Assembly: GCF_002973595.1 (NCBI RefSeq)
Contig: NZ_PVEO01000008.1
Location: forward strand, 62,001-126,000
Length of the DNA stretch: 64,000 bases
Source: Jejuia pallidilutea
GTDB lineage: Bacteria > Bacteroidota > Bacteroidia > Flavobacteriales > Flavobacteriaceae
Direction of reading: 5' to 3'
Both the position numbers and the translations under genes were made by a program. The stretch's first letter is position 1; the number at the start of each line of letters is the position of its first letter. Shown here in pieces: positions 1 to 64,000 of this stretch. Below the pieces are notes generated by a model that was given only the letters and a program-made list of their open reading frames with translations, was not told the origin of the DNA and ran no database searches.

Positions 1-22
1 TTGTATAAATTGTTAATGTCTC

Positions 23-451
23 TTATTTTATTTCAACCAGTTCTAAGTCAAAAATTAATTCTTGTCCAGCCAAAGGGTGGTTTGCGTCAACAACAATATG
101 GTCTTCTTTTACCTCTGCAACTCTAAATTGTATCTCTCTTCCGTTTTCATCCTTAGAAGCAAGCCCCATGCCAACCTCGGGTGTCATGTCTGGTGGTAGT
201 TGTTCCTTTTTTACGTCATAGAACAATTCTTTATTAACCTCACCATAAGCTTCTTCAACAGGTATATTAATAGTTTTTTTCTCGTTTACCTCCATAGCAA
301 TGATACCTTTTTCAAAACCAGGAATAAGCATGCCTTTGCCAAGTGTAATTTCTAGAGGTTCTCTTTCTAAAGAACTATCAAAAACTTGCCCATTGCTTAA
401 TTTTCCTGTGTAATGTACTTTTACCGTATCATTTTCTTTTACTTTACTCAT
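23..451 (-). CDS. FKBP-type peptidyl-prolyl isomerase, SlyD-like
   Basis: A cytoplasmic cis-trans prolyl isomerase and probable folding chaperone of 142 residues. The FKBP fold is visible at the N-terminus (VHYTGKLSNGQVFDSS, residues 12-27, then LIPGFEKGI near 42-50). The insert between roughly 65 and 120 corresponds to the IF (insert-in-flap) domain of SlyD-type enzymes. There is no signal peptide and no His-rich metal-binding tail as in E. coli SlyD. It stands alone; the next gene on the same strand is about 260 bases upstream. The family assignment is secure, the client proteins are not known. Confidence 0.93.
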   Translation of the reverse strand: MSKVKENDTVKVHYTGKLSNGQVFDSSLEREPLEITLGKGMLIPGFEKGIIAMEVNEKKTINIPVEEAYGEVNKELFYDVKKEQLPPDMTPEVGMGLASKDENGREIQFRVAEVKEDHIVVDANHPLAGQELIFDLELVEIK

Positions 452-714
452 AAATAATAATGTTTACTTTTTATATTTAGGCAAAAGTACGATTTGTAAA
501 ATAGAATGTAGCCTTTTTTGGTGTCTTTCCAGTATTGCCATTACTATAATTTAAACATGTCTTTTCAATTTAGCCCTTTTTTAGTGCGTGTTTTCTATAT
601 ACTTAAAGGTTTTTTTTAGCATATAAAAAACTATCGCAATTGCGAATTTGATGCCTTATGGAAGAAATTTATTTAACTGGCACTCGATGTAATGTTTTGC
701 AGCGCTACAAACGG

Positions 715-1209
715 TTATCTTTTTGAAAACTCAATAACCTCTAGGTTGTCAATTTTTTTGTTATTAATGGTAAAGCGCAACATGGTCCTAGTTTTATGAA
801 ATCCATGTTTGCCTACCGCGCCAGGGTTCATGTGAAGAAGGTTTAATTGTTTATCTGGCATAACTTTAAGAATGTGAGAGTGCCCACATATGAATAGCCG
901 TGGTGGATTTTGTTTTATGGCTTCACGAATTCGCATGTTATACGCCCCAGGATACCCCCCAATATGTGTAATCCAAACATCTACACCTTCGCACATAAAA
1001 CGATTGTGTTCTGGGAATTCGGTTCGTATTTCGGTACTATCAATATTACCATAAACACTACGAAGTGGTTTTAGGGCTTTAATGGCATCTGTAACTTTTA
1101 AATCGCCAATATCACCGGCATGCCATACTTCATCAGCTTGTTTTACGTATTTTAAAATAGTGTTGTCTATGTAGCTGTGGGTGTCTGATAGGAGTAATAT
1201 TTTTGTCAC
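715..1209 (-). CDS. YfcE/MJ0936-family metallophosphoesterase
   Basis: A calcineurin-like phosphodiesterase of 164 residues. The metal-binding signatures appear in the usual order: SDTH at the N-terminus, HAGDIGD near 30-36, GNID near 54-57, and CGHSHI near 108-113. The length fits the compact YfcE/MJ0936 group, which lacks extra domains. It is cytoplasmic (no signal peptide). Members act on phosphodiester model substrates in vitro; the physiological substrate is generally unknown and the neighbours give no clue. Confidence 0.92.
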   Translation of the reverse strand: MTKILLLSDTHSYIDNTILKYVKQADEVWHAGDIGDLKVTDAIKALKPLRSVYGNIDSTEIRTEFPEHNRFMCEGVDVWITHIGGYPGAYNMRIREAIKQNPPRLFICGHSHILKVMPDKQLNLLHMNPGAVGKHGFHKTRTMLRFTINNKKIDNLEVIEFSKR

Positions 1210-1715
1210 TTGTATTTAATTTACTTCAGTATTTCGAAAACATACTTATGTTGGTAAAGTTATGGAATCTTTAGGTAAAAGGTTTTTAAACTTTTTATGG
1301 GTTTCTATTGGCTTTGTTAGACAAATACTGAAATTCGTTTAATACTGCGTATTAAGTCATTAAAAATAAATGTAATATTAGAGGGTGAGAGTATTTAACG
1401 CAACGTTTTGTAAAAAGAAGCATCTATTAAAAAAATAAAATTATGAAATTTCTAAACGAACCGCTAAACTAACCTTCATAAAAAAACAAAAGTTTAGTTT
1501 TAAAGCAAATCTTAGGAACACACTGTGTTAAGAATATAATCCTGATAATAATAGCTAAAGTAATTAAAGCCAGAACCTGACTTTAGAAGTGTTGCTTGTT
1601 CGCTCAGCACTGGCAGGTAGGTGCCCAAAATCTTTTAATATTTAATTAAGATATGGTGCTTTTTAAGAAGCACAAATCTGTCTATCTTTGCACCCTTACT
1701 AAAGCATTACATGAG
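1210..1715. other. Intergenic region with hairpins, no gene
   Basis: About 500 bases without a credible coding region. Two compact hairpins lie side by side near the downstream end: AGTGTTG (1588-1594) with CAGCACT (1605-1611), and TGGCA at 1611 with TGCC at 1622. A weaker stem pairs CTAAACT (1464-1470) with AGTTTAG (1491-1497). None has a T-tract, so they do not look like intrinsic terminators. The right end carries the truA promoter. Confidence 0.5.
1683..1690 (+). promoter_or_regulatory. Bacteroidetes -7 box of truA
   Basis: TATCTTTG matches the Bacteroidetes sigma-ABfA -7 consensus TAnnTTTG. Transcription should start about 6-8 bases downstream, near 1697. That lies after the ATG at 1653, so the 1653 start cannot be used from this promoter. 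This supports the TTG start at 1716. Confidence 0.7.
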
Positions 1716-2459
1716 TTGCGATATTTTATAGAACTTTCTTATAATGGTAGCGCCTACCACGGTTGGCAAAAACAACCTACAGCTGTAACGGTTCAAGAGG
1801 TTTTAGAAAATGCTTTGTCTACCTTGTTAAATGAAACCATAGCTGTAATGGGTGCAGGACGTACAGATACTGGTGTGCACGCTAAACAAATGTTTGCGCA
1901 TTTTGATACAGCTAGGGAATTTAAGGCGGAAGATTTGGTGTACAAACTCAACTCTTTTTTGCCTTACGATATAGCCATTATATCCATTTTTAAAGTGAAC
2001 CCCGATGCGCATGCACGTTTTGATGCTACTAAGAGAAGCTACATATACCGTGTAGGTTTACATAAAAATGTATTTACACATAAATTGGCCTATGCGTTAA
2101 AGCAACCTTTAGATATAGATAAGATGAATGCTGCCGCAAAAATTTTATTTGATTATAAAGATTTTCAATGCTTTTCTAAGTCGAATACCGATGTAAAAAC
2201 GTATCATTGCGATATAATGGAAGCCCAATGGATTGCAAAACATAACGAGTTGCATTTTGAGATTACTGCAGACCGTTTTTTAAGAAACATGGTGCGTGCC
2301 ATAGTAGGCACCATGATTAATATTGGTTTGGGTAAAATAGAAGTTAACAATTTACACACCATTATACAATCTAAAAATCGAAGTGAAGCTGGATACTCGG
2401 TACCAGCACACGGTTTGTACTTAACCAAAGTGGAATACCCAGAAACCATTAAACCTTAA
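1716..2459 (+). CDS. truA: tRNA pseudouridine(38-40) synthase TruA
   Basis: Converts uridines 38-40 in the anticodon arm of tRNAs to pseudouridine. The catalytic aspartate sits in GRTDTGVHA (D51 from the chosen start), followed by the typical HARFDATKRSYIYR block. The reading frame is open back to an ATG at 1653, but homology starts at RYFIELSYNG and the promoter box lies at 1683-1690. I therefore choose the TTG at 1716, giving 247 residues. An ATG at 1711 is out of frame and hits a stop after six codons. The TAA is followed directly by the ATG of the ABC exporter, indicating co-transcription. Confidence 0.93.
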   Translation: MRYFIELSYNGSAYHGWQKQPTAVTVQEVLENALSTLLNETIAVMGAGRTDTGVHAKQMFAHFDTAREFKAEDLVYKLNSFLPYDIAIISIFKVNPDAHARFDATKRSYIYRVGLHKNVFTHKLAYALKQPLDIDKMNAAAKILFDYKDFQCFSKSNTDVKTYHCDIMEAQWIAKHNELHFEITADRFLRNMVRAIVGTMINIGLGKIEVNNLHTIIQSKNRSEAGYSVPAHGLYLTKVEYPETIKP

Positions 2460-4229
2460 ATGACAAAGCCAAAAGAACAAATATTTGATGTATCGTTGTT
2501 TAAACGACTGTTTCAGTTTATTAAACCGTACAAACTGGTGTTTACAATTTTGTTTGTTTCTGTAATTATTATTGCGGGCCTTGGTATTGCTACACCTATT
2601 TTACTACAACATGCTATTGATGAGAACCTAACAAACAAAATAGCCGAAGGCTTTTTATGGTTTGTATTGGTAATGGTAGGTTTGTTATGTTTAGAATTTA
2701 TATTCCAGTTAGTATTTATTTATTACTCTGGTTGGTTAGGGCAACATGTTGTTAAGGATGTTCGCGTTAAATTATTTAATCACTTGCTTCGTTTTAAAAT
2801 GAAGTATTACGATAATTCTTCGGTTGGGGTGCTAATTACACGTTCCGTAACCGATATGGAGCGTATTGCCGATATTTTTGGTCAAGGCTTATTTCAGATA
2901 TTTAAAGATTTACTTACCATGATTGTGGTTTCTGGTGCCATGTTTTACATGAACTGGAAATTAAGCCTTATTGTATTTGCTATGTTGCCAATTGTGTTAT
3001 ATGCCACACGGTTATTTCAAAAGTACATGAAAAAAGCGTTTGAGGAAGTGCGTACCGAAGTTTCTAACTTAAATTCCTTTGTGCAAGAGCGTTTAACGGG
3101 CATGAAAATTTTACAATTGTTTGCAAGAGAAGCTATTGAAAATGAAAAGTTTAGAAAGATAAACGAACGCCATAAAAAAGCTTGGTTAAAAACAATTTGG
3201 TATAACTCTATTTTCTTTCCTATTGCAGAATTATCGTCGTCTATCACTATTGGTTTGGTGGTTTGGTACGGTGGAATGTCATACGCGTTAAGCGACACAG
3301 CATCTCAAGGCGTGCTTTTTGCATTTATTATGTTTATTCCAAAGTTGTTTAGACCATTACGACAAATTGCTGATAAGTTCAACACGTTGCAAATGGGTAT
3401 GGTAGCAGCAACTAGGGTTTTTAGGGTTATAGATACCACATCGCAAATAGACGATAATGGTACCTACGAAGCGGCACATTTTAAAGGCGATATTACTTTT
3501 AAAAACGTATGGTTTAATTATGTGGATGACGAACCGGTATTAAAAGGTGTTTCTTTTGATGTAAAAGCGGGACAAACTATAGCTATTGTTGGGGCAACTG
3601 GAGCTGGGAAATCTACGATTATAAATCTATTAAATCGTTTTTATGAAATTAAAAGTGGAGTAATTGCCGTAGATGCTATAGATATTAAGGATGTTACACT
3701 GGCCTCTTTGCGCACACAAATTGCTGTAGTTTTACAAGATGTGTTTCTATTTGCAGATACAATTTTAAATAATATTACACTTAACAATCCTAACATTACA
3801 GAACATCAAGTTATTGAAGCTGCTAAATCTATTGGTGTGCACGAATTTATTAGTAGCTTGCCTAGTGGTTATCAATATAATGTTAAAGAACGTGGTGTTA
3901 TGTTGTCTTCTGGCCAGCGTCAACTCATTTCATTTTTAAGGGCTTATGTTACCAATCCCAGTATTTTGGTGCTAGATGAAGCAACGTCTTCTGTAGATTC
4001 TTATTCAGAACAGTTAATTCAAAATGCTACAGATAAAATTACAAAGGGAAGAACCTCAATAGTTATTGCACACCGATTGGCTACTGTAAAGAAAGCTGAT
4101 AAAATTTTAGTGATGGACAATGGCGAAATTGTAGAACAGGGTACACATAAAGAGCTGCTAAAAAAGAAAAACGGTTACTACAAGAATCTATACGAGGTTC
4201 AGTTTCTAAAAGAAAAAGAATTAGTTTAA
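2460..4229 (+). CDS. ABC exporter, fused membrane and ATPase domains (MsbA/multidrug type)
   Basis: A half-transporter of 589 residues that works as a homodimer or heterodimer in the inner membrane. Six transmembrane helices occupy residues 1-320. The ATPase domain carries Walker A GATGAGKST near 376-384, a signature LSSGQRQ near 482-488, Walker B ILVLDEA near 501-507 and the switch IAHRLAT. The signature has S in place of the first G of LSGGQ, a tolerated variant. The start codon abuts the truA stop. Family members export lipids or drugs; the substrate cannot be read from sequence. Its stop overlaps by four bases the stop of the convergent DUF3667 gene. Confidence 0.93.
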   Translation: MTKPKEQIFDVSLFKRLFQFIKPYKLVFTILFVSVIIIAGLGIATPILLQHAIDENLTNKIAEGFLWFVLVMVGLLCLEFIFQLVFIYYSGWLGQHVVKDVRVKLFNHLLRFKMKYYDNSSVGVLITRSVTDMERIADIFGQGLFQIFKDLLTMIVVSGAMFYMNWKLSLIVFAMLPIVLYATRLFQKYMKKAFEEVRTEVSNLNSFVQERLTGMKILQLFAREAIENEKFRKINERHKKAWLKTIWYNSIFFPIAELSSSITIGLVVWYGGMSYALSDTASQGVLFAFIMFIPKLFRPLRQIADKFNTLQMGMVAATRVFRVIDTTSQIDDNGTYEAAHFKGDITFKNVWFNYVDDEPVLKGVSFDVKAGQTIAIVGATGAGKSTIINLLNRFYEIKSGVIAVDAIDIKDVTLASLRTQIAVVLQDVFLFADTILNNITLNNPNITEHQVIEAAKSIGVHEFISSLPSGYQYNVKERGVMLSSGQRQLISFLRAYVTNPSILVLDEATSSVDSYSEQLIQNATDKITKGRTSIVIAHRLATVKKADKILVMDNGEIVEQGTHKELLKKKNGYYKNLYEVQFLKEKELV

Positions 4230-5053
4230 CCACCTTTTGCCGCTTTTTGTGCCTCAATTATAGGTTCTAAATCGCCATTTAAGTGCATAATTATAGCCCA
4301 AATTATTCCAGCAATAATAGATATGCCTCCAAACACAAAAAGGAGTATTACTAAAAATAAAAATGTTTTTAGAATAAGTTCGCCAGCAGATAGCTTAAAT
4401 AATCTGTTTAATAAAAAACAATGGTATAGCAGAACCACCAAGTAAAGCCACATACCAAATTTAAGGTAGTAGCTAGGTGCAATTACAAGTACGATAAGTC
4501 CTAGAGTTACTGAAGTGATAGAGTATAGCGACATGCTGTACATGTAACTCACTAAATGTTCTGTAAAATTATAGCGTTTGTTCAAGAATAATATCCACGA
4601 GATAAGTGCGAATAAGGGAATCATAGACGCATATATAAGTGAGGAATATTCTAGAGAAAAATCGGCCGAAGATGCCATTATATCTTCTGATACTTTATTA
4701 GAATACATTGTAGAAGTGTCAAAAAGTTGAGATGCATCTAAAGCATTTTTATAAAATTTCTTTATAATGAAAATACTAAACCCTGTTAAGGTTAATGAGA
4801 TTCCAAAAAAGCTTATGGGGTTTATATATCGCTTTCTAACACCTTTTACATAACTATCGATAACCTCTTCTGGTGCTTTACAAAGGCAAACAATAGTTTT
4901 TAGTAATTTATTATCATAATTAAAAAAAGTTTCACCTAGGTGTTGAATCAAATTTTTAAGCGTGAGTCTTTTTTCTATGCTTTTAGCTCCGCATTTATGG
5001 CAAAATGCACTATCTGAGACCAGTTTCGTGTTGCAGTTTTTACAGTTCATCAA
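4226..5053 (-). CDS. DUF3667 membrane protein with N-terminal zinc ribbon (copy 2)
   Basis: The protein has 275 residues. It opens with a zinc ribbon of two CxxC knuckles (CKNCNTK, CHKCG) and a conserved block about an unfolding-prone loop (FNYDNKLLKTI, then KAPEEVIDSYVKGVRKRY). Four or five hydrophobic helices follow from about residue 85. This is the DUF3667 architecture common in Bacteroidetes; the function is unknown. It overlaps the upstream paralogue by four bases (ATGA type), so the two are translationally coupled, and both lie at the end of the folP-cdaA operon. Confidence 0.85.
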   Translation of the reverse strand: MMNCKNCNTKLVSDSAFCHKCGAKSIEKRLTLKNLIQHLGETFFNYDNKLLKTIVCLCKAPEEVIDSYVKGVRKRYINPISFFGISLTLTGFSIFIIKKFYKNALDASQLFDTSTMYSNKVSEDIMASSADFSLEYSSLIYASMIPLFALISWILFLNKRYNFTEHLVSYMYSMSLYSITSVTLGLIVLVIAPSYYLKFGMWLYLVVLLYHCFLLNRLFKLSAGELILKTFLFLVILLFVFGGISIIAGIIWAIIMHLNGDLEPIIEAQKAAKGG

Positions 5054-5841
5054 TTTAAATATTTATAAAAAATTGCTCCTATAGAAAGGAATATTATTAT
5101 AACTATAAATATTATTGCATATATAAAAGCAATTAATAAAAACCGTGCAATGCTTTCTAAAAGACTTGTTTTAAAAACACGGTGTAAAACAAATAACAGA
5201 TATATAAATGTTAGAACACTTACAAATAAAGAAACTGTTAAATAATCACCACCACAAACTAAAAATAGAATGCTAAGTACGCTACTAATAATAATTATTT
5301 GTGCCGAATAATAGAGGTTAATTACAATATGTTCTGTAAAATTGTAGCGTCGGTCTCCAACTATATAGTAAGCCACCCAAGTAGAAAATGCCGAAATTGG
5401 TACGCTTAGTACATAAATTAAACTTTGGTAGTTGTTAACAAAACTATAATCCATATACTCTGGCGAGAAAGGATTATCTTCTTGATTGCCCATGTTTTTA
5501 AAGGTATCTCCATAAAAATTATCTAACTCTAGAGCTTCTTTAAAAAACGTGTTCATTAAAAACACTTGAATACCAACTAATGTTAAAGAAATAGCGAAAT
5601 ACTGAATAACATCAACATATTTTTTTCTTGTACCATTTATATAGCTTACAATAACCTTTTCTGGCGCCTTAAAAAGCGTGATTAAAGTTTTTAATAATTT
5701 ATTGTCGAGGTTAAAAAAATAGGTGTTAATTTCAGAACAAATATTTTTAAACGTTAGCCTGTTTCTAATAACTTTAGCACCACATTCAAAACAAAAGTTT
5801 TGATTAGTTTTTAGTGAAGTGCTACAGTTTTTACAAACCAT
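5050..5841 (-). CDS. DUF3667 membrane protein with N-terminal zinc ribbon (copy 1)
   Basis: The protein has 263 residues and is a clear paralogue of its downstream neighbour: the same double CxxC zinc ribbon at the N-terminus, the same FNLDNKLLKTLITLFKAPEK-like block, and the same NFTEHIV motif before the last helices. Four to five membrane helices are predicted. The start codon overlaps the cdaA stop by one base. The paired arrangement suggests a recent tandem duplication or a heteromeric complex; the latter is only a guess. No enzymatic motif is visible. Confidence 0.85.
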   Translation of the reverse strand: MVCKNCSTSLKTNQNFCFECGAKVIRNRLTFKNICSEINTYFFNLDNKLLKTLITLFKAPEKVIVSYINGTRKKYVDVIQYFAISLTLVGIQVFLMNTFFKEALELDNFYGDTFKNMGNQEDNPFSPEYMDYSFVNNYQSLIYVLSVPISAFSTWVAYYIVGDRRYNFTEHIVINLYYSAQIIIISSVLSILFLVCGGDYLTVSLFVSVLTFIYLLFVLHRVFKTSLLESIARFLLIAFIYAIIFIVIIIFLSIGAIFYKYLN

Positions 5842-6626
5842 TAGGAGAGGTCTTTTTTAATTATTTTGGCAAGTTCGGTTGTATCTTCGAACACTACAAA
5901 TTCACCGTCTTTAAAATACGAAATGTGTCCGGTTTCCTCACTTACAGCCAAAGCTAAAGCATCGGTTTTTTCGGTTACGCCAATGGCGGCACGATGACGT
6001 AAGCCAAAACGTTGAGGTATGTTTTTATCGTTGTTAACAGGAAGAATAACACGTGTAGCTTTCACAATATTATTACTAACAATAATGGCACCGTCGTGCA
6101 GTGGGCTGTTCTTAAAAAATATACTTTCTATAATGGGTTGAGTTACTTTAATATTCATTTCATCGCCAGATTCGGAGAGGAAATCGAGGTTGTTATTGCG
6201 TTCAAACACTATTAAGGCGCCTGTTTTAGACATGCTCATTTTATTGCAAGCCGAAATAATAGCATCAACATTAGTAGCAATTGTGCCTTCGGTTTTTAAA
6301 AATTTGAACTGTTTTAAAAATTTACGACGCCTGCTAAAATTGGTAGAGCCTACCATAAGTAAAAACTTGCGTATTTCTGGTTGAAACACCACAATTAATG
6401 CTATAATACCCACTTTCATAAACCCGCCAAAAATGCCGTTTAGCAATTCCATGTTTAAGAATTCGGTTAATTTCCAAGCACCGTAGATGATAATGATACC
6501 GAGAAAAATATTTATGGCTACAGTACCTTTAACAAGTTTATACAAATAGTAGAGTAGAAGCGCTACTAAAAATACATCAAGGTAATCTATAAAACGAAGG
6601 TTTAAAATGTCATCAAAGATGTTCAA
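5841..6626 (-). CDS. cdaA: Membrane diadenylate cyclase CdaA (c-di-AMP synthase)
   Basis: Makes the second messenger c-di-AMP from two ATP. The protein has 261 residues, with three N-terminal transmembrane helices (about 15-30, 36-55, 65-82) and a C-terminal DAC domain. The catalytic DGA motif is present at 178-180 (SPLHDGAIIV) and the RHR motif at 210-212 (GLRHRAAIGVTE), so the enzyme should be active. Linkage to folP is common in Bacteroidetes; in Firmicutes the usual partners are cdaR and glmM, neither of which is here. Its start is about 30 bases downstream of the lipoprotein gene in the same operon. Confidence 0.94.
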   Translation of the reverse strand: MNIFDDILNLRFIDYLDVFLVALLLYYLYKLVKGTVAINIFLGIIIIYGAWKLTEFLNMELLNGIFGGFMKVGIIALIVVFQPEIRKFLLMVGSTNFSRRRKFLKQFKFLKTEGTIATNVDAIISACNKMSMSKTGALIVFERNNNLDFLSESGDEMNIKVTQPIIESIFFKNSPLHDGAIIVSNNIVKATRVILPVNNDKNIPQRFGLRHRAAIGVTEKTDALALAVSEETGHISYFKDGEFVVFEDTTELAKIIKKDLS

Positions 6627-6655
6627 GGGTAAAGGGTTTTGGTAAATTTAATAAA

Positions 6656-7360
6656 TTACATGGAATCTATAATGAATTCGTGATTTGATATTTTAATTCC
6701 ATCCACCTCTAATTTTCTTATGATATTCTGAAATGTAATATAATCTTGAAATTTAAGATTGGATAGGAAAGAGGAGTATAAAACAATGTTAGTTTTATCT
6801 TTTATTTTTGTTAAATCGTTTAAAAGATCGTTTTTGTTTGAGCTTATTTCATCGGTAAAATTAGGATTGGCAAATTCAGGAAAATGTATTCTTATGGAAT
6901 CTAAATTTATAACTTGAATCAATGTTTCGTGGTTTGGTGTTGAAAGCTCTATATCTTTTCGCTCATACAAATCTTGAAAACTGTAATGATAGTTGATTTC
7001 TGTAAACTCCAAAAACCCTAAATTGTTTTTACTCAAGTCATAACAAGTAAAATAGTTTTTTGCCTTTTCATTTTTATGACTTGAAGATTTCTTTTTGGAT
7101 TGTAAAAATTTAATGTGTGGAATGGCTTGTTTTAAAGTGAGGCGTTTATCTACATTAACTAGCCAATTTGTAGTGCTTATTAAATTTTTTCGGTTAAGGT
7201 CTGTACTGTCAGTTTTAGTTTCATCATAAAATAAGTATGCTGCAGATACGTCTGTTATTTCATTAATTTTAGCATTATCAATTTGTGGTAGTTGTAGTTC
7301 TCTTTCGTTTACACAGGAAATAAAAAGAACTGCTACTACTATTAGAAATGTATTTTTCAT
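6656..7360 (-). CDS. Predicted lipoprotein of unknown function
   Basis: The protein has 234 residues. The N-terminus is a lipoprotein signal with a lipobox ending in Cys16 (VLFISC), so the mature protein should be lipid-anchored outside the inner membrane. The remainder is hydrophilic and Lys/Asn-rich, with no domain that I recognise. It lies between folP and cdaA on the same strand (80 and 29 bases away). That position makes a link to c-di-AMP or the cell envelope possible, but nothing in the sequence demonstrates one. Confidence 0.8.
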   Translation of the reverse strand: MKNTFLIVVAVLFISCVNERELQLPQIDNAKINEITDVSAAYLFYDETKTDSTDLNRKNLISTTNWLVNVDKRLTLKQAIPHIKFLQSKKKSSSHKNEKAKNYFTCYDLSKNNLGFLEFTEINYHYSFQDLYERKDIELSTPNHETLIQVINLDSIRIHFPEFANPNFTDEISSNKNDLLNDLTKIKDKTNIVLYSSFLSNLKFQDYITFQNIIRKLEVDGIKISNHEFIIDSM

Positions 7361-7439
7361 TATTTAAAAAAATCTTTATTTGTTTTATATCATCCTTTAC
7401 CCTCTTCACATTAGAGGGGAAACTGTTGCTATGAAATTG

Positions 7440-8267
7440 TTATGCTTTATTTAGTGCTTCAACCAATTTTACGGTCTCCATAGCTTCCTTTACATCATGC
7501 ACACGTAAAATTGAAGCGCCTTTTTGTAATGCAATAGTATTTAAAACGGTAGTGCCATTTAGGGCTTCCTTTGCTGTAGTTTCTAAGGTTTTATAAATCA
7601 TAGATTTTCTAGAAACACCAACCAATAGAGGTTTTTCAATCATTTTAAATACTTCAAGTTTACGCAATAATTCAAAATTTTGTTCTAATGTTTTAGCAAA
7701 TCCAAATCCAGGATCAATAATTACATCAATAATTCCTAAATCTCTTGCAGCTGTAATACGTTCAGAAAAATAGAATATAATATCCTTAACTAAATCTTCA
7801 TAATTTGTTAGGCTTTGCATATTTTGTGGCGTTCCTCTCATGTGCATCATTATATACGGTACTTGTATTTCTGCGACGGTTGTTAGCATATTATCGTCTA
7901 GCTTTCCTGCCGAAATATCATTTATAATTGCTGCTCCGGCTGCAATACAGGCTTTGGCTATGCTACTTCTAAATGTGTCTATAGAAAGTAAGGTTTCTGG
8001 AAAGTTATTTAAAATTAATTTAACTATCGGGAGTATTCGCTGTAACTCTTCCTCTTCGCTAACATGGTCGGCATTTGGCCTCGAACTGTAAGCGCCAACA
8101 TCAATAAAGGTGGCGCCGTTGTTAAGCATGTATTCTACCTGTTTTAAAATAGAAGCTTCGTCCTTATACATTCCGCCATCGTAAAACGAATCTGGCGTAA
8201 TATTTAAAACACCCATTACTCTTGGGGTAGATAAATCGATAATTTTGCCTTTGCAGTTTATAGTCAT
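7440..8267 (-). CDS. folP: Dihydropteroate synthase FolP
   Basis: Condenses 4-aminobenzoate with 6-hydroxymethyl-dihydropterin diphosphate in folate synthesis (cytoplasmic). The pterin-binding signatures are intact: VMGVLNITPDSFYDGG near the N-terminus, then GAFIDVGAYSSRP-like, IDTFRSSIA, DPGFGF, GVSRKS and the C-terminal R-V-H-D. The frame is open to an ATG at 8330, but that adds a non-homologous 21-residue leader. The ATG at 8267 (MTINCKGKIID) gives 275 residues, the usual length. It is the first gene of the minus-strand operon that continues to cdaA and is divergent from the DUF1599 gene. Confidence 0.95.
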   Translation of the reverse strand: MTINCKGKIIDLSTPRVMGVLNITPDSFYDGGMYKDEASILKQVEYMLNNGATFIDVGAYSSRPNADHVSEEEELQRILPIVKLILNNFPETLLSIDTFRSSIAKACIAAGAAIINDISAGKLDDNMLTTVAEIQVPYIMMHMRGTPQNMQSLTNYEDLVKDIIFYFSERITAARDLGIIDVIIDPGFGFAKTLEQNFELLRKLEVFKMIEKPLLVGVSRKSMIYKTLETTAKEALNGTTVLNTIALQKGASILRVHDVKEAMETVKLVEALNKA

Positions 8268-8561
8268 AAAACAGATTAAGATTTTAAATTCAAGATTCAA
8301 AGTTATCAACATTACGTTAAACTTATGCACGCTTTGTAAAACATTGAATGTTGAACTTTGAACTTTGAAGTATTTATGCGAAATTTACGCAAAATACATA
8401 TTGAACTCATCTTAATTTTTTGTTTTTAACCGAAAATGAGTTAAAATTTATTTAGATGAGACACTTTTTTGAAAACGCATAGCAATGTAGCTAAGGCTAA
8501 AAAAAGTAATGGTATATAAATTAATTTTAAACATTCTTTAGAAAATAGAAAAAATCAAAAA

Positions 8562-9116
8562 ATGAGTTCACTACAAATGCAAGATACCTCCAAACAATAT
8601 GATGCGGTAATAGATAACTGTAAAAGTTTATTTCTGAAGAAAATGAGCGATTATGGTAGTGCGTGGCGAATTTTAAGATTACCATCGTTAACAGATCAAA
8701 TTTTTATTAAAGCACAACGCATTAGGGGCTTGCAGCAAAATGATGTACAGAAGGTTGATGAAGGACAAGAAAGTGAGTTTATTGGCATTATTAACTACTG
8801 TATCATGGCATTAATTCAGCTGGAAAAAGGTGTGGTGGAACAACCAGATATGACCACAGAAGAAGCCACCACATTGTATGAAAAGCATGTTGCCATCACT
8901 AAAAAATTAATGGAAGACAAAAACCATGATTACGGCGAAGCATGGCGTGATATGAGAGTGAGTAGTTTAACAGATTTAATATTGCAGAAGTTATTGAGGG
9001 TTAAGCAAATAGAAGATAACAAGGGTGTTACATTGGTAAGTGAAGGCATTGATGCTAATTATCAGGATATGATAAACTATGCGGTTTTTGCTTTAATCTT
9101 ACTTAGTGAAAATTAA
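8562..9116 (+). CDS. DUF1599 protein (nucleotide modification-associated domain 1)
   Basis: The protein has 184 residues. It contains two similar halves, each with a DYG(S/E)AWR motif (DYGSAWR near 28-34, DYGEAWRDMR near 125-134) and a following LTDxIxxK helix. This looks like an internal duplication of the DUF1599 unit. The domain occurs near base-modification genes in phages, but in Bacteroidetes it is a stable chromosomal gene between folP and the DoxX gene, as here. No catalytic role is established. Confidence 0.85.
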   Translation: MSSLQMQDTSKQYDAVIDNCKSLFLKKMSDYGSAWRILRLPSLTDQIFIKAQRIRGLQQNDVQKVDEGQESEFIGIINYCIMALIQLEKGVVEQPDMTTEEATTLYEKHVAITKKLMEDKNHDYGEAWRDMRVSSLTDLILQKLLRVKQIEDNKGVTLVSEGIDANYQDMINYAVFALILLSEN

Positions 9117-9147
9117 AGTAAAAACAAATATCAAAACCTAAATACCA

Positions 9148-9468
9148 ATGGCTTCTGAAATACAGAATGTATATAATCTAGAAACTAGAACTTTTGAATT
9201 CGCCAGAGATTGTAGGTTTTAGTCAAAGAATTAAAGCGAACAATTTCAAATATTGAAGTTGAGATGGTAAGCAATTAGTGAAATCATCGGGTTCAGTTGG
9301 AGCCAATTACATTGAAGGCTACGAAGTTAAGTGATAAAGATTTCAAGAAAAGAAGCAAAAGAAAGTGCGTATTGGTAAAAATTACTCAAAGAAATGAATA
9401 AAAATGAGGAAGATAAAATTGAAACCTTAACAAAAGAAGCAAACGAAATACGAAGAATTCTTTCTTAA
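9148..9468 (+). pseudogene. Decayed four-helix-bundle (S23/IVS-type) protein gene
   Basis: Segments of a four-helix-bundle protein (the family once named after 23S rRNA intervening-sequence proteins) can be read in different frames. They are VYNLETRTFEFARDCR from the ATG at 9148, then DGKQLVKSSGSVGANYIEGYE around 9256-9318, then KEMNKNEEDKIETLTKEANE and IRRILS ending at the TAA of 9466. Several frameshifts and in-frame stops separate them. An intact copy would be about 120 residues. The gene lies between DUF1599 and DoxX. Confidence 0.82.
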
Positions 9469-9553
9469 ATCATTGATAAATTGAAGTAATTTTTAATGTG
9501 TTTGAGCAAGTTTTAGGAATTTAGTTTTTTCTCTTTTGGAATTTAAATAAGTT

Positions 9554-10870
9554 ATGAAAGCATTAGTAGCAATAAGTAGAATAGTAGTTGGCGTATTATT
9601 TATCTTCTCAGGATTTATAAAGTTGAACGATCCCTTAGGGTTTTCGTATAAACTACAGGAGTATTTTAGTCCAGATGTTTTAAACATTCCGTTTTTAGAA
9701 CCTTATGCACTACTAATATCGGTATTCGTCGTTGTTTTCGAAGTCGTTTTAGGCGTGTTTTTACTTATTGGTTATAAACCCAAATTTACTGTTTGGAGCT
9801 TATTGTTAATGATAGTGTTTTTTACCTTTTTAACATTTTACGCAGCCTATTTTGAAAAGGTAAAAGACTGTGGCTGTTTTGGGGATTTTATAAAGTTAAA
9901 GCCTTGGGAAACGTTCTGGAAGGATGTAGTATTATTGGTATTTATTTTAGTTTTGTTCTTTGGTGTAAAACATATAAAACCGGTATTTTCTAAATTACCA
10001 ACAACCATACTAGCTTTACTAGGCTTTATATTAAGTTTATGGTTTGGTTACCATGTATTAATGCACTTACCTGCTATAGATTTTAGAGCTTACGCTATAG
10101 GGAAGAATATTAAGGCAGGTATGAGTATTCCCGAAGACGCACCAAAACCAATACAAGAATACAGTTGGAAATTTAATATAAATGGTGAAGAAAAAATCAT
10201 TACAACAAATGGCTCTTATCCATCGGTAGAAGGAGAGTTTATTGGTGTAGAAACTAAAGTAATACAAGAAGGGTACACACCACCAGTAGTTGATTTTTCT
10301 ATAGAAAGCGAAGATGATAACCTAACCGATTATTTCTTAGAACAAGACAACTTAATACTGGTAGTGTCTTACAGTCTAGAAAAAATTGAGCGAGATGGAG
10401 CCTTAAAATTAAAAGCGCTACAAGACCAAGCAAGACAAAATAACTATAAAATTATTGGGTTGACAGCATCAGGAGAAGAAGCAAAAAACCGTATAAACGA
10501 AGCTTATAATATAGATTTTGAATGGTATTTGTGTGATGAAAAAGCGTTAAAAACTGTAGTGCGCTCCAATCCAGGAATTTTAGAATTAGATAGTGGTACC
10601 GTAAAACAAAAAGTACATTGGAATGATTTGGAGGATTTGGAACTGCCTAAAGTTGAACCTAAAATTAGCTCTCCAAAAAAGTTTCAACAAGAAAATATTG
10701 CTTACTTTATTAATGGAGAAGCCTCAACAAAGGAAGCGGTAGAAGCTTTAGATTCAAATAGTATTGAAAGTGTAAATGTTAATAAAAACGAAATTACTTT
10801 AAAAGAATATAACGTTGAAAATAACACATCTTATACAAGCATTATTCAAGTAAAACTAAAAGAAAACTAA
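9554..10870 (+). CDS. BT_3928-family protein: DoxX membrane domain plus thioredoxin-like C-terminus
   Basis: The protein has 438 residues. The first 150 form a DoxX-type four-helix membrane domain (ISRIVVGVLFIFSGFIKLNDP is typical) with a conserved CGCFGDF motif near residues 110-116. A further helix follows at 145-170, then a soluble C-terminal half resembling thioredoxin-fold domains. The pair CGC suggests redox work at the membrane; the exact reaction is not known. It is conserved in this place, between DUF1599 and tpiA, across Bacteroidetes. The start ATG is well placed before the first helix. Confidence 0.87.
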   Translation: MKALVAISRIVVGVLFIFSGFIKLNDPLGFSYKLQEYFSPDVLNIPFLEPYALLISVFVVVFEVVLGVFLLIGYKPKFTVWSLLLMIVFFTFLTFYAAYFEKVKDCGCFGDFIKLKPWETFWKDVVLLVFILVLFFGVKHIKPVFSKLPTTILALLGFILSLWFGYHVLMHLPAIDFRAYAIGKNIKAGMSIPEDAPKPIQEYSWKFNINGEEKIITTNGSYPSVEGEFIGVETKVIQEGYTPPVVDFSIESEDDNLTDYFLEQDNLILVVSYSLEKIERDGALKLKALQDQARQNNYKIIGLTASGEEAKNRINEAYNIDFEWYLCDEKALKTVVRSNPGILELDSGTVKQKVHWNDLEDLELPKVEPKISSPKKFQQENIAYFINGEASTKEAVEALDSNSIESVNVNKNEITLKEYNVENNTSYTSIIQVKLKEN

Positions 10871-10892
10871 AAGCGTTTTTTAGCTATTTTTA

Positions 10893-10930
10893 AAACCAAC
10901 AACCAATAACCATTAACCAATAACAAACAA
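10893..10930. repeat. AACCAAtAAC-type short tandem repeat
   Basis: A low-complexity tract of four degenerate units built on AACCAA(C/T)AAC lies directly before the ABC permease gene. Such tracts are common in flavobacterial intergenic DNA. It overlaps the place where a ribosome binding site would be and offers no purine-rich motif. Confidence 0.5.
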
Positions 10931-12007
10931 CTGATAAATTACCTACTAAATAAAATCTTTTATGCCATACTCACATTATTTGGAGTGGTAACTGTTATTT
11001 TCTTCCTATTTAACGTACTTCCTGGAGATCCTGCGCAAATGATGATGGGACAAAACGAAGACAGCGAACAACTCGCCAAAGTAAAGGCAAAATATGGCTT
11101 CGATAAACCTGTTTTAACACAATACGCATATTATATTAACGATTTGTCGCCATTATCCTTTCATTCTAAAAACCAAGAAGACTACACGTTTTTGGCAGAA
11201 AACAAGTATCATGGCGTTCAGCTCTTTTCAGTTGCAAATACCACAATTGTTTTAAAGTTTCCTTATTTAAGGGAGTCGTTTACAAAACAAGGTAAAAAAG
11301 TAACTGAAGTTTTAGGCGAAACCCTACCAAATACTTTTGTGTTAGCTGTTTCTGCAATTGTTATTGCTATGATTTTGGGGGTGTTACTGGGAATTGTTTC
11401 AGCTTTATATAAAGACCAATGGCTAGATAAAACCATTCAAATTTTTAGTACCTTAGGTATGAGCGTGCCATCGTTTTTTAGCGCCATCTTATTCGCTTGG
11501 TTTTTCGGTTACATATTGCACGAGTACACTAATTTAGAAATGACAGGTAGCCTGTTCGAGCTAGACGATTTTGGCGAAGCTATGCACATTAAATGGAAAA
11601 ACCTTTTGCTGCCAGCCATTGTTTTAGGTATTCGTCCGTTAGCCGTAGTTATTCAGCTTATGCGAAATTCATTATTAGAAGTATTTAACCAAGATTACAT
11701 AAGAACGGCAAGGGCAAAAGGCCTAAGCGAATTTAAAATTATAAAAAGGCATGCTGTAAAAAATGCATTAAACCCTGTGGTAACTGCAATATCGGGGTGG
11801 TTTGCTTCCATGTTGGCAGGCGCAGTTTTTGTAGAGTATATTTTTGGCTGGAACGGGTTGGGTAAAGAAATAGTAAATTCTCTTAATACGCTAGATTTAC
11901 CAGTAATTATGGGTGCCGTTTTAGTAATTGCAACCTTATTTGTAATTATTAATATTATTGTCGACTTAATTTATGTTTGGTTAGATCCAAAAGTTAAATT
12001 ACAGTAA
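10931..12007 (+). CDS. ABC transporter permease, DppB/OppB type
   Basis: Inner-membrane permease of the binding-protein-dependent peptide/nickel family. The family N-terminus reads LLNKIFYAILTLFGVVTVIF, with LFNVLPGDPA following. The EAA loop is clear (DYIRTARAKGLSEFKIIKRHAVKNAL). The first ATG-like codon that gene finders would take, GTG at 10985, cuts the first helix in half. The homologous region begins at 10934, and the only classical alternative in frame is CTG at 10931 (348 residues before the stop at an upstream TAA of 10907). No partner permease, ATPase or binding protein is adjacent. The start is uncertain, the family is not. Confidence 0.85.
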   Translation: MINYLLNKIFYAILTLFGVVTVIFFLFNVLPGDPAQMMMGQNEDSEQLAKVKAKYGFDKPVLTQYAYYINDLSPLSFHSKNQEDYTFLAENKYHGVQLFSVANTTIVLKFPYLRESFTKQGKKVTEVLGETLPNTFVLAVSAIVIAMILGVLLGIVSALYKDQWLDKTIQIFSTLGMSVPSFFSAILFAWFFGYILHEYTNLEMTGSLFELDDFGEAMHIKWKNLLLPAIVLGIRPLAVVIQLMRNSLLEVFNQDYIRTARAKGLSEFKIIKRHAVKNALNPVVTAISGWFASMLAGAVFVEYIFGWNGLGKEIVNSLNTLDLPVIMGAVLVIATLFVIINIIVDLIYVWLDPKVKLQ

Positions 12008-12044
12008 TAAATATCTGCGAAGGTAGGAATCTAAAAAAAGTAAT

Positions 12045-12536
12045 ATGAAAAAGGTGATGTATTTATTAGTCATTCTCATAAGCTCTTTAAGTTGCAATAT
12101 TGAAAAACCAACACAATTTTCGGAAGCAGCACTTAATGATACGCTATTAAATTTAGAAGGTAATGAAGTCTCATTACAGTACATTTTAGAAAAACACAAA
12201 GGCAAAACCATCGTTATCGATATTTGGGCCTCTTGGTGTGGCGATTGTATAAAGGGTATGCCTAAGGTTAGGGCACTTCAAAAGCAATATCCAGAAACAG
12301 TATTTTTGTTTTTTTCGTTAGACAGGGGAGCAGATGCATGGAAACGTGGTATAGAAAAATATGAGGTGGTAGGTGAACATTACTTCCTGCCTAAGGGCAA
12401 AAAATCGGCCTTTGGAGACTTTGTAGATATAAGCTGGATTCCACGATATATGCTTATAAATAAAGCTGGCGAAATCGTTGTATTTAATGTTATTAAAGCT
12501 GATGATGATAAGTTAACAAAAGCTCTAAAAAATTAA
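12045..12536 (+). CDS. TlpA-like thioredoxin-fold lipoprotein
   Basis: The protein has 163 residues. A lipoprotein signal ends at Cys17 (LISSLSC). The thioredoxin-like domain has the redox motif WASWCGDC near residues 63-70 and the cis-proline region SWIPRYMLI near 128-136. It probably serves as an extracytoplasmic thiol-disulfide reductase. The gene is 37 bases after the ABC permease and 64 bases before tpiA. The pairing with the DoxX/thioredoxin protein upstream suggests a shared envelope redox function, which is inference. Confidence 0.88.
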   Translation: MKKVMYLLVILISSLSCNIEKPTQFSEAALNDTLLNLEGNEVSLQYILEKHKGKTIVIDIWASWCGDCIKGMPKVRALQKQYPETVFLFFSLDRGADAWKRGIEKYEVVGEHYFLPKGKKSAFGDFVDISWIPRYMLINKAGEIVVFNVIKADDDKLTKALKN

Positions 12537-12600
12537 GTATTTTTGTTAAAATAAATCAATACTAAAAATACCTTCTTTTAAAGAAGTTTAAACCAATTTT

Positions 12601-13353
12601 ATGAGAAAACATATCGTAGCCGGAAACTGGAAAATGAATAACGATTTGGCGCAAACCGAAACGTTAATTTCAGAATTAAAACATCAAATAAAAACATCAA
12701 ACGCTGAAGTAATGATAGCGCCAACAGCCACCAACTTATGGCAAGCCTATCAAACACTTAAAGACAACACGGTTATAGAAGTTATTGCCCAAAATATGCA
12801 TTTTGCCGAAAATGGTGCCTATACAGGAGAGATTAGCGCAAGCATGCTAAAGAGCATAGGTGTTAACACCGTAATTTTAGGCCATAGCGAACGTAGGGAA
12901 TACTTTAACGAAACCGATGACATTCTTGCTAAAAAAGTAGACGCTGCATTAGCTAACAATATGCGCGTTATTTTCTGTTTTGGAGAGCTTTTAGAAGACA
13001 GAAAAGCAGGCAACGAAGAAACCGTAGTTGGTAATCAAATAAAAAATGCACTATTTCATTTAAAAGCATGGGATTTTAAAAATATTGTTTTGGCATACGA
13101 GCCAGTTTGGGCTATAGGTACAGGCGAAACGGCATCACCAGAGCAAGCGCAAGATATGCATGCATTTATTAGAAAAACAATCGCAGATCAATACGGTTAC
13201 GAAATTGCCAACGATGTATCCATACTTTATGGCGGTAGCGTAAAACCAGGCAACGCAAAAGAGATTTTCTCTAAACCAGATGTAGATGGTGGCTTAATTG
13301 GTGGCGCTTCTTTAAACGCCGAAGATTTCTTCGCTATCGTAAACGCATTTTAA
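12601..13353 (+). CDS. tpiA: Triosephosphate isomerase
   Basis: Interconverts dihydroxyacetone phosphate and glyceraldehyde 3-phosphate in glycolysis. The 250-residue protein has all active-site blocks: GNWKMN near the N-terminus (Lys12), GHSERR with the electrophilic His near 96, AYEPVWAIGTG with the base Glu near 168, and YGGSVKPGN and GGLIGGASL for phosphate binding. Length and motifs are standard. Confidence 0.97.
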   Translation: MRKHIVAGNWKMNNDLAQTETLISELKHQIKTSNAEVMIAPTATNLWQAYQTLKDNTVIEVIAQNMHFAENGAYTGEISASMLKSIGVNTVILGHSERREYFNETDDILAKKVDAALANNMRVIFCFGELLEDRKAGNEETVVGNQIKNALFHLKAWDFKNIVLAYEPVWAIGTGETASPEQAQDMHAFIRKTIADQYGYEIANDVSILYGGSVKPGNAKEIFSKPDVDGGLIGGASLNAEDFFAIVNAF

Positions 13354-13412
13354 TTATAAAATATAAGCATTTCGAAACACTTCAATTTTTCTATTGAAAA
13401 TAATTTCGAGAA

Positions 13413-13524
13413 GTTGGGCGTTCCCCTGCGGGTCGCGCTTTTCACTACAAGTCCTCGCTTCCCCGGTTTTTACCGGGGAAGCTGTGGGCTTTTCATTACA
13501 ATCGCTAACGCGGGTGCATCCGCC
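13413..13524. repeat. GC-rich flavobacterial intergenic element with 11-bp hairpin
   Basis: A GC-rich island in AT-rich DNA, between tpiA and prmA. Its core is a perfect 11-bp stem, 13457-13467 with 13472-13482, with a TTTT loop. The flanks include GGGCGTTCCCCTGCGGGTCG and CGCTAACGCGGG. I recall similar blocks scattered in flavobacterial genomes, but cannot confirm the copy number here. No coding potential is seen. Confidence 0.6.
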
Positions 13525-13541
13525 AAATTATAGTCAACACC

Positions 13542-14378
13542 ATGTCTAATACCATCTACATAGGCTATTACTTTAAAGTACAACCACTACAACCAGCTAC
13601 AGAAATTCTAATAGCAGAACTAGGTTACGCAGGTTTTGAAAGTTTTGTAGAAACCGACGATGGTGTAACGGCCTACATACAAAAAACAGAATGGCACAAC
13701 ACAATACTAAGCGACATTCAAATTCTAAACTCCAACGAATTCGATATATCGTACACTTTTGAAGATATAGCCCAAACCAATTGGAATGCAGAATGGGAAA
13801 AGAATTTTACCCCTATTGTGGTAGATAATAGCTGTGCAGTTCGTGCACCATTTCACGAGCCATTACATACCAAATACGATATTGTAATTGAACCAAAAAT
13901 GAGTTTTGGTACCGGTCATCATGAAACTACACACATGATGATTCAACACATTTTAAAAAACGATTTTAAAGACAAATCGGTTTTAGATATGGGCTGCGGT
14001 ACAGGCGTTTTAGCAATTCTTGCAGAACAAAAAGGAGCAAAACCTATAGATGCGGTAGATTATGATAATTGGTGTTATTTAAATAGTTTAGAAAATGTAG
14101 AACGAAATAACTGTAAACACATCACCGTTATAGAAGGAGATGCAAAAGCTTTAGGAAAAAACACATACGATATTATTATTGCCAACATAAACCGTAACAT
14201 TTTAATGCAAGATATGGCAACCTACGTATCATGTTTAAATAAAAATGGAATGTTATTTTTAAGTGGGTTCTACGATGATGATATCCCCCTAATAAAAGCC
14301 GAATGTGAAAAATATCTGTTAAAATTTCAAGAAAAACTGGAAAGGAACAATTGGGTTTCGCTAAAATTTTTAAATTAG
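13542..14378 (+). CDS. prmA: Ribosomal protein L11 methyltransferase
   Basis: Uses S-adenosylmethionine to methylate ribosomal protein L11. The 278-residue protein has a poorly conserved N-terminal substrate-binding domain, the family hallmark MSFGTGHHETTHMM near 121-134, and the SAM motif VLDMGCGTGVLAI near 147-159. IIANINRNIL near 205-214 is motif IV. It is followed after 31 bases by clpS, a usual pairing in Bacteroidetes. Confidence 0.95.
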   Translation: MSNTIYIGYYFKVQPLQPATEILIAELGYAGFESFVETDDGVTAYIQKTEWHNTILSDIQILNSNEFDISYTFEDIAQTNWNAEWEKNFTPIVVDNSCAVRAPFHEPLHTKYDIVIEPKMSFGTGHHETTHMMIQHILKNDFKDKSVLDMGCGTGVLAILAEQKGAKPIDAVDYDNWCYLNSLENVERNNCKHITVIEGDAKALGKNTYDIIIANINRNILMQDMATYVSCLNKNGMLFLSGFYDDDIPLIKAECEKYLLKFQEKLERNNWVSLKFLN

Positions 14379-14409
14379 TATAAAAATTGTACTCCAAAAA
14401 AGTTTTAAT

Positions 14410-14685
14410 ATGAGTTCAAAAGAAAAATTATCAGAAGAGTTACTACTAGAAGAAGAGGTGCTAAAACAAAACGAAATTGTTTTATATAACGATGATGTAA
14501 ATACGTTCGATCATGTTATAGATACCCTAATTCATGCATGCGACCATACCTCAGAACAAGCAGAACAATGTTCCTTAATTGTACATTACAAAGGAAAATG
14601 TACTGTTAAAACTGGTGAGTATGACGATTTAAAACCTCGCTGCTCTAAACTGTTAGAAGCTGGCTTAAGTGCAGAAATAGTGTAA
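14410..14685 (+). CDS. clpS: ClpS adaptor of the ClpAP/ClpCP protease
   Basis: A 91-residue adaptor that delivers N-degron substrates to the Clp protease. The sequence IVLYNDDVNTFDHVIDTL near residues 23-40 is diagnostic, and the downstream ValHis-Lys-Gly-like segment LIVHYKGKCTVKTG matches the family. The gene ends the tpiA-prmA-clpS run and is followed by a strong terminator. Confidence 0.95.
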   Translation: MSSKEKLSEELLLEEEVLKQNEIVLYNDDVNTFDHVIDTLIHACDHTSEQAEQCSLIVHYKGKCTVKTGEYDDLKPRCSKLLEAGLSAEIV

Positions 14686-14709
14686 AACACAATCTTATTT
14701 AGATTATTA

Positions 14710-14751
14710 AAGACCTGTTTGGATAAAAAACCAAACAGGTCTTTTTTTTTT
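14710..14751 (+). terminator. Intrinsic terminator after clpS
   Basis: A 12-bp perfect stem, AGACCTGTTTGG (14711-14722) with CCAAACAGGTCT (14731-14742), is followed by nine further T residues. It is the strongest terminator in the window and closes the tpiA-prmA-clpS unit. Confidence 0.93.
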
Positions 14752-15187
14752 GCGATATATTTTAAAGCTTAAAAGACGAAAGCTTTAAAAAACGACTTCT
14801 TCTTAATAAAACTCCCCTAGGTTATTAAAAACAAGCTGTAAAAACCCCTATATATGTTATAATTTTAAATTAAAAAGCTTATTTGGTATTTTGGTTTAGT
14901 ACCTCTATTAAGGTAGTCACATAAATATCGAAACTATTTTAATTTTTTTACTTATAAATTACTATTCAAATTCATCGATTTTTAAAAAAACACTTGTGGC
15001 GCATATTGGTAAATATATATATTCAATAAACATTGATAATATTAACCTTTAAAACCAAAACAAATGATGACTCTTGCCAAATTTTTAGTTGATGTAATTT
15101 TATTTATTATATCAAGTATCTAAACCAAAAAAAAGTAAAACTTAGTCTAGAATAAGTTTTACTATTTTTGTTGTAATTACAAAAAAT
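14752..15187. other. Intergenic region, no gene recognised
   Basis: About 430 AT-rich bases. The only structure is a second inverted repeat, TTAAAGCTT (14762-14770) with AAGCTTTAA (14780-14788), just behind the clpS terminator. A 19-codon frame at 15064 has no support. A TAnnTTTG box (TATTTTTG, 15163-15170) belongs to the small gene at 15188. Confidence 0.5.
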
Positions 15188-15340
15188 GTGAAAAAGCAAG
15201 TTTTTAAATTTTTAGCAAAGGTTAATAAGGCCATTTTACCAAGTTATTCTAAACAAAAATTAGATTTAGCCAAAGCCAGTAAACTACAATTAGCTATAAT
15301 TGGTTGGCGGTGGTATGTTACAAAAAACGCATTAGATTAG
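15188..15340 (+). CDS. Conserved 50-residue basic microprotein
   Basis: A GTG-started frame of 50 codons. The product is basic and has an amphipathic N-terminus (KKQVFKFLAKVNKAILPSY), then KASKLQLAIIGWRWYVTKNALD. I recognise this as a small conserved flavobacterial protein, often annotated without reason as SsrA-binding protein. A TATTTTTG -7 box 18 bases upstream supports expression. It is not a fragment of SmpB. Function is unknown. Confidence 0.72.
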   Translation: MKKQVFKFLAKVNKAILPSYSKQKLDLAKASKLQLAIIGWRWYVTKNALD

Positions 15341-15532
15341 TTATATATAATACACAGTATTGAATATTGCTTGTAGTAAAGCATGAATATTTTGCTTTTC
15401 AATAAGCTACTTATCATAATTTTAAGACACCTCACGCACTTATAACGGCAGGCCACGGTAGGCTTGTATTTGTAGATTTACGTACGCTATAAAAATTCAA
15501 TATGCTCACTAAGTTTTATTTAGAAAAAACAA

Positions 15533-15570
15533 AAAATCCAACTAACTTTATTTAAGTCAATTGGATTTTT
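15533..15570 (-). terminator. Terminator of the tRNA-Arg gene
   Basis: AAAAATCCAA (15533-15542) and TTGGATTTTT (15561-15570) form a 10-bp stem, extended inside by partial pairing. It lies seven bases after the 3' end of the minus-strand tRNA and has a T-rich tail on that strand. Confidence 0.75.
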
Positions 15571-15576
15571 ATTTTG

Positions 15577-15650
15577 TGACCACGCCAGGATTCAAACCTG
15601 GAACCTCTTGAGCCGTAATCAAGTGCGCTATTCAGTTGCGCCACGTGGCC
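15577..15650 (-). tRNA. tRNA-Arg (anticodon ACG)
   Basis: Read on the minus strand, the 74-nt sequence folds as a full cloverleaf. The acceptor is GGCCACG with CGTGGTC, the D stem GCGC/GCGC, the anticodon stem CTTGA/TCAAG with loop TTACGGC, and the T stem CCAGG/CCTGG with TTTGAAT. The anticodon is ACG, read as ICG after deamination, decoding CGU/CGC/CGA arginine. CCA is not encoded. The discriminator is A. Confidence 0.95.
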
Positions 15651-15762
15651 TTTTTTAGTGGGTGCAAATATACATTATTTATTAAAACTCTACCAAACTT
15701 TTATTTCAATTTAAAATAAAATTATAGTCCTCACAATTTTTTAGAGAACCATTAAGTACTGC

Positions 15763-15776
15763 GTAACTATTGTTAC
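15763..15776. promoter_or_regulatory. Crp/Fnr-type dyad upstream of the cytochrome c lipoprotein gene
   Basis: GTAAC-TATT-GTTAC, a perfect dyad, lies 21 bases before a TATTTTTA box at 15798-15805, which places it near -41.5. The dyad extends outward as AGTACTG/CAGTACT with a one-base offset. One of eight matching sites in the window. Confidence 0.72.
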
Positions 15777-15831
15777 AGTACTATAGGCCATATATGTTAT
15801 TTTTAGGTTTTACTATACAAACATACTATTA

Positions 15832-16824
15832 ATGAAAAGTTTTATTTTAACAACGTTGGTTTTTGTTTTAATGTTTAGTTGCAATAACTCTAAAAACAAA
15901 ACATATTCTGCTTTCGATAAGCAAAAAGAAGGAAGCGAGCATCCTGGAAAAAAATTAATGGAAACCAACTGTTATGTTTGCCATAGCCCAACAGCGAGCG
16001 AAGAAGATAGAATTGGGCCACCAATGATTGCAATTAAAAAGCACTATATAACAGATAATACATCAAAAAGAGACTTTGTAGCAGCAATACAAACTTGGAT
16101 TAAAAACCCTAATGAAGAAGATGCTAAAATGTATGGTGCCGTAAAACGTTTTGGTGTTATGCCCAAAACGCCTTACCCCGAGGAAACTATCGCGCAAATT
16201 GCAGATTATATGTTTGAAAATGATATAGCGCAACCCGAATGGTTTGAAGATCATTACAATAAAGAAAGAGGCATGCACAAAGGAAAAGGTATGGGAAATG
16301 GTATGGGTAAAAGGCAAGTACAAACAAATTTTCAAGATTTACCTTATGCAGAGCGAGGATTAAAATATGCATTAACAACAAAAGCGGTATTGGGTAAAAA
16401 TTTAATGGGTACTATTCAAAAAAAAGGAACCTTAGAGGCTTTAGCATTTTGTAATGCACAAGCATACCCTTTAACCGATAGTATGGCTGTTGTTCACAAT
16501 GCTAAAATTAAGCGCGTGTCAGATAAACCAAGAAATATTAATAATCAGGCAAATACCGAAGAGTTACAGCATATTAAAACATTTAAACAGGTTATTGCTA
16601 ATAAAGAAGAGCCTAAGCCTATAGTAAAAGAGACAAACAATAAAGTAAAGGTATATTATCCTATAACTACTAACGCTATGTGCTTGCAATGTCACGGAAC
16701 GCCAAATAAAACTATTAATAAAGCTACATTAGAAAAGCTAACGTCTTTGTATCCAAAAGATAAGGCAATAGGTTACAATATTAATGAAGTAAGAGGTATT
16801 TGGAGTATTACTTTTGATAAATAA
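15832..16824 (+). CDS. Dihaem c-type cytochrome lipoprotein (cytochrome c plus DUF3365)
   Basis: The protein has 330 residues and a lipoprotein signal ending at Cys17. It holds two covalent haem motifs: CYVCH at 47-51 in an N-terminal class I cytochrome c domain and CLQCH at 284-288 in a C-terminal DUF3365 (Tll0287-like sensor) domain. A Met/Gly/Lys-rich linker near 148-163 (MHKGKGMGNGMGK) separates them. It is likely an envelope electron carrier or haem sensor. The Crp/Fnr-type dyad upstream (15763-15776) suggests control together with SQR and cydAB. Electron partners are not shown by the sequence. Confidence 0.88.
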   Translation: MKSFILTTLVFVLMFSCNNSKNKTYSAFDKQKEGSEHPGKKLMETNCYVCHSPTASEEDRIGPPMIAIKKHYITDNTSKRDFVAAIQTWIKNPNEEDAKMYGAVKRFGVMPKTPYPEETIAQIADYMFENDIAQPEWFEDHYNKERGMHKGKGMGNGMGKRQVQTNFQDLPYAERGLKYALTTKAVLGKNLMGTIQKKGTLEALAFCNAQAYPLTDSMAVVHNAKIKRVSDKPRNINNQANTEELQHIKTFKQVIANKEEPKPIVKETNNKVKVYYPITTNAMCLQCHGTPNKTINKATLEKLTSLYPKDKAIGYNINEVRGIWSITFDK

Positions 16825-16960
16825 AAATGTCAGGTATGGGCAAATTTCAAAATTAATTACTCAAGTATTAATGGTAATGTTATAGGGCTTATATAACACC
16901 TATTAACTAGATTAAAACACAGATATTAAGGCTTTTATTTAGTAAAAAATTACCAAAGTA

Positions 16961-16998
16961 TAAGTTGTACTGACAAATGTCATATTTAATACAACTTA
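16961..16998. promoter_or_regulatory. Nested inverted repeats, candidate operator
   Basis: TAAGTTGTA (16961-16969) and TACAACTTA (16990-16998) are perfect 9-bp arms. Between them lies a second dyad, TGACA-AA-TGTCA (16971-16982). The structure is followed by a TATTTTTG -7 box at 17016-17023 and the 47-residue gene at 17045. Which factor binds is unknown. Confidence 0.55.
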
Positions 16999-17044
16999 CG
17001 ATTAATATTTTTGATATTATATAGAACCGAAAAAACAAGTATTT

Positions 17045-17188
17045 ATGATAACTCAAAATATTGCATTATTTAATTGGAGTAATGGCGTGATAATGATATC
17101 TGTTTTTGGGCTGGTTTGCTTATTTCTTATTGGTTATTTAATAAAATTTATGGCTGGTGGTAGTAAGAAAAAAGACGAGTCTAAATAA
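17045..17188 (+). CDS. 47-residue single-helix membrane microprotein
   Basis: The ATG-started frame encodes 47 residues: a short polar N-terminus, one hydrophobic helix (about residues 15-33, VIMISVFGLVCLFLIGYLI) and a charged tail SKKKDESK. A TATTTTTG box lies 22 bases upstream and an elaborate dyad precedes it, both supporting a real gene. I do not recognise the family. The topology would fit a small regulatory or assembly subunit, which is speculation. Confidence 0.62.
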   Translation: MITQNIALFNWSNGVIMISVFGLVCLFLIGYLIKFMAGGSKKKDESK

Positions 17189-17218
17189 CGATATATTATA
17201 GTTTTTTTTTTGATTAAA

Positions 17219-17248
17219 AAAAGGAGCACATTAAAAAGGTGCTCCTTT
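17219..17248 (-). terminator. Terminator of the TonB receptor gene
   Basis: AAAGGAGCAC (17220-17229) pairs perfectly with GTGCTCCTTT (17239-17248). On the minus strand it is followed by a T-tract. It sits 20 bases after the receptor stop and may serve the plus-strand microprotein too. Confidence 0.88.
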
Positions 17249-17268
17249 GGTATTTAAATAACTAGGAG

Positions 17269-19371
17269 TTAAAACTTATATTGCAAGAAGGCAGAGAGGT
17301 TTCGTCCTGGTTCTGTAATGGGGGTTCTTCCAAAATCTGCTTGGTTTGTAAAAGAAAAGTTTAAGTGGTTGTTGTAAGCTTCATCAAAAGCATTAATTAA
17401 CGCCACTCCTAAAGTGATGCTTTTAATAGGCTTTATACCCAAACGTACATCTAAAGTTTGATAGCCATCAGTTGTAGTTTCTCCAAAACTTCTAGAAATA
17501 TTATCTTGTTTTGAAACTAAGTTATACTGAATATTTCCCCAGAATTTATCCTTTTCAATACCTAAAAATAATCGTGTTGTAAGCGGAGGTGTTAAGGGAA
17601 GAGATTCGGCTAAATCTTTGTTTTTCGCATATACGTAAGCACATTCGGTTTTAAAATAAAAATAATCTAAAAAGTCAACTTGCGCCATAGCTTCAAAACC
17701 AGTTTTATAGGCTTCATCAAGATTTCTAAAAACCTTTGGGTGTCTTGGTTCTGCCATAGGGTTAAACTTTCTGTTTAAAGTTTCATCAACTATACCAACT
17801 ATATAGTTTTCAAAAAACGAATAGTAAAATGAGGCTTCATATTTAAAACTGTTAAATCCGTTTATAAGTGGTTCTCTTCCTTTAAGGCCAATTTCAAACT
17901 GATTGTTAACTTCGGCTTTTAAGTTGGGGTTGCCAATATATTCAAAAGGATCTTGACCAACGTTAAAATGATTGATAAAACGCTCTATCATATTGGCGGA
18001 ACGTACGCCGCGGCCATAAGCAGCTTCTAAAGTAAATTTATCTGAAACTATTTTTTTAATAGACAGAGTACCACTAACATTATGTTCTGTACGCTTTTTT
18101 AAATCGTACAAGGCGGCAAAGTCATCTTCAGGATCTTGTATGTCTGAAACAACATTGTCGTAACGTATTCCTGCAGTAAAAATAGTTTTAGGATTTAGAT
18201 TGTATTTTGCTTCAGTAAATACGCCTATATCGTTAATATAAGAGTCTTGCCAAACCTTGTCGTTAAAAGTCATAGGCATTGGTAAAGGGTTGCCGTTCAT
18301 TACTTTTACCAACCGTGTTCTGCCTCCGTCTCTAGCAATATGCATTGCATCTACACCAGTAAATAGGTTTAATTTTTCTAGTGATCTCCAGTTTAATTCC
18401 AGTTTGCCTCCAAGCGTTGTTGCATCAACTGCTGATGCTGCTTCCATCATTCTAAAAGAGGGCCTATTGTTGTTGGTCATTAAATGGTCTACATAGCTAT
18501 AATATGCTTTTGCGGTTAAAGACTTTAAGGTTTTGCCAATATTGTCTAATGTATAATCTAAAGCCAATATACTGCTATTGTCATATTCTGTATCCATAGG
18601 TAAAGCGGCATGAAGTACATCGCGACCAAAAGATTGTCGCCAATGCGCTTGTAGGCGTTGGTCGCTAGAAAAATTATAGCCTATTTTAATACCGTAGTCT
18701 GTACTTCTAAATGATGAAGGTATTTCTATACCATCGCCATCTTTATAATTTCCAAAATCCCTATAACCTGCATTTGCTACAATATCATATTTTTCTTCAA
18801 TATATTGTATTTGCGCCAAGTTTACTAAAGCGTTGCCGTTACTTTCGTAGCCAGCGGAAACTTTTCCATGCAAACCATAATCTTCATAATCGGGTTTTTG
18901 GGTAACTAAATTAACAATACCTCCAAAAGTGGCACCATACCTTACGGTGTAAGGACCTTTAATAATTTCTATTTTCGAGATTTCTTCAGGAATAATATGC
19001 GTGGTAATGGGGTCCATTCTGTTAGGGCATGCATGCATTGCTTTAGTGCCACCATCGTACTGAATATTTAATTGTTCGTATTGTGCTGCTCTAAACGAAG
19101 GGTCTATAGCATAATTTCCTCTTTTTATAACCGAGAATCCATTAATGTTATTAAATAAATCGGCAACATTTTTAGGTTGCACAATTTTTTCGTCGTATTT
19201 ATTTGCAACAACAGTAAGTACTGGGTCTGTTTTTGTGTTTCCTTTTACAATAACTTCATTAAGCGCTATTGTTTTTTGTGTTGTGGTATCTTTTTGGGTT
19301 TCTTTACTTTTTTGGCCGTAAGATACAGCGGTAATTAGCGTGCATAGAAGCACACTATAAAATGTTTTCAT
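17269..19371 (-). CDS. TonB-dependent outer membrane receptor, possibly for copper
   Basis: A 700-residue receptor with a signal peptide (cleavage after SYGQ), a plug domain at about 45-160 (VIVKGN, then IEIIKGPYTVRYGATFGGIVNL) and a 22-strand-type beta-barrel ending in aromatic LSAFLQYKF. In the plug, HACPNRMDPITTHI places C115 and M119 in the spacing CxxxM that OprC of Pseudomonas uses to bind copper. That resemblance, plus a Cys-rich small protein immediately upstream, suggests a metal substrate, most likely copper. No carboxypeptidase-like N-terminal domain or SusD partner is present, which argues against glycan uptake. The family is certain, the substrate inferred. Confidence 0.88.
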   Translation of the reverse strand: MKTFYSVLLCTLITAVSYGQKSKETQKDTTTQKTIALNEVIVKGNTKTDPVLTVVANKYDEKIVQPKNVADLFNNINGFSVIKRGNYAIDPSFRAAQYEQLNIQYDGGTKAMHACPNRMDPITTHIIPEEISKIEIIKGPYTVRYGATFGGIVNLVTQKPDYEDYGLHGKVSAGYESNGNALVNLAQIQYIEEKYDIVANAGYRDFGNYKDGDGIEIPSSFRSTDYGIKIGYNFSSDQRLQAHWRQSFGRDVLHAALPMDTEYDNSSILALDYTLDNIGKTLKSLTAKAYYSYVDHLMTNNNRPSFRMMEAASAVDATTLGGKLELNWRSLEKLNLFTGVDAMHIARDGGRTRLVKVMNGNPLPMPMTFNDKVWQDSYINDIGVFTEAKYNLNPKTIFTAGIRYDNVVSDIQDPEDDFAALYDLKKRTEHNVSGTLSIKKIVSDKFTLEAAYGRGVRSANMIERFINHFNVGQDPFEYIGNPNLKAEVNNQFEIGLKGREPLINGFNSFKYEASFYYSFFENYIVGIVDETLNRKFNPMAEPRHPKVFRNLDEAYKTGFEAMAQVDFLDYFYFKTECAYVYAKNKDLAESLPLTPPLTTRLFLGIEKDKFWGNIQYNLVSKQDNISRSFGETTTDGYQTLDVRLGIKPIKSITLGVALINAFDEAYNNHLNFSFTNQADFGRTPITEPGRNLSAFLQYKF

Positions 19372-19423
19372 TTACAGTAATTTAATTTTTTAACTTATGA
19401 AATTTGGGTAGTATATACTACTT

Positions 19424-19816
19424 CTAAGATAAAGTGTACTGTATTCTTGGGGGATGAAAAAAACTGTAAGTGTTTATAAATGAATATAAATTTTTGTAGC
19501 TTATGGAAGCTGGTTTTTTATTGTAAATTATTTTAGGAAATACAAACTCTGAATTATGGCTAGGGTAAAGCGTAATTTCCTTAAAATCGATAATGCTTTC
19601 GGGAGTGTTTTGTTTATTGTCTTGCGATTTAGCCACCTTTTTTAAATGACATTTCCCGTTACATTGTAATTCGGGCTGGTCTTTGTTTTCACATAGTTTT
19701 TCTATAAAACCTATAGGGTCTAATTCATAGTAACCATAAGTTAAAGATACTTTAATGCTATTAATTAGTATTAAAGCACTTAAAAAAACAAAAACTATTG
19801 GTGCGCCTACTTTCAT
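19424..19816 (-). CDS. Small membrane protein with CENKDQPELQCNGKCHLKK motif, TonB receptor partner
   Basis: The protein has 130 residues. A hydrophobic N-terminal segment (about 7-25) is followed by a conserved stretch holding three cysteines: FIEKLCEN, then LQCNGKCHLKKVAK. The CxxxCH spacing is suited to metal binding. The gene precedes the TonB receptor by 52 bases on the same strand. In proteobacteria, copper receptors are often linked to a small DUF2946 protein of similar size; this one seems an analogue, not a clear homologue. A TATATTTG box (19824-19831, minus) lies only seven bases before the ATG. Confidence 0.78.
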   Translation of the reverse strand: MKVGAPIVFVFLSALILINSIKVSLTYGYYELDPIGFIEKLCENKDQPELQCNGKCHLKKVAKSQDNKQNTPESIIDFKEITLYPSHNSEFVFPKIIYNKKPASISYKNLYSFINTYSFFHPPRIQYTLS

Positions 19817-19956
19817 TATGCTGCAAATATATAATAGGTTGTTGCTTTTTATATAACTTTTTATCGCTTTTTTTAAGCTAATCGAATTCTATAACTTGTG
19901 TTGCTTGCCTACCTATATTTTTATTTTGAATTTCTTAATATAAAATGATTTTTTGA

Positions 19957-19970
19957 GCAACTTTGGTTAC
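19957..19970. promoter_or_regulatory. Crp/Fnr-type dyad upstream of peroxiredoxin
   Basis: GCAAC-TTTG-GTTAC, one mismatch from the GTAAC-N4-GTTAC dyad. It lies 22 bases before TATATTTG (19993-20000), a match to the -7 consensus, and 58 bases before the ATG. Confidence 0.65.
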
Positions 19971-20027
19971 ATAGTTAAATACTATACAATATTATATTTG
20001 CTATAAATAATACAAATAGTATAAATT

Positions 20028-20696
20028 ATGAATACAATAGAAACAGTACAAGAACAAGAATTTTATTCAATGCCAAGAATTGGCGACCAAGCGCCAGATT
20101 TTGAAGCGGTAACTACCAAGGGGAAAATTAAGTTATCAGACTTTGCAAAAGATAAATGGATTGTTATGTTTTCGCATCCAGCAGATTTTACGCCAGTTTG
20201 TACCACAGAAATGAGTGGATTTGCCACTAGAAAAAATGAATTTGATGCACTAAACACAGAGTTGCTAGGCTTAAGTATAGACAGCATTCATGCACATTTA
20301 GGTTGGGTACAAAATGTGAGGGAAAATACAGGGGTATATTTTGATTTTCCTATTATAGCAGATTTAGATATGAAAGTATCTAAGCGCTATGGCATGTTAC
20401 AGCCAAATGAAAGTGAAACTGCGGCTGTACGAGCAGTGTTTTTTATAGATCCTAAGAAAAAAATTAGACTAATAATGTACTATCCTTTAAATGTGGGTAG
20501 AAACATGAACGAAATTTTAAGAGCTCTAGAAGCTTTACAAACCTCTGATAAACACAAGGTAGCAATGCCTCTAGATTGGAAAAAAGGGGATAAAGTAATA
20601 GTAGGCCCACCAAAAACTTTAGATGAGTTAAATGAAAGAATTGCAGACGATTCACTTGAAAAAGTAGACTGGTATTTAGCTAAGAAAAACTTATAA
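20028..20696 (+). CDS. 1-Cys peroxiredoxin (Prx6 type)
   Basis: Reduces peroxides with a peroxidatic cysteine. The 222-residue protein has the active site HPADFTPVCTTE with Cys58; no other cysteine is present, so it belongs to the 1-Cys class. The conserved Arg block (AAVRAVFFIDPKKKIR) and the Prx6 C-terminal extension (MPLDWKKGDKVIVGPP) are present. It is followed by a terminator and then by a metallo-beta-lactamase/rhodanese gene. The upstream dyad joins it to the Crp/Fnr group. Some Prx6 proteins reduce persulfides, which would fit this context, but the sequence does not prove it. Confidence 0.93.
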   Translation: MNTIETVQEQEFYSMPRIGDQAPDFEAVTTKGKIKLSDFAKDKWIVMFSHPADFTPVCTTEMSGFATRKNEFDALNTELLGLSIDSIHAHLGWVQNVRENTGVYFDFPIIADLDMKVSKRYGMLQPNESETAAVRAVFFIDPKKKIRLIMYYPLNVGRNMNEILRALEALQTSDKHKVAMPLDWKKGDKVIVGPPKTLDELNERIADDSLEKVDWYLAKKNL

Positions 20697-20705
20697 AATA
20701 CTCTT

Positions 20706-20746
20706 AAAAAATCGGTCTTCTCTTAAAGTTTAGACCGATTTTTTTT
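20706..20746 (+). terminator. Terminator after peroxiredoxin
   Basis: AAATCGGTCT (20709-20718) pairs with AGACCGATTT (20732-20741), followed by T residues. The next gene begins 34 bases later without an obvious strong promoter, so partial readthrough is likely. Confidence 0.87.
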
Positions 20747-20779
20747 ATCTTATTTTCAACAAAATCAAAACTAAAAAAA

Positions 20780-22120
20780 ATGAATATTACTCAATTTGAA
20801 GATAAACCATTAGCGCATTACTCTTATACAATAATTAGTGATAATAAAATGGCAATTGTCGATCCTTCCAGAGATCCAAAACCTTACTATAAACTAGCAG
20901 AAAAAGAAAATGCAAAAATAGTTGCAGTTTTTGAAACTCACCCACATGCAGATTTTGTGAGCAGTCATTTGCAAATCCATAAAGAAACAGGTGCAACAAT
21001 TTTTGTAAGCAAATTAGTTGGTGCTAATTATCCACATAAAACCTTTGATGATGGTGATGTTTTTAAATTAGGAAGCATTCAGTTTTCAGCAATAAATACA
21101 CCAGGTCACTCACCAGATAGTATTACAATTATTGCAAAAAATAACGCAGATTACGCCATGTTTTCTGGAGACACGTTGTTTATTGGTGATGTTGGTCGTC
21201 CAGATTTACGCGAAAAAGCTGGAAACATGAAAGCCAAACGCGAAGAATTAGCCAAAAGTATGTACCAAACCATGCAAACAAAATTTAACGATTTACCAGA
21301 CAATACAATAGTTTATCCAGCACATGGGGCAGGTTCGCTTTGTGGTAAAAACTTGAGTAAAGATGCCTCTAGCACTTTGGGTAGAGAGCGTAAGGAGAAC
21401 TGGGCTTTTAAAAACCTAACAGAAGACGATTTTGTTAATCACATTTTAAAAGATCAACCTTTTATTCCTTCATATTTTGGATACAATGTAGATATAAATA
21501 AAGTTGGAGCAAAAGCCTATGAACAGTCAATTTCAGAAGCAAAATTTCAATTTAAAGCGGGTAGTTTTGAAGATAACGCTATAATTATTGATGTTAGAAA
21601 TGAAGCCGATTTCAAAAAAAATCATTTAAAAGGTAGCATCAACATTATGGCTAAAACCGAAAATGATAAGTTCGAAACTTGGCTAGGATCTATCGTAAAG
21701 CCAGAAGAAGCATTTTGTGTGGTTTTAAATTCAGTTGAAGATAAAGATGAAATATTACATCGTATTGCAAAAATTGGTTATGAAAATCAATTAAAAGGGA
21801 CATTAACTTTAGATGATTCTTCTTTTGAAAGTACAGAAACATTGGATTTAGCAGATTTTAAAAACAATACAGATGAATATACTATCGTAGATATTAGAAA
21901 CAAAAGTGAAGTAGAAGAAGGTAAGTTTTTTGATAATGCCATTTCAATTCCATTAAATGAATTAAGAGACTCTGAAGAAGATATTCCTACAGACAAACCC
22001 ATAGTGGTTCATTGTGCTGGTGGTTATAGAAGTGCCGCAGGAAGTAGTATTGTTGCCACTTTAAAAACAAAAACTAAGGTTTACGATTTAGGTGAAACCG
22101 TAAAGGAGTTTAAAGGCTAA
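20780..22120 (+). CDS. CstB-like persulfide dioxygenase/rhodanese protein (copy 1)
   Basis: The protein has 446 residues in three parts. A metallo-beta-lactamase domain (1-245) carries THPHADFVSSH, GHSPDS and GDTLFIGDVGRPDL, matching ETHE1-type persulfide dioxygenases. A first rhodanese-like domain (about 255-345) has no cysteine at the active loop (VLNSVEDKD) and is a pseudo-rhodanese. A second rhodanese (about 350-446) keeps the active cysteine in HCAGGYRS. This order and length are those of CstB of Staphylococcus aureus. Proposed role: oxidation of persulfides to sulfite or thiosulfate. It is 28% or so shorter in the inter-domain region than its paralogue at 49 kb only by a few residues; both look functional. 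Confidence 0.87.
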   Translation: MNITQFEDKPLAHYSYTIISDNKMAIVDPSRDPKPYYKLAEKENAKIVAVFETHPHADFVSSHLQIHKETGATIFVSKLVGANYPHKTFDDGDVFKLGSIQFSAINTPGHSPDSITIIAKNNADYAMFSGDTLFIGDVGRPDLREKAGNMKAKREELAKSMYQTMQTKFNDLPDNTIVYPAHGAGSLCGKNLSKDASSTLGRERKENWAFKNLTEDDFVNHILKDQPFIPSYFGYNVDINKVGAKAYEQSISEAKFQFKAGSFEDNAIIIDVRNEADFKKNHLKGSINIMAKTENDKFETWLGSIVKPEEAFCVVLNSVEDKDEILHRIAKIGYENQLKGTLTLDDSSFESTETLDLADFKNNTDEYTIVDIRNKSEVEEGKFFDNAISIPLNELRDSEEDIPTDKPIVVHCAGGYRSAAGSSIVATLKTKTKVYDLGETVKEFKG

Positions 22121-22189
22121 ACTTAGAGTTCCTATTATGTTTATGGTGTTTCAAATCTAGTTTTTTAACACCGTTAATTTTATTTTTAT

Positions 22190-22203
22190 GTAATAAACAT
22201 TGC
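22190..22203. promoter_or_regulatory. Degenerate Crp/Fnr-type dyad upstream of cydA
   Basis: GTAAT-AAAC-ATTGC matches 7 of 10 dyad positions. On its own it would be ignored, but 22 bases separate it from the -7 box TATTTTTG (22226-22233), the same as at the better sites. Confidence 0.45.
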
Positions 22204-22225
22204 ATAAACAAATTATACAGAATTG

Positions 22226-22233
22226 TATTTTTG
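22226..22233 (+). promoter_or_regulatory. -7 box of the cydAB operon
   Basis: TATTTTTG is a perfect TAnnTTTG match. Transcription should start near 22240. An in-frame upstream codon at 22223 lies inside the promoter, which decides the start of cydA in favour of 22250. Confidence 0.7.
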
Positions 22234-22249
22234 TGTAAAATTTATAGTT

Positions 22250-23605
22250 ATGGATGTAGAGATTTTAGCCAGAATTCAATTTGCCTTTACCATTGCCTTT
22301 CATTACATCTATCCGCCACTTAGTATAGGTTTGGGGCTAATTATGGTTATTATGGAAGGTTTGTATTTAAAAACCGGAAAGAAAGCATATGAAGTTTTAA
22401 CACGTTTTTGGCTTAAGATATTTGCTGTAACTTTTGGTATTGGTGTTGCAACGGGTATTATAATGGAGTTTGAGTTTGGTACTAATTGGGCAGTTTACTC
22501 AAGGTATGTTGGCGATATTTTTGGAAGTGCTTTGGCTGCAGAAGGCTTATTTGCATTTGGTCTAGAAAGTGCTTTTTTGGGGGTTTTAATTTTTGGTTGG
22601 AATCGTGTATCTCCAAAAGTTCACTTTATCTCAACAATAGGTGTGTTTTTAGGCTCTATGTTCTCAGCAGTTTGGATTGTTGTTGCTAATAGTTGGCAAC
22701 AAACACCTGCAGGTTACCATATAGTTGGGGAAGGATTTAATGCGCGTGCAGAAGTTACCGATTTTTGGGCCATGGTGTTTAATCCATCAAGTGTAGATAG
22801 AATTATTCATGTATGGCAAGGTGCGTTTTTAGCTGGTGCATTTTTGGTGCTAAGCGTTCATGCTTATTATTTGTTAAAAGGCAGGTATGTTGAAATTTCA
22901 AAAAAAGCTTTTAAAATTGCTTTAGGTGTTGCAACAATAGTTTCATTTTCTCAATTAATATCTGGTCATAGTTCTGCCGATGGTGTTGCTGTTAACCAGC
23001 CTGCTAAATTAGCAGCAATGGAAGGGCATTACCAAGCCTCTGCTCCCGCCGATTTGTATTTGTTTGGTTGGGTAAATAACGATACTCAAGAAGTTTCAGG
23101 TGTTAGTATTCCCGGAGGATTATCTTTTTTAGTAGATCAAGATTTTGAAGCTCCAATAACTGGCTTAAATGCTTTTCCAGAAGAAGATAGGCCAGGGCAG
23201 GTTAATGCTGTTTTTCAGTTTTACCACATTATGGTGTCTATAGGGTTGTTTTTAATAGCATTAACCCTATACGCTAGCTTTTTATGGTGGAAGGGAAAAC
23301 TATTCGATAAGAAATGGCTCTTAAAGATTTTTGCATTCTCTGTGCTCTTGCCTCAAATAGCTAATCAAGTAGGTTGGTTTGCAGCAGAAATGGGTAGACA
23401 ACCTTGGATTGTTTATGGTCATTTAAGAACAGATGAAGGCTTCTCGCAAGAGGTGTCTTCTAATCAAATTCTATTTTCACTAATATTATTTTTGGTGGTT
23501 TACACAATATTGTTTTTGTTATTTATATACACTGTAAATAAGAAAATAAAGCATGGGCCTTACGATGAAGCTAAAAACCCGAATGAATTTTTAAAATACG
23601 TTTAA
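22250..23605 (+). CDS. cydA: Cytochrome bd ubiquinol oxidase subunit I
   Basis: Catalytic subunit of the high-affinity terminal oxidase cytochrome bd. From ATG 22250 (MDVEILARIQFAF) it has 451 residues. The haem b595/d ligand region is at the N-terminus (FHYIYPPLSIG), with SGHSSADGVAVNQPAKLAAMEGHY for quinol binding and GRQPWIVYGHLRT near the end. The quinol loop is of the short type. Cytochrome bd resists sulfide, which inhibits haem-copper oxidases; the position beside peroxiredoxin and a persulfide dioxygenase therefore makes sense. The upstream dyad suggests Crp/Fnr control. Confidence 0.96.
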   Translation: MDVEILARIQFAFTIAFHYIYPPLSIGLGLIMVIMEGLYLKTGKKAYEVLTRFWLKIFAVTFGIGVATGIIMEFEFGTNWAVYSRYVGDIFGSALAAEGLFAFGLESAFLGVLIFGWNRVSPKVHFISTIGVFLGSMFSAVWIVVANSWQQTPAGYHIVGEGFNARAEVTDFWAMVFNPSSVDRIIHVWQGAFLAGAFLVLSVHAYYLLKGRYVEISKKAFKIALGVATIVSFSQLISGHSSADGVAVNQPAKLAAMEGHYQASAPADLYLFGWVNNDTQEVSGVSIPGGLSFLVDQDFEAPITGLNAFPEEDRPGQVNAVFQFYHIMVSIGLFLIALTLYASFLWWKGKLFDKKWLLKIFAFSVLLPQIANQVGWFAAEMGRQPWIVYGHLRTDEGFSQEVSSNQILFSLILFLVVYTILFLLFIYTVNKKIKHGPYDEAKNPNEFLKYV

Positions 23606-23615
23606 TAAAATAACT

Positions 23616-24653
23616 ATGGAAACTATCTTAGGATTAGATTACCCAACACTTTGGTATTTAGTAGTAGGCTTATTATTTTCAGGTTATGCTATTTTAGAAG
23701 GATTTGATTATGGTGCGGGCGCATGGCATTTATTTTTAAGAAAAGATTTAAGTCGTCGCATAGCTATTAATGCTATAGGTCCGCTATGGGATGCCAACCA
23801 AGTATGGTTAATTATAGGTGGTGGTGCTTTATTTGCAGGGTTTCCAGTAATGTATGCAACTATGTTATCTTCAATGTACGTGCCTTTTATGTTGTTTTTA
23901 ATGTTGCTAGTGTTGCGTTCTTCAGCAATAAAATTTAGAAGCGCCGAAAAAATGTTATGGTGGCGAAAAACTTGGGATATTATTTATTTTATATCAAATA
24001 CATTAATAGCTTTTTTATTAGGTGTTGTTTTAGCTAATATTTTACAGGGTTTTGAGCTGCATGAGAATTTTTCTTATAAGGGTGGAATTTTCTTTTCATT
24101 TCTTAGTCCTTATTCTGTTATGGTTGGTTTTACAACTTTGTCTGTATTCATGACACAGGGTGCTATTTTTTTATTATTGAAAACCGAGGGGCGTTTACAT
24201 ACCAGATTAACCTTTTTGTTAAAAAGAGGTATGGTTTTATTTCTCATTAGTTTTGCGGTAACCTCTACATATACGTTAACTTTTTTACCAGGAGTAATTA
24301 ATAAATTTAAAGAAACCCCTATATTTTTTATTCTCCCAGTTTTGGCTTTTTTAGCTGTAGCAAATGTACCAAGGCTAGTCTCAAAGAAAAAGTATGCCCA
24401 TGCACTTGTCTTCTCATCGTTAACAATGGCATTTTTATTAATGCTGGTAGCATTTCAATTGTATCCCGTATTAATTCCCTCTACTGTAGACCCTAAATAT
24501 AGCGTAACTATTTATAATGCCGCATCGTCTCAAAAATCATTAGGCATTATGCTAACTATAGTTTTAATAGGCGCACCACTTTTGGCGGGATATTTCTTGT
24601 TCTTATATAAAACATTTCATGGCAAAGTAAAGTTGGATGATACTAGTTATTAA
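23616..24653 (+). CDS. cydB: Cytochrome bd ubiquinol oxidase subunit II
   Basis: The membrane partner of CydA, 345 residues with eight or nine transmembrane helices. The start YPTLWYLVVGLLFSGYAILEGFDYGAGAWH is characteristic, as is GPLWDANQVWLI near 55-66. It follows cydA after ten bases and ends before a clear terminator. No CydX-like or cydDC genes are nearby. Confidence 0.96.
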   Translation: METILGLDYPTLWYLVVGLLFSGYAILEGFDYGAGAWHLFLRKDLSRRIAINAIGPLWDANQVWLIIGGGALFAGFPVMYATMLSSMYVPFMLFLMLLVLRSSAIKFRSAEKMLWWRKTWDIIYFISNTLIAFLLGVVLANILQGFELHENFSYKGGIFFSFLSPYSVMVGFTTLSVFMTQGAIFLLLKTEGRLHTRLTFLLKRGMVLFLISFAVTSTYTLTFLPGVINKFKETPIFFILPVLAFLAVANVPRLVSKKKYAHALVFSSLTMAFLLMLVAFQLYPVLIPSTVDPKYSVTIYNAASSQKSLGIMLTIVLIGAPLLAGYFLFLYKTFHGKVKLDDTSY

Positions 24654-24670
24654 ATAAATTTAAGCTAAAA

Positions 24671-24704
24671 AATAATCAAACACGTTTAAGTTTGATTATT
24701 TTTT
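24671..24704 (+). terminator. Terminator after cydB
   Basis: AATAATCAAAC (24671-24681) pairs perfectly with GTTTGATTATT (24690-24700), followed by four further T residues. It closes cydAB, just before the promoter of the TetR gene. Confidence 0.9.
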
Positions 24705-24705
24705 G

Positions 24706-24733
24706 TAAATTTGTTAACCAAATGGTTAAACCA
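24706..24733. promoter_or_regulatory. Promoter and overlapping palindromic operator of the TetR efflux operon
   Basis: The -7 box TAAATTTG (24706-24713) abuts TTAACCA-AA-TGGTTAA (24714-24729). A second dyad, TGGTT-A-AACCA (24723-24733), shares one arm. The overlap with the transcription start region is what an autorepressing TetR protein needs. Confidence 0.72.
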
Positions 24734-24743
24734 TATAGTTAAT

Positions 24744-25358
24744 ATGAAAAAGACAAAAGACGAAAATACTGAAGAGCAAATATTAAATGCTGCTAAAAAC
24801 GTGTTTCAGGCCAAAGGAATGGATGGTGCGCGTATGCAGGAAATTGCAGATAAAGCAGGGATTAACAAAGCCATGTTACACTACTATTACAGAAATAAGC
24901 AATTACTGTTTGAAGCTGTTTTTAATAATGCTTTTTCATTGTTGGCACCACAATTAAATACTGTTTTAAATGACAATTCTTCTATTGATGAAAAAATAAA
25001 AAACTTTACATCAAACTATATTTCATTTATAATTAAGCATCCTTATTTGCCAAATTTTATCATTCAGGAATTAAATAGAAATGAAGATTTTATAATGAAG
25101 TTAAAAGAGAATAAAAGTTTTCCAAACATTGAGAAGTTCAAAAAACAGGTAGATAAAGAGGTTAGGAATGGTTTAATAAAATCCATTAGTGCAGAACAAT
25201 TATTTATCAATATTATGGCTTTAAATATCTTTCCATTTGTTGCAAAACCACTAATCATGGCATTCACAAATACAGATAATGAGCACTACAAACAACTTAT
25301 GGAAGATCGAAAAACCGAAGTTGCTAATTTCATTATTAATTCCATAAAGGTTCTCTAA
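24744..25358 (+). CDS. TetR family repressor of the ABC efflux operon
   Basis: From ATG 24744 (MKKTKDENTEEQI) the protein has 204 residues. The helix-turn-helix is clear: QILNAAKNVFQAKGMDGARMQEIADKAGINKAMLHYYYRNK, in the first 60 residues. The C-terminal ligand domain is Asn/Ile/Phe-rich without a known signature. An in-frame start at 24711 would lie within the operator and is rejected. It is three bases upstream of the TolC gene, so repressor and pump are co-transcribed. Confidence 0.92.
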   Translation: MKKTKDENTEEQILNAAKNVFQAKGMDGARMQEIADKAGINKAMLHYYYRNKQLLFEAVFNNAFSLLAPQLNTVLNDNSSIDEKIKNFTSNYISFIIKHPYLPNFIIQELNRNEDFIMKLKENKSFPNIEKFKKQVDKEVRNGLIKSISAEQLFINIMALNIFPFVAKPLIMAFTNTDNEHYKQLMEDRKTEVANFIINSIKVL

Positions 25359-25360
25359 AA

Positions 25361-26611
25361 ATGAAACAACTAATCCTTATTTTTACTATGTTAATGGCGT
25401 TACCCAGTATTGCACAACAAAACATTACGCTAGAGAAGTGTTACCAATTAGTGAAGGATAATTATCCTTTGGCAAAACAAACTCAATTATTAGATGCCCA
25501 AAATAAATTAGAAAAAGAGGTTGTTTTAACATCTAAATTGCCACAATTTAGTTTAGATGCGCAAGCTACCTATCAATCTGATGTGATTGAAATACCTATT
25601 CCTAATACAAATATAGAGCCGCTAAACAAAGACCAATATCGAGCTACTGTTTCGGTTAATCAATTGATTTATAATGGAGGCGTAATTAACGCTTCTTTAG
25701 ATTTAAAATCGGCACAGCTTAAAACCAAACAAAAACAGGTGGAGGTTAGCTTGTACCAGCTAAAACAGCATATTAATCAACTCTATTTTTCTATTTTATT
25801 AGCTCAAGAATCCCAAGAGTTGTTAAGTGCCAAAAAAGTTCAACTACAAGCCAAATTAAAAGAAGTACAATCGGGTATAACATATGGTACTATTATATCA
25901 TCTTCTGATAAAGTTTTGGAAGCTGAATTGTTAAAAATAAATCAACAATCCCAAGAATTACTTAGCAATAAAGAGGTACTTATTGAAACGCTTTCTAGCC
26001 TAATCCATCAGCCATTAAATATTTCTACACAATTTCAAAAACCATTGTTAGAAATCAATATACAAACCGATTTGGTACGTCCGGAACTGGATTTGTTTCA
26101 ACTTAAAAAAGAGGAAATTACAACTTCAGAAAGTTTACTGTCTAAACAAAACGCACCAAAATTATTAGGTTTTGCCATAGGCGGTTATGGTAATCCTGGG
26201 TTAAATATGCTAGATAATTCATTTCAAACATTTTACACGGTAGGTGTTAAGTTAAATTGGAATATTTTTAACTGGAACTCGATTAAAAAACAACGACAAT
26301 CTTTAGCCATAAATAAAGATGTTTTAGAGACCCAAGCTGAAACATTTAAGCTAAATACAAACATTGAGCTAAACCAACAACAAAAGGAAATTAACAAAAT
26401 AGAGGGATTTATCATTTCCGATTTAGAAATAATAAACCTTAGAAAAGCAGTGTTGCAAACTGCAGACTCCCAACTTAAAAATGGTGTTATTACTTCTTCA
26501 GCCTACATTACCGAACTTACCAATTTATATGAAGATGAAAACACTTTACTAAAACATAAAATTCAGCTACAACTAGCAAAAGCAAACTATAATATTATAA
26601 AAGGACAATAA
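25361..26611 (+). CDS. TolC family outer membrane efflux protein (ABC system)
   Basis: The protein has 416 residues with a signal peptide ending at IAQQ. The two OEP repeats of coiled-coil helices and beta strands are visible, for example QLKQHINQLYFSILLAQESQ and the final LTNLYEDENTLLKHKIQLQLAKANY. It is shorter than E. coli TolC, as is usual in Bacteroidetes. It forms the outer channel for the ABC pump downstream; the adaptor begins after 11 bases. Confidence 0.92.
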   Translation: MKQLILIFTMLMALPSIAQQNITLEKCYQLVKDNYPLAKQTQLLDAQNKLEKEVVLTSKLPQFSLDAQATYQSDVIEIPIPNTNIEPLNKDQYRATVSVNQLIYNGGVINASLDLKSAQLKTKQKQVEVSLYQLKQHINQLYFSILLAQESQELLSAKKVQLQAKLKEVQSGITYGTIISSSDKVLEAELLKINQQSQELLSNKEVLIETLSSLIHQPLNISTQFQKPLLEINIQTDLVRPELDLFQLKKEEITTSESLLSKQNAPKLLGFAIGGYGNPGLNMLDNSFQTFYTVGVKLNWNIFNWNSIKKQRQSLAINKDVLETQAETFKLNTNIELNQQQKEINKIEGFIISDLEIINLRKAVLQTADSQLKNGVITSSAYITELTNLYEDENTLLKHKIQLQLAKANYNIIKGQ

Positions 26612-26622
26612 CGATTTAAAAA

Positions 26623-27516
26623 ATGAAAAACTTCACATACATTGTAATAATAAGCATTATGGCTTACAGCTTAATTTCTTGTGGCAATAACGGCGAAAAA
26701 GCCAATGGTTATGGAAATTTTGAAGCGACCGAAATTACCATTTCAGCCGAAAATAACGGTAAGTTAATGCAGTTTAGCCTAGATGAAGGGCAAGTGCTAA
26801 AAACAAACCAATTTATTGGCTATATCGATACTATTCCGTTGTTTTTAAAACGAGAGCAATTAAAAGTATCTAAAGCAGTTATTAGTTCAAAATCCAAAGG
26901 TGTGTTGTCACAAATTGCAGTGTTAAATTCTAAATTAAAAATGGCAAAAACCAACAAGGAAAGAGTTGTAAACTTAATTAAGGACAATGCTGCAACCCAA
27001 AAACAACTAGATGATATTACAGGCGAAATAGATGTTATAAAAAACCAAATTAGAAGTGTTGAAATACAAAATGCACCTGTTGTTAATGAGTTAAAATCTA
27101 TAGATGTACAACTAAAACAAATAGACGACCAAATTCAGAAAAGTAAAATTATAAATCCAGAAAACGGAACGGTTTTAACCAAATATGCAGAACCAAACGA
27201 GATTACTGCATTTGGAAAACCATTGTACAAAATAGCCAATTTAAATACCATGCAATTGCGGGTTTATATTAGTGAAACTCAATTGGCCAACATAAAGATA
27301 GGGCAAGAGGTTACTGTTAAAATTGACGATGCTGAAACGATGAAATCTTACCAAGGCACTGTATCTTGGATAGCTTCGGAAGCAGAGTTTACACCCAAAA
27401 TAATACAGACCAAAGAAGAACGTGTGGCATTGGTATATGCTGTAAAAATAGATGTAAAAAATGATGGAAGCTTAAAAATAGGCATGCCTGCAGAAATGTG
27501 GCTAACACGTAAATAA
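26623..27516 (+). CDS. HlyD family periplasmic adaptor (YbhG-like lipoprotein)
   Basis: The protein has 297 residues. The lipoprotein signal ends at Cys20 (SLISC). A biotinyl-lipoyl half-motif (NFEATEITISAENNGKLMQF), a coiled-coil hairpin (about 75-170) and a return half (INPENGTVLTKYAEPNEI) follow, then a beta-barrel domain. It bridges the ABC permeases and the TolC protein. Its TAA overlaps the start of the first ATPase (TAATG), showing translational coupling. Confidence 0.91.
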   Translation: MKNFTYIVIISIMAYSLISCGNNGEKANGYGNFEATEITISAENNGKLMQFSLDEGQVLKTNQFIGYIDTIPLFLKREQLKVSKAVISSKSKGVLSQIAVLNSKLKMAKTNKERVVNLIKDNAATQKQLDDITGEIDVIKNQIRSVEIQNAPVVNELKSIDVQLKQIDDQIQKSKIINPENGTVLTKYAEPNEITAFGKPLYKIANLNTMQLRVYISETQLANIKIGQEVTVKIDDAETMKSYQGTVSWIASEAEFTPKIIQTKEERVALVYAVKIDVKNDGSLKIGMPAEMWLTRK

Positions 27517-28418
27517 TGAGCATTAATATTTCTAACATATCAAAATCATACAAAAAAGTAAAAGCCTTACAAAATATTTCCTTTAAGGTAGAAACAGGCG
27601 AGCTTTTTGGACTTATAGGACCTGATGGTGCGGGAAAAACAACGTTGTTCAGAATTTTAACCACACTTTTAATTGCCAATAAGGGTACAGCCAAAGTTGC
27701 TGGTTTTGATGTGGTTTCAGATTATAAAAACATTAGAAATAGTGTTGGCTATATGCCTGGGAAATTTTCGCTGTACCAAGATTTAACCATAGAAGAAAAC
27801 CTTGAGTTTTTTGCTACAATATTTGGAACAACCGTTGAAGAAAACTACGATTTAATCAAGGACATCTACATGCAAATAGAACCTTTTAAAACTAGAAGAG
27901 CTGGTAAATTATCAGGAGGAATGAAACAAAAATTAGCGTTGTGCTGTGCCCTAATCCATAAACCTAAAGTATTGTTTTTAGACGAGCCAACAACTGGCGT
28001 AGATCCCGTTTCTAGAAAAGAATTTTGGGAAATGCTAAAACGACTGCAACAAAAAAATATTACCATTTTAGTATCTACACCTTATATGGACGAAGCCGCT
28101 TTATGCGATAGAATTGCCCTTATTCAAAACGGAAAAATACTAGAAATTGATACACCAGAAGCTATTGTAAAACATAATCCAAATCAAATTTATAATGTAA
28201 GTGCAGATAATATGTATAAGCTCATCAATAGTTTAAAAACTTATAAGCACAACCATAGCGTGTACCCTTTTGGCGAGTTTGTACATTATACAGACCGTAG
28301 AACAGATTTTAACCCTAAAGCGTTAAAAGTGTATTTAGAATCTCAAAATTTATCAAACATACACATTAATAAAACTGTAGCAACTATTGAGGATACCTTT
28401 ATGGAATTGGCGAAATAA
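27516..28418 (+). CDS. ABC transporter ATPase 1 (YbhF N-terminal half type)
   Basis: A 300-residue ATPase with Walker A GPDGAGKTT near 36-44, signature LSGGMKQKL near 132-140 and Walker B VLFLDEPTTGVDP near 155-167. The Asp in the Walker A loop is typical of YbhF-type pumps. In E. coli both nucleotide-binding domains are fused in YbhF; here they are separate genes. A palindromic repeat copy separates it from ATPase 2. Confidence 0.93.
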   Translation: MSINISNISKSYKKVKALQNISFKVETGELFGLIGPDGAGKTTLFRILTTLLIANKGTAKVAGFDVVSDYKNIRNSVGYMPGKFSLYQDLTIEENLEFFATIFGTTVEENYDLIKDIYMQIEPFKTRRAGKLSGGMKQKLALCCALIHKPKVLFLDEPTTGVDPVSRKEFWEMLKRLQQKNITILVSTPYMDEAALCDRIALIQNGKILEIDTPEAIVKHNPNQIYNVSADNMYKLINSLKTYKHNHSVYPFGEFVHYTDRRTDFNPKALKVYLESQNLSNIHINKTVATIEDTFMELAK

Positions 28419-28427
28419 AAACCAGAC

Positions 28428-28455
28428 CTAACAGGTTTTATAAACCTTGTAGCTG
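28428..28455. repeat. Divergent copy of the CCTGCAAGGTTTT palindromic repeat
   Basis: AACAGGTTTTATAAACCTTGTAG resembles the repeat at 30446-30473, with a degraded left arm. It fills the gap between the two ATPase genes. Confidence 0.5.
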
Positions 28456-28467
28456 TAAACATCAAAG

Positions 28468-29196
28468 ATGAATAAAAACAAAGTTATACAAGTAGAAGAA
28501 TTAACCAAAATGTTTGGTGATTTTGCAGCTGTAAATGCTATTACATTTAACGTTGAAAAAGGCGAAATATTTGGATTTCTTGGTGCAAACGGAGCAGGAA
28601 AAACCACTGCTATGAAAATGTTGATAGGCATTTCTAAACCAACCTCTGGAAAAGCAGCGGTTGCTGGATATGATGTTTTTACTAATGCCGAAGACATTAA
28701 AAAAAGTATTGGCTATATGAGCCAGAAATTTGCCTTGTACGACGATTTAACGGTAAAAGAAAACATTACCTTTTTTGGAGGGATATATGGGCTATCTAGA
28801 AAACAGATTAAAGAAAAGTCAAAAGTTTTAATAGAAGAATTAGGTTTAGAAAACGTAGCTAACAAACTCGTTGGCGCATTACCACTAGGTTGGAAACAAA
28901 AACTATCCTTTTCGGTAGCCTTACTTCACGATCCAAAAATTGTGTTTTTAGATGAGCCAACAGGAGGTGTAGACCCTATTACTAGGCGTCAGTTTTGGGA
29001 AATGATTTATAAAGCTGCCCACAATGGTACAACGGTATTTGTTACTACGCACTATATGGATGAAGCAGAATATTGCGATCGTGTTTCCATAATGGTTAAC
29101 GGTAAAATAGAAGCATTGAACACACCAAAAAAACTTAAAGAATATTTTAAAGTAGATAATATGAATGATGTGTTTTTAAAATTGGCAAGAGAATGA
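28468..29196 (+). CDS. ABC transporter ATPase 2 (YbhF C-terminal half type)
   Basis: A 242-residue ATPase with Walker A GANGAGKTT near 36-44 and Walker B IVFLDEPTGGVDP. The signature motif is altered to LPLGWKQKL in place of LSGGxxQ, which is typical of the second half of YbhF proteins. With ATPase 1 it probably forms an asymmetric heterodimer with one canonical and one degenerate site. Confidence 0.93.
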   Translation: MNKNKVIQVEELTKMFGDFAAVNAITFNVEKGEIFGFLGANGAGKTTAMKMLIGISKPTSGKAAVAGYDVFTNAEDIKKSIGYMSQKFALYDDLTVKENITFFGGIYGLSRKQIKEKSKVLIEELGLENVANKLVGALPLGWKQKLSFSVALLHDPKIVFLDEPTGGVDPITRRQFWEMIYKAAHNGTTVFVTTHYMDEAEYCDRVSIMVNGKIEALNTPKKLKEYFKVDNMNDVFLKLARE

Positions 29197-29300
29197 AAAA
29201 GAGTTTTCAGTTACAGTCACAGTTTACAATTTTAAAAAACTTTGAGCATCTCTGTGTAACAGAAAAAACTTATTAAAATAAAAAAGATTACTAATTTAAA

Positions 29301-29325
29301 AGATTCCTGCCTTCGCAGGAACATG
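29301..29325. repeat. TTCCTGC-CTTC-GCAGGAA hairpin repeat beside a start codon
   Basis: A perfect 7-bp stem (29304-29310 with 29315-29321) with a CTTC loop lies six bases before the ATG of the permease gene. Hairpins of this kind recur in flavobacterial intergenic DNA. The place of the ribosome binding site is thus partly inside the hairpin. Confidence 0.6.
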
Positions 29326-29327
29326 AG

Positions 29328-30434
29328 ATGAAAAGATTCATAGGTTTTATAAAAAAAGAATTTTACCATATTTTTAGGGATAGACGCTCCTTGTTTATTC
29401 TTTTCGGTATGCCTATTGCGCAAATTATGCTCTTTGGTTTTGCTATTACCAACGAGATCAATAATGTAGATATCGCAATCTTAGACCATTCAAAAGATGC
29501 TACAACAGAAGCGATTATCAATAAAATTTCAGCATCAACATATTTCAGCATCAATGAGGTTATAACAAAAGAATCTGATATCGAAACCATCTTTAAAAAA
29601 GGGAAAATTAAAGCTGTTTTAAATTTTGAGAAAGATTTTAGTAAAAATCTCATTAAAGAGCATAATGCAACACTACAGATTATTACCGATGCAACAGATC
29701 CAAATACTGCAAATACCATAAGTAATTACATAAATGCCATACTTCAGCAATATCAAAAAGAATTAAACAAAGACGTTAAATTGGCTTATCAAATTATACC
29801 ACAAACGCGTATGGTCTATAATCGCGAGTTAAAGAGTGTATATATGTTTGTACCTGGTGTAATGACCATAATTTTAATGTTAGTCTCTGCTATGATGACG
29901 TCTATTTCCATTACACGCGAAAAGGAATTAGGAACTATGGAAATCCTTTTGGTTTCGCCGTTAAAACCCTTTCAGGTAATTGTTGGTAAAGTGTTTCCGT
30001 ATATTTTCCTTTCCATTATCAATGCAGTGGTTATTGTAATGCTTAGCATTTTCATTTTTAAAATGCCAGTTCAGGGAAGCCTTTTTTTATTGGCTTTAGA
30101 AAGTATATTGTTTATTGTAAGTGCGTTGGCTTTGGGTATTTTAATTTCAACCATTTCGGCTACTCAACAAACCGCTATGATGATTTCCTTAATGGGCTTA
30201 ATGCTTCCAGTTATTTTGCTTTCGGGTTTTATTTTTCCTATTTCTAGTATGCCTTTACCATTACAGATTATTAGCAATATTATTCCTGCTAAATGGTTTG
30301 TAATCATTATTAAAGGAATTATGCTAAAAGGTGTTGGTCTTCAATTTATATGGAAGGAAACTTTGATTTTAGTAGGTATGACGGTCTTTTTTATTGCCTT
30401 GAGTGTCAAGAAGTATAAAATAAGACTGGAGTAA
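29328..30434 (+). CDS. ABC-2 type permease 1 (YbhS/YbhR-like)
   Basis: Inner-membrane permease of 368 residues with one N-terminal helix, a large periplasmic domain (about 45-175) and five C-terminal helices. The conserved ITREKELGTMEILLVSPLKPFQVIVGKVFPY block lies near 200-230. It pairs with permease 2 downstream. Start is after a hairpin repeat. Confidence 0.93.
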   Translation: MKRFIGFIKKEFYHIFRDRRSLFILFGMPIAQIMLFGFAITNEINNVDIAILDHSKDATTEAIINKISASTYFSINEVITKESDIETIFKKGKIKAVLNFEKDFSKNLIKEHNATLQIITDATDPNTANTISNYINAILQQYQKELNKDVKLAYQIIPQTRMVYNRELKSVYMFVPGVMTIILMLVSAMMTSISITREKELGTMEILLVSPLKPFQVIVGKVFPYIFLSIINAVVIVMLSIFIFKMPVQGSLFLLALESILFIVSALALGILISTISATQQTAMMISLMGLMLPVILLSGFIFPISSMPLPLQIISNIIPAKWFVIIIKGIMLKGVGLQFIWKETLILVGMTVFFIALSVKKYKIRLE

Positions 30435-30445
30435 AAAATAATTAT

Positions 30446-30473
30446 CCTGCAAGGTTTTAAAAAACCTTGTAGG
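30446..30473. repeat. Palindromic repeat CCTGCAAGGTTTT
   Basis: CCTGCAAGGTTTT (30446-30458) and AAAACCTTGTAGG (30461-30473) form a 13-bp arm pair with a single mismatch of G-T type. Related copies lie at 36805, 40406 and 40452, and a degraded copy at 28428. Confidence 0.72.
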
Positions 30474-30541
30474 GATCAATAAAAAATAAAGAGATTCCCA
30501 CTAAAGTTTATCTTGAGTGGAGTCCAAAGGTGGGAAATGAT

Positions 30542-31663
30542 ATGAAAACAATATTATATATCGTACAAAAGGAATTCAAGCAAATCTTTAGAAATAAAGG
30601 CATGCTACCTATCATTTTTGTATTGCCGTTATTACAACTTGTAATATTATCTAATGCAGCTACTTTTGAAGTAAAAAATATAAAATTTGGCTATGTGGAT
30701 AATGACCGTACAACTACTTCTAGAGCTTTAACTGAAAAATTTACTGCCTCAACCTATTTTAATGTACTCACCAATTTTACTTCATTAAACAAAGCAAGTG
30801 CAGCAATGTTAAAAGGGGAAATAGATGTGGTTTTAGAAATTCCTAACCATTTTGAGCGTGATTTACAAAAAGAAAAATATAACAATTTAGGCGTTACTAT
30901 AAATGCTATAGATGGAGCTGCTGCAGGTGTAGAAAACGTCTATATAACACAGATTATTCAACGTTTTAATCAAAACTTAAAAGTAAATTTAGTACAGATT
31001 CCAGATCAACAAATTCAACCAATAAACATAAAAACCATTCCCTTGTTCTGGTATAACGAAACCTTAAATTACAAAACTTTTATGGTACCAGGTATATTGG
31101 TGTTATTGGTTACTATGATTACATTGTTTTTATCTGGAATGAATATTGTTCGCGAAAAGGAAATTGGCACTTTAGAGCAAATAAATGTTACACCAATTAA
31201 AAAGAGCCAATTCATTGTGGGTAAGCTGTTTCCGTTTTGGGTTATTGGTATAGGCCTGTTAACCATAGGCTTAATACTTGCAAAAGTTATTTTTAACATC
31301 CCAATGATAGGCAGTTTACTACTCATGTATTTATACACGTCCATCTATATTTTTGTGGTCTTAGGCATAGGGTTATTTATTTCTAATTTTACGGAAACAC
31401 AACAACAAGCTATGTTTATTTCGTGGTTTTTTGTTGTTGTTTTTATTTTAATGAGTGGACTATTTACACCAATTGAAAGCATGCCAAAATGGGCGCAACT
31501 GATTACGGAATTTAATCCAATAAAATATTTTGTAGAAGTAATGCGTATGGTAATGCTTAAAGGGTCTGGATTTTTAGACATACTTCCACAACTTTTAAAA
31601 ACAGCGCTTTATGCTTTTGTAATAAATGGATTAGCAGTGTGGAGTTACAAGAAAACAAATTGA
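30542..31663 (+). CDS. ABC-2 type permease 2 (YbhR-like)
   Basis: The second permease, 373 residues from ATG 30542 (MKTILYIVQKEFKQIFRNKG). It has the same plan as permease 1: a first helix, a periplasmic domain and five helices, with REKEIGTLEQINVTPIKKSQFIVGKLFPF. A GTG twelve bases upstream (30530) is in frame but lies in the arm of a TTCCCAC/GTGGGAA hairpin. The gene ends the TetR operon. Confidence 0.92.
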   Translation: MKTILYIVQKEFKQIFRNKGMLPIIFVLPLLQLVILSNAATFEVKNIKFGYVDNDRTTTSRALTEKFTASTYFNVLTNFTSLNKASAAMLKGEIDVVLEIPNHFERDLQKEKYNNLGVTINAIDGAAAGVENVYITQIIQRFNQNLKVNLVQIPDQQIQPINIKTIPLFWYNETLNYKTFMVPGILVLLVTMITLFLSGMNIVREKEIGTLEQINVTPIKKSQFIVGKLFPFWVIGIGLLTIGLILAKVIFNIPMIGSLLLMYLYTSIYIFVVLGIGLFISNFTETQQQAMFISWFFVVVFILMSGLFTPIESMPKWAQLITEFNPIKYFVEVMRMVMLKGSGFLDILPQLLKTALYAFVINGLAVWSYKKTN

Positions 31664-31672
31664 ATGGGTTGT

Positions 31673-31686
31673 GTAACATTGGTTAC
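31673..31686. promoter_or_regulatory. Crp/Fnr-type dyad upstream of SQR
   Basis: GTAAC-ATTG-GTTAC, a perfect dyad, 21 bases before a TAATCTTTA box at 31708. The predicted transcript has a leader of about 100 bases. Confidence 0.7.
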
Positions 31687-31817
31687 TGTTTAACTACTTA
31701 AAAAGTATAATCTTTATGTTGTGGATAAGGTGTACTTATAAAAAGTTTGTCAAATTGATGAATATCATTTTTCAATACTGTTTATTCATATAAATTCACA
31801 AAACCAAATCATAACAA

Positions 31818-33275
31818 ATGGCTAAAATTGTAGTTTTAGGCGCCGGAATTTCTGGGCATGTAGCAGCGTCTCATTTAAGACGAAAGCTATCAAAAGCACA
31901 CGAAGTGGTAGTAGTGTCGCCAAACAGCAACTACCAATGGATTCCTTCAAACATCTGGGTTGGTATTGGTAGAATGAAATCTAATAGCATTTTATTTCCT
32001 CTAGCGCCATTATACAAAAAGAAAAATATTGGTTATAAACAAGCCAAAGCGGTTTCGTTTTATCCTGAAGGCGATAAAAGCGAAAAAAAACCTTATGTAT
32101 TGGCAGAATATGTTACAGGCGATAAACAAGGGAAACGAGAAAAAGTAACCTATGATTATTTGATAAATGCAACTGGACCAAAATTAAACTTTGAAGCTAC
32201 TGAAGGTTTAATTCCTGGGAAAAACAAAATATATTCAGTATGTACCTACACACACGCAGATCATGCTTGGGAAGGTTTAAATGAGGTGATTCAGCAAATG
32301 AAAGCTGGTAAAAAAGCTAAAATTTTAATAGGAACTGGGCACGCTAAATCCACATGTCAAGGTGCAGCTTTTGAGTATATCTTAAATGTTGAACAAGAAC
32401 TACGGAAACATAAAGTGCGTGACATGGCTGAAATTACTTGGATTTCTAATGAGTATCAACTAGGCGATTTCGGAATGGATGGTATGTTGTTAAGCTATGG
32501 CAGCATGACCATGAAATCGCATGAAATGGTTGAAATGATTTTTGAAGACCGAGATATTAAATGGATAACAGGTGCAGGTGTTTATAAAATTGAAGATGGC
32601 GTAGCGTATTATGAAACTTTAAGTGGCGATTATAAAATTGAAACCTTTGATTTTGCAATGCTTATTCCTGCATTTTCTGGCCATGGTTTTAAAGCTTATG
32701 ATAAAAATGAAAACGACATCACAGATAAATTATTTAAAGGTTTTATGATTGTAGATGCCGATTATTCCTCTAAACCATACGAAGAGTGGTCTGTTCAAGA
32801 TTGGCCAGAAACCTATCAAAATCCTAGCTATAAAAACATATTTGCACCAGGTATAGCATTTGCACCGCCACATGCCATTTCTAAACCAAGGCAAAGTAAA
32901 AACGGAACAGTAATTTCGCCCTCGCCACCGCGAACAGGTATGCCTTCTGGGATTACAGCCAAATTAGTGGCAGATAATATAATAGATAGTATAAAATTTA
33001 AAACAGAATCGTTACAACATAAAGGTAGTTTGGGTAATATGGGAGCAGCTTGCATAGCATCGGCTGGTTTTGGAATGACCTCAGGAAGTGGAGTGAGCAT
33101 AACCACATTTCCAATTGTGCCAGATTACCAAAAATACCCTAATACCCAAGGCCGACAATTAGGTAAAACCTTTGGAGCAATTGGTCTAGCAGGCCATTGG
33201 TTAAAATTGGCCTTACACCACGCATTTATTTATAAGGCAAAAATGCATCCATTTTGGTGGTTAATTCCAGAATAA
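31818..33275 (+). CDS. sqr: Sulfide:quinone oxidoreductase (FAD-dependent)
   Basis: A flavoprotein of 485 residues that oxidises sulfide and passes electrons to the quinone pool at the membrane surface. The FAD-binding start VVLGAGISGHVAASHL is intact. Three cysteines stand at positions expected for the catalytic and persulfide-relay role: C142 (SVCTYTHA), C180 (HAKSTCQGAAF) and C412 (MGAACIASAG). The C-terminal amphipathic segment (LALHHAFIYKAKMHPFWWLIPE) would dock to the membrane. A 45-codon gene follows after 12 bases. Membership in the SQR group is well supported; the subtype is not assigned. Confidence 0.9.
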   Translation: MAKIVVLGAGISGHVAASHLRRKLSKAHEVVVVSPNSNYQWIPSNIWVGIGRMKSNSILFPLAPLYKKKNIGYKQAKAVSFYPEGDKSEKKPYVLAEYVTGDKQGKREKVTYDYLINATGPKLNFEATEGLIPGKNKIYSVCTYTHADHAWEGLNEVIQQMKAGKKAKILIGTGHAKSTCQGAAFEYILNVEQELRKHKVRDMAEITWISNEYQLGDFGMDGMLLSYGSMTMKSHEMVEMIFEDRDIKWITGAGVYKIEDGVAYYETLSGDYKIETFDFAMLIPAFSGHGFKAYDKNENDITDKLFKGFMIVDADYSSKPYEEWSVQDWPETYQNPSYKNIFAPGIAFAPPHAISKPRQSKNGTVISPSPPRTGMPSGITAKLVADNIIDSIKFKTESLQHKGSLGNMGAACIASAGFGMTSGSGVSITTFPIVPDYQKYPNTQGRQLGKTFGAIGLAGHWLKLALHHAFIYKAKMHPFWWLIPE

Positions 33276-33287
33276 AAAAATAAAATC

Positions 33288-33425
33288 ATGACACAGAGAA
33301 TTTCAAAATATCAAAGATTTAAAATGATGAATCCTATCCTTCAGTTTTTCAAATTTATTTATCTGAGCATAAAAATTATGATAATTGTGGCTGGAGGACA
33401 TGGAGGCACTCGAAAAGTAAACTGA
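33288..33425 (+). CDS. 45-residue SQR-linked microprotein
   Basis: A complete ATG frame 12 bases after sqr. The product has a basic N-terminus, a hydrophobic middle (NPILQFFKFIYLSIKIMIIV, about residues 15-34) and a glycine-rich tail AGGHGGTRKVN. It looks like a one-helix membrane peptide. I recall similar peptides beside SQR genes in Bacteroidetes but cannot verify. A role as a small SQR subunit or membrane anchor is plausible and unproven. Confidence 0.7.
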   Translation: MTQRISKYQRFKMMNPILQFFKFIYLSIKIMIIVAGGHGGTRKVN

Positions 33426-33480
33426 TGTGATTGTCGGTTTTTGGTTGGTTAATAAAGACGCTAGTTAAATTTAGTGTCTT

Positions 33481-33513
33481 AAAAAGAGAGTTTTTTTAAG
33501 CTCTCTTTTTTTT
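33481..33513 (+). terminator. Terminator after the SQR unit
   Basis: AAAAAGAGAG (33481-33490) pairs with CTCTCTTTTT (33501-33510), followed by more T residues. It closes the sqr-microprotein unit just before the DUF2202 promoter. Confidence 0.87.
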
Positions 33514-33522
33514 GTTTTATGT

Positions 33523-33536
33523 GTAACATAAGTTAC
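33523..33536. promoter_or_regulatory. Crp/Fnr-type dyad upstream of DUF2202
   Basis: GTAAC-ATAA-GTTAC, a perfect dyad, 22 bases before TAATTTTA (33559-33566) and 54 bases before the ATG at 33591. Confidence 0.72.
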
Positions 33537-33590
33537 TGGATATCTATTTCTTATTGCCTAATTTTAAAAGTGATTTTTAAATTAAATAAC

Positions 33591-34232
33591 ATGAAAAATT
33601 CAGTTTTAAGGCATTTTGCTATCGTTTTAATGCTAGTTACATTTTTTTACGCTTGTAGCAATAACAATGACGATATTGAAAATACCGATGTTAACAATAA
33701 TGATATTACTGATGAAGTGTTAACAGACGCAGACGAAGTTGCCTTACTGTTTATGTTAGAAGAAGAAAAGTTGGCAAGAGATACCTATGCTTATCTATAC
33801 AATTTATGGTCTATAAAACAATTTGCAAATATTAAAAAAAGCGAACAAACCCATATGAACGCAATTGAGGATTTATTGGTTAAATACAATGTGGCGTATG
33901 CAATTTTACCAGATGGAGTATTTAATAATAAAGATTTGCAAGACCTCTACAATCAGTTTGTGATTAACGGGGCTATAGATAAAGTTAATGCATTTAAAAT
34001 TGGTGCCACAATAGAGGATTTGGATATTGTAGATTTACAAACCCTAATTAACAATACTGAAACCACTAGTATTATTTCTGTGTTTAAAAATCTGCAATGT
34101 GGTTCTCGCAACCATTTAAGGAGTTTTATTACAGGCTTAAAAAATGCAGGAGGCACTTATATACCACAATTTTTAACTCAAGCAGAGTATGATGCTATTC
34201 TATTGGAAGATAACGAAAAATGCAATCAATAG
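33591..34232 (+). CDS. DUF2202 ferritin-like lipoprotein
   Basis: From ATG 33591 the protein has 213 residues, with a lipobox ending at Cys22 (FFYAC). The DUF2202 domain has paired helices with possible di-metal ligands: MLEEEKLARDTYAYLY near 54-69 and KKSEQTHMNAIEDLL near 83-97. The upstream in-frame start at 33519 falls in the regulatory dyad and is rejected. The family is ferritin-like, so metal or redox chemistry is likely; the reaction is unknown. It is transcribed alone between two dyad-bearing promoters. Confidence 0.86.
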   Translation: MKNSVLRHFAIVLMLVTFFYACSNNNDDIENTDVNNNDITDEVLTDADEVALLFMLEEEKLARDTYAYLYNLWSIKQFANIKKSEQTHMNAIEDLLVKYNVAYAILPDGVFNNKDLQDLYNQFVINGAIDKVNAFKIGATIEDLDIVDLQTLINNTETTSIISVFKNLQCGSRNHLRSFITGLKNAGGTYIPQFLTQAEYDAILLEDNEKCNQ

Positions 34233-34252
34233 TTTACTTTATTTTTTCTTTA

Positions 34253-34266
34253 GTAACATAGGTTAC
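34253..34266. promoter_or_regulatory. Crp/Fnr-type dyad upstream of the TolC-RND operon
   Basis: GTAAC-ATAG-GTTAC, a perfect dyad, 22 bases before TATTTTTG (34289-34296), which puts its centre at about -41. Confidence 0.74.
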
Positions 34267-34315
34267 TAACCATCATTTTTTATCGCTCTATTTTTGTTTC
34301 AGAATTAATCGAGAC

Positions 34316-35626
34316 ATGAAAAAAACGATATACACATTAATAGCATTAGCACTTTTGAGTAACATGAAGTTGCAAGCTCAAGAGCTTATTTCTATTACAA
34401 AAACAGAAGTGTTAGGGCGAGTTTCAGAAAACAATACAAGCATTAAAATTTCTGAAGAAGAATTTAAACAAGCAAGGGCAGATTATCGCCAAACAAACGC
34501 AGTGTTTCTGCCAAACATTACGGCAAGCCATACAGGTATTGCCACTACAAATCCGTTAATGGCCTTTGGCTCTAAATTAAACCAAGAAATTTTAACGCAG
34601 AACGATTTTAATCCAGCGTTATTAAACGATCCTTCGCAAATTGAAAATTATGCTACAAGGTTAGAGATACAACAACCATTAATCAATCTAGATGGTTTGT
34701 ATCAGCGAAAAGCGGCCAAATCTAAAATGGAAGCTATGGCCTTAAAAACCGAGCGTACCGAAGACTTTTTAGCGTTTGAAGTAGAAAAGGCGTACATGCA
34801 ACTACAACTGGCTTATAAAGCGGTGGACGTTTTAGAAAAAGCCCTAGAAGCCGCAAATGCCAACAAAAAAATAGCCGATAATAGTTTTAAACAAGGCTAT
34901 TTGCAACGTGCCGATGTGCTAAATGTAGAGGTGCGAGTTACCGAGGTGCAAAACCAGTTACAAATGGCAAAAAGTAATGTACAAAATGCTTCTAACTATT
35001 TGTCGTTTTTAATGAATGATGACATCAACGTTGTTTACAAACCTTCCGATGATTTATCTGTAACCACAATAAACTTAGAAGACCAAACCATTTCAGAGAA
35101 CCGATCGGATATTAAAGCAATGCAATTGGCTTCAAACGCTTATGAAGCCATGAACAAAGCCGATAAAATGGCCTTTTTACCAAGATTGAATGCTTTTGGA
35201 AGTTACGAATTGTACGACGACCAGATTTTTCAAGCCGATGCTAACGGCTATTTATTTGGAGCGCAATTAAGCTGGGATATTTTTCAGGGCTCTAAACGTT
35301 TTGGAAAAGCCCAAAAAAGTAAAGCTGAATTTGAAAAATCTAAATTAGAATACGAGCAATACGTATCACAAAGTAACCTAGAGTTAAATAAGGCCAAACG
35401 CACTTTTTTAGATGCCGAAAACAAACTAAAGCTAACCACCAAAGCACTAGAACAGTCCGAAGAATCCTTAAGAATACGTACCAATAGGTTTAAGGAAGGT
35501 TTAGAAAAAACATCCGATATATTATTGGCCGAAACACAATATGCACAAAAACAACTAGAATATTATCAAACCATTTTTGAGTATAATTACGCGCAAGCTT
35601 ACCTTCAATTTTTGACTAAAGAGTAA
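34316..35626 (+). CDS. TolC family outer membrane protein (RND system)
   Basis: The protein has 436 residues with a signal peptide ending near QAQE. Both OEP repeats are seen as long coiled-coil helices, e.g. FEVEKAYMQLQLAYKAVDVLEKA and YETNxxGYLFGAQLSWDIFQGS-like barrel strands. It is the outer channel of the RND pump encoded downstream and differs from the TolC of the ABC operon. It is the first gene after the dyad at 34253. Confidence 0.92.
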   Translation: MKKTIYTLIALALLSNMKLQAQELISITKTEVLGRVSENNTSIKISEEEFKQARADYRQTNAVFLPNITASHTGIATTNPLMAFGSKLNQEILTQNDFNPALLNDPSQIENYATRLEIQQPLINLDGLYQRKAAKSKMEAMALKTERTEDFLAFEVEKAYMQLQLAYKAVDVLEKALEAANANKKIADNSFKQGYLQRADVLNVEVRVTEVQNQLQMAKSNVQNASNYLSFLMNDDINVVYKPSDDLSVTTINLEDQTISENRSDIKAMQLASNAYEAMNKADKMAFLPRLNAFGSYELYDDQIFQADANGYLFGAQLSWDIFQGSKRFGKAQKSKAEFEKSKLEYEQYVSQSNLELNKAKRTFLDAENKLKLTTKALEQSEESLRIRTNRFKEGLEKTSDILLAETQYAQKQLEYYQTIFEYNYAQAYLQFLTKE

Positions 35627-35691
35627 AAGGAGAACACATAATTAACAACAAGAACAACAATAAATTCTCTTAGAATTTAATACGTATAAAA

Positions 35692-36771
35692 ATGAAAAAT
35701 AAATTAAATACCATCATAGCATTTTCAATAGCTTTTGTAATTACTAGCTGCGGAAACGAAGATAAAAAAGTTGTTGCAGATAATACACCAGCAATTGCTG
35801 TAAAAACGAGTAAAGTAGAAACTAACGGCAGCAGTCCGTTCTTATCTGTAAGCGGAAAAATACAAGCTACAAACAGTGCAGAGTTGAGTACAAGACTAAT
35901 GGGTTACGTAAATAAAGTACATGTTAATGTTGGCGATAAAGTACGCAAAGGGCAGTTGTTGGTTTCTATAAACAATACCGATTTACAAGCAAAACGCGCA
36001 CAAGTTAACGCAGGCATTACCGAAGCTACGGCAGCATTTAATAACGCTGAAAAAGATTACAAGCGTTTCCAAAACCTGTTTGCAGACAGCAGCGCCTCAC
36101 AAAAAGAAATGGATGATATAACGGCCAATTATAAAATGGCAAAAGCGCGATTAGAAGCGGCTAACCAAATGAAAAACGAAGTGAACGCGCAATTGGCTTA
36201 CAGCAATATTACAGCGCCTTTTAATGGCGTTATTACGGGCAAAAATGTAAAAGAAGGCGATATGGCAAACCCAGGAATGCCTTTAATAAGTATAGAAACA
36301 CCGGGAAGTTTTGAGGTTGTGGCCATGGTGCCTGAAACCGAAATATCAGATATTAAAACAGGAACAACTGTTGATGTTGTGGTAAATTCTGTAAACGCAA
36401 CCCTAAAAGGAAAAGTTACAGAAGTGAGTACCTCTGCTAAAAACACAGGTGGCCAGTATTTGGTAAAAATAAACTTAGATAAAACAGATACAACTATTTT
36501 GTCTGGCATGTTTACAACTGTACAATTTCCGGTAGAAAGAAAATCAAAATCGTCAATGGTTTTAATTCCAACGGAAGCCATTGTAACCAACGGTCAATTA
36601 TCTGGAGTGTATACGGTAAGCCAAAGCAATACAGCCATTTTGCGCTGGTTGCGCTTGGGCAGAACGTTTGGTGACCAAGTAGAGGTATTATCGGGTTTAA
36701 ACGGTGATGAAGCTTATATAGTTTCTGCTGAAGGCAAACTTTATAATGGTGCAAAGATTAATGTGCAGTAG
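35692..36771 (+). CDS. RND efflux periplasmic adaptor (MFP) lipoprotein
   Basis: The protein has 359 residues and a lipobox ending at Cys20 (FVITSC). It has the domain order of membrane fusion proteins: lipoyl halves (MGYVNKVHVNVGDKVRKGQLL near 74-94 and ITAPFNGVITGKNVKEGDM near 175-193), a coiled-coil hairpin between them, a beta-barrel and a C-terminal membrane-proximal domain. It connects the TolC protein with the RND pump. A gap of 280 bases with repeats separates it from the pump gene. Confidence 0.92.
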   Translation: MKNKLNTIIAFSIAFVITSCGNEDKKVVADNTPAIAVKTSKVETNGSSPFLSVSGKIQATNSAELSTRLMGYVNKVHVNVGDKVRKGQLLVSINNTDLQAKRAQVNAGITEATAAFNNAEKDYKRFQNLFADSSASQKEMDDITANYKMAKARLEAANQMKNEVNAQLAYSNITAPFNGVITGKNVKEGDMANPGMPLISIETPGSFEVVAMVPETEISDIKTGTTVDVVVNSVNATLKGKVTEVSTSAKNTGGQYLVKINLDKTDTTILSGMFTTVQFPVERKSKSSMVLIPTEAIVTNGQLSGVYTVSQSNTAILRWLRLGRTFGDQVEVLSGLNGDEAYIVSAEGKLYNGAKINVQ

Positions 36772-36804
36772 GCAGTAGGCAGTCGCAGTTGCAGTTGTCA
36801 GCAT

Positions 36805-36831
36805 CCTGCAAGGTTTCAAAAAACTTGTAGG
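36805..36831. repeat. Palindromic repeat CCTGCAAGGTTTC (adaptor-pump gap)
   Basis: CCTGCAAGGTTTC and AAACTTGTAGG are imperfect arms of the same repeat as at 30446. It directly follows a degenerate tandem of cagtagg/cagttg units. Confidence 0.65.
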
Positions 36832-36887
36832 TATTACATAGAAGCGTAAATCACATAAGAGTAAGTGCGTTAAGGATAGAAACGGCA

Positions 36888-36952
36888 TCCTTTTTACGTC
36901 AGGTCGAGTGAATTTGCAAGAGCAAATTTGTATCGAGAACAAGTAAAAAGAT
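36888..36952. repeat. Nested inverted repeat with TCGAG core
   Basis: Outer arms CTTTTTAC (36890-36897) and GTAAAAAG (36943-36950) enclose GGTCGAGTG, an inner stem AATTTGC (36911-36917) with GCAAATT (36922-36928), and TATCGAGAAC. It resembles TCGAG...TCGAGAAC blocks often seen between flavobacterial genes. Confidence 0.6.
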
Positions 36953-37053
36953 ATAGTGGATAGCCTGTTAAAACGCCCAAAACAAAAAATAAATATTAAT
37001 TAAACAATTTCCCGTTCAGTTTTCCCCTTTTGGGGAATTAAAAGGGGCTTATT

Positions 37054-40000
37054 ATGAAAGAAGGAATCGCAGGAAAAATCGCTAAAGTCTTTATGCAGTC
37101 CAAGTTAACAGTTTTGTTAATGATTGTGTTTATGGTGGTTGGTGTTTACAGTTCGTTTTTAATACCACGAGAGGAAGAACCACAAATTGATGTGCCAATG
37201 GCAGATATTTTTGTGGGTTATCCTGGTGCTAGTCCTACCGAAGTAGAATCGCGTGTTATTAAACCTTTAGAGCAATTAATTTCGAATATCAAGGGTGTGG
37301 AATATGTGTATTCTACATCCATGAAAGAGCAAGGTATGGTCATCGTTCAGTTTTATGTAGGCGAAGATATTGAGCGTAGTTTTGTAAAACTATACAACGA
37401 AATTAACAAGCACATGGATGAAATGCCGGCAGGAGTAACGTTTCCGCTGGTAAAAACCCGAGCTATTGACGATGTGCCAATGTTAGGACTCACTTTATGG
37501 AGCGAGAATTACGACGATTACCAATTGGGCCAAATGGCACAAGAGTTAGAATCTGAAATAAAAAAGGTAAACGACGTTGCCATAACACATAAAATTGGTG
37601 GTAGAAACAGGCAGTTGCGCGTAGTTTTAGATAAAGATAAACTAGCGGCAAGCGGTTTAGATTTTTTATCGGTTTCTGAAATGATAAAGGCTAATAACAG
37701 CCAATTAAATTCAGGCCGTTTTGATAAAAACGATACCGAGTTTATTGTTAATACAGGTAAGTTTTTAGAATCGGTAACAGACGTAGAAAATTTAGTGGTT
37801 GGCGTGCAGCAAAATCAGCCTATTTATTTAAAGCAGGTCGCAAAAATTATAGATGGACCAGAAGTACCACAAAACTATGTGAGTTTGGGCTTTGGAAAAG
37901 GTAGCGAAAAGGCCAAAGAGTATCAGTCTGAATATCCGGCAGTTACCATTTCTGTAGCCAAACGAAAAGGTGCCGATGCCATGAAAATTGCAGAAGTTAT
38001 TATTAACAAAGTAGAGCATTTACGTACCACGTTAATTCCAGACGATGTTCATGTAGAAATTACCAGAAATTATGGAGAAACAGCGTCACATAAAGTTTCA
38101 GAATTGCTCTTACATCTCATAGGTTCAATCATTGCAGTTACTATTGTAGTAATGCTGGCTATGGGTTGGCGCGGTGGTTTGGTGGTGTTTTTATCGGTGC
38201 CTATTACGTTTGCTCTAACCTTACTTAGCTATTACATGTTAGACTATACGCTTAACAGAATTACCTTATTTGCTTTGGTTTTTGTAACAGGAATTGTGGT
38301 GGACGACTCAATTATTATAGCCGAAAATATGCACAGGCATTTTAAAATGAAACGCTTACCTTTTAAACAAGCAGCTTTGTATGCCATAAATGAGGTTGGT
38401 AACCCAACTATTTTGGCAACATTTACAGTAATAGCTTCGGTTTTGCCAATGGCTTTTGTATCTGGTTTAATGGGACCATACATGGCACCAATGCCAATTG
38501 GTGCATCTATAGCTATGATTTTATCGCTTTTTGTAGCGCTAACCATTACGCCATATTTGGGTTATATCTTTTTAAGGGAAAAAGATAAATCTGCGCGTTT
38601 GAAAGACGATAAAAGTGCCGAGGAAAAAAAGGAAAAGGCTGTTGAAGATACACTTATTTATAAGGTTTATAACAAGTTTGAACGCCCTTTATTAGAAAGT
38701 AAATCTAAGCGTTGGTTGTTTTTGGGAGGTACATTTGCATTGTTGCTAGGTACAATGGCTTTGTTTTTAACCAATTCGGTAGCCGTAAAAATGTTGCCTT
38801 TTGATAATAAGAATGAATTTCAGGTGGTTATCGATATGCCTGAGGGAACAACACTTGAGCGTACAGGTGTTGTAGCACAAGAGATTGCCCAATATTTAGC
38901 TACGAGGCCAGAAGTTGTTAATTATCAGAACTATGTGGGCACATCAGCACCAATAACCTTTAATGGCTTGGTACGTCATTACGATTTACGTGGTGGCAGC
39001 AATATGGCAGATATTCAAGTTAATTTATTGGATAAAAGTGAACGAAGCATCCAAAGCCATGGTATTGCAAAACTATTACGACCAGATATTCAAAAAATTG
39101 CTTCAAAATATAATGCCAATGTAAAGTTGGTAGAAGTGCCACCAGGACCACCAGTATTATCTACCATAGTTGCTGAGGTTTACGGGCCAGATTATAATAA
39201 ACAAATTGAAATTGCTAATAGTGTTCAAAATATATTAAAAAACACGGATGATGTTGTGGATATCGACTGGATGGTAGAAGCAGACCAAACCGAATATCAA
39301 TTCACTATAAATAAAGAAAAAGCCATGTTGTATGGCGTAGCACCGCAACAAATTGTTTATACCATGAATTTGGCACTCTCTAATAGGGCTATTACAAATT
39401 TGTATGATGAAGATGCTGTAAACCAAATTGAGTTATTATTAGCTTTAGATGAAAAAGCCAAATCTACTGTTACGGATATTTCACAATTAAAAGTAAAATC
39501 TAAACAGGGAACTATGGTGCCTATTGCAGATTTGGTAGCTATTAAACAAACGACGTCTGCAAAAAGTATTTATCGTAAAAACCAAAAACGTGTGGTATAT
39601 GTTTTGGCAGATATGGCTGGGGAATTGGAAAGTCCTGCGTATGCTATTTTGGGTATGGAAGAAAAACTAAAAGACATCCAGTTACCAGAAGGCTACACTA
39701 TAAATGAAATGTATCTGGGGCAGCCAGAATTTGAAGATGACTATACCGTTAAATGGGACGGAGAATGGCAAATTACGCTCGAAGTGTTTAGAGACTTGGG
39801 CATCGCTTTTTTAGGCGCTATTATCCTTATTTATATTCTCATTGTTGGTTGGTTTCAAAACTTTAAAGCACCAATTGTAATGATGGTAGCCATACCGTTG
39901 TCCTTAATAGGCATTATTTTAGGTCATTGGATTATGGGTGCATTCTTTACAGCAACCTCTTTTATAGGTATGATTGCTTTGGCAGGAATTATGGTAAGAA

Positions 40001-40269
40001 ATTCGGTATTACTTATAGATTTTATCAATCTAAGAACAGCGGAAGGTGTACCATTAAAACAAGCCGCTATTGAAGCAGGTGCAGTACGTACAACACCAAT
40101 TTTATTAACAGCCGGAACCGTTGTAATAGGTGCATTTGTAATACTGTTCGACCCAATTTTTCAAGGGTTGGCCATATCGCTAATGGGCGGCACCATAGTG
40201 TCAACCGTATTTACTTTATTGGTTGTGCCTTTGGTGTATTATATGATAGAGAAGAAGAATTATAAGTAA
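37054..40269 (+). CDS. RND efflux pump, HAE1/AcrB-like permease
   Basis: An inner-membrane proton antiporter of 1071 residues with 12 helices and two large periplasmic loops. The start FMQSKLTVLLMIVFMVVGVYSS precedes EEPQIDVPMADIFVGYPGASPTEVE, typical of the family. Helix IV has GIVVDDSIIIAENMHRH near 415-431 with two acidic residues for proton relay. No methionine clusters for heavy metals (as in CusA) are obvious, so the substrate is probably organic. It acts with the adaptor and TolC upstream. The promoter of the operon carries the Crp/Fnr-type dyad. Confidence 0.94.
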   Translation: MKEGIAGKIAKVFMQSKLTVLLMIVFMVVGVYSSFLIPREEEPQIDVPMADIFVGYPGASPTEVESRVIKPLEQLISNIKGVEYVYSTSMKEQGMVIVQFYVGEDIERSFVKLYNEINKHMDEMPAGVTFPLVKTRAIDDVPMLGLTLWSENYDDYQLGQMAQELESEIKKVNDVAITHKIGGRNRQLRVVLDKDKLAASGLDFLSVSEMIKANNSQLNSGRFDKNDTEFIVNTGKFLESVTDVENLVVGVQQNQPIYLKQVAKIIDGPEVPQNYVSLGFGKGSEKAKEYQSEYPAVTISVAKRKGADAMKIAEVIINKVEHLRTTLIPDDVHVEITRNYGETASHKVSELLLHLIGSIIAVTIVVMLAMGWRGGLVVFLSVPITFALTLLSYYMLDYTLNRITLFALVFVTGIVVDDSIIIAENMHRHFKMKRLPFKQAALYAINEVGNPTILATFTVIASVLPMAFVSGLMGPYMAPMPIGASIAMILSLFVALTITPYLGYIFLREKDKSARLKDDKSAEEKKEKAVEDTLIYKVYNKFERPLLESKSKRWLFLGGTFALLLGTMALFLTNSVAVKMLPFDNKNEFQVVIDMPEGTTLERTGVVAQEIAQYLATRPEVVNYQNYVGTSAPITFNGLVRHYDLRGGSNMADIQVNLLDKSERSIQSHGIAKLLRPDIQKIASKYNANVKLVEVPPGPPVLSTIVAEVYGPDYNKQIEIANSVQNILKNTDDVVDIDWMVEADQTEYQFTINKEKAMLYGVAPQQIVYTMNLALSNRAITNLYDEDAVNQIELLLALDEKAKSTVTDISQLKVKSKQGTMVPIADLVAIKQTTSAKSIYRKNQKRVVYVLADMAGELESPAYAILGMEEKLKDIQLPEGYTINEMYLGQPEFEDDYTVKWDGEWQITLEVFRDLGIAFLGAIILIYILIVGWFQNFKAPIVMMVAIPLSLIGIILGHWIMGAFFTATSFIGMIALAGIMVRNSVLLIDFINLRTAEGVPLKQAAIEAGAVRTTPILLTAGTVVIGAFVILFDPIFQGLAISLMGGTIVSTVFTLLVVPLVYYMIEKKNYK

Positions 40270-40405
40270 TAACTTGTCTAGTCGCGCATTATTGAGAACA
40301 AAATCTGTTTTGTTTGAATATAGCTCGCAAAGTATGTGGAGATTTTTATGAAGCGACGTTGTTGAAAAAAGTTCTCGACTGCGCTTGGATGGACAGCAAA
40401 GTTAT

Positions 40406-40470
40406 CCTGCAAGGTTTCAAAAACTGTGTAGGTATAAATAAAATCACAATCAAAACCTTGCAGGTTGCAA
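40406..40470. repeat. Two palindromic repeat copies (pump-PII gap)
   Basis: CCTGCAAGGTTTC...TGTGTAGG (40406-40432) and, in opposite orientation, AAAACCTTGCAGGTTGCAA (40452-40470). Both belong to the repeat family at 30446 and 36805. Confidence 0.62.
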
Positions 40471-40483
40471 AAAATTAAAAAAA

Positions 40484-40789
40484 ATGAAATTAGTCATAGT
40501 TACAGCAGTAGAAGAATTTCAAAAAGACCTTTTAAAACTTTTCAAAAAGGCAAATATTGAAAACTTTAGCAGTTCAGATATTGATGGTTACAAAAACGGA
40601 TCGTCCGTATTAATGGCATCAAGTTGGTTTCCAGGCGAAAAATTTGGTAACGAATCGCGTTTGTTTTTCTCGTTTACAGAAGATAAAAACATTGATGCCT
40701 TATTCAATTTAATTAAAGAATTCAATTCAAATTTAGAAACAAACAACCCTGTAAAAGCGGTTGTAGTTCCAATAGAAAAATTTATATAA
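40484..40789 (+). CDS. PII-like (ferredoxin-fold) protein linked to the RND pump
   Basis: The protein has 101 residues, starts MKLVIVTAVEEFQKDLLKLFKKANIENFS and is soluble. The pattern of strand-helix-strand units is that of PII/CutA-like trimers. Related small PII-like proteins occur beside heavy-metal or RND pumps. No T-loop uridylylation site is evident. It may sense a ligand for the pump; this is inference. DUF2892 follows after 18 bases. Confidence 0.75.
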   Translation: MKLVIVTAVEEFQKDLLKLFKKANIENFSSSDIDGYKNGSSVLMASSWFPGEKFGNESRLFFSFTEDKNIDALFNLIKEFNSNLETNNPVKAVVVPIEKFI

Positions 40790-40807
40790 TCTTAAAAATA
40801 AAACAAC

Positions 40808-41017
40808 ATGTTAAATACATATTTTAGAGTTATTGTAGGTTTTATGGTGCTTTTAAGCGTTGTGTTAACCGTTTATGTAAACCCAAATTGGATGTGGTTT
40901 ACGGTATTTATTGGTGTAAATTTAATTCAGTCTGCATTTACAAAATGGTGCCTATTAGAAACTATTTTAGTAAAACTTGGCGTAAAAAAAGGTGGTGAAA
41001 GCTGTACAAGTTGTTAA
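40808..41017 (+). CDS. DUF2892 membrane protein with CTSC tail
   Basis: The protein has 69 residues with two transmembrane helices (about 7-25 and 30-48). The DUF2892 pattern FTKWCLLETILVKLG follows, and the C-terminus ends in SCTSC. Members are often associated with rhodanese/YgaP sulfur genes, as is the second copy at 50658. It is the last gene of the RND unit. Confidence 0.83.
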   Translation: MLNTYFRVIVGFMVLLSVVLTVYVNPNWMWFTVFIGVNLIQSAFTKWCLLETILVKLGVKKGGESCTSC

Positions 41018-41356
41018 GTAGTAATTAATACTCTACCAATGCCTTCAAACTACGTTAATAGCGCAAAAAATATATGCTATGGCTTATTTTTAGCGTTCTT
41101 TGTTGTTAGTTAGGAGGCTTTTTAATTATATATATTATAAGTTGCTATGTGCAATCTTAAAAAAATAGTGTGCTTCAAAATTCTTTAAATGTGAGGTACA
41201 CTAAGTATTTTCTGTATTTAACTCAAATTATTTTATAATTTTTTATTTTCTTTGTGCTGAAATTTAGTGTTTAAAGTGTACTGTTGTATTAATATAACTT
41301 ACATTTTATAGAGTACTAAAAATAACAAGAAACCGCAAATCAATAAAGCTGCTTTT
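41018..41356. other. Intergenic region, no gene recognised
   Basis: About 340 very AT-rich bases between the DUF2892 gene and the ion channel gene. I see no clear terminator, no credible reading frame and no dyad of the Crp/Fnr type. Candidate -7 boxes (for example TACATTTT at 41300) are weak. Confidence 0.45.
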
Positions 41357-41797
41357 ATGGTTCTAACCCTTTTAGTAGGATTTTTTATCATAGTAATTAA
41401 TGTTGTGGTTCAAGCCTATGGCAATGTTGTTTGGTTAAAGCAAATAGTGCCTTCGTTTAAAAACGGAATGTTACTAAACACTTCAAAACCAGCTTTAAAG
41501 CTATTAATATTCTCATTTTTATTTTTTACATTGTTACATGCGTTGCAAACCTTACTTTGGGCTTCAATGTACATGACCATCACTGAAACAAGCCAATTAT
41601 TCTCAAGTTTTTCAGAGGCTTGGTATTTTTCATTAGTTACTTTTACCTCTTTAGGTTATGGAGATGTAACTTTAACTGGACATTGGCGCTTGTTGTCGGG
41701 CGTAGAGGCTATTAATGGCATTATGTTAATTGGTTGGTCTACAGCTATGATGTATTCTCTAATACAACAAATTTATAAAAGTTTAAATTCAAATTAA
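41357..41797 (+). CDS. Two-helix ion channel protein (potassium channel pore domain)
   Basis: The protein has 146 residues: one helix at 1-18, another at 47-70, then the pore helix and selectivity filter TFTSLGYGDVTL (about 98-109) and a final helix. This is a minimal KcsA-type Ion_trans_2 domain. It has no regulatory C-terminal domain. Its stop overlaps the start of the EmrA-like gene (TAATGG), so it belongs to an efflux operon, an unusual partnership. Confidence 0.86.
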   Translation: MVLTLLVGFFIIVINVVVQAYGNVVWLKQIVPSFKNGMLLNTSKPALKLLIFSFLFFTLLHALQTLLWASMYMTITETSQLFSSFSEAWYFSLVTFTSLGYGDVTLTGHWRLLSGVEAINGIMLIGWSTAMMYSLIQQIYKSLNSN

Positions 41798-42870
41798 TGG
41801 AATCAAAAAAAGGTTCAGCAAAAAAGGTAAGTATTATTATTGTTGTAATAGCACTGTTAATATTAATATTTAGTGTGTTGTCTAGTAGGTTTACACCATC
41901 TACAGACCAAGCGCGTGTACAAGGCTTAACCTTGTCTTTAGCACCAATGGTTAGCGGTTATGTAACAAAAGTTAATGTGAGTTTACATTCTGAAGTAAAA
42001 GCAGGAGATACACTGTTTATAATAGATAGAACACCGTATGAAATTGCTGTAAAACAAGCCGAAATTAATTTAGAAAACGTTACACAAAGTTTAACGGCAG
42101 GTATGTCTGGTTTAAAAGGGGCTACGGCCCAATTAAACAGTGCTAGGGTAAGTCTAGAGCGTGCTAAGAAAAATTGGGAACGTACACAACGTGTTATGGC
42201 ACAAAATGAAGGTGCGTTTTCTCAAGTAGACAGAGATCGATCAGAATCTTCATACTTAACAGCTGTAGAGCGTGTTAAAACGGCACAGGCGAATTTAGAC
42301 GGACAGAAGGCTGCTTTAGGGCCAACCGATGCTAACAATCCATCGGTAAAAGCCGTTTTAAATCAATTAGAAAAAGCCAATTGGGATTTGGCACATACGG
42401 TAATTACAGCGCCTTCTGATGGTATTATTGAAAGTTTTAATGTGGAAACAGGCTATTTTGCTTCAGCAGGACGCCCCATAGCTACGCTAATTTCTAATAA
42501 AACCATATGGATTCAAGCCAATTTTACCGAAAATAATTTAACACATTTAAAGGTAAACGATAAAGCCTCTATTACTTTTGATATTGACGCGGGTGAGGTT
42601 TACGATGCCAAAGTAGTAAGTATTGCCTATGGAGTAAAAACACAAACCACAAGTGCGGGTAATTTGCCCACAGTGAGAAATTCTAAAGGGTGGTTGTTAG
42701 AACAGCAGCGTTTTCCCGTAATTATTGCTTTAGAAGATGAAGAGGTTTACAAAAAATTACGTCAAGGAAGTCAAGCCGATGTTGTTGTTTTTACTGGCAA
42801 TAGCAGTATTTTAAACACTTTAGCAAAAATTAAGATATGGTTTATATCAAAAATATCTTATGTTAGATAG
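41797..42870 (+). CDS. EmrA/HlyD-like membrane fusion protein
   Basis: The protein has 357 residues with one N-terminal transmembrane helix (10-30) followed by STDQARVQG, typical of the EmrA/AaeA group. A lipoyl domain is split by a coiled coil (about 95-165), and a beta-barrel follows (IWIQANFTENNLTHLKVNDKASITFD). It should link the FUSC-like inner-membrane protein with the NodT-type channel. The gene overlaps its downstream neighbour by 11 bases. Confidence 0.9.
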   Translation: MESKKGSAKKVSIIIVVIALLILIFSVLSSRFTPSTDQARVQGLTLSLAPMVSGYVTKVNVSLHSEVKAGDTLFIIDRTPYEIAVKQAEINLENVTQSLTAGMSGLKGATAQLNSARVSLERAKKNWERTQRVMAQNEGAFSQVDRDRSESSYLTAVERVKTAQANLDGQKAALGPTDANNPSVKAVLNQLEKANWDLAHTVITAPSDGIIESFNVETGYFASAGRPIATLISNKTIWIQANFTENNLTHLKVNDKASITFDIDAGEVYDAKVVSIAYGVKTQTTSAGNLPTVRNSKGWLLEQQRFPVIIALEDEEVYKKLRQGSQADVVVFTGNSSILNTLAKIKIWFISKISYVR

Positions 42871-43894
42871 GTTAGCGTTACATACAAAATTATCATACCG
42901 CACCAACGGCATTATTCGTTGTTTATTTGGTGTAATGTTTGCCTTGTTATTTGCTACAGTTAATAATGTAATGTCTCCTCAAATAGCGGCAATTTTTACA
43001 ATTTTGTTTTTAGATAAAGGTAAAAATGCACTTGGGCTAAAAAAATCTATAGGTATTATTATTGGTATTTACGGTCTTGGGTTGGCAGGCTTGGTTTTAG
43101 GAAGTTTTGTTCAAGATTTTATGGTTATTACATTACTTTTAGTTGGTCTTGTTATTTTTTGGAGTTTTAAGTTGGTAATAATACCTGTTCCTGTACGTAT
43201 GTTATTTTTATCGCTTACGCTTTTATTTCCTTTTTTGAGTTTAACAGCAGAGCCTTTAGGAGGCCTTGTTTTAATGGATATGACATTAAATTTAGCCATA
43301 GCACTAGTAGCTACCCAATTGGCTTTTTTTATATTTCCAGAGACTGTTACTATTACGCCACCTGTTGTGGCCAATAATGAGTTGACCGAAAAATTTAATT
43401 TAGATAAAATAGCGATAAATGGTGTTTTGGTGATAATGCCTGCGGTATTATATTTTTATTTCTTTAGACCTAATACCATGGTAATAACCTTTGCCTATAT
43501 TATGATGTTAGCTTTAGATCCATTAATTTATAAATCCAAAAAAAGTCTGGTTTATATTGTAGCTAATTTTTTTGGTGGTTTGGCAGCTGTTTTTGCCTAC
43601 AACTTATTAACCATTACCCCAACGTTTTTATTTTACATATTTTTACTTTTAGCTTTTGGTGTTTATTTTGTGTACCAAATGTTTTCTGATAAAAAAACAG
43701 TTGCTATTTATGCTATGGCATATCGTACGTTTTTTGTAGTTATGGGTGTTATTGTTACATCTAGCGATACGGCAGGAGACAAGGTTTTAGATAGGCTTAT
43801 AGGTATTCTTATCGCCATAGTTTACGTTGTTTTAGCTTATAAAATTATATCCTATTTTAATGATCCAGAAATACATGAAACGGAAAAGATATAG
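42860..43894 (+). CDS. FUSC/DUF2955-like membrane protein
   Basis: The protein has 344 residues and ten predicted helices in two blocks of five, typical of AaeB/FUSC-like exporters that work with EmrA/AaeA adaptors. RTNGIIRCLFGVMFALLFATVNN opens the first block and the FFRPNTMVITFAYIMMLALDPLIY segment the second. The cytoplasmic domain found in AaeB is short or missing. The substrate is unknown; aromatic acids are exported by AaeAB. Confidence 0.83.
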   Translation: MLDRLALHTKLSYRTNGIIRCLFGVMFALLFATVNNVMSPQIAAIFTILFLDKGKNALGLKKSIGIIIGIYGLGLAGLVLGSFVQDFMVITLLLVGLVIFWSFKLVIIPVPVRMLFLSLTLLFPFLSLTAEPLGGLVLMDMTLNLAIALVATQLAFFIFPETVTITPPVVANNELTEKFNLDKIAINGVLVIMPAVLYFYFFRPNTMVITFAYIMMLALDPLIYKSKKSLVYIVANFFGGLAAVFAYNLLTITPTFLFYIFLLLAFGVYFVYQMFSDKKTVAIYAMAYRTFFVVMGVIVTSSDTAGDKVLDRLIGILIAIVYVVLAYKIISYFNDPEIHETEKI

Positions 43895-45245
43895 TTTGCT
43901 CTATCTTTTTATATTAGTCTTAATTTTCTCTTTTTCAAGTTGTAAGATTAAAAAAGCATATGTAGCACCAGAAATTGAAACCCCAACCACGTTTTCATCT
44001 AAAGATATAGATAGTCTTAGTTTAGCAGATACGGAGTGGTGGGCATTTTTTAATGATTCTACACTAACCAGTTTAATTGCTGAAGGTCTTAATAGTAACT
44101 TGCCCTTACAAAATATTGTTATAGGTATTAAACAGTCGCAACTGCAATTGCAAATTGCAAAAGCGCAGCTATTACCAGCGGTTAATTATGGTTTAAGCGC
44201 AGAAACTTCCAATACATCGTTGCTTCCCGATTACCAAAATTCGGTAACAGCGGTTGGTCAGGTTTCTTACACTTTAGATGTTTGGGGGCGTATTGCTAAC
44301 CAAAACGAAGCTGCTTTACAGGCTTACTTAGCAACAGAAATGGCTGCATTTGAAGTAAAAGCCACCTTAGTGGCGCAAATTGCCGAATTATATTTTACGC
44401 TTAGGGATATAGATAACAAAATTTTTATTTCTGAAGAAATGGAGTCGTCCATGTTAAAATATAAAAATATTATTGATGCAAGATTCGACGGGGGTTTTAT
44501 TTCAAAAGTAGATGTAAATCAAATTCATATTAGTTTAAAAGACATACAAGTAACAATGCAAGCCTTGTACAGGGCTAGAAAGCAGATTGAAAATGGTATA
44601 AGTACCGTTTTAGGGTGTTTGCCTAAATCAATTCCAAGAGGAAAACCCCTGCAAGACCAAGTATTTTCATCTCAATTGCCCACAGGTGTTCCTGCAGGTT
44701 TACTAAGACGAAGACCATCAATTTTAAGGTCGGAATTGGCACTTAAGGCTCAATTAGCAAAACTAGGTGCCACCGAAGCTTTTAGGTATCCAAATTTTGA
44801 ATTCAATTTTAATATTGGCGCACAACTGTTGAATCCTTCTGCAACATTTGGAAACTTATTAGGCAATATGTTTGGGCCTTTGTTAAACAATAATAGAATT
44901 AATAATACCATAACTGTAGAAGAGGAGCAGTTTAAGCGTTTGGTACTAGATTATAAACAGGCCTACTTATCAGCTTTTCAGGAGGTTGAAGATGCTTTAA
45001 TTAGTATTGAAACCTATAAGAAAGAAGTGGAAATACGTAAATCTCAGTTAGAACTGGCCAACGAAGCGTACAATTTAGCTTGGGTACGTTACAACGAAGG
45101 TACTACCTCATTTTTAGAATTTTTAAATGTACAAACGGCGTTATTTGGGGCACAGTTATCTGCTTCCGAAAGTTATAAATCGCAATTACAATCTGTTGTA
45201 AAACTTTATCTGGCTTTAGGTGGTGGGTGGAACCAACAAAACTAA
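43875..45245 (+). CDS. NodT-type outer membrane factor lipoprotein
   Basis: From ATG 43875 (MKRKRYSLLYLF) the protein has 456 residues and a lipobox ending at Cys23 (FSFSSC). The two OEP domains are present; YTLDVWGRIANQNEAA near 130-145 and FLEFLNVQTALFGAQL near 415-430 are typical of NodT/OprM proteins. An ATG 15 bases upstream overlaps the preceding gene and is less likely. It is the third separate outer-membrane efflux channel in 20 kb. Confidence 0.91.
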   Translation: MKRKRYSLLYLFILVLIFSFSSCKIKKAYVAPEIETPTTFSSKDIDSLSLADTEWWAFFNDSTLTSLIAEGLNSNLPLQNIVIGIKQSQLQLQIAKAQLLPAVNYGLSAETSNTSLLPDYQNSVTAVGQVSYTLDVWGRIANQNEAALQAYLATEMAAFEVKATLVAQIAELYFTLRDIDNKIFISEEMESSMLKYKNIIDARFDGGFISKVDVNQIHISLKDIQVTMQALYRARKQIENGISTVLGCLPKSIPRGKPLQDQVFSSQLPTGVPAGLLRRRPSILRSELALKAQLAKLGATEAFRYPNFEFNFNIGAQLLNPSATFGNLLGNMFGPLLNNNRINNTITVEEEQFKRLVLDYKQAYLSAFQEVEDALISIETYKKEVEIRKSQLELANEAYNLAWVRYNEGTTSFLEFLNVQTALFGAQLSASESYKSQLQSVVKLYLALGGGWNQQN

Positions 45246-45264
45246 TTATCAAAATTATATACTT

Positions 45265-46326
45265 ATGAAATCATTTAATATTACAGAGTTTATAAGGCTT
45301 GTAGTTATTTCATTATTATTGCTTTGGGGCTTTTTTCTTGTAAAACCATTTATAGGTATATTGGCTTGGGCAGTTATTTTAGCAGTAGCTTTATTTCCGT
45401 TATATAAAAAAGTACGTTTTGTTTTTGGAGAAAAACATCAAAAGAAAGCTAGTACACTATTTTCAATTATTTTGGTTACGTTATTAATAGTACCAACATA
45501 TTCTGCTGTATCTTCTTTATTTAGTAGTGTGAATGCTACACTAACTGCTATTGACAATAACGAATTAAAAATTACACCACCTACCGAAAAAGTTAAAGAA
45601 TGGCCAGTATTAGGAACGCAAATTTACGATAACTGGAAATCGTTTTCTGAAAACTCTAAACAATATACCATAGATCATAAAGAGATGTTAATGGAGAAAG
45701 GAAGTGCAGCTGTAAAAAGTTTTACAGGTATTTTAGGCACTGTATTTTCGTTTTTACTGTCTTTAATTATTGCTCTTATTTTTATGTCTAACGCTACTGG
45801 TGCATTTAAAACGGCTAGCGAATTTACCAATAAATTGGTAGGAGGTAAAAAGGGTGTGAGTTTATTGTTAATGGCTAGGGACACCATACGTAATGTTGTA
45901 AAAGGTATTCTTTTTGTAGCTTTGGTTCAGGCCTTTTTTGCCTACCTTGGCTTTAAGTTTATAGGTCTGCCTGCACCATCTATTTTTGCTTTTATAGTTA
46001 TGCTTAGTGCTATTATTCAAGTACCGGTAACCCTAGTAGTGCTACCAACAGTTTTTATGGCCTTTTCTATAGAAGAAAGTACCGTTACTGCCACTGTATT
46101 TTCAGTTTATATCATTATTATTTCTTTGTTGGATAATTTTCTAAAACCCATTTTATTGGCAAAAGGATTAAAAACACCTATGGTTTTAATTATAATTGGT
46201 GCTTTAGGAGGTATGATGTTGCATGGTATTATAGGTATTTTTATTGGTACAGTTTTATTGGCCGTATTACATCAATTATACATGACTTGGCTTAGTAGTA
46301 AAGCGGACGTTGTTATAAAAGAATAG
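45265..46326 (+). CDS. AI-2E family membrane transporter (PerM-like)
   Basis: From ATG 45265 (MKSFNITEFIRLV) the protein has 353 residues with seven or eight helices. The central soluble part (about 85-150) and the C-terminal helix bundle with VQAFFAYLGFKFIGLPAPSIFAF match the family. Members export small molecules or act as antiporters; TqsA is the autoinducer-2 example. An upstream in-frame ATG at 45220 overlaps the previous gene and adds no homology. Confidence 0.88.
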   Translation: MKSFNITEFIRLVVISLLLLWGFFLVKPFIGILAWAVILAVALFPLYKKVRFVFGEKHQKKASTLFSIILVTLLIVPTYSAVSSLFSSVNATLTAIDNNELKITPPTEKVKEWPVLGTQIYDNWKSFSENSKQYTIDHKEMLMEKGSAAVKSFTGILGTVFSFLLSLIIALIFMSNATGAFKTASEFTNKLVGGKKGVSLLLMARDTIRNVVKGILFVALVQAFFAYLGFKFIGLPAPSIFAFIVMLSAIIQVPVTLVVLPTVFMAFSIEESTVTATVFSVYIIIISLLDNFLKPILLAKGLKTPMVLIIIGALGGMMLHGIIGIFIGTVLLAVLHQLYMTWLSSKADVVIKE

Positions 46327-46439
46327 CTTTTAATTCTCATAAATTTTATAAAGCTGCTTTTATTTTCTTTATGAAATAATAAATTTATAGGTAAATAGTA
46401 AAATACGAACTGTTTATGCTAATTAATACCTTTAACAGT

Positions 46440-46453
46440 TGTTAAAATTAACA
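46440..46453. promoter_or_regulatory. TGTTAA-AA-TTAACA dyad upstream of the crp-like gene
   Basis: A perfect 6-bp dyad, 42 bases before a TATTTTTG box (46496-46503). Its half-site differs from GTAAC, so it is not simply an autoregulatory site of the same kind. Confidence 0.4.
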
Positions 46454-46506
46454 GGTATTAATAAACCAAACTATAACAAATTCTTTTAAAATTGTTATTT
46501 TTGGGT

Positions 46507-47136
46507 ATGGATAAAAACCTATTACTGCAAAAATTTGCGCAGACCTTGGATAGCGCGCTAATTACCGAGATTTCTGAGAAAGGAATATTCAAAAGTTTTA
46601 AAAAAGATGATATTATAATTGATATTCATCAAACCCTAAAGTTTATCCCACTTTTATTAACTGGCGACATCAAAATTATAAGAGAGGATAGCGACGGTAA
46701 CGAGTTATTAATTTATTTCCTAGAAGCTGGCGACACCTGTACCATGTCGCTAACCTGTTGTTTGGGTACCACTAAAAGTAAAATTCGAGCAGTAGCCGAA
46801 AAGGATTCCACTTTGGTGATGATACCTGTGGAAAATATGCAAAAATGGTTTCACAATAACGAAAGTTGGAGAAATTTTATATTACAAAGTTACCAAATAC
46901 GTTTTGATGAAATGCTAGAAGCCATAGACAGTTTGGCATTTATGAAAATGGACGAACGCCTCTACAAATATTTAAAAAATATGGCTATGGTAGATGGTAC
47001 AAAAACCATATCTATTAAACATCAAGACATAGCCGAAGATTTAAACACCTCGCGAGTGGTAGTATCCAGACTCTTAAAAAAGTTGGAAAACGAAAATAAA
47101 ATAGAATTAGGAAGAAATAAAATTGTAATGATTTAA
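46507..47136 (+). CDS. Crp/Fnr family regulator with CTMSLTCC sensor motif
   Basis: From ATG 46507 (MDKNLLLQKFAQ) the protein has 209 residues. The cyclic-nucleotide-type beta-roll covers 20-120 and the winged helix-turn-helix 140-209, with the recognition helix NTSRVVVSRLLKKLE. FLEAGDTCTMSLTCCLG places C78, C84 and C85 in the sensor domain. There is no N-terminal FNR-type iron-sulfur cysteine set and the cAMP-binding arginine pattern is not seen. It precedes the YeeE-TauE-CstB genes. An upstream frame start at 46492 falls in the -7 box. The predicted mRNA start lies at or near the ATG itself. Confidence 0.92.
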   Translation: MDKNLLLQKFAQTLDSALITEISEKGIFKSFKKDDIIIDIHQTLKFIPLLLTGDIKIIREDSDGNELLIYFLEAGDTCTMSLTCCLGTTKSKIRAVAEKDSTLVMIPVENMQKWFHNNESWRNFILQSYQIRFDEMLEAIDSLAFMKMDERLYKYLKNMAMVDGTKTISIKHQDIAEDLNTSRVVVSRLLKKLENENKIELGRNKIVMI

Positions 47137-47289
47137 AAGTAAACTATCACCGTGGTAGTCTTACATTTATAAATTCAGATTTTCCTATACAATCGCTAAT
47201 GTACAAGTTAGCAAACATAGCTATCGCCTCCTAAGTTTGTTTAGAACTTTTAAAACTAGTATTTTCCTGTACTCGTAAACTATTTTTAA

Positions 47290-47303
47290 GTAACGTTTAT
47301 CAC
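47290..47303. promoter_or_regulatory. Hybrid Crp/Fnr-type dyad upstream of YeeE
   Basis: GTAAC-GTTT-ATCAC has one consensus half-site and one GTGAT-type half-site. It is 21 bases before TAAATTTG (47325-47332), the -7 box of the YeeE gene. Confidence 0.55.
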
Positions 47304-47348
47304 TTAAAAAAATTAACTTCAATGTAAATTTGTATTAAATTATTAGGT

Positions 47349-47906
47349 ATGCACTATATTTTGAATCCTTGGCCTTGGTATGTTTCAGGGCCGCTTATTG
47401 CCTTAGTTATGGCTTTTCTACTTTATTTTGGCAAAACATTTGGCATGTCATCAAACCTAAAAACCTTGTGCACTATAGCTGGTGCAGGTAAATTTGCCGA
47501 TTTTTTTAATTTTAAATGGAAAGATCAAGTTTGGAACCTAACCGTGGTTCTAGGTGCCATTATTGGCGGTTTTGTTGCAGTACAATTTCTGTCAAATAAT
47601 TCTGGTACAGATTTAAATCCAGCTACCATTACCGAACTTCGAAATATGGGTTTTAAAAATCCTGGGGCAACCTTAGTACCAAACGAAATGTACGATATAG
47701 ATGTCTTAGCATCACCAAAAGCATTAATAATTCTTGTAATTGGCGGATTACTAGTTGGTTTTGGCACCCGTTATGCAGCCGGTTGTACTTCGGGACATGC
47801 TATTTTAGGCTTAAGCAGTTTGCAAAAACCATCTTTAATAGCCGTAATTGGTTTTTTTATTGGTGGTCTTATCATGGCTAATTTTATTTTACCCTTAATT
47901 TTTTAA
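47349..47906 (+). CDS. YeeE/YedE-type thiosulfate transporter, N-terminal half
   Basis: The protein has 185 residues with four or five helices and the conserved cysteine motif GTRYAAGCTSGHAILGLSSLQ near the C-terminus. In YeeE this cysteine takes part in relay of thiosulfate through the membrane. Full-length YeeE has two such halves; here the second half is the next gene, two bases downstream. The pair should act as one transporter of thiosulfate or a related sulfur compound. Confidence 0.9.
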   Translation: MHYILNPWPWYVSGPLIALVMAFLLYFGKTFGMSSNLKTLCTIAGAGKFADFFNFKWKDQVWNLTVVLGAIIGGFVAVQFLSNNSGTDLNPATITELRNMGFKNPGATLVPNEMYDIDVLASPKALIILVIGGLLVGFGTRYAAGCTSGHAILGLSSLQKPSLIAVIGFFIGGLIMANFILPLIF

Positions 47907-47908
47907 TT

Positions 47909-48322
47909 ATGAAGTTTATAAAATTCTTATTAGTTGGTATATTTTTTGGCATAGTATTGGTGAAATCCGAAGCTGTGTCTTGGTATCGTATCTACGAGAT
48001 GTTTCGCTTTCAATCGTTTCACATGTATGGTATTATTGGTGCTGCAATACTCTCTGGAATTCTGTTTCTTCAACTTTCAAAAAAGGGAATTATAAAAAAC
48101 ATTAGAGGTGCACATATTCATGTTCCACAGAAAGAAAGCGGATTTGTTAGATTTATTATTGGCGGTATTATTTTTGGTTTAGGTTGGGCGCTTATAGGTG
48201 CGTGTCCCGGACCTATGTATATTCTTTTAGGAACTGGTGTTTGGAGCATGATAATTGTAATAGTGGCCGCTATATTTGGTACCTTTTTATATGGATTGTT
48301 TAAAGATAAGTTACCACACTAA
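47909..48322 (+). CDS. YeeE/YedE-type transporter, C-terminal half (DUF6691)
   Basis: The protein has 137 residues with four helices. The conserved cysteine motif reads GLGWALIGACPGPMYILLGTG (near 95-115), the partner of the motif in the preceding half. A start directly behind the first half and a stop directly before TauE (TAAATGG) indicate one operon. Confidence 0.89.
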   Translation: MKFIKFLLVGIFFGIVLVKSEAVSWYRIYEMFRFQSFHMYGIIGAAILSGILFLQLSKKGIIKNIRGAHIHVPQKESGFVRFIIGGIIFGLGWALIGACPGPMYILLGTGVWSMIIVIVAAIFGTFLYGLFKDKLPH

Positions 48323-49114
48323 ATGGATACCATACAAATATTAGGCTACGTAGGAGCATTAGTTGTTGGGCTGGTATTAGGCTTAATTGGTGGTGGAGGT
48401 TCTATATTAACTGTGCCGTTATTAGTTTATCTTTTAGGTTATAATCCAGTAATTGCTACTGCATATTCATTATTTGTTGTTGGCACCTCATCGTTGTTTG
48501 GCACCTATCAAAAACATAAAAAAGGTTTGGTAGATTTTAAAACAGGGCTAGCATTTTCTTTCCCCTCTTTTGTGGCGGTGTACTTAACAAGACGTTATTT
48601 AGTTCCTGGTATTCCTGAGGTGTTTTTAAGTAATGGAGGTTTTACGCTTACCAAGGATATGGCCATTATGGTTTTTTTCGCAGTTATCATGATAATTGCA
48701 TCATATTCTATGATTAAAAACAGAAAGGAAAAGCTTAAAACTACAGAAAGTCAGCCTTATTATAAAACATTTGTTCAAGGGGTTGTTATTGGTGTTATAA
48801 CCGGTGTTATTGGTGCTGGGGGTGGGTTTTTATATGTTCCGGCTCTTGTATTGTGGGCAAATATTCCAATGAAAAAAGCCGTTGGTACCTCATTAATTAT
48901 TGTAACTATAAATTCGTTAATAGGGTTTATGGGCGATGTACAAACTTTAGATATAGAATGGACCTTTCTTTTAATATTTACAGGAATATCTATATTAGGT
49001 ATTTTTTTAGGTGTATTCCTCTCAAAATTTATAAGCGGAAAAAAATTAAAGAAGAGCTTTGGTTATTTTATTTTGATAATGGCTACGTATATCATTTACA
49101 AGGAGTTAAAATAG
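48323..49114 (+). CDS. TauE/SafE family sulfite/sulfur-anion exporter
   Basis: The protein has 263 residues in two repeats of four helices: GLVLGLIGGGGSILTVPLLVYLLGYNP near the start, and GVITGVIGAGGGFLYVPALVLWANIPMKKAVGTSL near 155-190. This is the DUF81/TauE pattern. It probably exports sulfite or a related anion produced by persulfide oxidation. It sits between the YeeE pair and the CstB-like gene, as tauE does in the S. aureus cst operon. Confidence 0.91.
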   Translation: MDTIQILGYVGALVVGLVLGLIGGGGSILTVPLLVYLLGYNPVIATAYSLFVVGTSSLFGTYQKHKKGLVDFKTGLAFSFPSFVAVYLTRRYLVPGIPEVFLSNGGFTLTKDMAIMVFFAVIMIIASYSMIKNRKEKLKTTESQPYYKTFVQGVVIGVITGVIGAGGGFLYVPALVLWANIPMKKAVGTSLIIVTINSLIGFMGDVQTLDIEWTFLLIFTGISILGIFLGVFLSKFISGKKLKKSFGYFILIMATYIIYKELK

Positions 49115-49122
49115 TTTTAAAA

Positions 49123-49136
49123 GTAATATAAGTTAC
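49123..49136. promoter_or_regulatory. Crp/Fnr-type dyad upstream of the second CstB-like gene
   Basis: GTAAT-ATAA-GTTAC, one mismatch, 22 bases before TAATTTTG (49159-49166). Confidence 0.66.
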
Positions 49137-49222
49137 AAATCCAACAGAAAAGGTTTTGTAATTTTGCAAGCGTAATTAAACAGATTTCTTTTTTTTAGTG
49201 AATAATAAAAACACGTATTACA

Positions 49223-50635
49223 ATGAAAATAGAGCAAATATATACAGGTTGTTTAGCACAAGGCGCATATTACATCGAATCAAATGGCGAGGTAGCTATA
49301 GTAGATCCTCTACGCGAAACTCAACCATATATTGATAAAGCTGAAAAGGAAAATGCTAAGATTAAATATATTTTTGAAACCCATTTTCATGCAGATTTTG
49401 TATCTGGTCATGTAGATTTAGCAAAAAAAACAGGAGCTACCATAGTTTTTGGTCCAGGGGCGAAAACAGAATACAATATTCATGAAGCTAAAGATAATGA
49501 AGTATTTAAACTTGGGGATATTACTATAAAGGTATTGCACACACCAGGACATACTTTAGAGTCTGCCACGTTTTTATTATTGGATGAAAAAGGAAAAGAA
49601 TATGCAATTTTCTCTGGCGATACGCTGTTTTTAGGTGATGTTGGCAGGCCAGATTTGGCTATAAAATCCGATTTAACAAAAGAAGATTTAGCCGGAATGC
49701 TTTACGATTCATTACGACATAAAATAATGACGTTACCCGATGACGTAATTGTATACCCCGCACATGGTGCAGGTTCAGCTTGTGGTAAAAATTTAAGTAA
49801 AGAAACCGTTGGTGTTTTGGGAGAACAAAAGAAAAGCAACTACGCCTTGAGAGCTGATATGACGAAAGAAGAATTTGTTACAGAAGTGCTTGATGGTATT
49901 GCGCCACCACCTCAATATTTTGCTAAAAATGCAATGATGAACAAAGTAGGTTACGATACCTTCGAAACGGTATTAAAAAAAGGGGATACACCCCTTGATC
50001 CAGAAACTTTTGAAGCTGTTGCCAATAATGAAGATGCTTTGGTTTTAGATGTAAGAACCGAAAAAGAATTCGTAACAGGGCATATACCCAATTCAATCTT
50101 TATAGGTTTAAATGGAGGTTTTGCGCCATGGGTTGGTGCATTAATCACCGATTTAAAACAACCAATTCTTTTGGTTGCCCCAGAAGGACGAGAAGAGGAA
50201 ACTGTAACTCGATTATCTCGTGTTGGTTACGATAATACTCTTGGTTATTTAAAAGGTGGTATTGAAGCTTGGAAGAAAGCAGGTAAAGATGTTGAGACTA
50301 TTACATCTATCTCGGTTGATGAGTTTTCAAATCATTTTAAAAATAACAACATAAATGTTTTAGATGTTAGAAAAGATGGTGAGTACAAATCTGAACATTT
50401 GGAAGGTGAGAATGTAAAACACTTTGCCCTTGATTATATAAACGACAATATGAATACCATAAATAAAGATAACACCTATTATGTGCATTGTGCAGGTGGA
50501 TATCGTTCTGTTATTGCTGCATCTATTTTAAAAGCAAGAGGCTTTAACAAGCTTATAGATGTTGCTGGTGGTTTTGGTGCCATAAAAAAAACAGATTTAC
50601 CAACAACAAATTTTGTTTGTCCATCAACGCTATAA
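49223..50635 (+). CDS. CstB-like persulfide dioxygenase/rhodanese protein (copy 2)
   Basis: The protein has 470 residues in the same three-part layout as the copy at 20780. The metallo-beta-lactamase domain carries THFHADFVSGH, GHTLES and SGDTLFLGDVGRPDL. The first rhodanese-like domain has VAPEGREEE in place of the Cys loop (inactive), and the second keeps HCAGGYRS with the active cysteine. The substrate is expected to be a low-molecular-weight persulfide. It has its own dyad-bearing promoter and leads the DUF2892-HMA genes. ORF coverage and motifs are complete. Confidence 0.89.
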   Translation: MKIEQIYTGCLAQGAYYIESNGEVAIVDPLRETQPYIDKAEKENAKIKYIFETHFHADFVSGHVDLAKKTGATIVFGPGAKTEYNIHEAKDNEVFKLGDITIKVLHTPGHTLESATFLLLDEKGKEYAIFSGDTLFLGDVGRPDLAIKSDLTKEDLAGMLYDSLRHKIMTLPDDVIVYPAHGAGSACGKNLSKETVGVLGEQKKSNYALRADMTKEEFVTEVLDGIAPPPQYFAKNAMMNKVGYDTFETVLKKGDTPLDPETFEAVANNEDALVLDVRTEKEFVTGHIPNSIFIGLNGGFAPWVGALITDLKQPILLVAPEGREEETVTRLSRVGYDNTLGYLKGGIEAWKKAGKDVETITSISVDEFSNHFKNNNINVLDVRKDGEYKSEHLEGENVKHFALDYINDNMNTINKDNTYYVHCAGGYRSVIAASILKARGFNKLIDVAGGFGAIKKTDLPTTNFVCPSTL

Positions 50636-50657
50636 GCAATACTTTAAACTTTAAGAT

Positions 50658-50864
50658 ATGAAAAAAAACATGGGAACTTTAGATAAGAGCATTAGAATAA
50701 TAATAGCAATTGCTATAGCACTTTTGTACTATTTTAATGTTATTTCTGGTACATTAGCTTATGTTTTAATGGCAGTAGCTATTATTTTTCTACTAACTAG
50801 TTTTATTAGCTTTTGTCCTTTGTACACACTTTTAGGAATTAATACCTGTAAATTAAAAAAATGA
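50658..50864 (+). CDS. DUF2892 membrane protein (second copy)
   Basis: The protein has 68 residues and two helices, with the DUF2892 motif SFCPLYTLLGINTCKL at the end. The N-terminus KNMGTLDKSIRIIIAIAIALLYYF is typical. It overlaps the HMA gene by four bases (ATGA), so both are translationally coupled. Confidence 0.86.
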   Translation: MKKNMGTLDKSIRIIIAIAIALLYYFNVISGTLAYVLMAVAIIFLLTSFISFCPLYTLLGINTCKLKK

Positions 50865-51130
50865 AAACTACACTAGAAATACAAAACTTAAAATGCGGTG
50901 GTTGCGCTAATACAATAATAAACAAACTGTCTGCAGTTAGCGGTATAGATACTGTATCTGTAAATACAGAACATAACACCGTGGAGCTATCATATGAAAG
51001 TGAAGCACATTTAGAAGATGCTAAAAAACTCTTAAAAACTATTGGGTACCCTATTGCTGGAGATAAAAATGCGTTAGGCACAAAGGCAAAATCGTTTGTG
51101 AGTTGTGCTATAGGTAGGGTTAATAGCTAA
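50861..51130 (+). CDS. Heavy-metal-associated (HMA) small protein
   Basis: The protein has 89 residues. A ferredoxin-like HMA domain has the metal motif as LKCGGCANTI (residues 9-18, CxxC), then the pattern SGIDTVSVNTEHNTVELSYES. A tail with one further cysteine follows (KSFVSCAIGRVNS). It may chaperone copper(I) or, in this setting, react with sulfur species. No copper ATPase is nearby. Confidence 0.86.
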   Translation: MKTTLEIQNLKCGGCANTIINKLSAVSGIDTVSVNTEHNTVELSYESEAHLEDAKKLLKTIGYPIAGDKNALGTKAKSFVSCAIGRVNS

Positions 51131-51136
51131 AAAAAT

Positions 51137-51172
51137 AAAGAGGTCGTCTTACTTTTTATAAACGGCCTCTTT
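51137..51172 (+). terminator. Weak terminator after the HMA gene
   Basis: AAAGAGGTCGT (51137-51147) and ACGGCCTCTTT (51162-51172) form an 11-bp stem with one G-T pair. The T-tract is short. Confidence 0.6.
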
Positions 51173-51534
51173 AATTTGAGTCTTTATTGGTTTCGTTTTA
51201 TAAATTATTTGCTTTTAAATCTTTACTATTAGCTTTCTCTTCCTTTATAAAAAACGAAGTAATTTTTAATACTCGTTAAAATTACTATCGGGAACTTATA
51301 GGCGCTATTTTTTTATCTTCTAGTGGTGTCTTCAATTTCTAGATATTACAGATAGTTCGTTTTTAATGCTGGTTTTCCACTCATGTCTTCTAATATAGCT
51401 TTTGTTAACGCTTTATTAGTTTCTAAAATATCTGCATATTATTTTCTTCTTTGTTTTAAAGGCTGTTTATAAATCATAAATTAAAAATTGTAAATCGTTA
51501 ATTCTTAATATTATCTTCGCAAAAAAAATAGTTT
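51173..51534. other. Intergenic region with a possible decayed reading frame
   Basis: No intact gene. On the minus strand (about 51348-51438) a protein-like stretch reads YADILETNKALTKAILEDM, followed by SGKPALKTNYL, interrupted on both sides by stops. I do not recognise it. The right end holds a TATCTTCG box (51512-51519) as possible promoter of the antiporter gene. Confidence 0.35.
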
Positions 51535-52479
51535 ATGAGTATCCTTTGGGTAGTTCTTGGTTTTGTATTATTGGTAGTAGGAGGAGAGTTTTTAGTACGA
51601 TCATCAGTCGCTTTATCATTTAAATTTAATATATCTAAAATGGTAATAGGTATGACGGTGGTATCCTTTGCCACTTCGGCACCAGAACTGTTAGTAAGTT
51701 TACAAGCCGCATTGTCTGGTTCTCCTGCCATTGCCATCAATAACGTAGTAGGCTCAAATATTGCAAATATTGGTTTGGTTTTGGGTGTAACAGCTTTGGT
51801 TGGGCCTATAGCTGTAGATAAATCTTTTTATAAATTGAATTGGCCGGTAATGATGGCTTATTCCCTGTTTCTATATTATTTCCTAAAAAATGATAATGTA
51901 CTAAATGCTGTAGAAGGTGGGGGACTCTTTTTAGGGTTAATTATGTTTCTTGTTGTACTAATTAAAAATGCTAAAAAAGATGCCATTACCGAAGAGGTTG
52001 ATGAAACCTTAGCTGTTGTATCAAACTTTAAAATAATAATTTGGTTGCTCATTGGTGCTTTGGCATTGTATTTTGGTAGCGAATGGTTGGTAGAAGGCTC
52101 TAAAGAAATCGCCCGTTCTGTAGGTGTAAGTGAAGCCGTTATAGGGGTTTCATTAATAGCTATAGGCACAAGTGTACCAGAATTGGCAGCCTCTGTTATT
52201 GCTGCGGCTAAACAAGAAAAAGCTATTTCACTAGGGAATTTAATAGGCTCGAATATTTTTAATATTGGTTCTGTTTTGGGGTTAACATCGCTAGTAAAGC
52301 CAATAGCAGTTACCGAACCCCAAATACTAACTAACGATATTTTCTGGATGTTAGGTTTTGCTGCTGTTCTTATACCTATGGTGCTCATACCCAAAAGAAT
52401 GCAGATAAGTAGATTTAAAGGATTCTTTCTGGTAGTTGCCTACAGTGTGTTTATGCTGTTTGTTTTTACGAAAAGTTAA
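51535..52479 (+). CDS. CaCA family calcium/sodium antiporter (YrbG-like)
   Basis: The protein has 314 residues with ten helices in two inverted repeats. The alpha repeats are VSFATSAPELLVSLQAALSG...NVVGSNIANIGLVLG and LIAIGTSVPELAASVIAAAK...NLIGSNIFNIGSVLG, with the essential Glu in each PEL. It exchanges calcium (or another cation) for sodium or protons across the inner membrane. It stands as a single gene. Confidence 0.94.
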   Translation: MSILWVVLGFVLLVVGGEFLVRSSVALSFKFNISKMVIGMTVVSFATSAPELLVSLQAALSGSPAIAINNVVGSNIANIGLVLGVTALVGPIAVDKSFYKLNWPVMMAYSLFLYYFLKNDNVLNAVEGGGLFLGLIMFLVVLIKNAKKDAITEEVDETLAVVSNFKIIIWLLIGALALYFGSEWLVEGSKEIARSVGVSEAVIGVSLIAIGTSVPELAASVIAAAKQEKAISLGNLIGSNIFNIGSVLGLTSLVKPIAVTEPQILTNDIFWMLGFAAVLIPMVLIPKRMQISRFKGFFLVVAYSVFMLFVFTKS

Positions 52480-52581
52480 ACATGTTTCTGCTTAATTATT
52501 TTACACTTATTACCGTGTTTGCTTTTTAACACTTTTTCTGAAAGGTTAAGCCTTTATACATGACCTATTTAAAAAATAAAT

Positions 52582-53328
52582 ATGATGAAAACCCTCTATG
52601 CCCTTATAATTGTAAGCTCACTTTTGTCTTGTAATTCTTCTGAAAAAAAACTCACAGCTCAAGATATTATAGACAAAGCAATTACCGTACATTGTAATGG
52701 AAATTGTGAAAAAAGTACCGTTACATTTAAGTTTAGGGACAAAATATACAAATCTATTAAAGCGGATGGTTTGTATCAATATGAGCGTAAATTCTCAGAT
52801 AGTATTAATAAGATAAAAGATGTATTATCTAACACTGGTTTTAAGCGTTACATTAACGATAGTTTAGTTAAACTACCAGATACTTTGGCAACAACATATG
52901 CAAATAGTGTAAATAGTGTGCATTATTTTGCACAATTACCCTATGGCTTAAACGCACCGGCAGCAAAAAAAGAACTTTTAGGCGAAACTACTATAAAAGG
53001 GAAGACGTACTATGAAATAGGCGTTACTTTTCGTGAAGAAGGTGGCGGTAGTGATTATGAAGATACATTTGTATACTGGATAAATAAAGCAGACTTTTCG
53101 TTGGATTACTTAGCCTATAGTTTTGCCGAAAATGGTGGAGGCATCCGGTTTAGAGAGGCTTACAACAAACGTATAATAAATAATATTACTTTTTTAGATT
53201 ACAATAATTATAAGCCAGAAACGAAGGATGTAGATTTGAAAGATTTAGATACACTTTTTGAAGCAGGTAAACTTCAATTTGTTTCCAAAATTGAAACCGA
53301 GGATGTTAAGGTATTACTTAATAAATAG
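52582..53328 (+). CDS. DUF6503-like lipoprotein
   Basis: The protein has 248 residues with a lipobox ending at Cys17 (VSSLLSC). Conserved blocks such as AQDIIDKAITVH near 26-37, FAQLPYGLNAPAAKKELLGE near 112-131 and EDTFVYWINKADFSLDYLAY are typical of a Bacteroidetes-specific lipoprotein family. The fold resembles outer-membrane lipoprotein carriers of the LolA type, but that is a weak impression. Function is unknown. The gene converges on the phosphatase gene. Confidence 0.8.
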   Translation: MMKTLYALIIVSSLLSCNSSEKKLTAQDIIDKAITVHCNGNCEKSTVTFKFRDKIYKSIKADGLYQYERKFSDSINKIKDVLSNTGFKRYINDSLVKLPDTLATTYANSVNSVHYFAQLPYGLNAPAAKKELLGETTIKGKTYYEIGVTFREEGGGSDYEDTFVYWINKADFSLDYLAYSFAENGGGIRFREAYNKRIINNITFLDYNNYKPETKDVDLKDLDTLFEAGKLQFVSKIETEDVKVLLNK

Positions 53329-53329
53329 G

Positions 53330-53851
53330 TTATTGCACTGTTTTTACTAATACTTGTTTTTTACCTTCTTTTATGGTAATAATATAAAGACTGCTATTAT
53401 CGTCATCAGCCATATCCTTAAACATGTCTTTTTCTAAAATAAGGTTGGTAAAATGTGGGGTTGTGTTGCTGTGGCCAACAATAAGTACAGTTTTTCCTCG
53501 CGTGTCTTGTTTAAAAGATTCACTGTACATATCATTATTTGGGGTGTAGTATTGTATCTTTAAATTGAGAGCGTTTGCGGTTGGAGCTGCAGTTTCTTTT
53601 GTTCTATTGTAATTAGTGCTATAAATAGCGTTTAGCTTTTTATCTTTAAAGTAAGTAGCCCAGAGCTTAGCTCTAAGTTTACCTTCACTTGTTAAATGCG
53701 GATCTTTGTTGGTTTTATCAGTTCTATCCTTTTCTGCATGACGAATTAGATAATAAGTTGTAGTTGTTTCCTTAATAATATTTTGAGCTGATAAAACTTG
53801 TAAAGAAAGTATTAAAAATAAAATGCTAATGATGTTTATTGATGCTTTCAT
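53330..53851 (-). CDS. Secreted histidine phosphatase (phosphoglycerate mutase-like)
   Basis: The protein has 173 residues with a signal peptide (cleavage near LSAQN). The catalytic motif LIRHAEKD is near 32-39, and a second His in GHSNTTPHF near 123-131. This is the SixA/PhoE-like branch 1 fold in compact form. It is directed to the envelope and its substrate is unknown. Confidence 0.87.
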   Translation of the reverse strand: MKASINIISILFLILSLQVLSAQNIIKETTTTYYLIRHAEKDRTDKTNKDPHLTSEGKLRAKLWATYFKDKKLNAIYSTNYNRTKETAAPTANALNLKIQYYTPNNDMYSESFKQDTRGKTVLIVGHSNTTPHFTNLILEKDMFKDMADDDNSSLYIITIKEGKKQVLVKTVQ

Positions 53852-53909
53852 TAAAGACGTATTTAAGAATCTCTAATGTAAGAAATAAATATCTATAAGT
53901 TTACCACAA

Positions 53910-53934
53910 AAAAAAGCTGCTAAAAAGCAGCTTT
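53910..53934 (-). terminator. Terminator of purA
   Basis: AAAGCTGC (53913-53920) with GCAGCTTT (53927-53934) and loop TAAAAA. On the minus strand the stem is followed by eight T residues. It lies 20 bases after the purA stop. Confidence 0.9.
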
Positions 53935-53954
53935 CAAAAATATAATTTTAAATT

Positions 53955-55229
53955 CTAGTTTCTAAAAATAGTCTGTTTTCTATCAGGGCCAACTGAAACA
54001 ATAGTAATTGGTGTTTCTAGCTCTTTTTCTAAAAATTCTATGTAATCATTTAATGCTTTTGGCAATTGCGACGCTTCAGACATTTTTGTTAAATCTTCAC
54101 TCCAGCCCTGAAACTCGGTATAAACTGGTGTTACATTTTCAGGTTCAATATTATATGGCAAGTGCTTTATAACTTCACCTTTATATTTGTAAGCGGTACA
54201 TACTTTTAAAGTTTTAAACCCAGAAAGTACATCGCCTTTCATCATGTTTAATTGGGTAACACCGTTTACTTGACAAGCATATTTTAAAGCCACTAAATCT
54301 AACCAGCCACAACGTCTTGGGCGGCCAGTGGTAGCGCCAAATTCATGACCAACTTTTGCCATGGTTTCCCCATCTTCATCAAATAACTCTGTTGGAAATG
54401 GTCCAGAACCCACCCTTGTAGTGTAAGCCTTAAAAATACCAAAAACCTCACCAATTTGGTTGGGTGCAACACCTAAACCTGTGCAAGCTCCTGCAGCGGT
54501 AGTATTACTTGAAGTAACAAACGGATACGTGCCAAAATCTATATCTAATAAAGAGCCTTGAGCTCCTTCGGCTAAAATTGTTTTGCCCTCTTTTTGTGCT
54601 TGGTACACATATTCTTCAGAATCTATAAAAGTTAAGGATTTTAATACCTTAACAGCTTCAAAAAACTCGGTTTCTAATTCTGCCAAGTCATATTCTATTT
54701 CTGCATCGTAAAATGCAATCATAGACTCATGTTTATTAGCAAGTGTTCTGTAGCGCTCTTTCCAGTCGCTTAATTCTAAATCGCCAACACGTATACCATT
54801 TCTCCCAGTTTTATCCATATAGGTTGGCCCTATTCCTTTTAGTGTAGAGCCTATTTTAGCTTTTCCTTTAGAGGCTTCACTAGCAGCATCTAATAGGCGG
54901 TGTGTTGGCAGTATTATATGTGCTTTTCTTGAAATTAATAGCGATTTTCTGTAATCTATATCTTGTTCTTCTAGCTTATCTAATTCTTTTTTAAAAATTA
55001 CAGGGTCTATAACTACGCCATTGCCTACCAAATTTGTAGCATCGTCATGAAAAATCCCAGAGGGAATGGTATGTAATACATGTTTTTTGCCATTGAAAAC
55101 TAAAGTGTGTCCTGCGTTTGGACCGCCTTGAAAACGCGCTATAATATTGTAGTTTTTAGTTAAAACGTCAACAATTTTTCCTTTGCCTTCGTCTCCCCAT
55201 TGTAATCCTAGTAGTAAATCTACTGCCAT
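53955..55229 (-). CDS. purA: Adenylosuccinate synthase
   Basis: Converts IMP and aspartate to adenylosuccinate with GTP. The 424-residue protein has the GTP loop GLQWGDEGKGKIVD near 8-21 (catalytic Asp in GDEGKG), GGPNAGHT near 35-42, and SNTTAAGACTG. It is followed on the same strand by nothing further; upstream are the Fur family and Rel genes in one direction, so they may form one operon. Confidence 0.97.
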   Translation of the reverse strand: MAVDLLLGLQWGDEGKGKIVDVLTKNYNIIARFQGGPNAGHTLVFNGKKHVLHTIPSGIFHDDATNLVGNGVVIDPVIFKKELDKLEEQDIDYRKSLLISRKAHIILPTHRLLDAASEASKGKAKIGSTLKGIGPTYMDKTGRNGIRVGDLELSDWKERYRTLANKHESMIAFYDAEIEYDLAELETEFFEAVKVLKSLTFIDSEEYVYQAQKEGKTILAEGAQGSLLDIDFGTYPFVTSSNTTAAGACTGLGVAPNQIGEVFGIFKAYTTRVGSGPFPTELFDEDGETMAKVGHEFGATTGRPRRCGWLDLVALKYACQVNGVTQLNMMKGDVLSGFKTLKVCTAYKYKGEVIKHLPYNIEPENVTPVYTEFQGWSEDLTKMSEASQLPKALNDYIEFLEKELETPITIVSVGPDRKQTIFRN

Positions 55230-55244
55230 TGTAAAATAAATTAG

Positions 55245-55712
55245 TTAGTTATCCTGATTGGTTTCAGGAGATTTTCTATTTCCGTAGAAATAAAGTGAGT
55301 GGTTATTAATTTCAATATTGAAAACTTCTTCAATAGTTTTTTTGATGGATTGAATCCTCGGGTCGCAAAATTCTATAACTTCACCTGTATCAGTTAAAAT
55401 AACGTGATCGTGTTGTCTATCAAAATACGACTTCTCGTAATGTGCTTGGTTTTGCCCAAATTGATGTTTTCTTACCAATTTACATTCCAAAAGTAGCTCT
55501 ATTGTGTTGTATAAGGTAGCTCGCGATACCCTGTAGTTTTTGTTTTTCATATTGAGGTATAACGACTCAATATCAAAATGTTCTTGGTTATTATAAATTT
55601 CTTGAAGTATAGCGTAGCGTTCGGGTGTTTTTCTATGCCCGTTTTCCTCTAAAAAGCTTGTGAATACACTTTTTACAATCTCTTGGTTTTTGCTGTCTGT
55701 ATTAGAATTCAT
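55245..55712 (-). CDS. Fur family transcriptional regulator
   Basis: The protein has 155 residues. The winged helix reads [49 protein letters not shown]. The metal-site region has [24 protein letters not shown]; the second CxxC knuckle is absent, so the structural zinc site differs from E. coli Fur. It could act as Fur, PerR or Zur; the sequence does not decide. It sits 15 bases upstream of purA and 22 bases from rel/spoT. Confidence 0.92.
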
Positions 55713-55734
55713 AATTGCGAGACAAATTTACACT

Positions 55735-57954
55735 TTATACTCTGGAAACCTTATCTATGCCATTAATTTTTTTAAGATTATCCAATATTTTTTTCAACAA
55801 TGCTTTGTTTTTAACAATTAGTTTAATTTTTCCAGAAAACACACCATCATCAGTTTCAAAACTTAAACTTTTCATGTTAACATGTAAGTTGTTAGATATT
55901 ACTTTTGTAATGTCGTTTACTAATCCCATATGGTCTATCCCAGAAATTCTAATTTCGGTAGCATATTCCTGCTGGCTAGAATCTATCCATTTTGCTGGCA
56001 TTATCCTATAGGCGTAATTAGATTGTAGACTTAGCGCATTTGGGCAGTTATGTTTATGTACTTTAATACCTTCGGAAACTGTTAAAAAGCCAAAAACATC
56101 ATCACCAGGAATGGGGTTACAGCAATTGGATAATTTATAATCTAATTTTTCTTCTTCTTTACCAAACACCAAAGAATCGTAATTAGATGTAATTTCATCT
56201 TTCTCAAGTTGTTCTTTAGATATGGTTTGCTTTCTAGAAATTTTATTTTTAATAAAACTTACAAGGGCATTACTTCTAGACGAGGCAAATTCTTTAAGCA
56301 TGGTATTGTCTATAGAGCCAATACCTACACGGTAAAATAAATCTAAACTTGTTTTTAAATTAAAATAGCGCACCAAATCGTTAACAGAAGATTCATTAAG
56401 CGTTATTTTAAGCTGTTTTAATTTTCGTCTTAAAACTTCTTTTCCTTCTTCAGCTATAAGTTTACGGTCTTCTTTAAGAGCAGATTTTATTTTAGCCCGT
56501 GCTCTTGCTGTAGTGGTGTAGTTTAGCCAGTTTGCATTTGGTTTAGAGCTATCTGAAGTAATAACTTCTACTTGATCGCCACTTTTTAACTCATGACTTA
56601 GCGGTACTAGTTTTCCGTTAACTCTTGCGCCTCTTGTGCGCATACCAACTTCAGTATGAATATGAAATGCAAAATCTAGGGATGTTGCGCCTTTGGGTAG
56701 CGATTTTAATTCACCAGCGGGTGTAAATACAAATATTTCCTGCGCATAAAGGTTTAGCTTAAATTGCTCAACAAAGTCTACGGCATTTAAGCTAGGGTTT
56801 TCAAGCGCTTCCTGTAACCTGTTAATCCAGTTTTCTAAATTGTCTTCTTTTTCGCCTTCTTGCTTGTATTTATAGTGTGCTGCATAGCCTTTTTCGGCAA
56901 TCTCATTCATGCGTTCACTACGAATTTGTACTTCTACCCAATTCCCTTTTGGCCCCATTACGGTAATGTGTAAGGCTTCGTAACCTGTACTCTTTGGTGA
57001 AGAAATCCAATCGCGTAATCGTAAGGGGTTTGGTCTAAAATGGTCGGTAACAATAGAGTAGATTTTCCAAGCTATAAATTTTTCGTTTTCTTCATCGGTG
57101 CTGTAAATAATCCTTATGGCAAACTTATCGTATACTTCATCAAAAGAAACGCCCTGTTTTACCATTTTTTTGCGAATGGAAAATATAGATTTAGGCCTTC
57201 CTTTTATAGTGTACTTAAAGTCTTCTTTGTCTAACGATTTTTTAATAACCTCACTAAACTGTTCAATATATTTATCCTGATCTTCTTTACTCTCCTTAAT
57301 TTTGTTTAAGATATCGAAGTAAACTTCAGGTTCAGTATATTTTAGAGATAAGTCCTCTAGTTCAGTTTTAATATTATACAGCCCAATTCTGTGTGCTAAG
57401 GGCGCGTAAATATATAGTGTTTCAGAAGCAATTTTAACCTGTTTATCGGCGCGCATAGAGTCCATGGTTTGCATATTGTGCAAACGGTCTGCTATTTTAA
57501 TGATGATTACTCTAACATCGTCATTCAATGTTAGCAACATTTTTCTGAAATTCTCAGCTTGAAGAGATACATTCATATCCTGCTCCTTGCTTAGAGACGA
57601 TATTTTGGTGAGCCCGTCAACAATTCTGGCTACAGTTTCACCAAATAATTGTTCAATATCATTAATGGAATAGGTTTCGCTGTCTTCAACAACATCATGC
57701 AATAGTGCCGCGGCAATAGATGTGCCATCTAGCCCAATTTCTTGCGCTACAATTCTAGCTACTGCTAGCGGATGGAAAATATAAGCCTCACCAGATTTTC
57801 TGCGTTGGTCTTTGTGTCCATCCAAGGCCACTTCAAAAGCCTTTCTTATAAGCTTTTTATCTTCGTCAGATAATGTTGTGTAGCTTACTTTTAAAAGTTT
57901 TTTGTAGGCTTTGGTAATTTCCTTGTTCTCTATTTCTATTTCTTCTTCAGACAT
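55735..57954 (-). CDS. Bifunctional (p)ppGpp synthetase/hydrolase, Rel/SpoT family
   Basis: The protein has 739 residues. The HD hydrolase domain (about 45-190) has HPLAVARIVAQ, ALLHDVVEDSE and KIADRLHNMQT intact. The synthetase domain (about 240-365) has GRPKSIFSIRKKM and GYEALHITVMGPKG. TGS (about 410-470), a zinc-finger-like helical region with CCNPIPGDDV, and ACT (about 665-739) follow. Both enzymatic activities should be functional. It controls the stringent response. The order rel-fur-purA on one strand is common in flavobacteria. Confidence 0.96.
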   Translation of the reverse strand: MSEEEIEIENKEITKAYKKLLKVSYTTLSDEDKKLIRKAFEVALDGHKDQRRKSGEAYIFHPLAVARIVAQEIGLDGTSIAAALLHDVVEDSETYSINDIEQLFGETVARIVDGLTKISSLSKEQDMNVSLQAENFRKMLLTLNDDVRVIIIKIADRLHNMQTMDSMRADKQVKIASETLYIYAPLAHRIGLYNIKTELEDLSLKYTEPEVYFDILNKIKESKEDQDKYIEQFSEVIKKSLDKEDFKYTIKGRPKSIFSIRKKMVKQGVSFDEVYDKFAIRIIYSTDEENEKFIAWKIYSIVTDHFRPNPLRLRDWISSPKSTGYEALHITVMGPKGNWVEVQIRSERMNEIAEKGYAAHYKYKQEGEKEDNLENWINRLQEALENPSLNAVDFVEQFKLNLYAQEIFVFTPAGELKSLPKGATSLDFAFHIHTEVGMRTRGARVNGKLVPLSHELKSGDQVEVITSDSSKPNANWLNYTTTARARAKIKSALKEDRKLIAEEGKEVLRRKLKQLKITLNESSVNDLVRYFNLKTSLDLFYRVGIGSIDNTMLKEFASSRSNALVSFIKNKISRKQTISKEQLEKDEITSNYDSLVFGKEEEKLDYKLSNCCNPIPGDDVFGFLTVSEGIKVHKHNCPNALSLQSNYAYRIMPAKWIDSSQQEYATEIRISGIDHMGLVNDITKVISNNLHVNMKSLSFETDDGVFSGKIKLIVKNKALLKKILDNLKKINGIDKVSRV

Positions 57955-58007
57955 AAAATAAAAGTAGTATAAACGAGGCGAATAGCCAATACAGTTTTTC
58001 TATTTTT

Positions 58008-58586
58008 TTAAGAAATGTTATTTAAAAAGTCTATTAGCTGCTTTGTAGCTTTACCACGGTGCCCAATCTTGTTTTTTAATGCTAAATCCATCTCTGCAAA
58101 TGTTTGGTTGTAACCGGTTGGTTTAAAAATGGGGTCGTAGCCAAAGCCTTTATTCCCTGCTTTTAAAGTAGTAATGGCACCTTTGCAAATACCAGTAAAT
58201 GTGGTGAGTTTATTGTTGAAATGTAATGCTATTACGGTTTTAAAATGAGCATTTCTGTTATTAGATGTTTTTAAATTTTTTAACAGTAAACTCATGTTAT
58301 CTGTGGCGTCTCTTTTTGGTCCAGCATATCGAGCTGAAAACACTCCGGGTTCACCATTTAAGGCCTCTACTTCTAAACCTGTATCGTCTGCAAAACAGTT
58401 GTAACCAAACTTTTCTTTGATGTAAGTTGCTTTTTCAATGGCATTGCCTTCAATTGTGTTTTGCGTTTCAGGAATTTCATCAAAACATTTTATGTCTTTT
58501 AAACTTAGTAGTTTTATATGTGAAGGCATTAAAGCTTGAACTTCCTTTAATTTATTCAAATTATTTGTGGCAAAAACTATTTCCAT
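58008..58586 (-). CDS. rdgB: Inosine/xanthosine triphosphate pyrophosphatase (RdgB/HAM1)
   Basis: Hydrolyses ITP, dITP and XTP to keep deaminated purines out of nucleic acids. The 192-residue protein starts FATNNLNKLKEVQ and has FADDTGLEVEALNGEPGVFSARYAG near 66-90, and GYDPIFKP and HRGKA near the end. The length and motifs are typical. It is transcribed alone on the minus strand. Confidence 0.95.
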   Translation of the reverse strand: MEIVFATNNLNKLKEVQALMPSHIKLLSLKDIKCFDEIPETQNTIEGNAIEKATYIKEKFGYNCFADDTGLEVEALNGEPGVFSARYAGPKRDATDNMSLLLKNLKTSNNRNAHFKTVIALHFNNKLTTFTGICKGAITTLKAGNKGFGYDPIFKPTGYNQTFAEMDLALKNKIGHRGKATKQLIDFLNNIS

Positions 58587-58896
58587 AACATAACAATTTA
58601 GTAGCCAAAAATAGTGTTATTTTGTTGATGTTGAAAACTATTGAAGCGGGTAGTTGTTACAAAAATTTAGTTGTTATTAAGTGTTCTTAAAGTATCTCAC
58701 AACAAAGAGCGGTTACTATTCTGAAATTTTAATTTAAAATGGTGCAAAGGGTTTGTTTTGCTATTTGTTTGTAAATGCAACGTATTACCCTTGTGAAGAT
58801 TATAAATTTTAGAGTTTTTTTATGATTTTAATCATCTAAGATACATCTTAAAAATTGTATCTTAGAATATATTTAATAATTAAAATTAAACCAGAT
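58587..58896. other. Intergenic region between rdgB and hpf
   Basis: About 310 bases without a gene. The first 230 hold nothing I can name. The last 75 hold the regulatory elements listed separately: an FNR-like dyad, and a 10-bp inverted repeat with the -7 box inside its right arm. Confidence 0.5.
58822..58866. promoter_or_regulatory. hpf promoter: FNR-like dyad and 10-bp inverted repeat
   Basis: ATGAT-TTTA-ATCAT (58822-58835) is like an FNR site. It lies 22 bases before TATCTTAG (58858-58865), a -7-like box. The box is within the right arm of TCTAAGATAC (58835-58844) / GTATCTTAGA (58857-58866), so a factor that binds this second dyad would cover the box. Confidence 0.6.
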
Positions 58897-59196
58897 ATGA
58901 CAGTAAATTTTCAATATGTAGATGTAGACGTAAGTGAAACACTTTCTGCGTTCACTGAAGAGAAGTTAGAGAAATTGTTTAATAAATACGAGTTTTTAAT
59001 AAGTGCAATGGTGTATTTTAAACAAGATGAAAATAGCCACGACGCAGGTAAAATCTGTAATATAGAGCTAAGTTTGCCAGGACCAAGGATTTTTGCAACA
59101 TCTAACGAGCATAATTTTGAAGTAGCGGTAAGGGAAACCATTAGCGATTTAGAACGCCAACTAAAAAAGCGTAAGGAAATTTTTAAGACACATTAA
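58897..59196 (+). CDS. hpf: Ribosome hibernation-promoting factor, short HPF/RaiA type
   Basis: From ATG 58897 (MTVNFQYVDVDVSETLSAF) the protein has 99 residues. It shows the HPF/YfiA core: an N-terminal strand, FTEEKLEKLFNKYEFL, NIELSLPGPRIFATS and the basic end DLERQLKKRKEIFK. It lacks the C-terminal dimerisation domain, so it is a short HPF, binding the 30S decoding centre to inactivate ribosomes. It is preceded by an FNR-like dyad. Confidence 0.92.
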   Translation: MTVNFQYVDVDVSETLSAFTEEKLEKLFNKYEFLISAMVYFKQDENSHDAGKICNIELSLPGPRIFATSNEHNFEVAVRETISDLERQLKKRKEIFKTH

Positions 59197-59256
59197 AATT
59201 AATAGCCAAAAAATTTTAAGTTCTAAGACCTAAGATTAACGGCATAAAACAAGATT

Positions 59257-59298
59257 AAAAAAAGGATGATTAAAATTAATTTTAGTCCTCCTTTTTTT
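59257..59298. terminator. Bidirectional terminator between hpf and rlmH
   Basis: AAAAAAAGGA (59257-59266) and TCCTTTTTTT (59289-59298) flank a long imperfect stem whose inner part is TAAAATTAATTTTA. T-tracts lie on both strands, serving hpf and the convergent rlmH. Confidence 0.8.
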
Positions 59299-59347
59299 AT
59301 TTGCAACTTTATTGCTTCACGTTTTCAACAATGCCAAACATAGCTCA

Positions 59348-59821
59348 CTATCGATGATGATAAGGCTCGTTTTTTAAAATAGTAAAACCTCTGTAGAGTT
59401 GCTCAATAAAAAATAAACGTACCATTTGGTGCGAAAATGTCATTTTAGAAAGCGATATTTTTCCATTTGCTTTCATATACACCTCGTCAGAAAATCCATA
59501 AGGCCCGCCAATAACAAAAATTAAATGCTTTAGTCCTGAGTTCATTTGTTTTTGTAAATAGTTAGAAAAACTTAAAGAGCTAAACTGTTTTCCGTTCTCA
59601 TCTAGAAGAATTAACACATCAGATGGCGATATTTTTTTTAAAATAAGTTCGCCCTCTTTATGTTTTTGTTCATTTTTACTTAAATTTTTGGCTTTTTTAA
59701 GATCTGGTATCACCTCAAATTCAAATTTAATGTAATGGTTTAATCTGGTCTTGTAAACCTCAATTAAGCTCGTAAGTTCCTTATTATCAGTTTTGCCTAT
59801 GGCAAGTAATTTAATTGTCAT
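59348..59821 (-). CDS. rlmH: 23S rRNA pseudouridine-1915 N3-methyltransferase RlmH
   Basis: A SPOUT methyltransferase of 157 residues. LLDENGKQFSSLSFS is near 73-87, the SAM-binding knot loop LIFVIGGPYGFSDEVY near 99-114, and the diagnostic C-terminus EQLYRGFTILKNEPYHHR closes the protein. It methylates the pseudouridine at position 1915 in the 70S ribosome. Single gene, convergent with hpf. Confidence 0.97.
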   Translation of the reverse strand: MTIKLLAIGKTDNKELTSLIEVYKTRLNHYIKFEFEVIPDLKKAKNLSKNEQKHKEGELILKKISPSDVLILLDENGKQFSSLSFSNYLQKQMNSGLKHLIFVIGGPYGFSDEVYMKANGKISLSKMTFSHQMVRLFFIEQLYRGFTILKNEPYHHR

Positions 59822-59930
59822 GATAAAAAATACTATTTCTATAATTTACGATATTACTATTTTAAAGCATTAAAACTAAAAAATTCGCAAATTAATATTC
59901 CATTTATTATTTTAGCGCAAATTCCCTGAT

Positions 59931-60791
59931 ATGATAACTAAAGAATATTTTGAAAAAGAAGTAGCGCATATTATTGCAAATGCTATTAGAGAAGATGTTG
60001 GTGATGGCGACCATAGCTCACTAGCCTGTATTCCAGAAACTGCGAGAGGAAGAGCAAAACTTTTAGTTAAGGACAAAGGCATTATAGCGGGTGTTAATTT
60101 TGCAAAACGCGTTTTTGATTTTGTAGACAAAAAACTTAGGGTAGAAATAAAAATTGAAGATGGTTCTGAGGTATCATACGGCGACGTGGTTTTATATGTT
60201 GAAGGGCCCTCACAATCTATATTAAAAGCAGAGCGTACAGTATTAAACGCAATGCAACGTATGAGCGCTATAGCAACAAAAACAAGAACGTTTGTGGAAT
60301 TGCTAAAAGGTACGCAAACTAGAATTTTAGATACGCGTAAAACGACACCCGGAATTAGGATTTTAGAAAAATGGGCGGTTAAAATTGGTGGCGGTGATAA
60401 CCACAGGTTTGCACTTTATGACATGATAATGTTAAAAGATAACCATATTGATTTTGCTGGAGGTATTACCAAAGCCATAGATATGACCAAGGATTACTTA
60501 GCTGAAACCGGTAAAGATCTTCAAATAATGGTAGAAGCTAGAGACTTAACAGAGGTAGAAGAAATTCTGCAAAGTGATGGTATATACCGTATCTTGTTAG
60601 ATAATTTTGATTATGAAGACACAAAAAAAGCAGTGGAATTAATTGGAGGCAAATGTCTTACAGAATCTTCTGGCAATATTAACGAAACTACTGTACGGCA
60701 CTATGCAGAATGTGGCGTAAACTACATATCTTGTGGCGCTTTAACGCACTCTGTTCATAATATGGACTTAAGTTTAAAAGCAGTAAAATAA
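59931..60791 (+). CDS. nadC: Nicotinate-nucleotide pyrophosphorylase (carboxylating)
   Basis: Quinolinate phosphoribosyltransferase of the de novo NAD pathway, 286 residues. Diagnostic blocks are EDVGDGDHSS near 20-29, LDTRKTTPGIRILEKWAVKIGGGDNHR near 134-160, MLKDNHI and the C-terminal SSGNI and GALTHSV. It converts quinolinate and PRPP to nicotinate mononucleotide. The following gene starts about 150 bases later, so it is possibly monocistronic. Confidence 0.97.
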   Translation: MITKEYFEKEVAHIIANAIREDVGDGDHSSLACIPETARGRAKLLVKDKGIIAGVNFAKRVFDFVDKKLRVEIKIEDGSEVSYGDVVLYVEGPSQSILKAERTVLNAMQRMSAIATKTRTFVELLKGTQTRILDTRKTTPGIRILEKWAVKIGGGDNHRFALYDMIMLKDNHIDFAGGITKAIDMTKDYLAETGKDLQIMVEARDLTEVEEILQSDGIYRILLDNFDYEDTKKAVELIGGKCLTESSGNINETTVRHYAECGVNYISCGALTHSVHNMDLSLKAVK

Positions 60792-60939
60792 TAGCGTGTA
60801 TCTTTTTTTTAGATTTTGAATTTGGACCTTAAGTCTTGCAATCCTTAGTTCGTTTTTATTTTTTAAGAATGTCTTAGTTGGTGCTACTAATTTTTTTAAC
60901 TTGCATTTATAGTAGATGTATTAAAAATTTTAGCGATTA

Positions 60940-61893
60940 ATGACAAAACCTATTGAAGACAAACTAGATAAAATACCCATTGTAAATGTCTTAGTTAAGT
61001 TTTTAAAGCAAATTAAATTACCAGGTCTTGAAGGCTTATCGCTTTACGATTTATCAGAATTATACGTTATAGGTATCGCCAGAGGCGCATTAACTGCCAG
61101 GGCAAGCGCTATTGCCTTTAGTTTCTTTACGGCCCTGTTTCCGTTTTTATTGTTTGTATTAATAGTTATTCCATACATACCAATAGAAGGTTTTAAAGGC
61201 GAGTTTTTAGAGTTTCTAGAATCTTTTTTACCACCCACAACATCCGATTTTTTCTTTGAAAATATTTTTGGAAACATAGAGCAAACCCAGCGAGGAGGCT
61301 TATTATCGTCTGTATTTATACTCTCCATAGCACTTATGGCAAATGGGGTAAATGCAGTATTTTCAGGTTTTGAGAATTCGTATCACGAGCAATTAACCCG
61401 AAACGTGTTTAAGCAGTATTTGTTTGCTTTGGGGATCGCTCTAATATTGGCATTTTTACTAATTATAACCATAGCAGTTCTAGGGTATTTTCAAATTTAT
61501 GTAATCGAAGAAATTCTAGAAGCCCTTCGCAATAGGGATTACGATGTAGATGCCGATGGGGTATTTTGGTTCGATATTGCTAAATATGTGTTTTTTGTAA
61601 TTATGGTGTATTTAGCAACTGCAACGCTATATTATTTTGGTACAAAAGAAGGAAGGGATTCTAAGTTCTTTTCCATTGGTGCTTTGTTTACTACATTTTT
61701 AATTATTCTTACCTCGTATTTATTTGGTATTTACATAGAAAACTTTAGCCAGTACAATAAGTTATATGGCTCTATAGGCGCTCTTTTAATACTGCTGTTT
61801 TATTTGTGGCTAAACTCTAATATTTTGTTACTAGGATACGAGTTAAATGCTGCTTTAAATATTTTAAGGAAAACAAAGGCTTATGAAAAATAA
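60940..61893 (+). CDS. YihY/BrkB family membrane protein
   Basis: The protein has 317 residues with six transmembrane helices. The family signature is ARGALTARASAIAFSFFTALFPFLLF near 47-72, and the C-terminus has YKLYGSIGALLILLFYLWLNSNILLLGYELN. Members were once called RNase BN by mistake; they are membrane proteins, perhaps transporters. It overlaps the DUF2147 gene by 11 bases. Confidence 0.91.
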   Translation: MTKPIEDKLDKIPIVNVLVKFLKQIKLPGLEGLSLYDLSELYVIGIARGALTARASAIAFSFFTALFPFLLFVLIVIPYIPIEGFKGEFLEFLESFLPPTTSDFFFENIFGNIEQTQRGGLLSSVFILSIALMANGVNAVFSGFENSYHEQLTRNVFKQYLFALGIALILAFLLIITIAVLGYFQIYVIEEILEALRNRDYDVDADGVFWFDIAKYVFFVIMVYLATATLYYFGTKEGRDSKFFSIGALFTTFLIILTSYLFGIYIENFSQYNKLYGSIGALLILLFYLWLNSNILLLGYELNAALNILRKTKAYEK

Positions 61894-62311
61894 AATTTAT
61901 GTAACAGTACTATGCTTGTGCGCTTGTTTTTCTTATGGTCAAGATATTTTTGGAAAATGGAAGACTATTGACGACAAAACGGGAGAGGCAAAATCTGTAG
62001 TAAAAATTTATGAGGAAAACGGTAAGGTGTTTGGTAAGATAGTAGGTATTGTAAATCCAAATCGTAAAAATGCAATATGCGAAAAATGCGAAGGAGAAGA
62101 CAAAAACAAACCAATTTTAGGGTTTGTGCTAATAAGGGATTTGGAGAAATCGGGAAATTACTATGAAGGCGGTACTATTTTCGATCCTTTAAGAGGAAGA
62201 CAATTTAAATGCAGGTTAGCTTTAGATGAAGATAATAAAGACCTTTTACAAGTAAGAGGCTATGTTGCTTTTTTCTATGCCACCCAATATTGGCAGCGTG
62301 TAAAGGAATAA
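61883..62311 (+). CDS. DUF2147 secreted protein
   Basis: The protein has 142 residues with a signal peptide (cleavage after SYGQ). The DUF2147 pattern is clear: DIFGKWKTIDDKTGEAKSVVKIYEENGKVFGKI and the final LLQVRGYVAFFYATQYWQRV. The paired cysteines in CEKCEGEDKNKP may bind metal or form a disulfide. Such proteins are predicted lipocalin-like; the ligand is not known. It overlaps the BrkB gene upstream. Confidence 0.9.
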   Translation: MKNKIYVTVLCLCACFSYGQDIFGKWKTIDDKTGEAKSVVKIYEENGKVFGKIVGIVNPNRKNAICEKCEGEDKNKPILGFVLIRDLEKSGNYYEGGTIFDPLRGRQFKCRLALDEDNKDLLQVRGYVAFFYATQYWQRVKE

Positions 62312-62335
62312 ACCACAAAAAGAAACAATTTTAAT

Positions 62336-64000
62336 TTGGCAAATTTTATAGACGTAATATTACCTATTCCGTTGCAAAAGTTATTTACCTACAGTATAAC
62401 TTCTGCAGAAGCTCATTTTCTTGAAGCAGGAATGCGGGTTTCGGTGCCTTTTGGTAAATCAAAAATTTACACAGGTTTAGTTTATAGAATTCATAACGAA
62501 GCTCCTTTGGTTTATGAAGCTAAAGAGATTCATCAAATTTTAGACGAAAGTCCTTTAGTAAATGCTTCTCAATTAAATTTTTGGGAGTGGATTTCTAAAT
62601 ACTATATGTGTACCATGGGCGATGTTATGCGCGCCGCATTACCAAATGCTTTTATTTTAGAGAGCGAAACCATACTAACCAAAACCCCAACGCAACTTAA
62701 TGACGAAGATTTAAAAGACGACGAGTTTTTAGTTTACGAAGCTTTACACCATCAGTCGTCCCTAAAAATTCAAGATGTCATTAATATTTTGGATAAAAAA
62801 AGTGTGTTACCAGTAATAAAACGCTTAATTGATAAAAATGCCATTTCTGTACAAGAAGAGATTTTCGAGAAGTATAAACCCAAATTAGTACGCTATGTAA
62901 AATTAAATTCAAATTATACTTCAGAAGAAAATTTACAGCAATTACTAGAAGATTTAAGTAGGGCGCCAAAACAAAGAGAAGTGATTATGACTTTGTTTAT
63001 GTTATCCTCTAAAACCAAAAAGCCAGTAAAAGTTTCAGAGTTAGCATCAGAAAGCGACGCATCTTCATCCATTGTAAAAACTTTAATCGATAAAGAAATT
63101 TTAGAAGAATATTTTATTCAAATTGATAGGGTAGTGTATTCGGGTGATGCTAATGAAGATTCAAAAGCATTAAACGAACATCAAGAAAAAGCACTTTCTG
63201 AAATAAAATCAGAATTTAAAACACATCCAACTGTTTTGCTGCATGGTGTAACCTCTTCAGGTAAAACCGAAATATATGTAAAGCTTATTGAAGAGGTTTT
63301 AGATAAAGGACAACAAGTGTTGTATTTGTTGCCAGAGATTGCTTTAACCACCCAATTGGTAAGTAGGTTGCAAAACTATTTTGGAGAATCGGTAGCCATA
63401 TTTCATTCTAAATATTCGTCGCACGAACGTGTGGAGGTTTGGCAAAATGTACTACAAAGTTCTAAAAAAGCCCAAATTATTTTAGGAGCGCGTTCGTCTG
63501 TGTTTTTACCTTTTAAAAATTTAGGGTTAATTATTGTTGATGAAGAGCACGAACAATCTTTTAAGCAATTCGACCCAGCTCCAAGATATCACGCGAGAGA
63601 TGCCGCCATATTACTGGCGCATATGCACAAAGCTAAAACCCTTTTAGGTTCTGCAACCCCCAGTTTAGAAAGTTACTTTAATGCCCAACAACAACGCTAT
63701 GGCTTTGTGGAATTAAAATACCGCTACAATGATGTGTTAATGCCAGAAATTGAGTTAGTAGATATTAAGGACAAGCATAAGCGTAAACTCATGAAAGGCC
63801 ATTTTAGCGATAGGCTAATTGAGGAAATGACAGAAACGCTGGCTGAGGGACACCAAATAATACTATTTCAAAATCGTAGAGGTTTTTCACCAATTATAGA
63901 ATGTAATACTTGTGGGCATGCACCACAATGCCCCAATTGCGATGTAAGCTTAACTTACCATCAATACAGAAACCAGTTGCGTTGCCACTATTGTGGCTAC
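62336..64000 (+). CDS. priA: Primosomal protein N' (PriA helicase), 5' part
   Basis: The gene runs off the window after 555 codons; full proteins are about 810-820 residues. The TTG at 62336 gives ANFIDVILPIPLQKLFTYSI, the normal family start; no ATG fits better. The helicase has Walker A GVTSSGKTE near 303-311 and the Walker B box DEEH, with GSATPSLES as motif III. The zinc-binding cysteines begin near the right edge (CNTCGHAPQCPNCDVSL). PriA restarts stalled replication forks. No frameshift is seen in the visible part. Confidence 0.95.
   Translation, partial: MANFIDVILPIPLQKLFTYSITSAEAHFLEAGMRVSVPFGKSKIYTGLVYRIHNEAPLVYEAKEIHQILDESPLVNASQLNFWEWISKYYMCTMGDVMRAALPNAFILESETILTKTPTQLNDEDLKDDEFLVYEALHHQSSLKIQDVINILDKKSVLPVIKRLIDKNAISVQEEIFEKYKPKLVRYVKLNSNYTSEENLQQLLEDLSRAPKQREVIMTLFMLSSKTKKPVKVSELASESDASSSIVKTLIDKEILEEYFIQIDRVVYSGDANEDSKALNEHQEKALSEIKSEFKTHPTVLLHGVTSSGKTEIYVKLIEEVLDKGQQVLYLLPEIALTTQLVSRLQNYFGESVAIFHSKYSSHERVEVWQNVLQSSKKAQIILGARSSVFLPFKNLGLIIVDEEHEQSFKQFDPAPRYHARDAAILLAHMHKAKTLLGSATPSLESYFNAQQQRYGFVELKYRYNDVLMPEIELVDIKDKHKRKLMKGHFSDRLIEEMTETLAEGHQIILFQNRRGFSPIIECNTCGHAPQCPNCDVSLTYHQYRNQLRCHYCGY

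Follow-up and report, generated by a model that had tools for sequence, protein, structure and literature searches.

A predicted Crp/Fnr operator with fixed promoter geometry points to a sulfur regulon in Jejuia pallidilutea and other Flavobacteriaceae

Eight transcription units of Jejuia pallidilutea are preceded by dyads resembling GTAAC-N4-GTTAC, which raises the question of whether these genes form one regulon and which protein would read the dyad. The window analysed here is a stretch of 64,000 nucleotides (positions 62,001 to 126,000 of contig NZ_PVEO01000008.1). Our reading, to which we assign a probability of roughly 0.8, is that the dyads are putative operators of a homodimeric, class II Crp/Fnr activator controlling a reduced-sulfur regulon.

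Inspection of the window sequence confirmed the eight dyads of the original prediction, all on the + strand, together with their grading. Four are perfect: 15763..15776 (GTAACTATTGTTAC; box TATTTTTA at 15798-15805, gap 21), 31673..31686, 33523..33536 (box TAATTTTA at 33559-33566, gap 22) and 34253..34266 (perfect box TATTTTTG at 34289-34296, gap 22). One mismatch each is found at 19957..19970 (box TATATTTG at 19993-20000, gap 22) and 49123..49136 (box TAATTTTG at 49159-49166, gap 22). The two sites described as more degenerate carry two mismatches (47290..47303; box TAAATTTG at 47325-47332, gap 21) and three (22190..22203, GTAATAAACATTGC; perfect box TATTTTTG at 22226-22233, gap 22). A gap of 21 or 22 bases between dyad and TAnnTTTG-like box had been claimed for all eight, and it holds; the weakest case is 31673, whose box, either TAATCTTT (31708-31715) or AATCTTTA, has two mismatches at either spacing.

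The target genes were identified by Pfam. On the + strand, the predicted targets encode a cytochrome c/Tll0287-like protein (15832..16824), a 1-Cys-type peroxiredoxin (20028..20696), the cytochrome bd oxidase CydA and CydB (22250..24653), an SQR-like flavoprotein (31818..33275; Pyr_redox_2), a DUF2202 protein (33591..34232), TolC, HlyD and RND efflux components (34316..40269), YeeE-like, DUF6691/YeeE-like and TauE transport proteins (47349..49114), and a metallo-beta-lactamase plus rhodanese protein (49223..50635), for which we keep the earlier label "CstB-like", a name that comes from no database match. The SQR-like protein matched the NCBIfam type III SQR model weakly, scoring 52.6 bits where the cut-off is 525. 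The DUF2202 start, previously placed at 33519, was re-assigned from the sequence and is probably 33591, because the longer reading frame would overlap the dyad. A second metallo-beta-lactamase/rhodanese protein, identified by Pfam 3' of the peroxiredoxin (20780..22120, + strand), adds to the earlier gene list.

Chance dyads in AT-rich DNA, lying beside a common promoter box, are a highly improbable explanation of these sites. It draws on the dyad alone, which at up to two mismatches shows no enrichment (36 in the window, 32.5 expected), and on the composite of dyad and box, which at up to three mismatches shows no genome-wide excess over control (87 versus 89 at spacing 22; 133 versus 116 at spacing 21). 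However, perfect and near-perfect composites surpass all controls and are conserved. The window contains 5, 9 and 17 composites at up to one, two and three mismatches, where 0.01, 0.22 and 3.15 were expected from 100 order-2 Markov simulations and the reversed-pattern control gave 0, 0 and 6; the count of nine includes one second reading each for the dyads at 31673 and 15763. The distribution of perfect dyads is likewise non-random, with four of the genome's 11 falling within the window, which is 1.6% of its length. Chance is thus refuted for the strict sites and could still account for one weak site such as 22190, which needs support from orthologues because composites with up to three mismatches show no genome-wide excess.

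Coding and intergenic DNA were compared by consensus and mismatch counts rather than with a matrix, and the outcome depended on stringency. In the loci of 80 relatives, 138 of 145 composite matches at up to two mismatches were intergenic, versus none of eight control matches. The J. pallidilutea genome agreed at up to one mismatch and spacing 22 (five matches, of which four fall in the window and the fifth precedes a sulfite dehydrogenase gene) and was mixed elsewhere: at up to one mismatch and spacing 21 the three matches comprised one in the window, one before a DUF983 gene and one in coding DNA, and at up to two mismatches and spacing 22 the 18 matches included five in coding DNA and five intergenic ones beside apparently unrelated genes. 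The genome's three intergenic perfect dyads outside the window all precede sulfur-type operons, which strengthens the sulfur reading proposed originally. One of these operons contains a paralogous Crp/Fnr gene; the -41.5 geometry is seen in the sorA case only, and the dyad of the rhodanese operon has no box nearby.

The dyad and box also recur before orthologues of yeeE, cstB, sqr and sorA, as the original prediction would have it. At up to three mismatches the geometry is kept in 61 of 79 yeeE, 67 of 78 cstB, 24 of 30 sqr and 18 of 30 sorA promoters, with 0.1-0.2 per set in shuffled controls; 18 of the 79 yeeE species have no site at this threshold. SQR was found in only 30 of 199 genomes and therefore cannot be the core of the regulon. 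For sorA, the site accompanies a close regulator homologue in 18 of 26 genomes, the other eight having none, and is present in none of four genomes with a weak homologue or none (p 0.018). The main basis for the respiratory-stress component of the earlier interpretation is cydAB. Its site, 22190, is degenerate, although perfect dyads stand at its two closest orthologues (L355, L356).

With regard to promoter geometry, mapped start sites in Flavobacterium psychrophilum place the TAnnTTTG box at -12 to -5 (PMC9723704), so that a 22-base gap would centre the dyad at -41.5. This borrowed reference strengthens the class II reading made originally, and the predicted sites match that activator position. 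Within 60 bases on each side of exact dyads in the 80 relatives' loci, TAnnTTTG follows eight of 21 dyads at offset 22 and occurs only once at any other offset. Promoters passed mainly at spacing 22 or 21 for yeeE (42 and 21) and cstB (56 and 12), with spacing controls that are not clean (yeeE 18 at 16 and 14 at 33; cstB 12 at 14). The sqr (24 at 22, up to 12 at others) and sorA promoters (16 at 22, 11 at 16, 10 each at 13 and 23) back the dyad more than the spacing, because perfect dyads let poor boxes pass. An alternative in which a repressor binds the dyad over the -33 promoter region strikes us as unlikely. Such a site would span -48 to -35 and block polymerase, but repressors tolerate varied operator positions, whereas dozens of promoters mostly keep the dyad 21-22 bases from the box, the arrangement that class II activation calls for.

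The candidate for the activator is a Crp/Fnr-family gene that was absent from the original prediction. It occupies 46492..47136 (+ strand), with a start probably at 46507 (MDKN...), and lies directly upstream of the 47290 site. Family membership is indicated by PF00027 (cNMP_binding) and PF13545 (HTH_Crp_2) matches above cut-off, corresponding to an N-terminal cNMP-binding-like sensor and a C-terminal Crp-type helix-turn-helix, and by Foldseek matches to Crp/Fnr structures with E-values down to 5.7e-16. Among 117 closer homologues, C78 and C84 are kept in all and C85 in 115; the recognition helix, SRVVVSR, has valine at specificity position 181 in all 117, which we take to be the equivalent of Glu-181 of CRP, and alignment with NtcA agrees. 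FNR is a [4Fe-4S] oxygen sensor in which four cysteines bind the cluster; with only three cysteines (C78, C84, C85), the candidate was rejected as a sensor of this type. Its own promoter has a site in none of 80 cases at up to three mismatches.

Across the family, the sites travel with this regulator. Over 199 Flavobacteriaceae genomes, the mean number of composite sites is 5.21 where a close homologue is encoded and 0.34 where there is no homologue at all; the reversed-pattern control gives 0.77 and 0.62, respectively. At least two sites occur in 138 of 152 sampled genomes with a close homologue, the remaining 14 having fewer; checks on the target genes used smaller samples. Complete site lists and a regulator position were both at hand for 26 genomes, in which 45 of 131 sites lie within 25 kb of a regulator homologue, against 2.1 expected; seven of these genomes have no site within that distance. 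When 30 sites were picked purely by pattern, each from a different genome, 28 were classed as intergenic, compared with three of 30 control sites. Motif, geometry, conservation and co-occurrence with the regulator are shown by sequence statistics.

It is possible, but rather doubtful, that the main reader is the paralogous Crp/Fnr protein (C2:298567, 43% identity) or that both paralogues share one operator word. Two of the three perfect intergenic dyads outside the window are 3.4 and 9.9 kb away from the paralogue, whose recognition helix starts with the same SRVV; since this protein could read the same word, the cognate status of the 46507-47136 protein is unproven. Conversely, in the 80 named loci the sites belong to genes directly 3' of the close orthologue, evidence that is not independent because the loci were fetched for that orthologue.

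The original prediction knew of no published description. This holds in part only: Rodionov et al. in 2005 predicted GTAACnnnnGTTAC, the identical word, as the HcpR2 operator before hcp. HcpR2, a Crp/Fnr protein that, like ours, lacks the FNR cysteine motif, is predicted to control hcp in Clostridium, Bacteroides, Thermotogales and Treponema; no sulfur regulon was found in the passages on HcpR2 that were consulted (PMC1274295). A nitrosative-stress regulon of HcpR/DNR type, with sulfur genes as secondary targets, would share this word, and a bd oxidase could suit it. We consider it quite unlikely: the hcp profile PF03063 has no match in the J. pallidilutea genome, whereas it matches five of 14 control genomes; HcpR2 has proline at position 181, where the closer homologues have valine; and other genera, too, have sulfur, redox and efflux genes downstream of their sites. 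For instance, one pattern-found site, in another genus (L308), is followed by a peroxiredoxin with 50% identity to ours.

Other systems resemble the locus in part. NtcA has the consensus GTAN8TAC near -41.5 (PMC3898017) and an aligned RVxVxR helix (TRVTVTR), but it is cyanobacterial, controls nitrogen through 2-oxoglutarate and, over the stretch that aligns, lacks the C78/C84 pair. An NtcA-type nitrogen-assimilation regulon was rejected, as the genes 3' of the sites concern sulfur, efflux and redox. In Hyphomicrobium, SoxR and sHdrR, with SoxT, exert sulfane-sulfur-responsive control of sulfur oxidation; they have YeeE-like partners, one of which acts in signal transduction (PMC11582611, PMC10451225, PMC12423496). 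However, they are ArsR-type repressors of Alphaproteobacteria rather than Crp/Fnr activators. The best sequence and fold match of our regulator by E-value is PDB 3dv8, a putative Crp/Fnr regulator of Eubacterium rectale, which has counterparts of both C78 and C84 but glutamate at 181, and is not a Bacteroidota protein.

According to the preferred reading, the activator, most likely the 46507-47136 protein, would bind GTRAY-N4-RTYAC centred at -41.5 (or -40.5) and recruit RNA polymerase at TAnnTTTG promoters, turning them on; both steps are inferred from family knowledge. YeeE and TauE would import and export reduced sulfur, SQR would oxidize sulfide, the CstB-like dioxygenase/rhodanese would handle persulfide and a SorA-like protein, encoded outside the window, would oxidize sulfite, with the peroxiredoxin, bd oxidase, cytochrome and RND pump as further members. 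The signal may be sulfane sulfur, which would modify the sensor-domain cysteines C78 and C84 and perhaps be supplied by YeeE. Counting against the preferred reading, the dyads before yeeE are asymmetric: position 5 of the half-site is symmetric in 10 of 64, and the 24 distinct sites show 2 symmetric versus 34 one-sided departures. More tentatively, and at somewhat less than even odds, Flavobacteriaceae as a family would rely on a Crp/Fnr subfamily that senses sulfane sulfur via C-x5-C(C) as master activator of the heterotrophic oxidation of sulfide, persulfide and sulfite. The Val-181 (NtcA-like) helix of this subfamily would have reached GTAAC-N4-GTTAC independently of HcpR2, and Crp/Fnr proteins from other phyla, 3dv8 among them, may have the same sensor chemistry.

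Flavobacteria are counted among marine sulfur oxidizers in a thiosulfate context (PMC12345210). Our literature search found neither a Crp/Fnr sulfur regulon in Flavobacteriaceae nor a regulator of sulfur oxidation in flavobacteria; as judged from sequence, the regulator, its sulfur regulon and their family-wide spread would therefore be new, the operator word being already known from HcpR2. In many related marine bacteria, a fixed-distance switch precedes genes handling sulfide, persulfide and sulfite, and the Crp/Fnr protein encoded nearby is probably its reader. The motif with its fixed geometry, the candidate regulator and the wide spread of sites make this a testable sulfur-response network, and Val-181 would be a second route to the HcpR2 word that helps to predict Crp/Fnr specificity. 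The regulon would also link the poorly understood DUF2202 protein, the TolC-RND pump and perhaps DUF983 to sulfur handling. Among the 30 pattern-found sites in other genomes, tolC is the commonest downstream gene; against the link to the regulator, one of the pattern-found sites (L309), before a DUF983 gene, comes from a genome in which the regulator had no match (G203).

This study revealed that the GTAAC-N4-GTTAC dyad and its spacing to a TAnnTTTG box are conserved, that these sites lie predominantly between genes, and that they are associated with one Crp/Fnr regulator by both presence and distance. All eight dyads proposed for the window (G000:C8:62001-126000, from a 4.11 Mb draft genome), each with a downstream box, were recovered by direct reading of the sequence. 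The predicted box position of 21 or 22 bases held, with at most one mismatch, for seven of the eight; the box at 31673 is weak. Strict composites of dyad and box in the window were found to be far outside chance, both in simulation and against reversed-pattern controls. The bare dyad showed no enrichment in the window at up to two mismatches, and genome-wide, at up to one mismatch, it occurred 184 times versus 153 for the control; bare-dyad counts were therefore dropped as evidence. Composites with up to three mismatches displayed no genome-wide excess at a spacing of 22 (87 versus 89 in the control) and little at 21 (133 versus 116), and strict matches were consequently preferred.

The genome contains 11 perfect dyads, four within ORFs and seven between genes, the dyad at 33523 being counted as intergenic given the re-assigned start of the DUF2202 gene. 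The window holds four of these seven, and the other three lie outside it. The dyad at C3:247900 precedes genes for a SorA-like sulfite dehydrogenase and a rhodanese, with the box at 22 bases; C2:288686 precedes a molybdopterin oxidoreductase/ferredoxin/NrfD/YeeE operon, with a multihaem cytochrome gene divergent; and C2:295180 precedes a rhodanese-porin operon that contains a Crp/Fnr paralogue and is followed by moeA. Among these three, only C3:247900 exhibits the -41.5 geometry. At up to two mismatches and a spacing of 22, the genome has 18 composites, including 5 coding and 5 that are intergenic beside apparently unrelated genes. Weaker sites near non-sulfur genes, those for a methyladenine glycosylase, UvrD, an aldehyde dehydrogenase and a beta-helix protein, were judged to be chance matches.

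With regard to promoter geometry, the 80 loci from relatives (1.55 Mb) contain 21 exact dyads; 8 of these have TAnnTTTG at offset 22, and the box was found only once at any other searched offset. Start-site mapping in Flavobacterium psychrophilum (PMC9723704) places TAnnTTTG at -12 to -5, which puts the dyad centre at -41.5 with a 22-base gap or -40.5 with a 21-base gap. This is the class II geometry that the original prediction had assumed. A dyad at 4687-4700 of L046, a locus in which it lies before a molybdopterin oxidoreductase gene, has a perfect box 43 bases off on the divergent cytochrome side, at about -62.5. Being two helical turns from -41.5, this could possibly represent a class I promoter; it is a single case, and a class I reading of the C2 operon (offset 43) is not claimed. 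The 15763 dyad also forms a two-mismatch composite with a 21-base gap on the minus strand (15734-15776), facing the tRNA at 15577-15650.

Conservation was scored as the best composite with at most three mismatches of 16 at a spacing of 21 or 22. In the 80 named loci, which were fetched for holding the regulator and are mutually related, so that counts are not independent events, relatives of yeeE, yeeE2 and cstB were present in 79, 79 and 78 loci, respectively. A composite precedes 61 of 79 yeeE genes (shuffled, 0.1) and 67 of 78 cstB genes (shuffled, 0.2). In the best 30 matches each for sqr (30 of 30 genomes) and sorA (30 of 54), it was found in 24 of 30 promoters (shuffled, 0.2) and 18 of 30, the shuffled value of 0.2 for sorA coming from the set scored before the orientation of three loci (L259, L260 and L263) was corrected. 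The dyad and box expected at orthologous promoters are present before most of the yeeE, cstB, sqr and sorA genes in these sets. The four sorA promoters from genomes with a weak regulator homologue or none have best composites with at least four mismatches (exactly four in L258). Because a composite precedes just 9 of 30 cydA homologues (shuffled, 0.15), cydAB was regarded as a lineage-dependent target; the dyads of the two closest homologues are perfect. Other spacings also pass, less often (yeeE, 18 at 16 and 14 at 33; cstB, 12 at 14), and the preference for 22 is weak in sqr and sorA because perfect dyads pass with just half a box. The total of 145 composite matches compared between intergenic and coding DNA in the relatives' 80 loci can count a dyad twice.

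The cstB half-sites vary among GTAAC, GTGAC, GTGAT and GTAAT, and in some cases both halves change together: across 42 distinct sites, 19 departures are symmetric and 39 one-sided. Departures before yeeE are mostly one-sided (2 symmetric versus 34 one-sided, 24 distinct sites). Given this variation, the operator word is better written GTRAY-N4-RTYAC.

Across 199 Flavobacteriaceae genomes, 821 composite sites were found at up to one mismatch, versus 149 for the control. With the line between close and weak regulator homologues at 1e-50, set after the table was seen, genomes with a close homologue (n=152) hold 5.21 sites each (control, 0.77), those with a weak homologue only (n=15) hold 1.2 (control, 0.8), and those lacking the regulator (n=32, 12 of them assigned by elimination) hold 0.34 (control, 0.62). 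The first and last groups differ with a Mann-Whitney p of 4e-17, a value which ignores relatedness and genome size. Small size, frequent among the genomes that lack the regulator, lowers site counts; nevertheless, the control counts of this group nearly match those of the others. Sites also cluster near the regulator: 45 of 131 lie within 25 kb of a homologue, compared with 2.1 expected, and these 45 are spread over 19 of the 26 genomes. This count covers 26 of 34 genomes, leaving out seven without a listed regulator place and one with an incomplete site list; a smaller count in 12 hand-picked genomes placed 34 of 87 sites near the regulator.

Sites were also collected by pattern only, one locus per genome; this set covers 30 of the 166 genomes in which the pattern matched. 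Of these, 28 were called intergenic, whereas 27 of 30 control sites were coding; the ORFs overlapping the other two look spurious (an alternative start and a short ORF). Downstream genes, named by similarity to window proteins or by Pfam (a scan of all loci but L304, L312 and L313), comprised tolC at seven sites (six by BLAST, L296 by its N-terminus), cstB at four, yeeE at two, and tauE, a peroxiredoxin, a redoxin, a rhodanese, a di-haem cytochrome c peroxidase, a porin and a methyltransferase at one each. A sulfate permease was found once by Pfam (L323) and once as a look-alike (L322). The genes downstream of L315 and L321 gave no Pfam match, the next gene lies 1286 bases from the site in L304 and 374 bases in L312, and L301 has no called downstream gene, its site lying close to sorA in that genome. 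DUF983 appeared once by Pfam (L309) and once as a look-alike (L317). In the source genome, a one-mismatch composite with a 21-base gap (C1:264731) lies 149 bases before a DUF983 gene. Judging from its recurrence in sequence, DUF983 may be a member of the regulon; it may also answer to something else, since the genome of L309 is without a regulator match.

The proposed activator, a Crp/Fnr protein absent from the original prediction, is encoded at 46492-47136, with 154 bases from the end of the gene to the 47290 dyad. Among named organisms, its closest relatives belong to Algibacter, Wocania and Hyunsoonleella. In six of the seven relatives listed, the gene is succeeded by ORFs the size of yeeE, yeeE2, tauE and cstB, arranged in this order. 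No site at up to three mismatches was found before any of 80 regulator genes that would indicate autoregulation. Of the three cysteines in the protein, C78 and C84 are present in all 117 closer homologues (at least 60% identity, several genomes included twice) and C85 in 115; eight more distant homologues all retain C78, but not all retain C84. Structures of the Crp/Fnr family are matched by the AlphaFold model (mean pLDDT 87.4, pTM 0.64), with 3dv8 having the best E-value; rmsd is large in most matches, so the arrangement of the domains is either different or uncertain. The least certain stretch, residues 81-90 (block mean 58), holds C84. By what is established for Crp/Fnr proteins, the regulator would bind the dyads as a dimer and activate in class II fashion. 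Gene content and the two invariant cysteines suggest that sulfane sulfur could be the signal, and the YeeE pair may feed it, by analogy with Hyphomicrobium SoxT1B, which PMC11582611 describes as serving SoxR in signal transduction.

NtcA (GTAN8TAC; PMC3898017) has the same type of recognition helix: its TRVTVTR aligns with SRVVVSR of the regulator. The word GTAACnnnnGTTAC was derived for HcpR2 by Rodionov et al. (2005), upstream of hcp, and tied to a Glu-181 to Pro change (PMC1274295). An HcpR-like nitrosative regulon would account for the shared word; nevertheless, it is improbable here, as hcp is absent from this genome and position 181 is Val. The system had been presented as lacking any known published description: its operator word is published, for HcpR2, and no Crp/Fnr sulfur-oxidation regulon is described for Bacteroidota among the matches listed in open-access literature, subscription journals being mostly outside. 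In the accessible portions, PMC8510549 presents a Crp/Fnr homologue from Flavobacteriales as MalR-like, GTAAC being absent there, and PMC13370916 describes HcpR with an RNA in Bacteroides. In more distant Crp/Fnr paralogues of the genus (L027, L030, L031 and L032), which retain C78, residue 181 is Glu (SREVISR); they would be expected to read a different operator word, perhaps one closer to GTGAC.

Two further features were observed in the window. The stretch after cydB (24711-26611) encodes a regulator of the TetR type and an efflux protein of the outer membrane. A Flavo-1 RNA (Rfam RF01705; 43.3 bits, gathering threshold 42) lies at 36865-36974 in the efflux cluster downstream of the 34253 site, in the gap that separates the HlyD gene from the RND gene.
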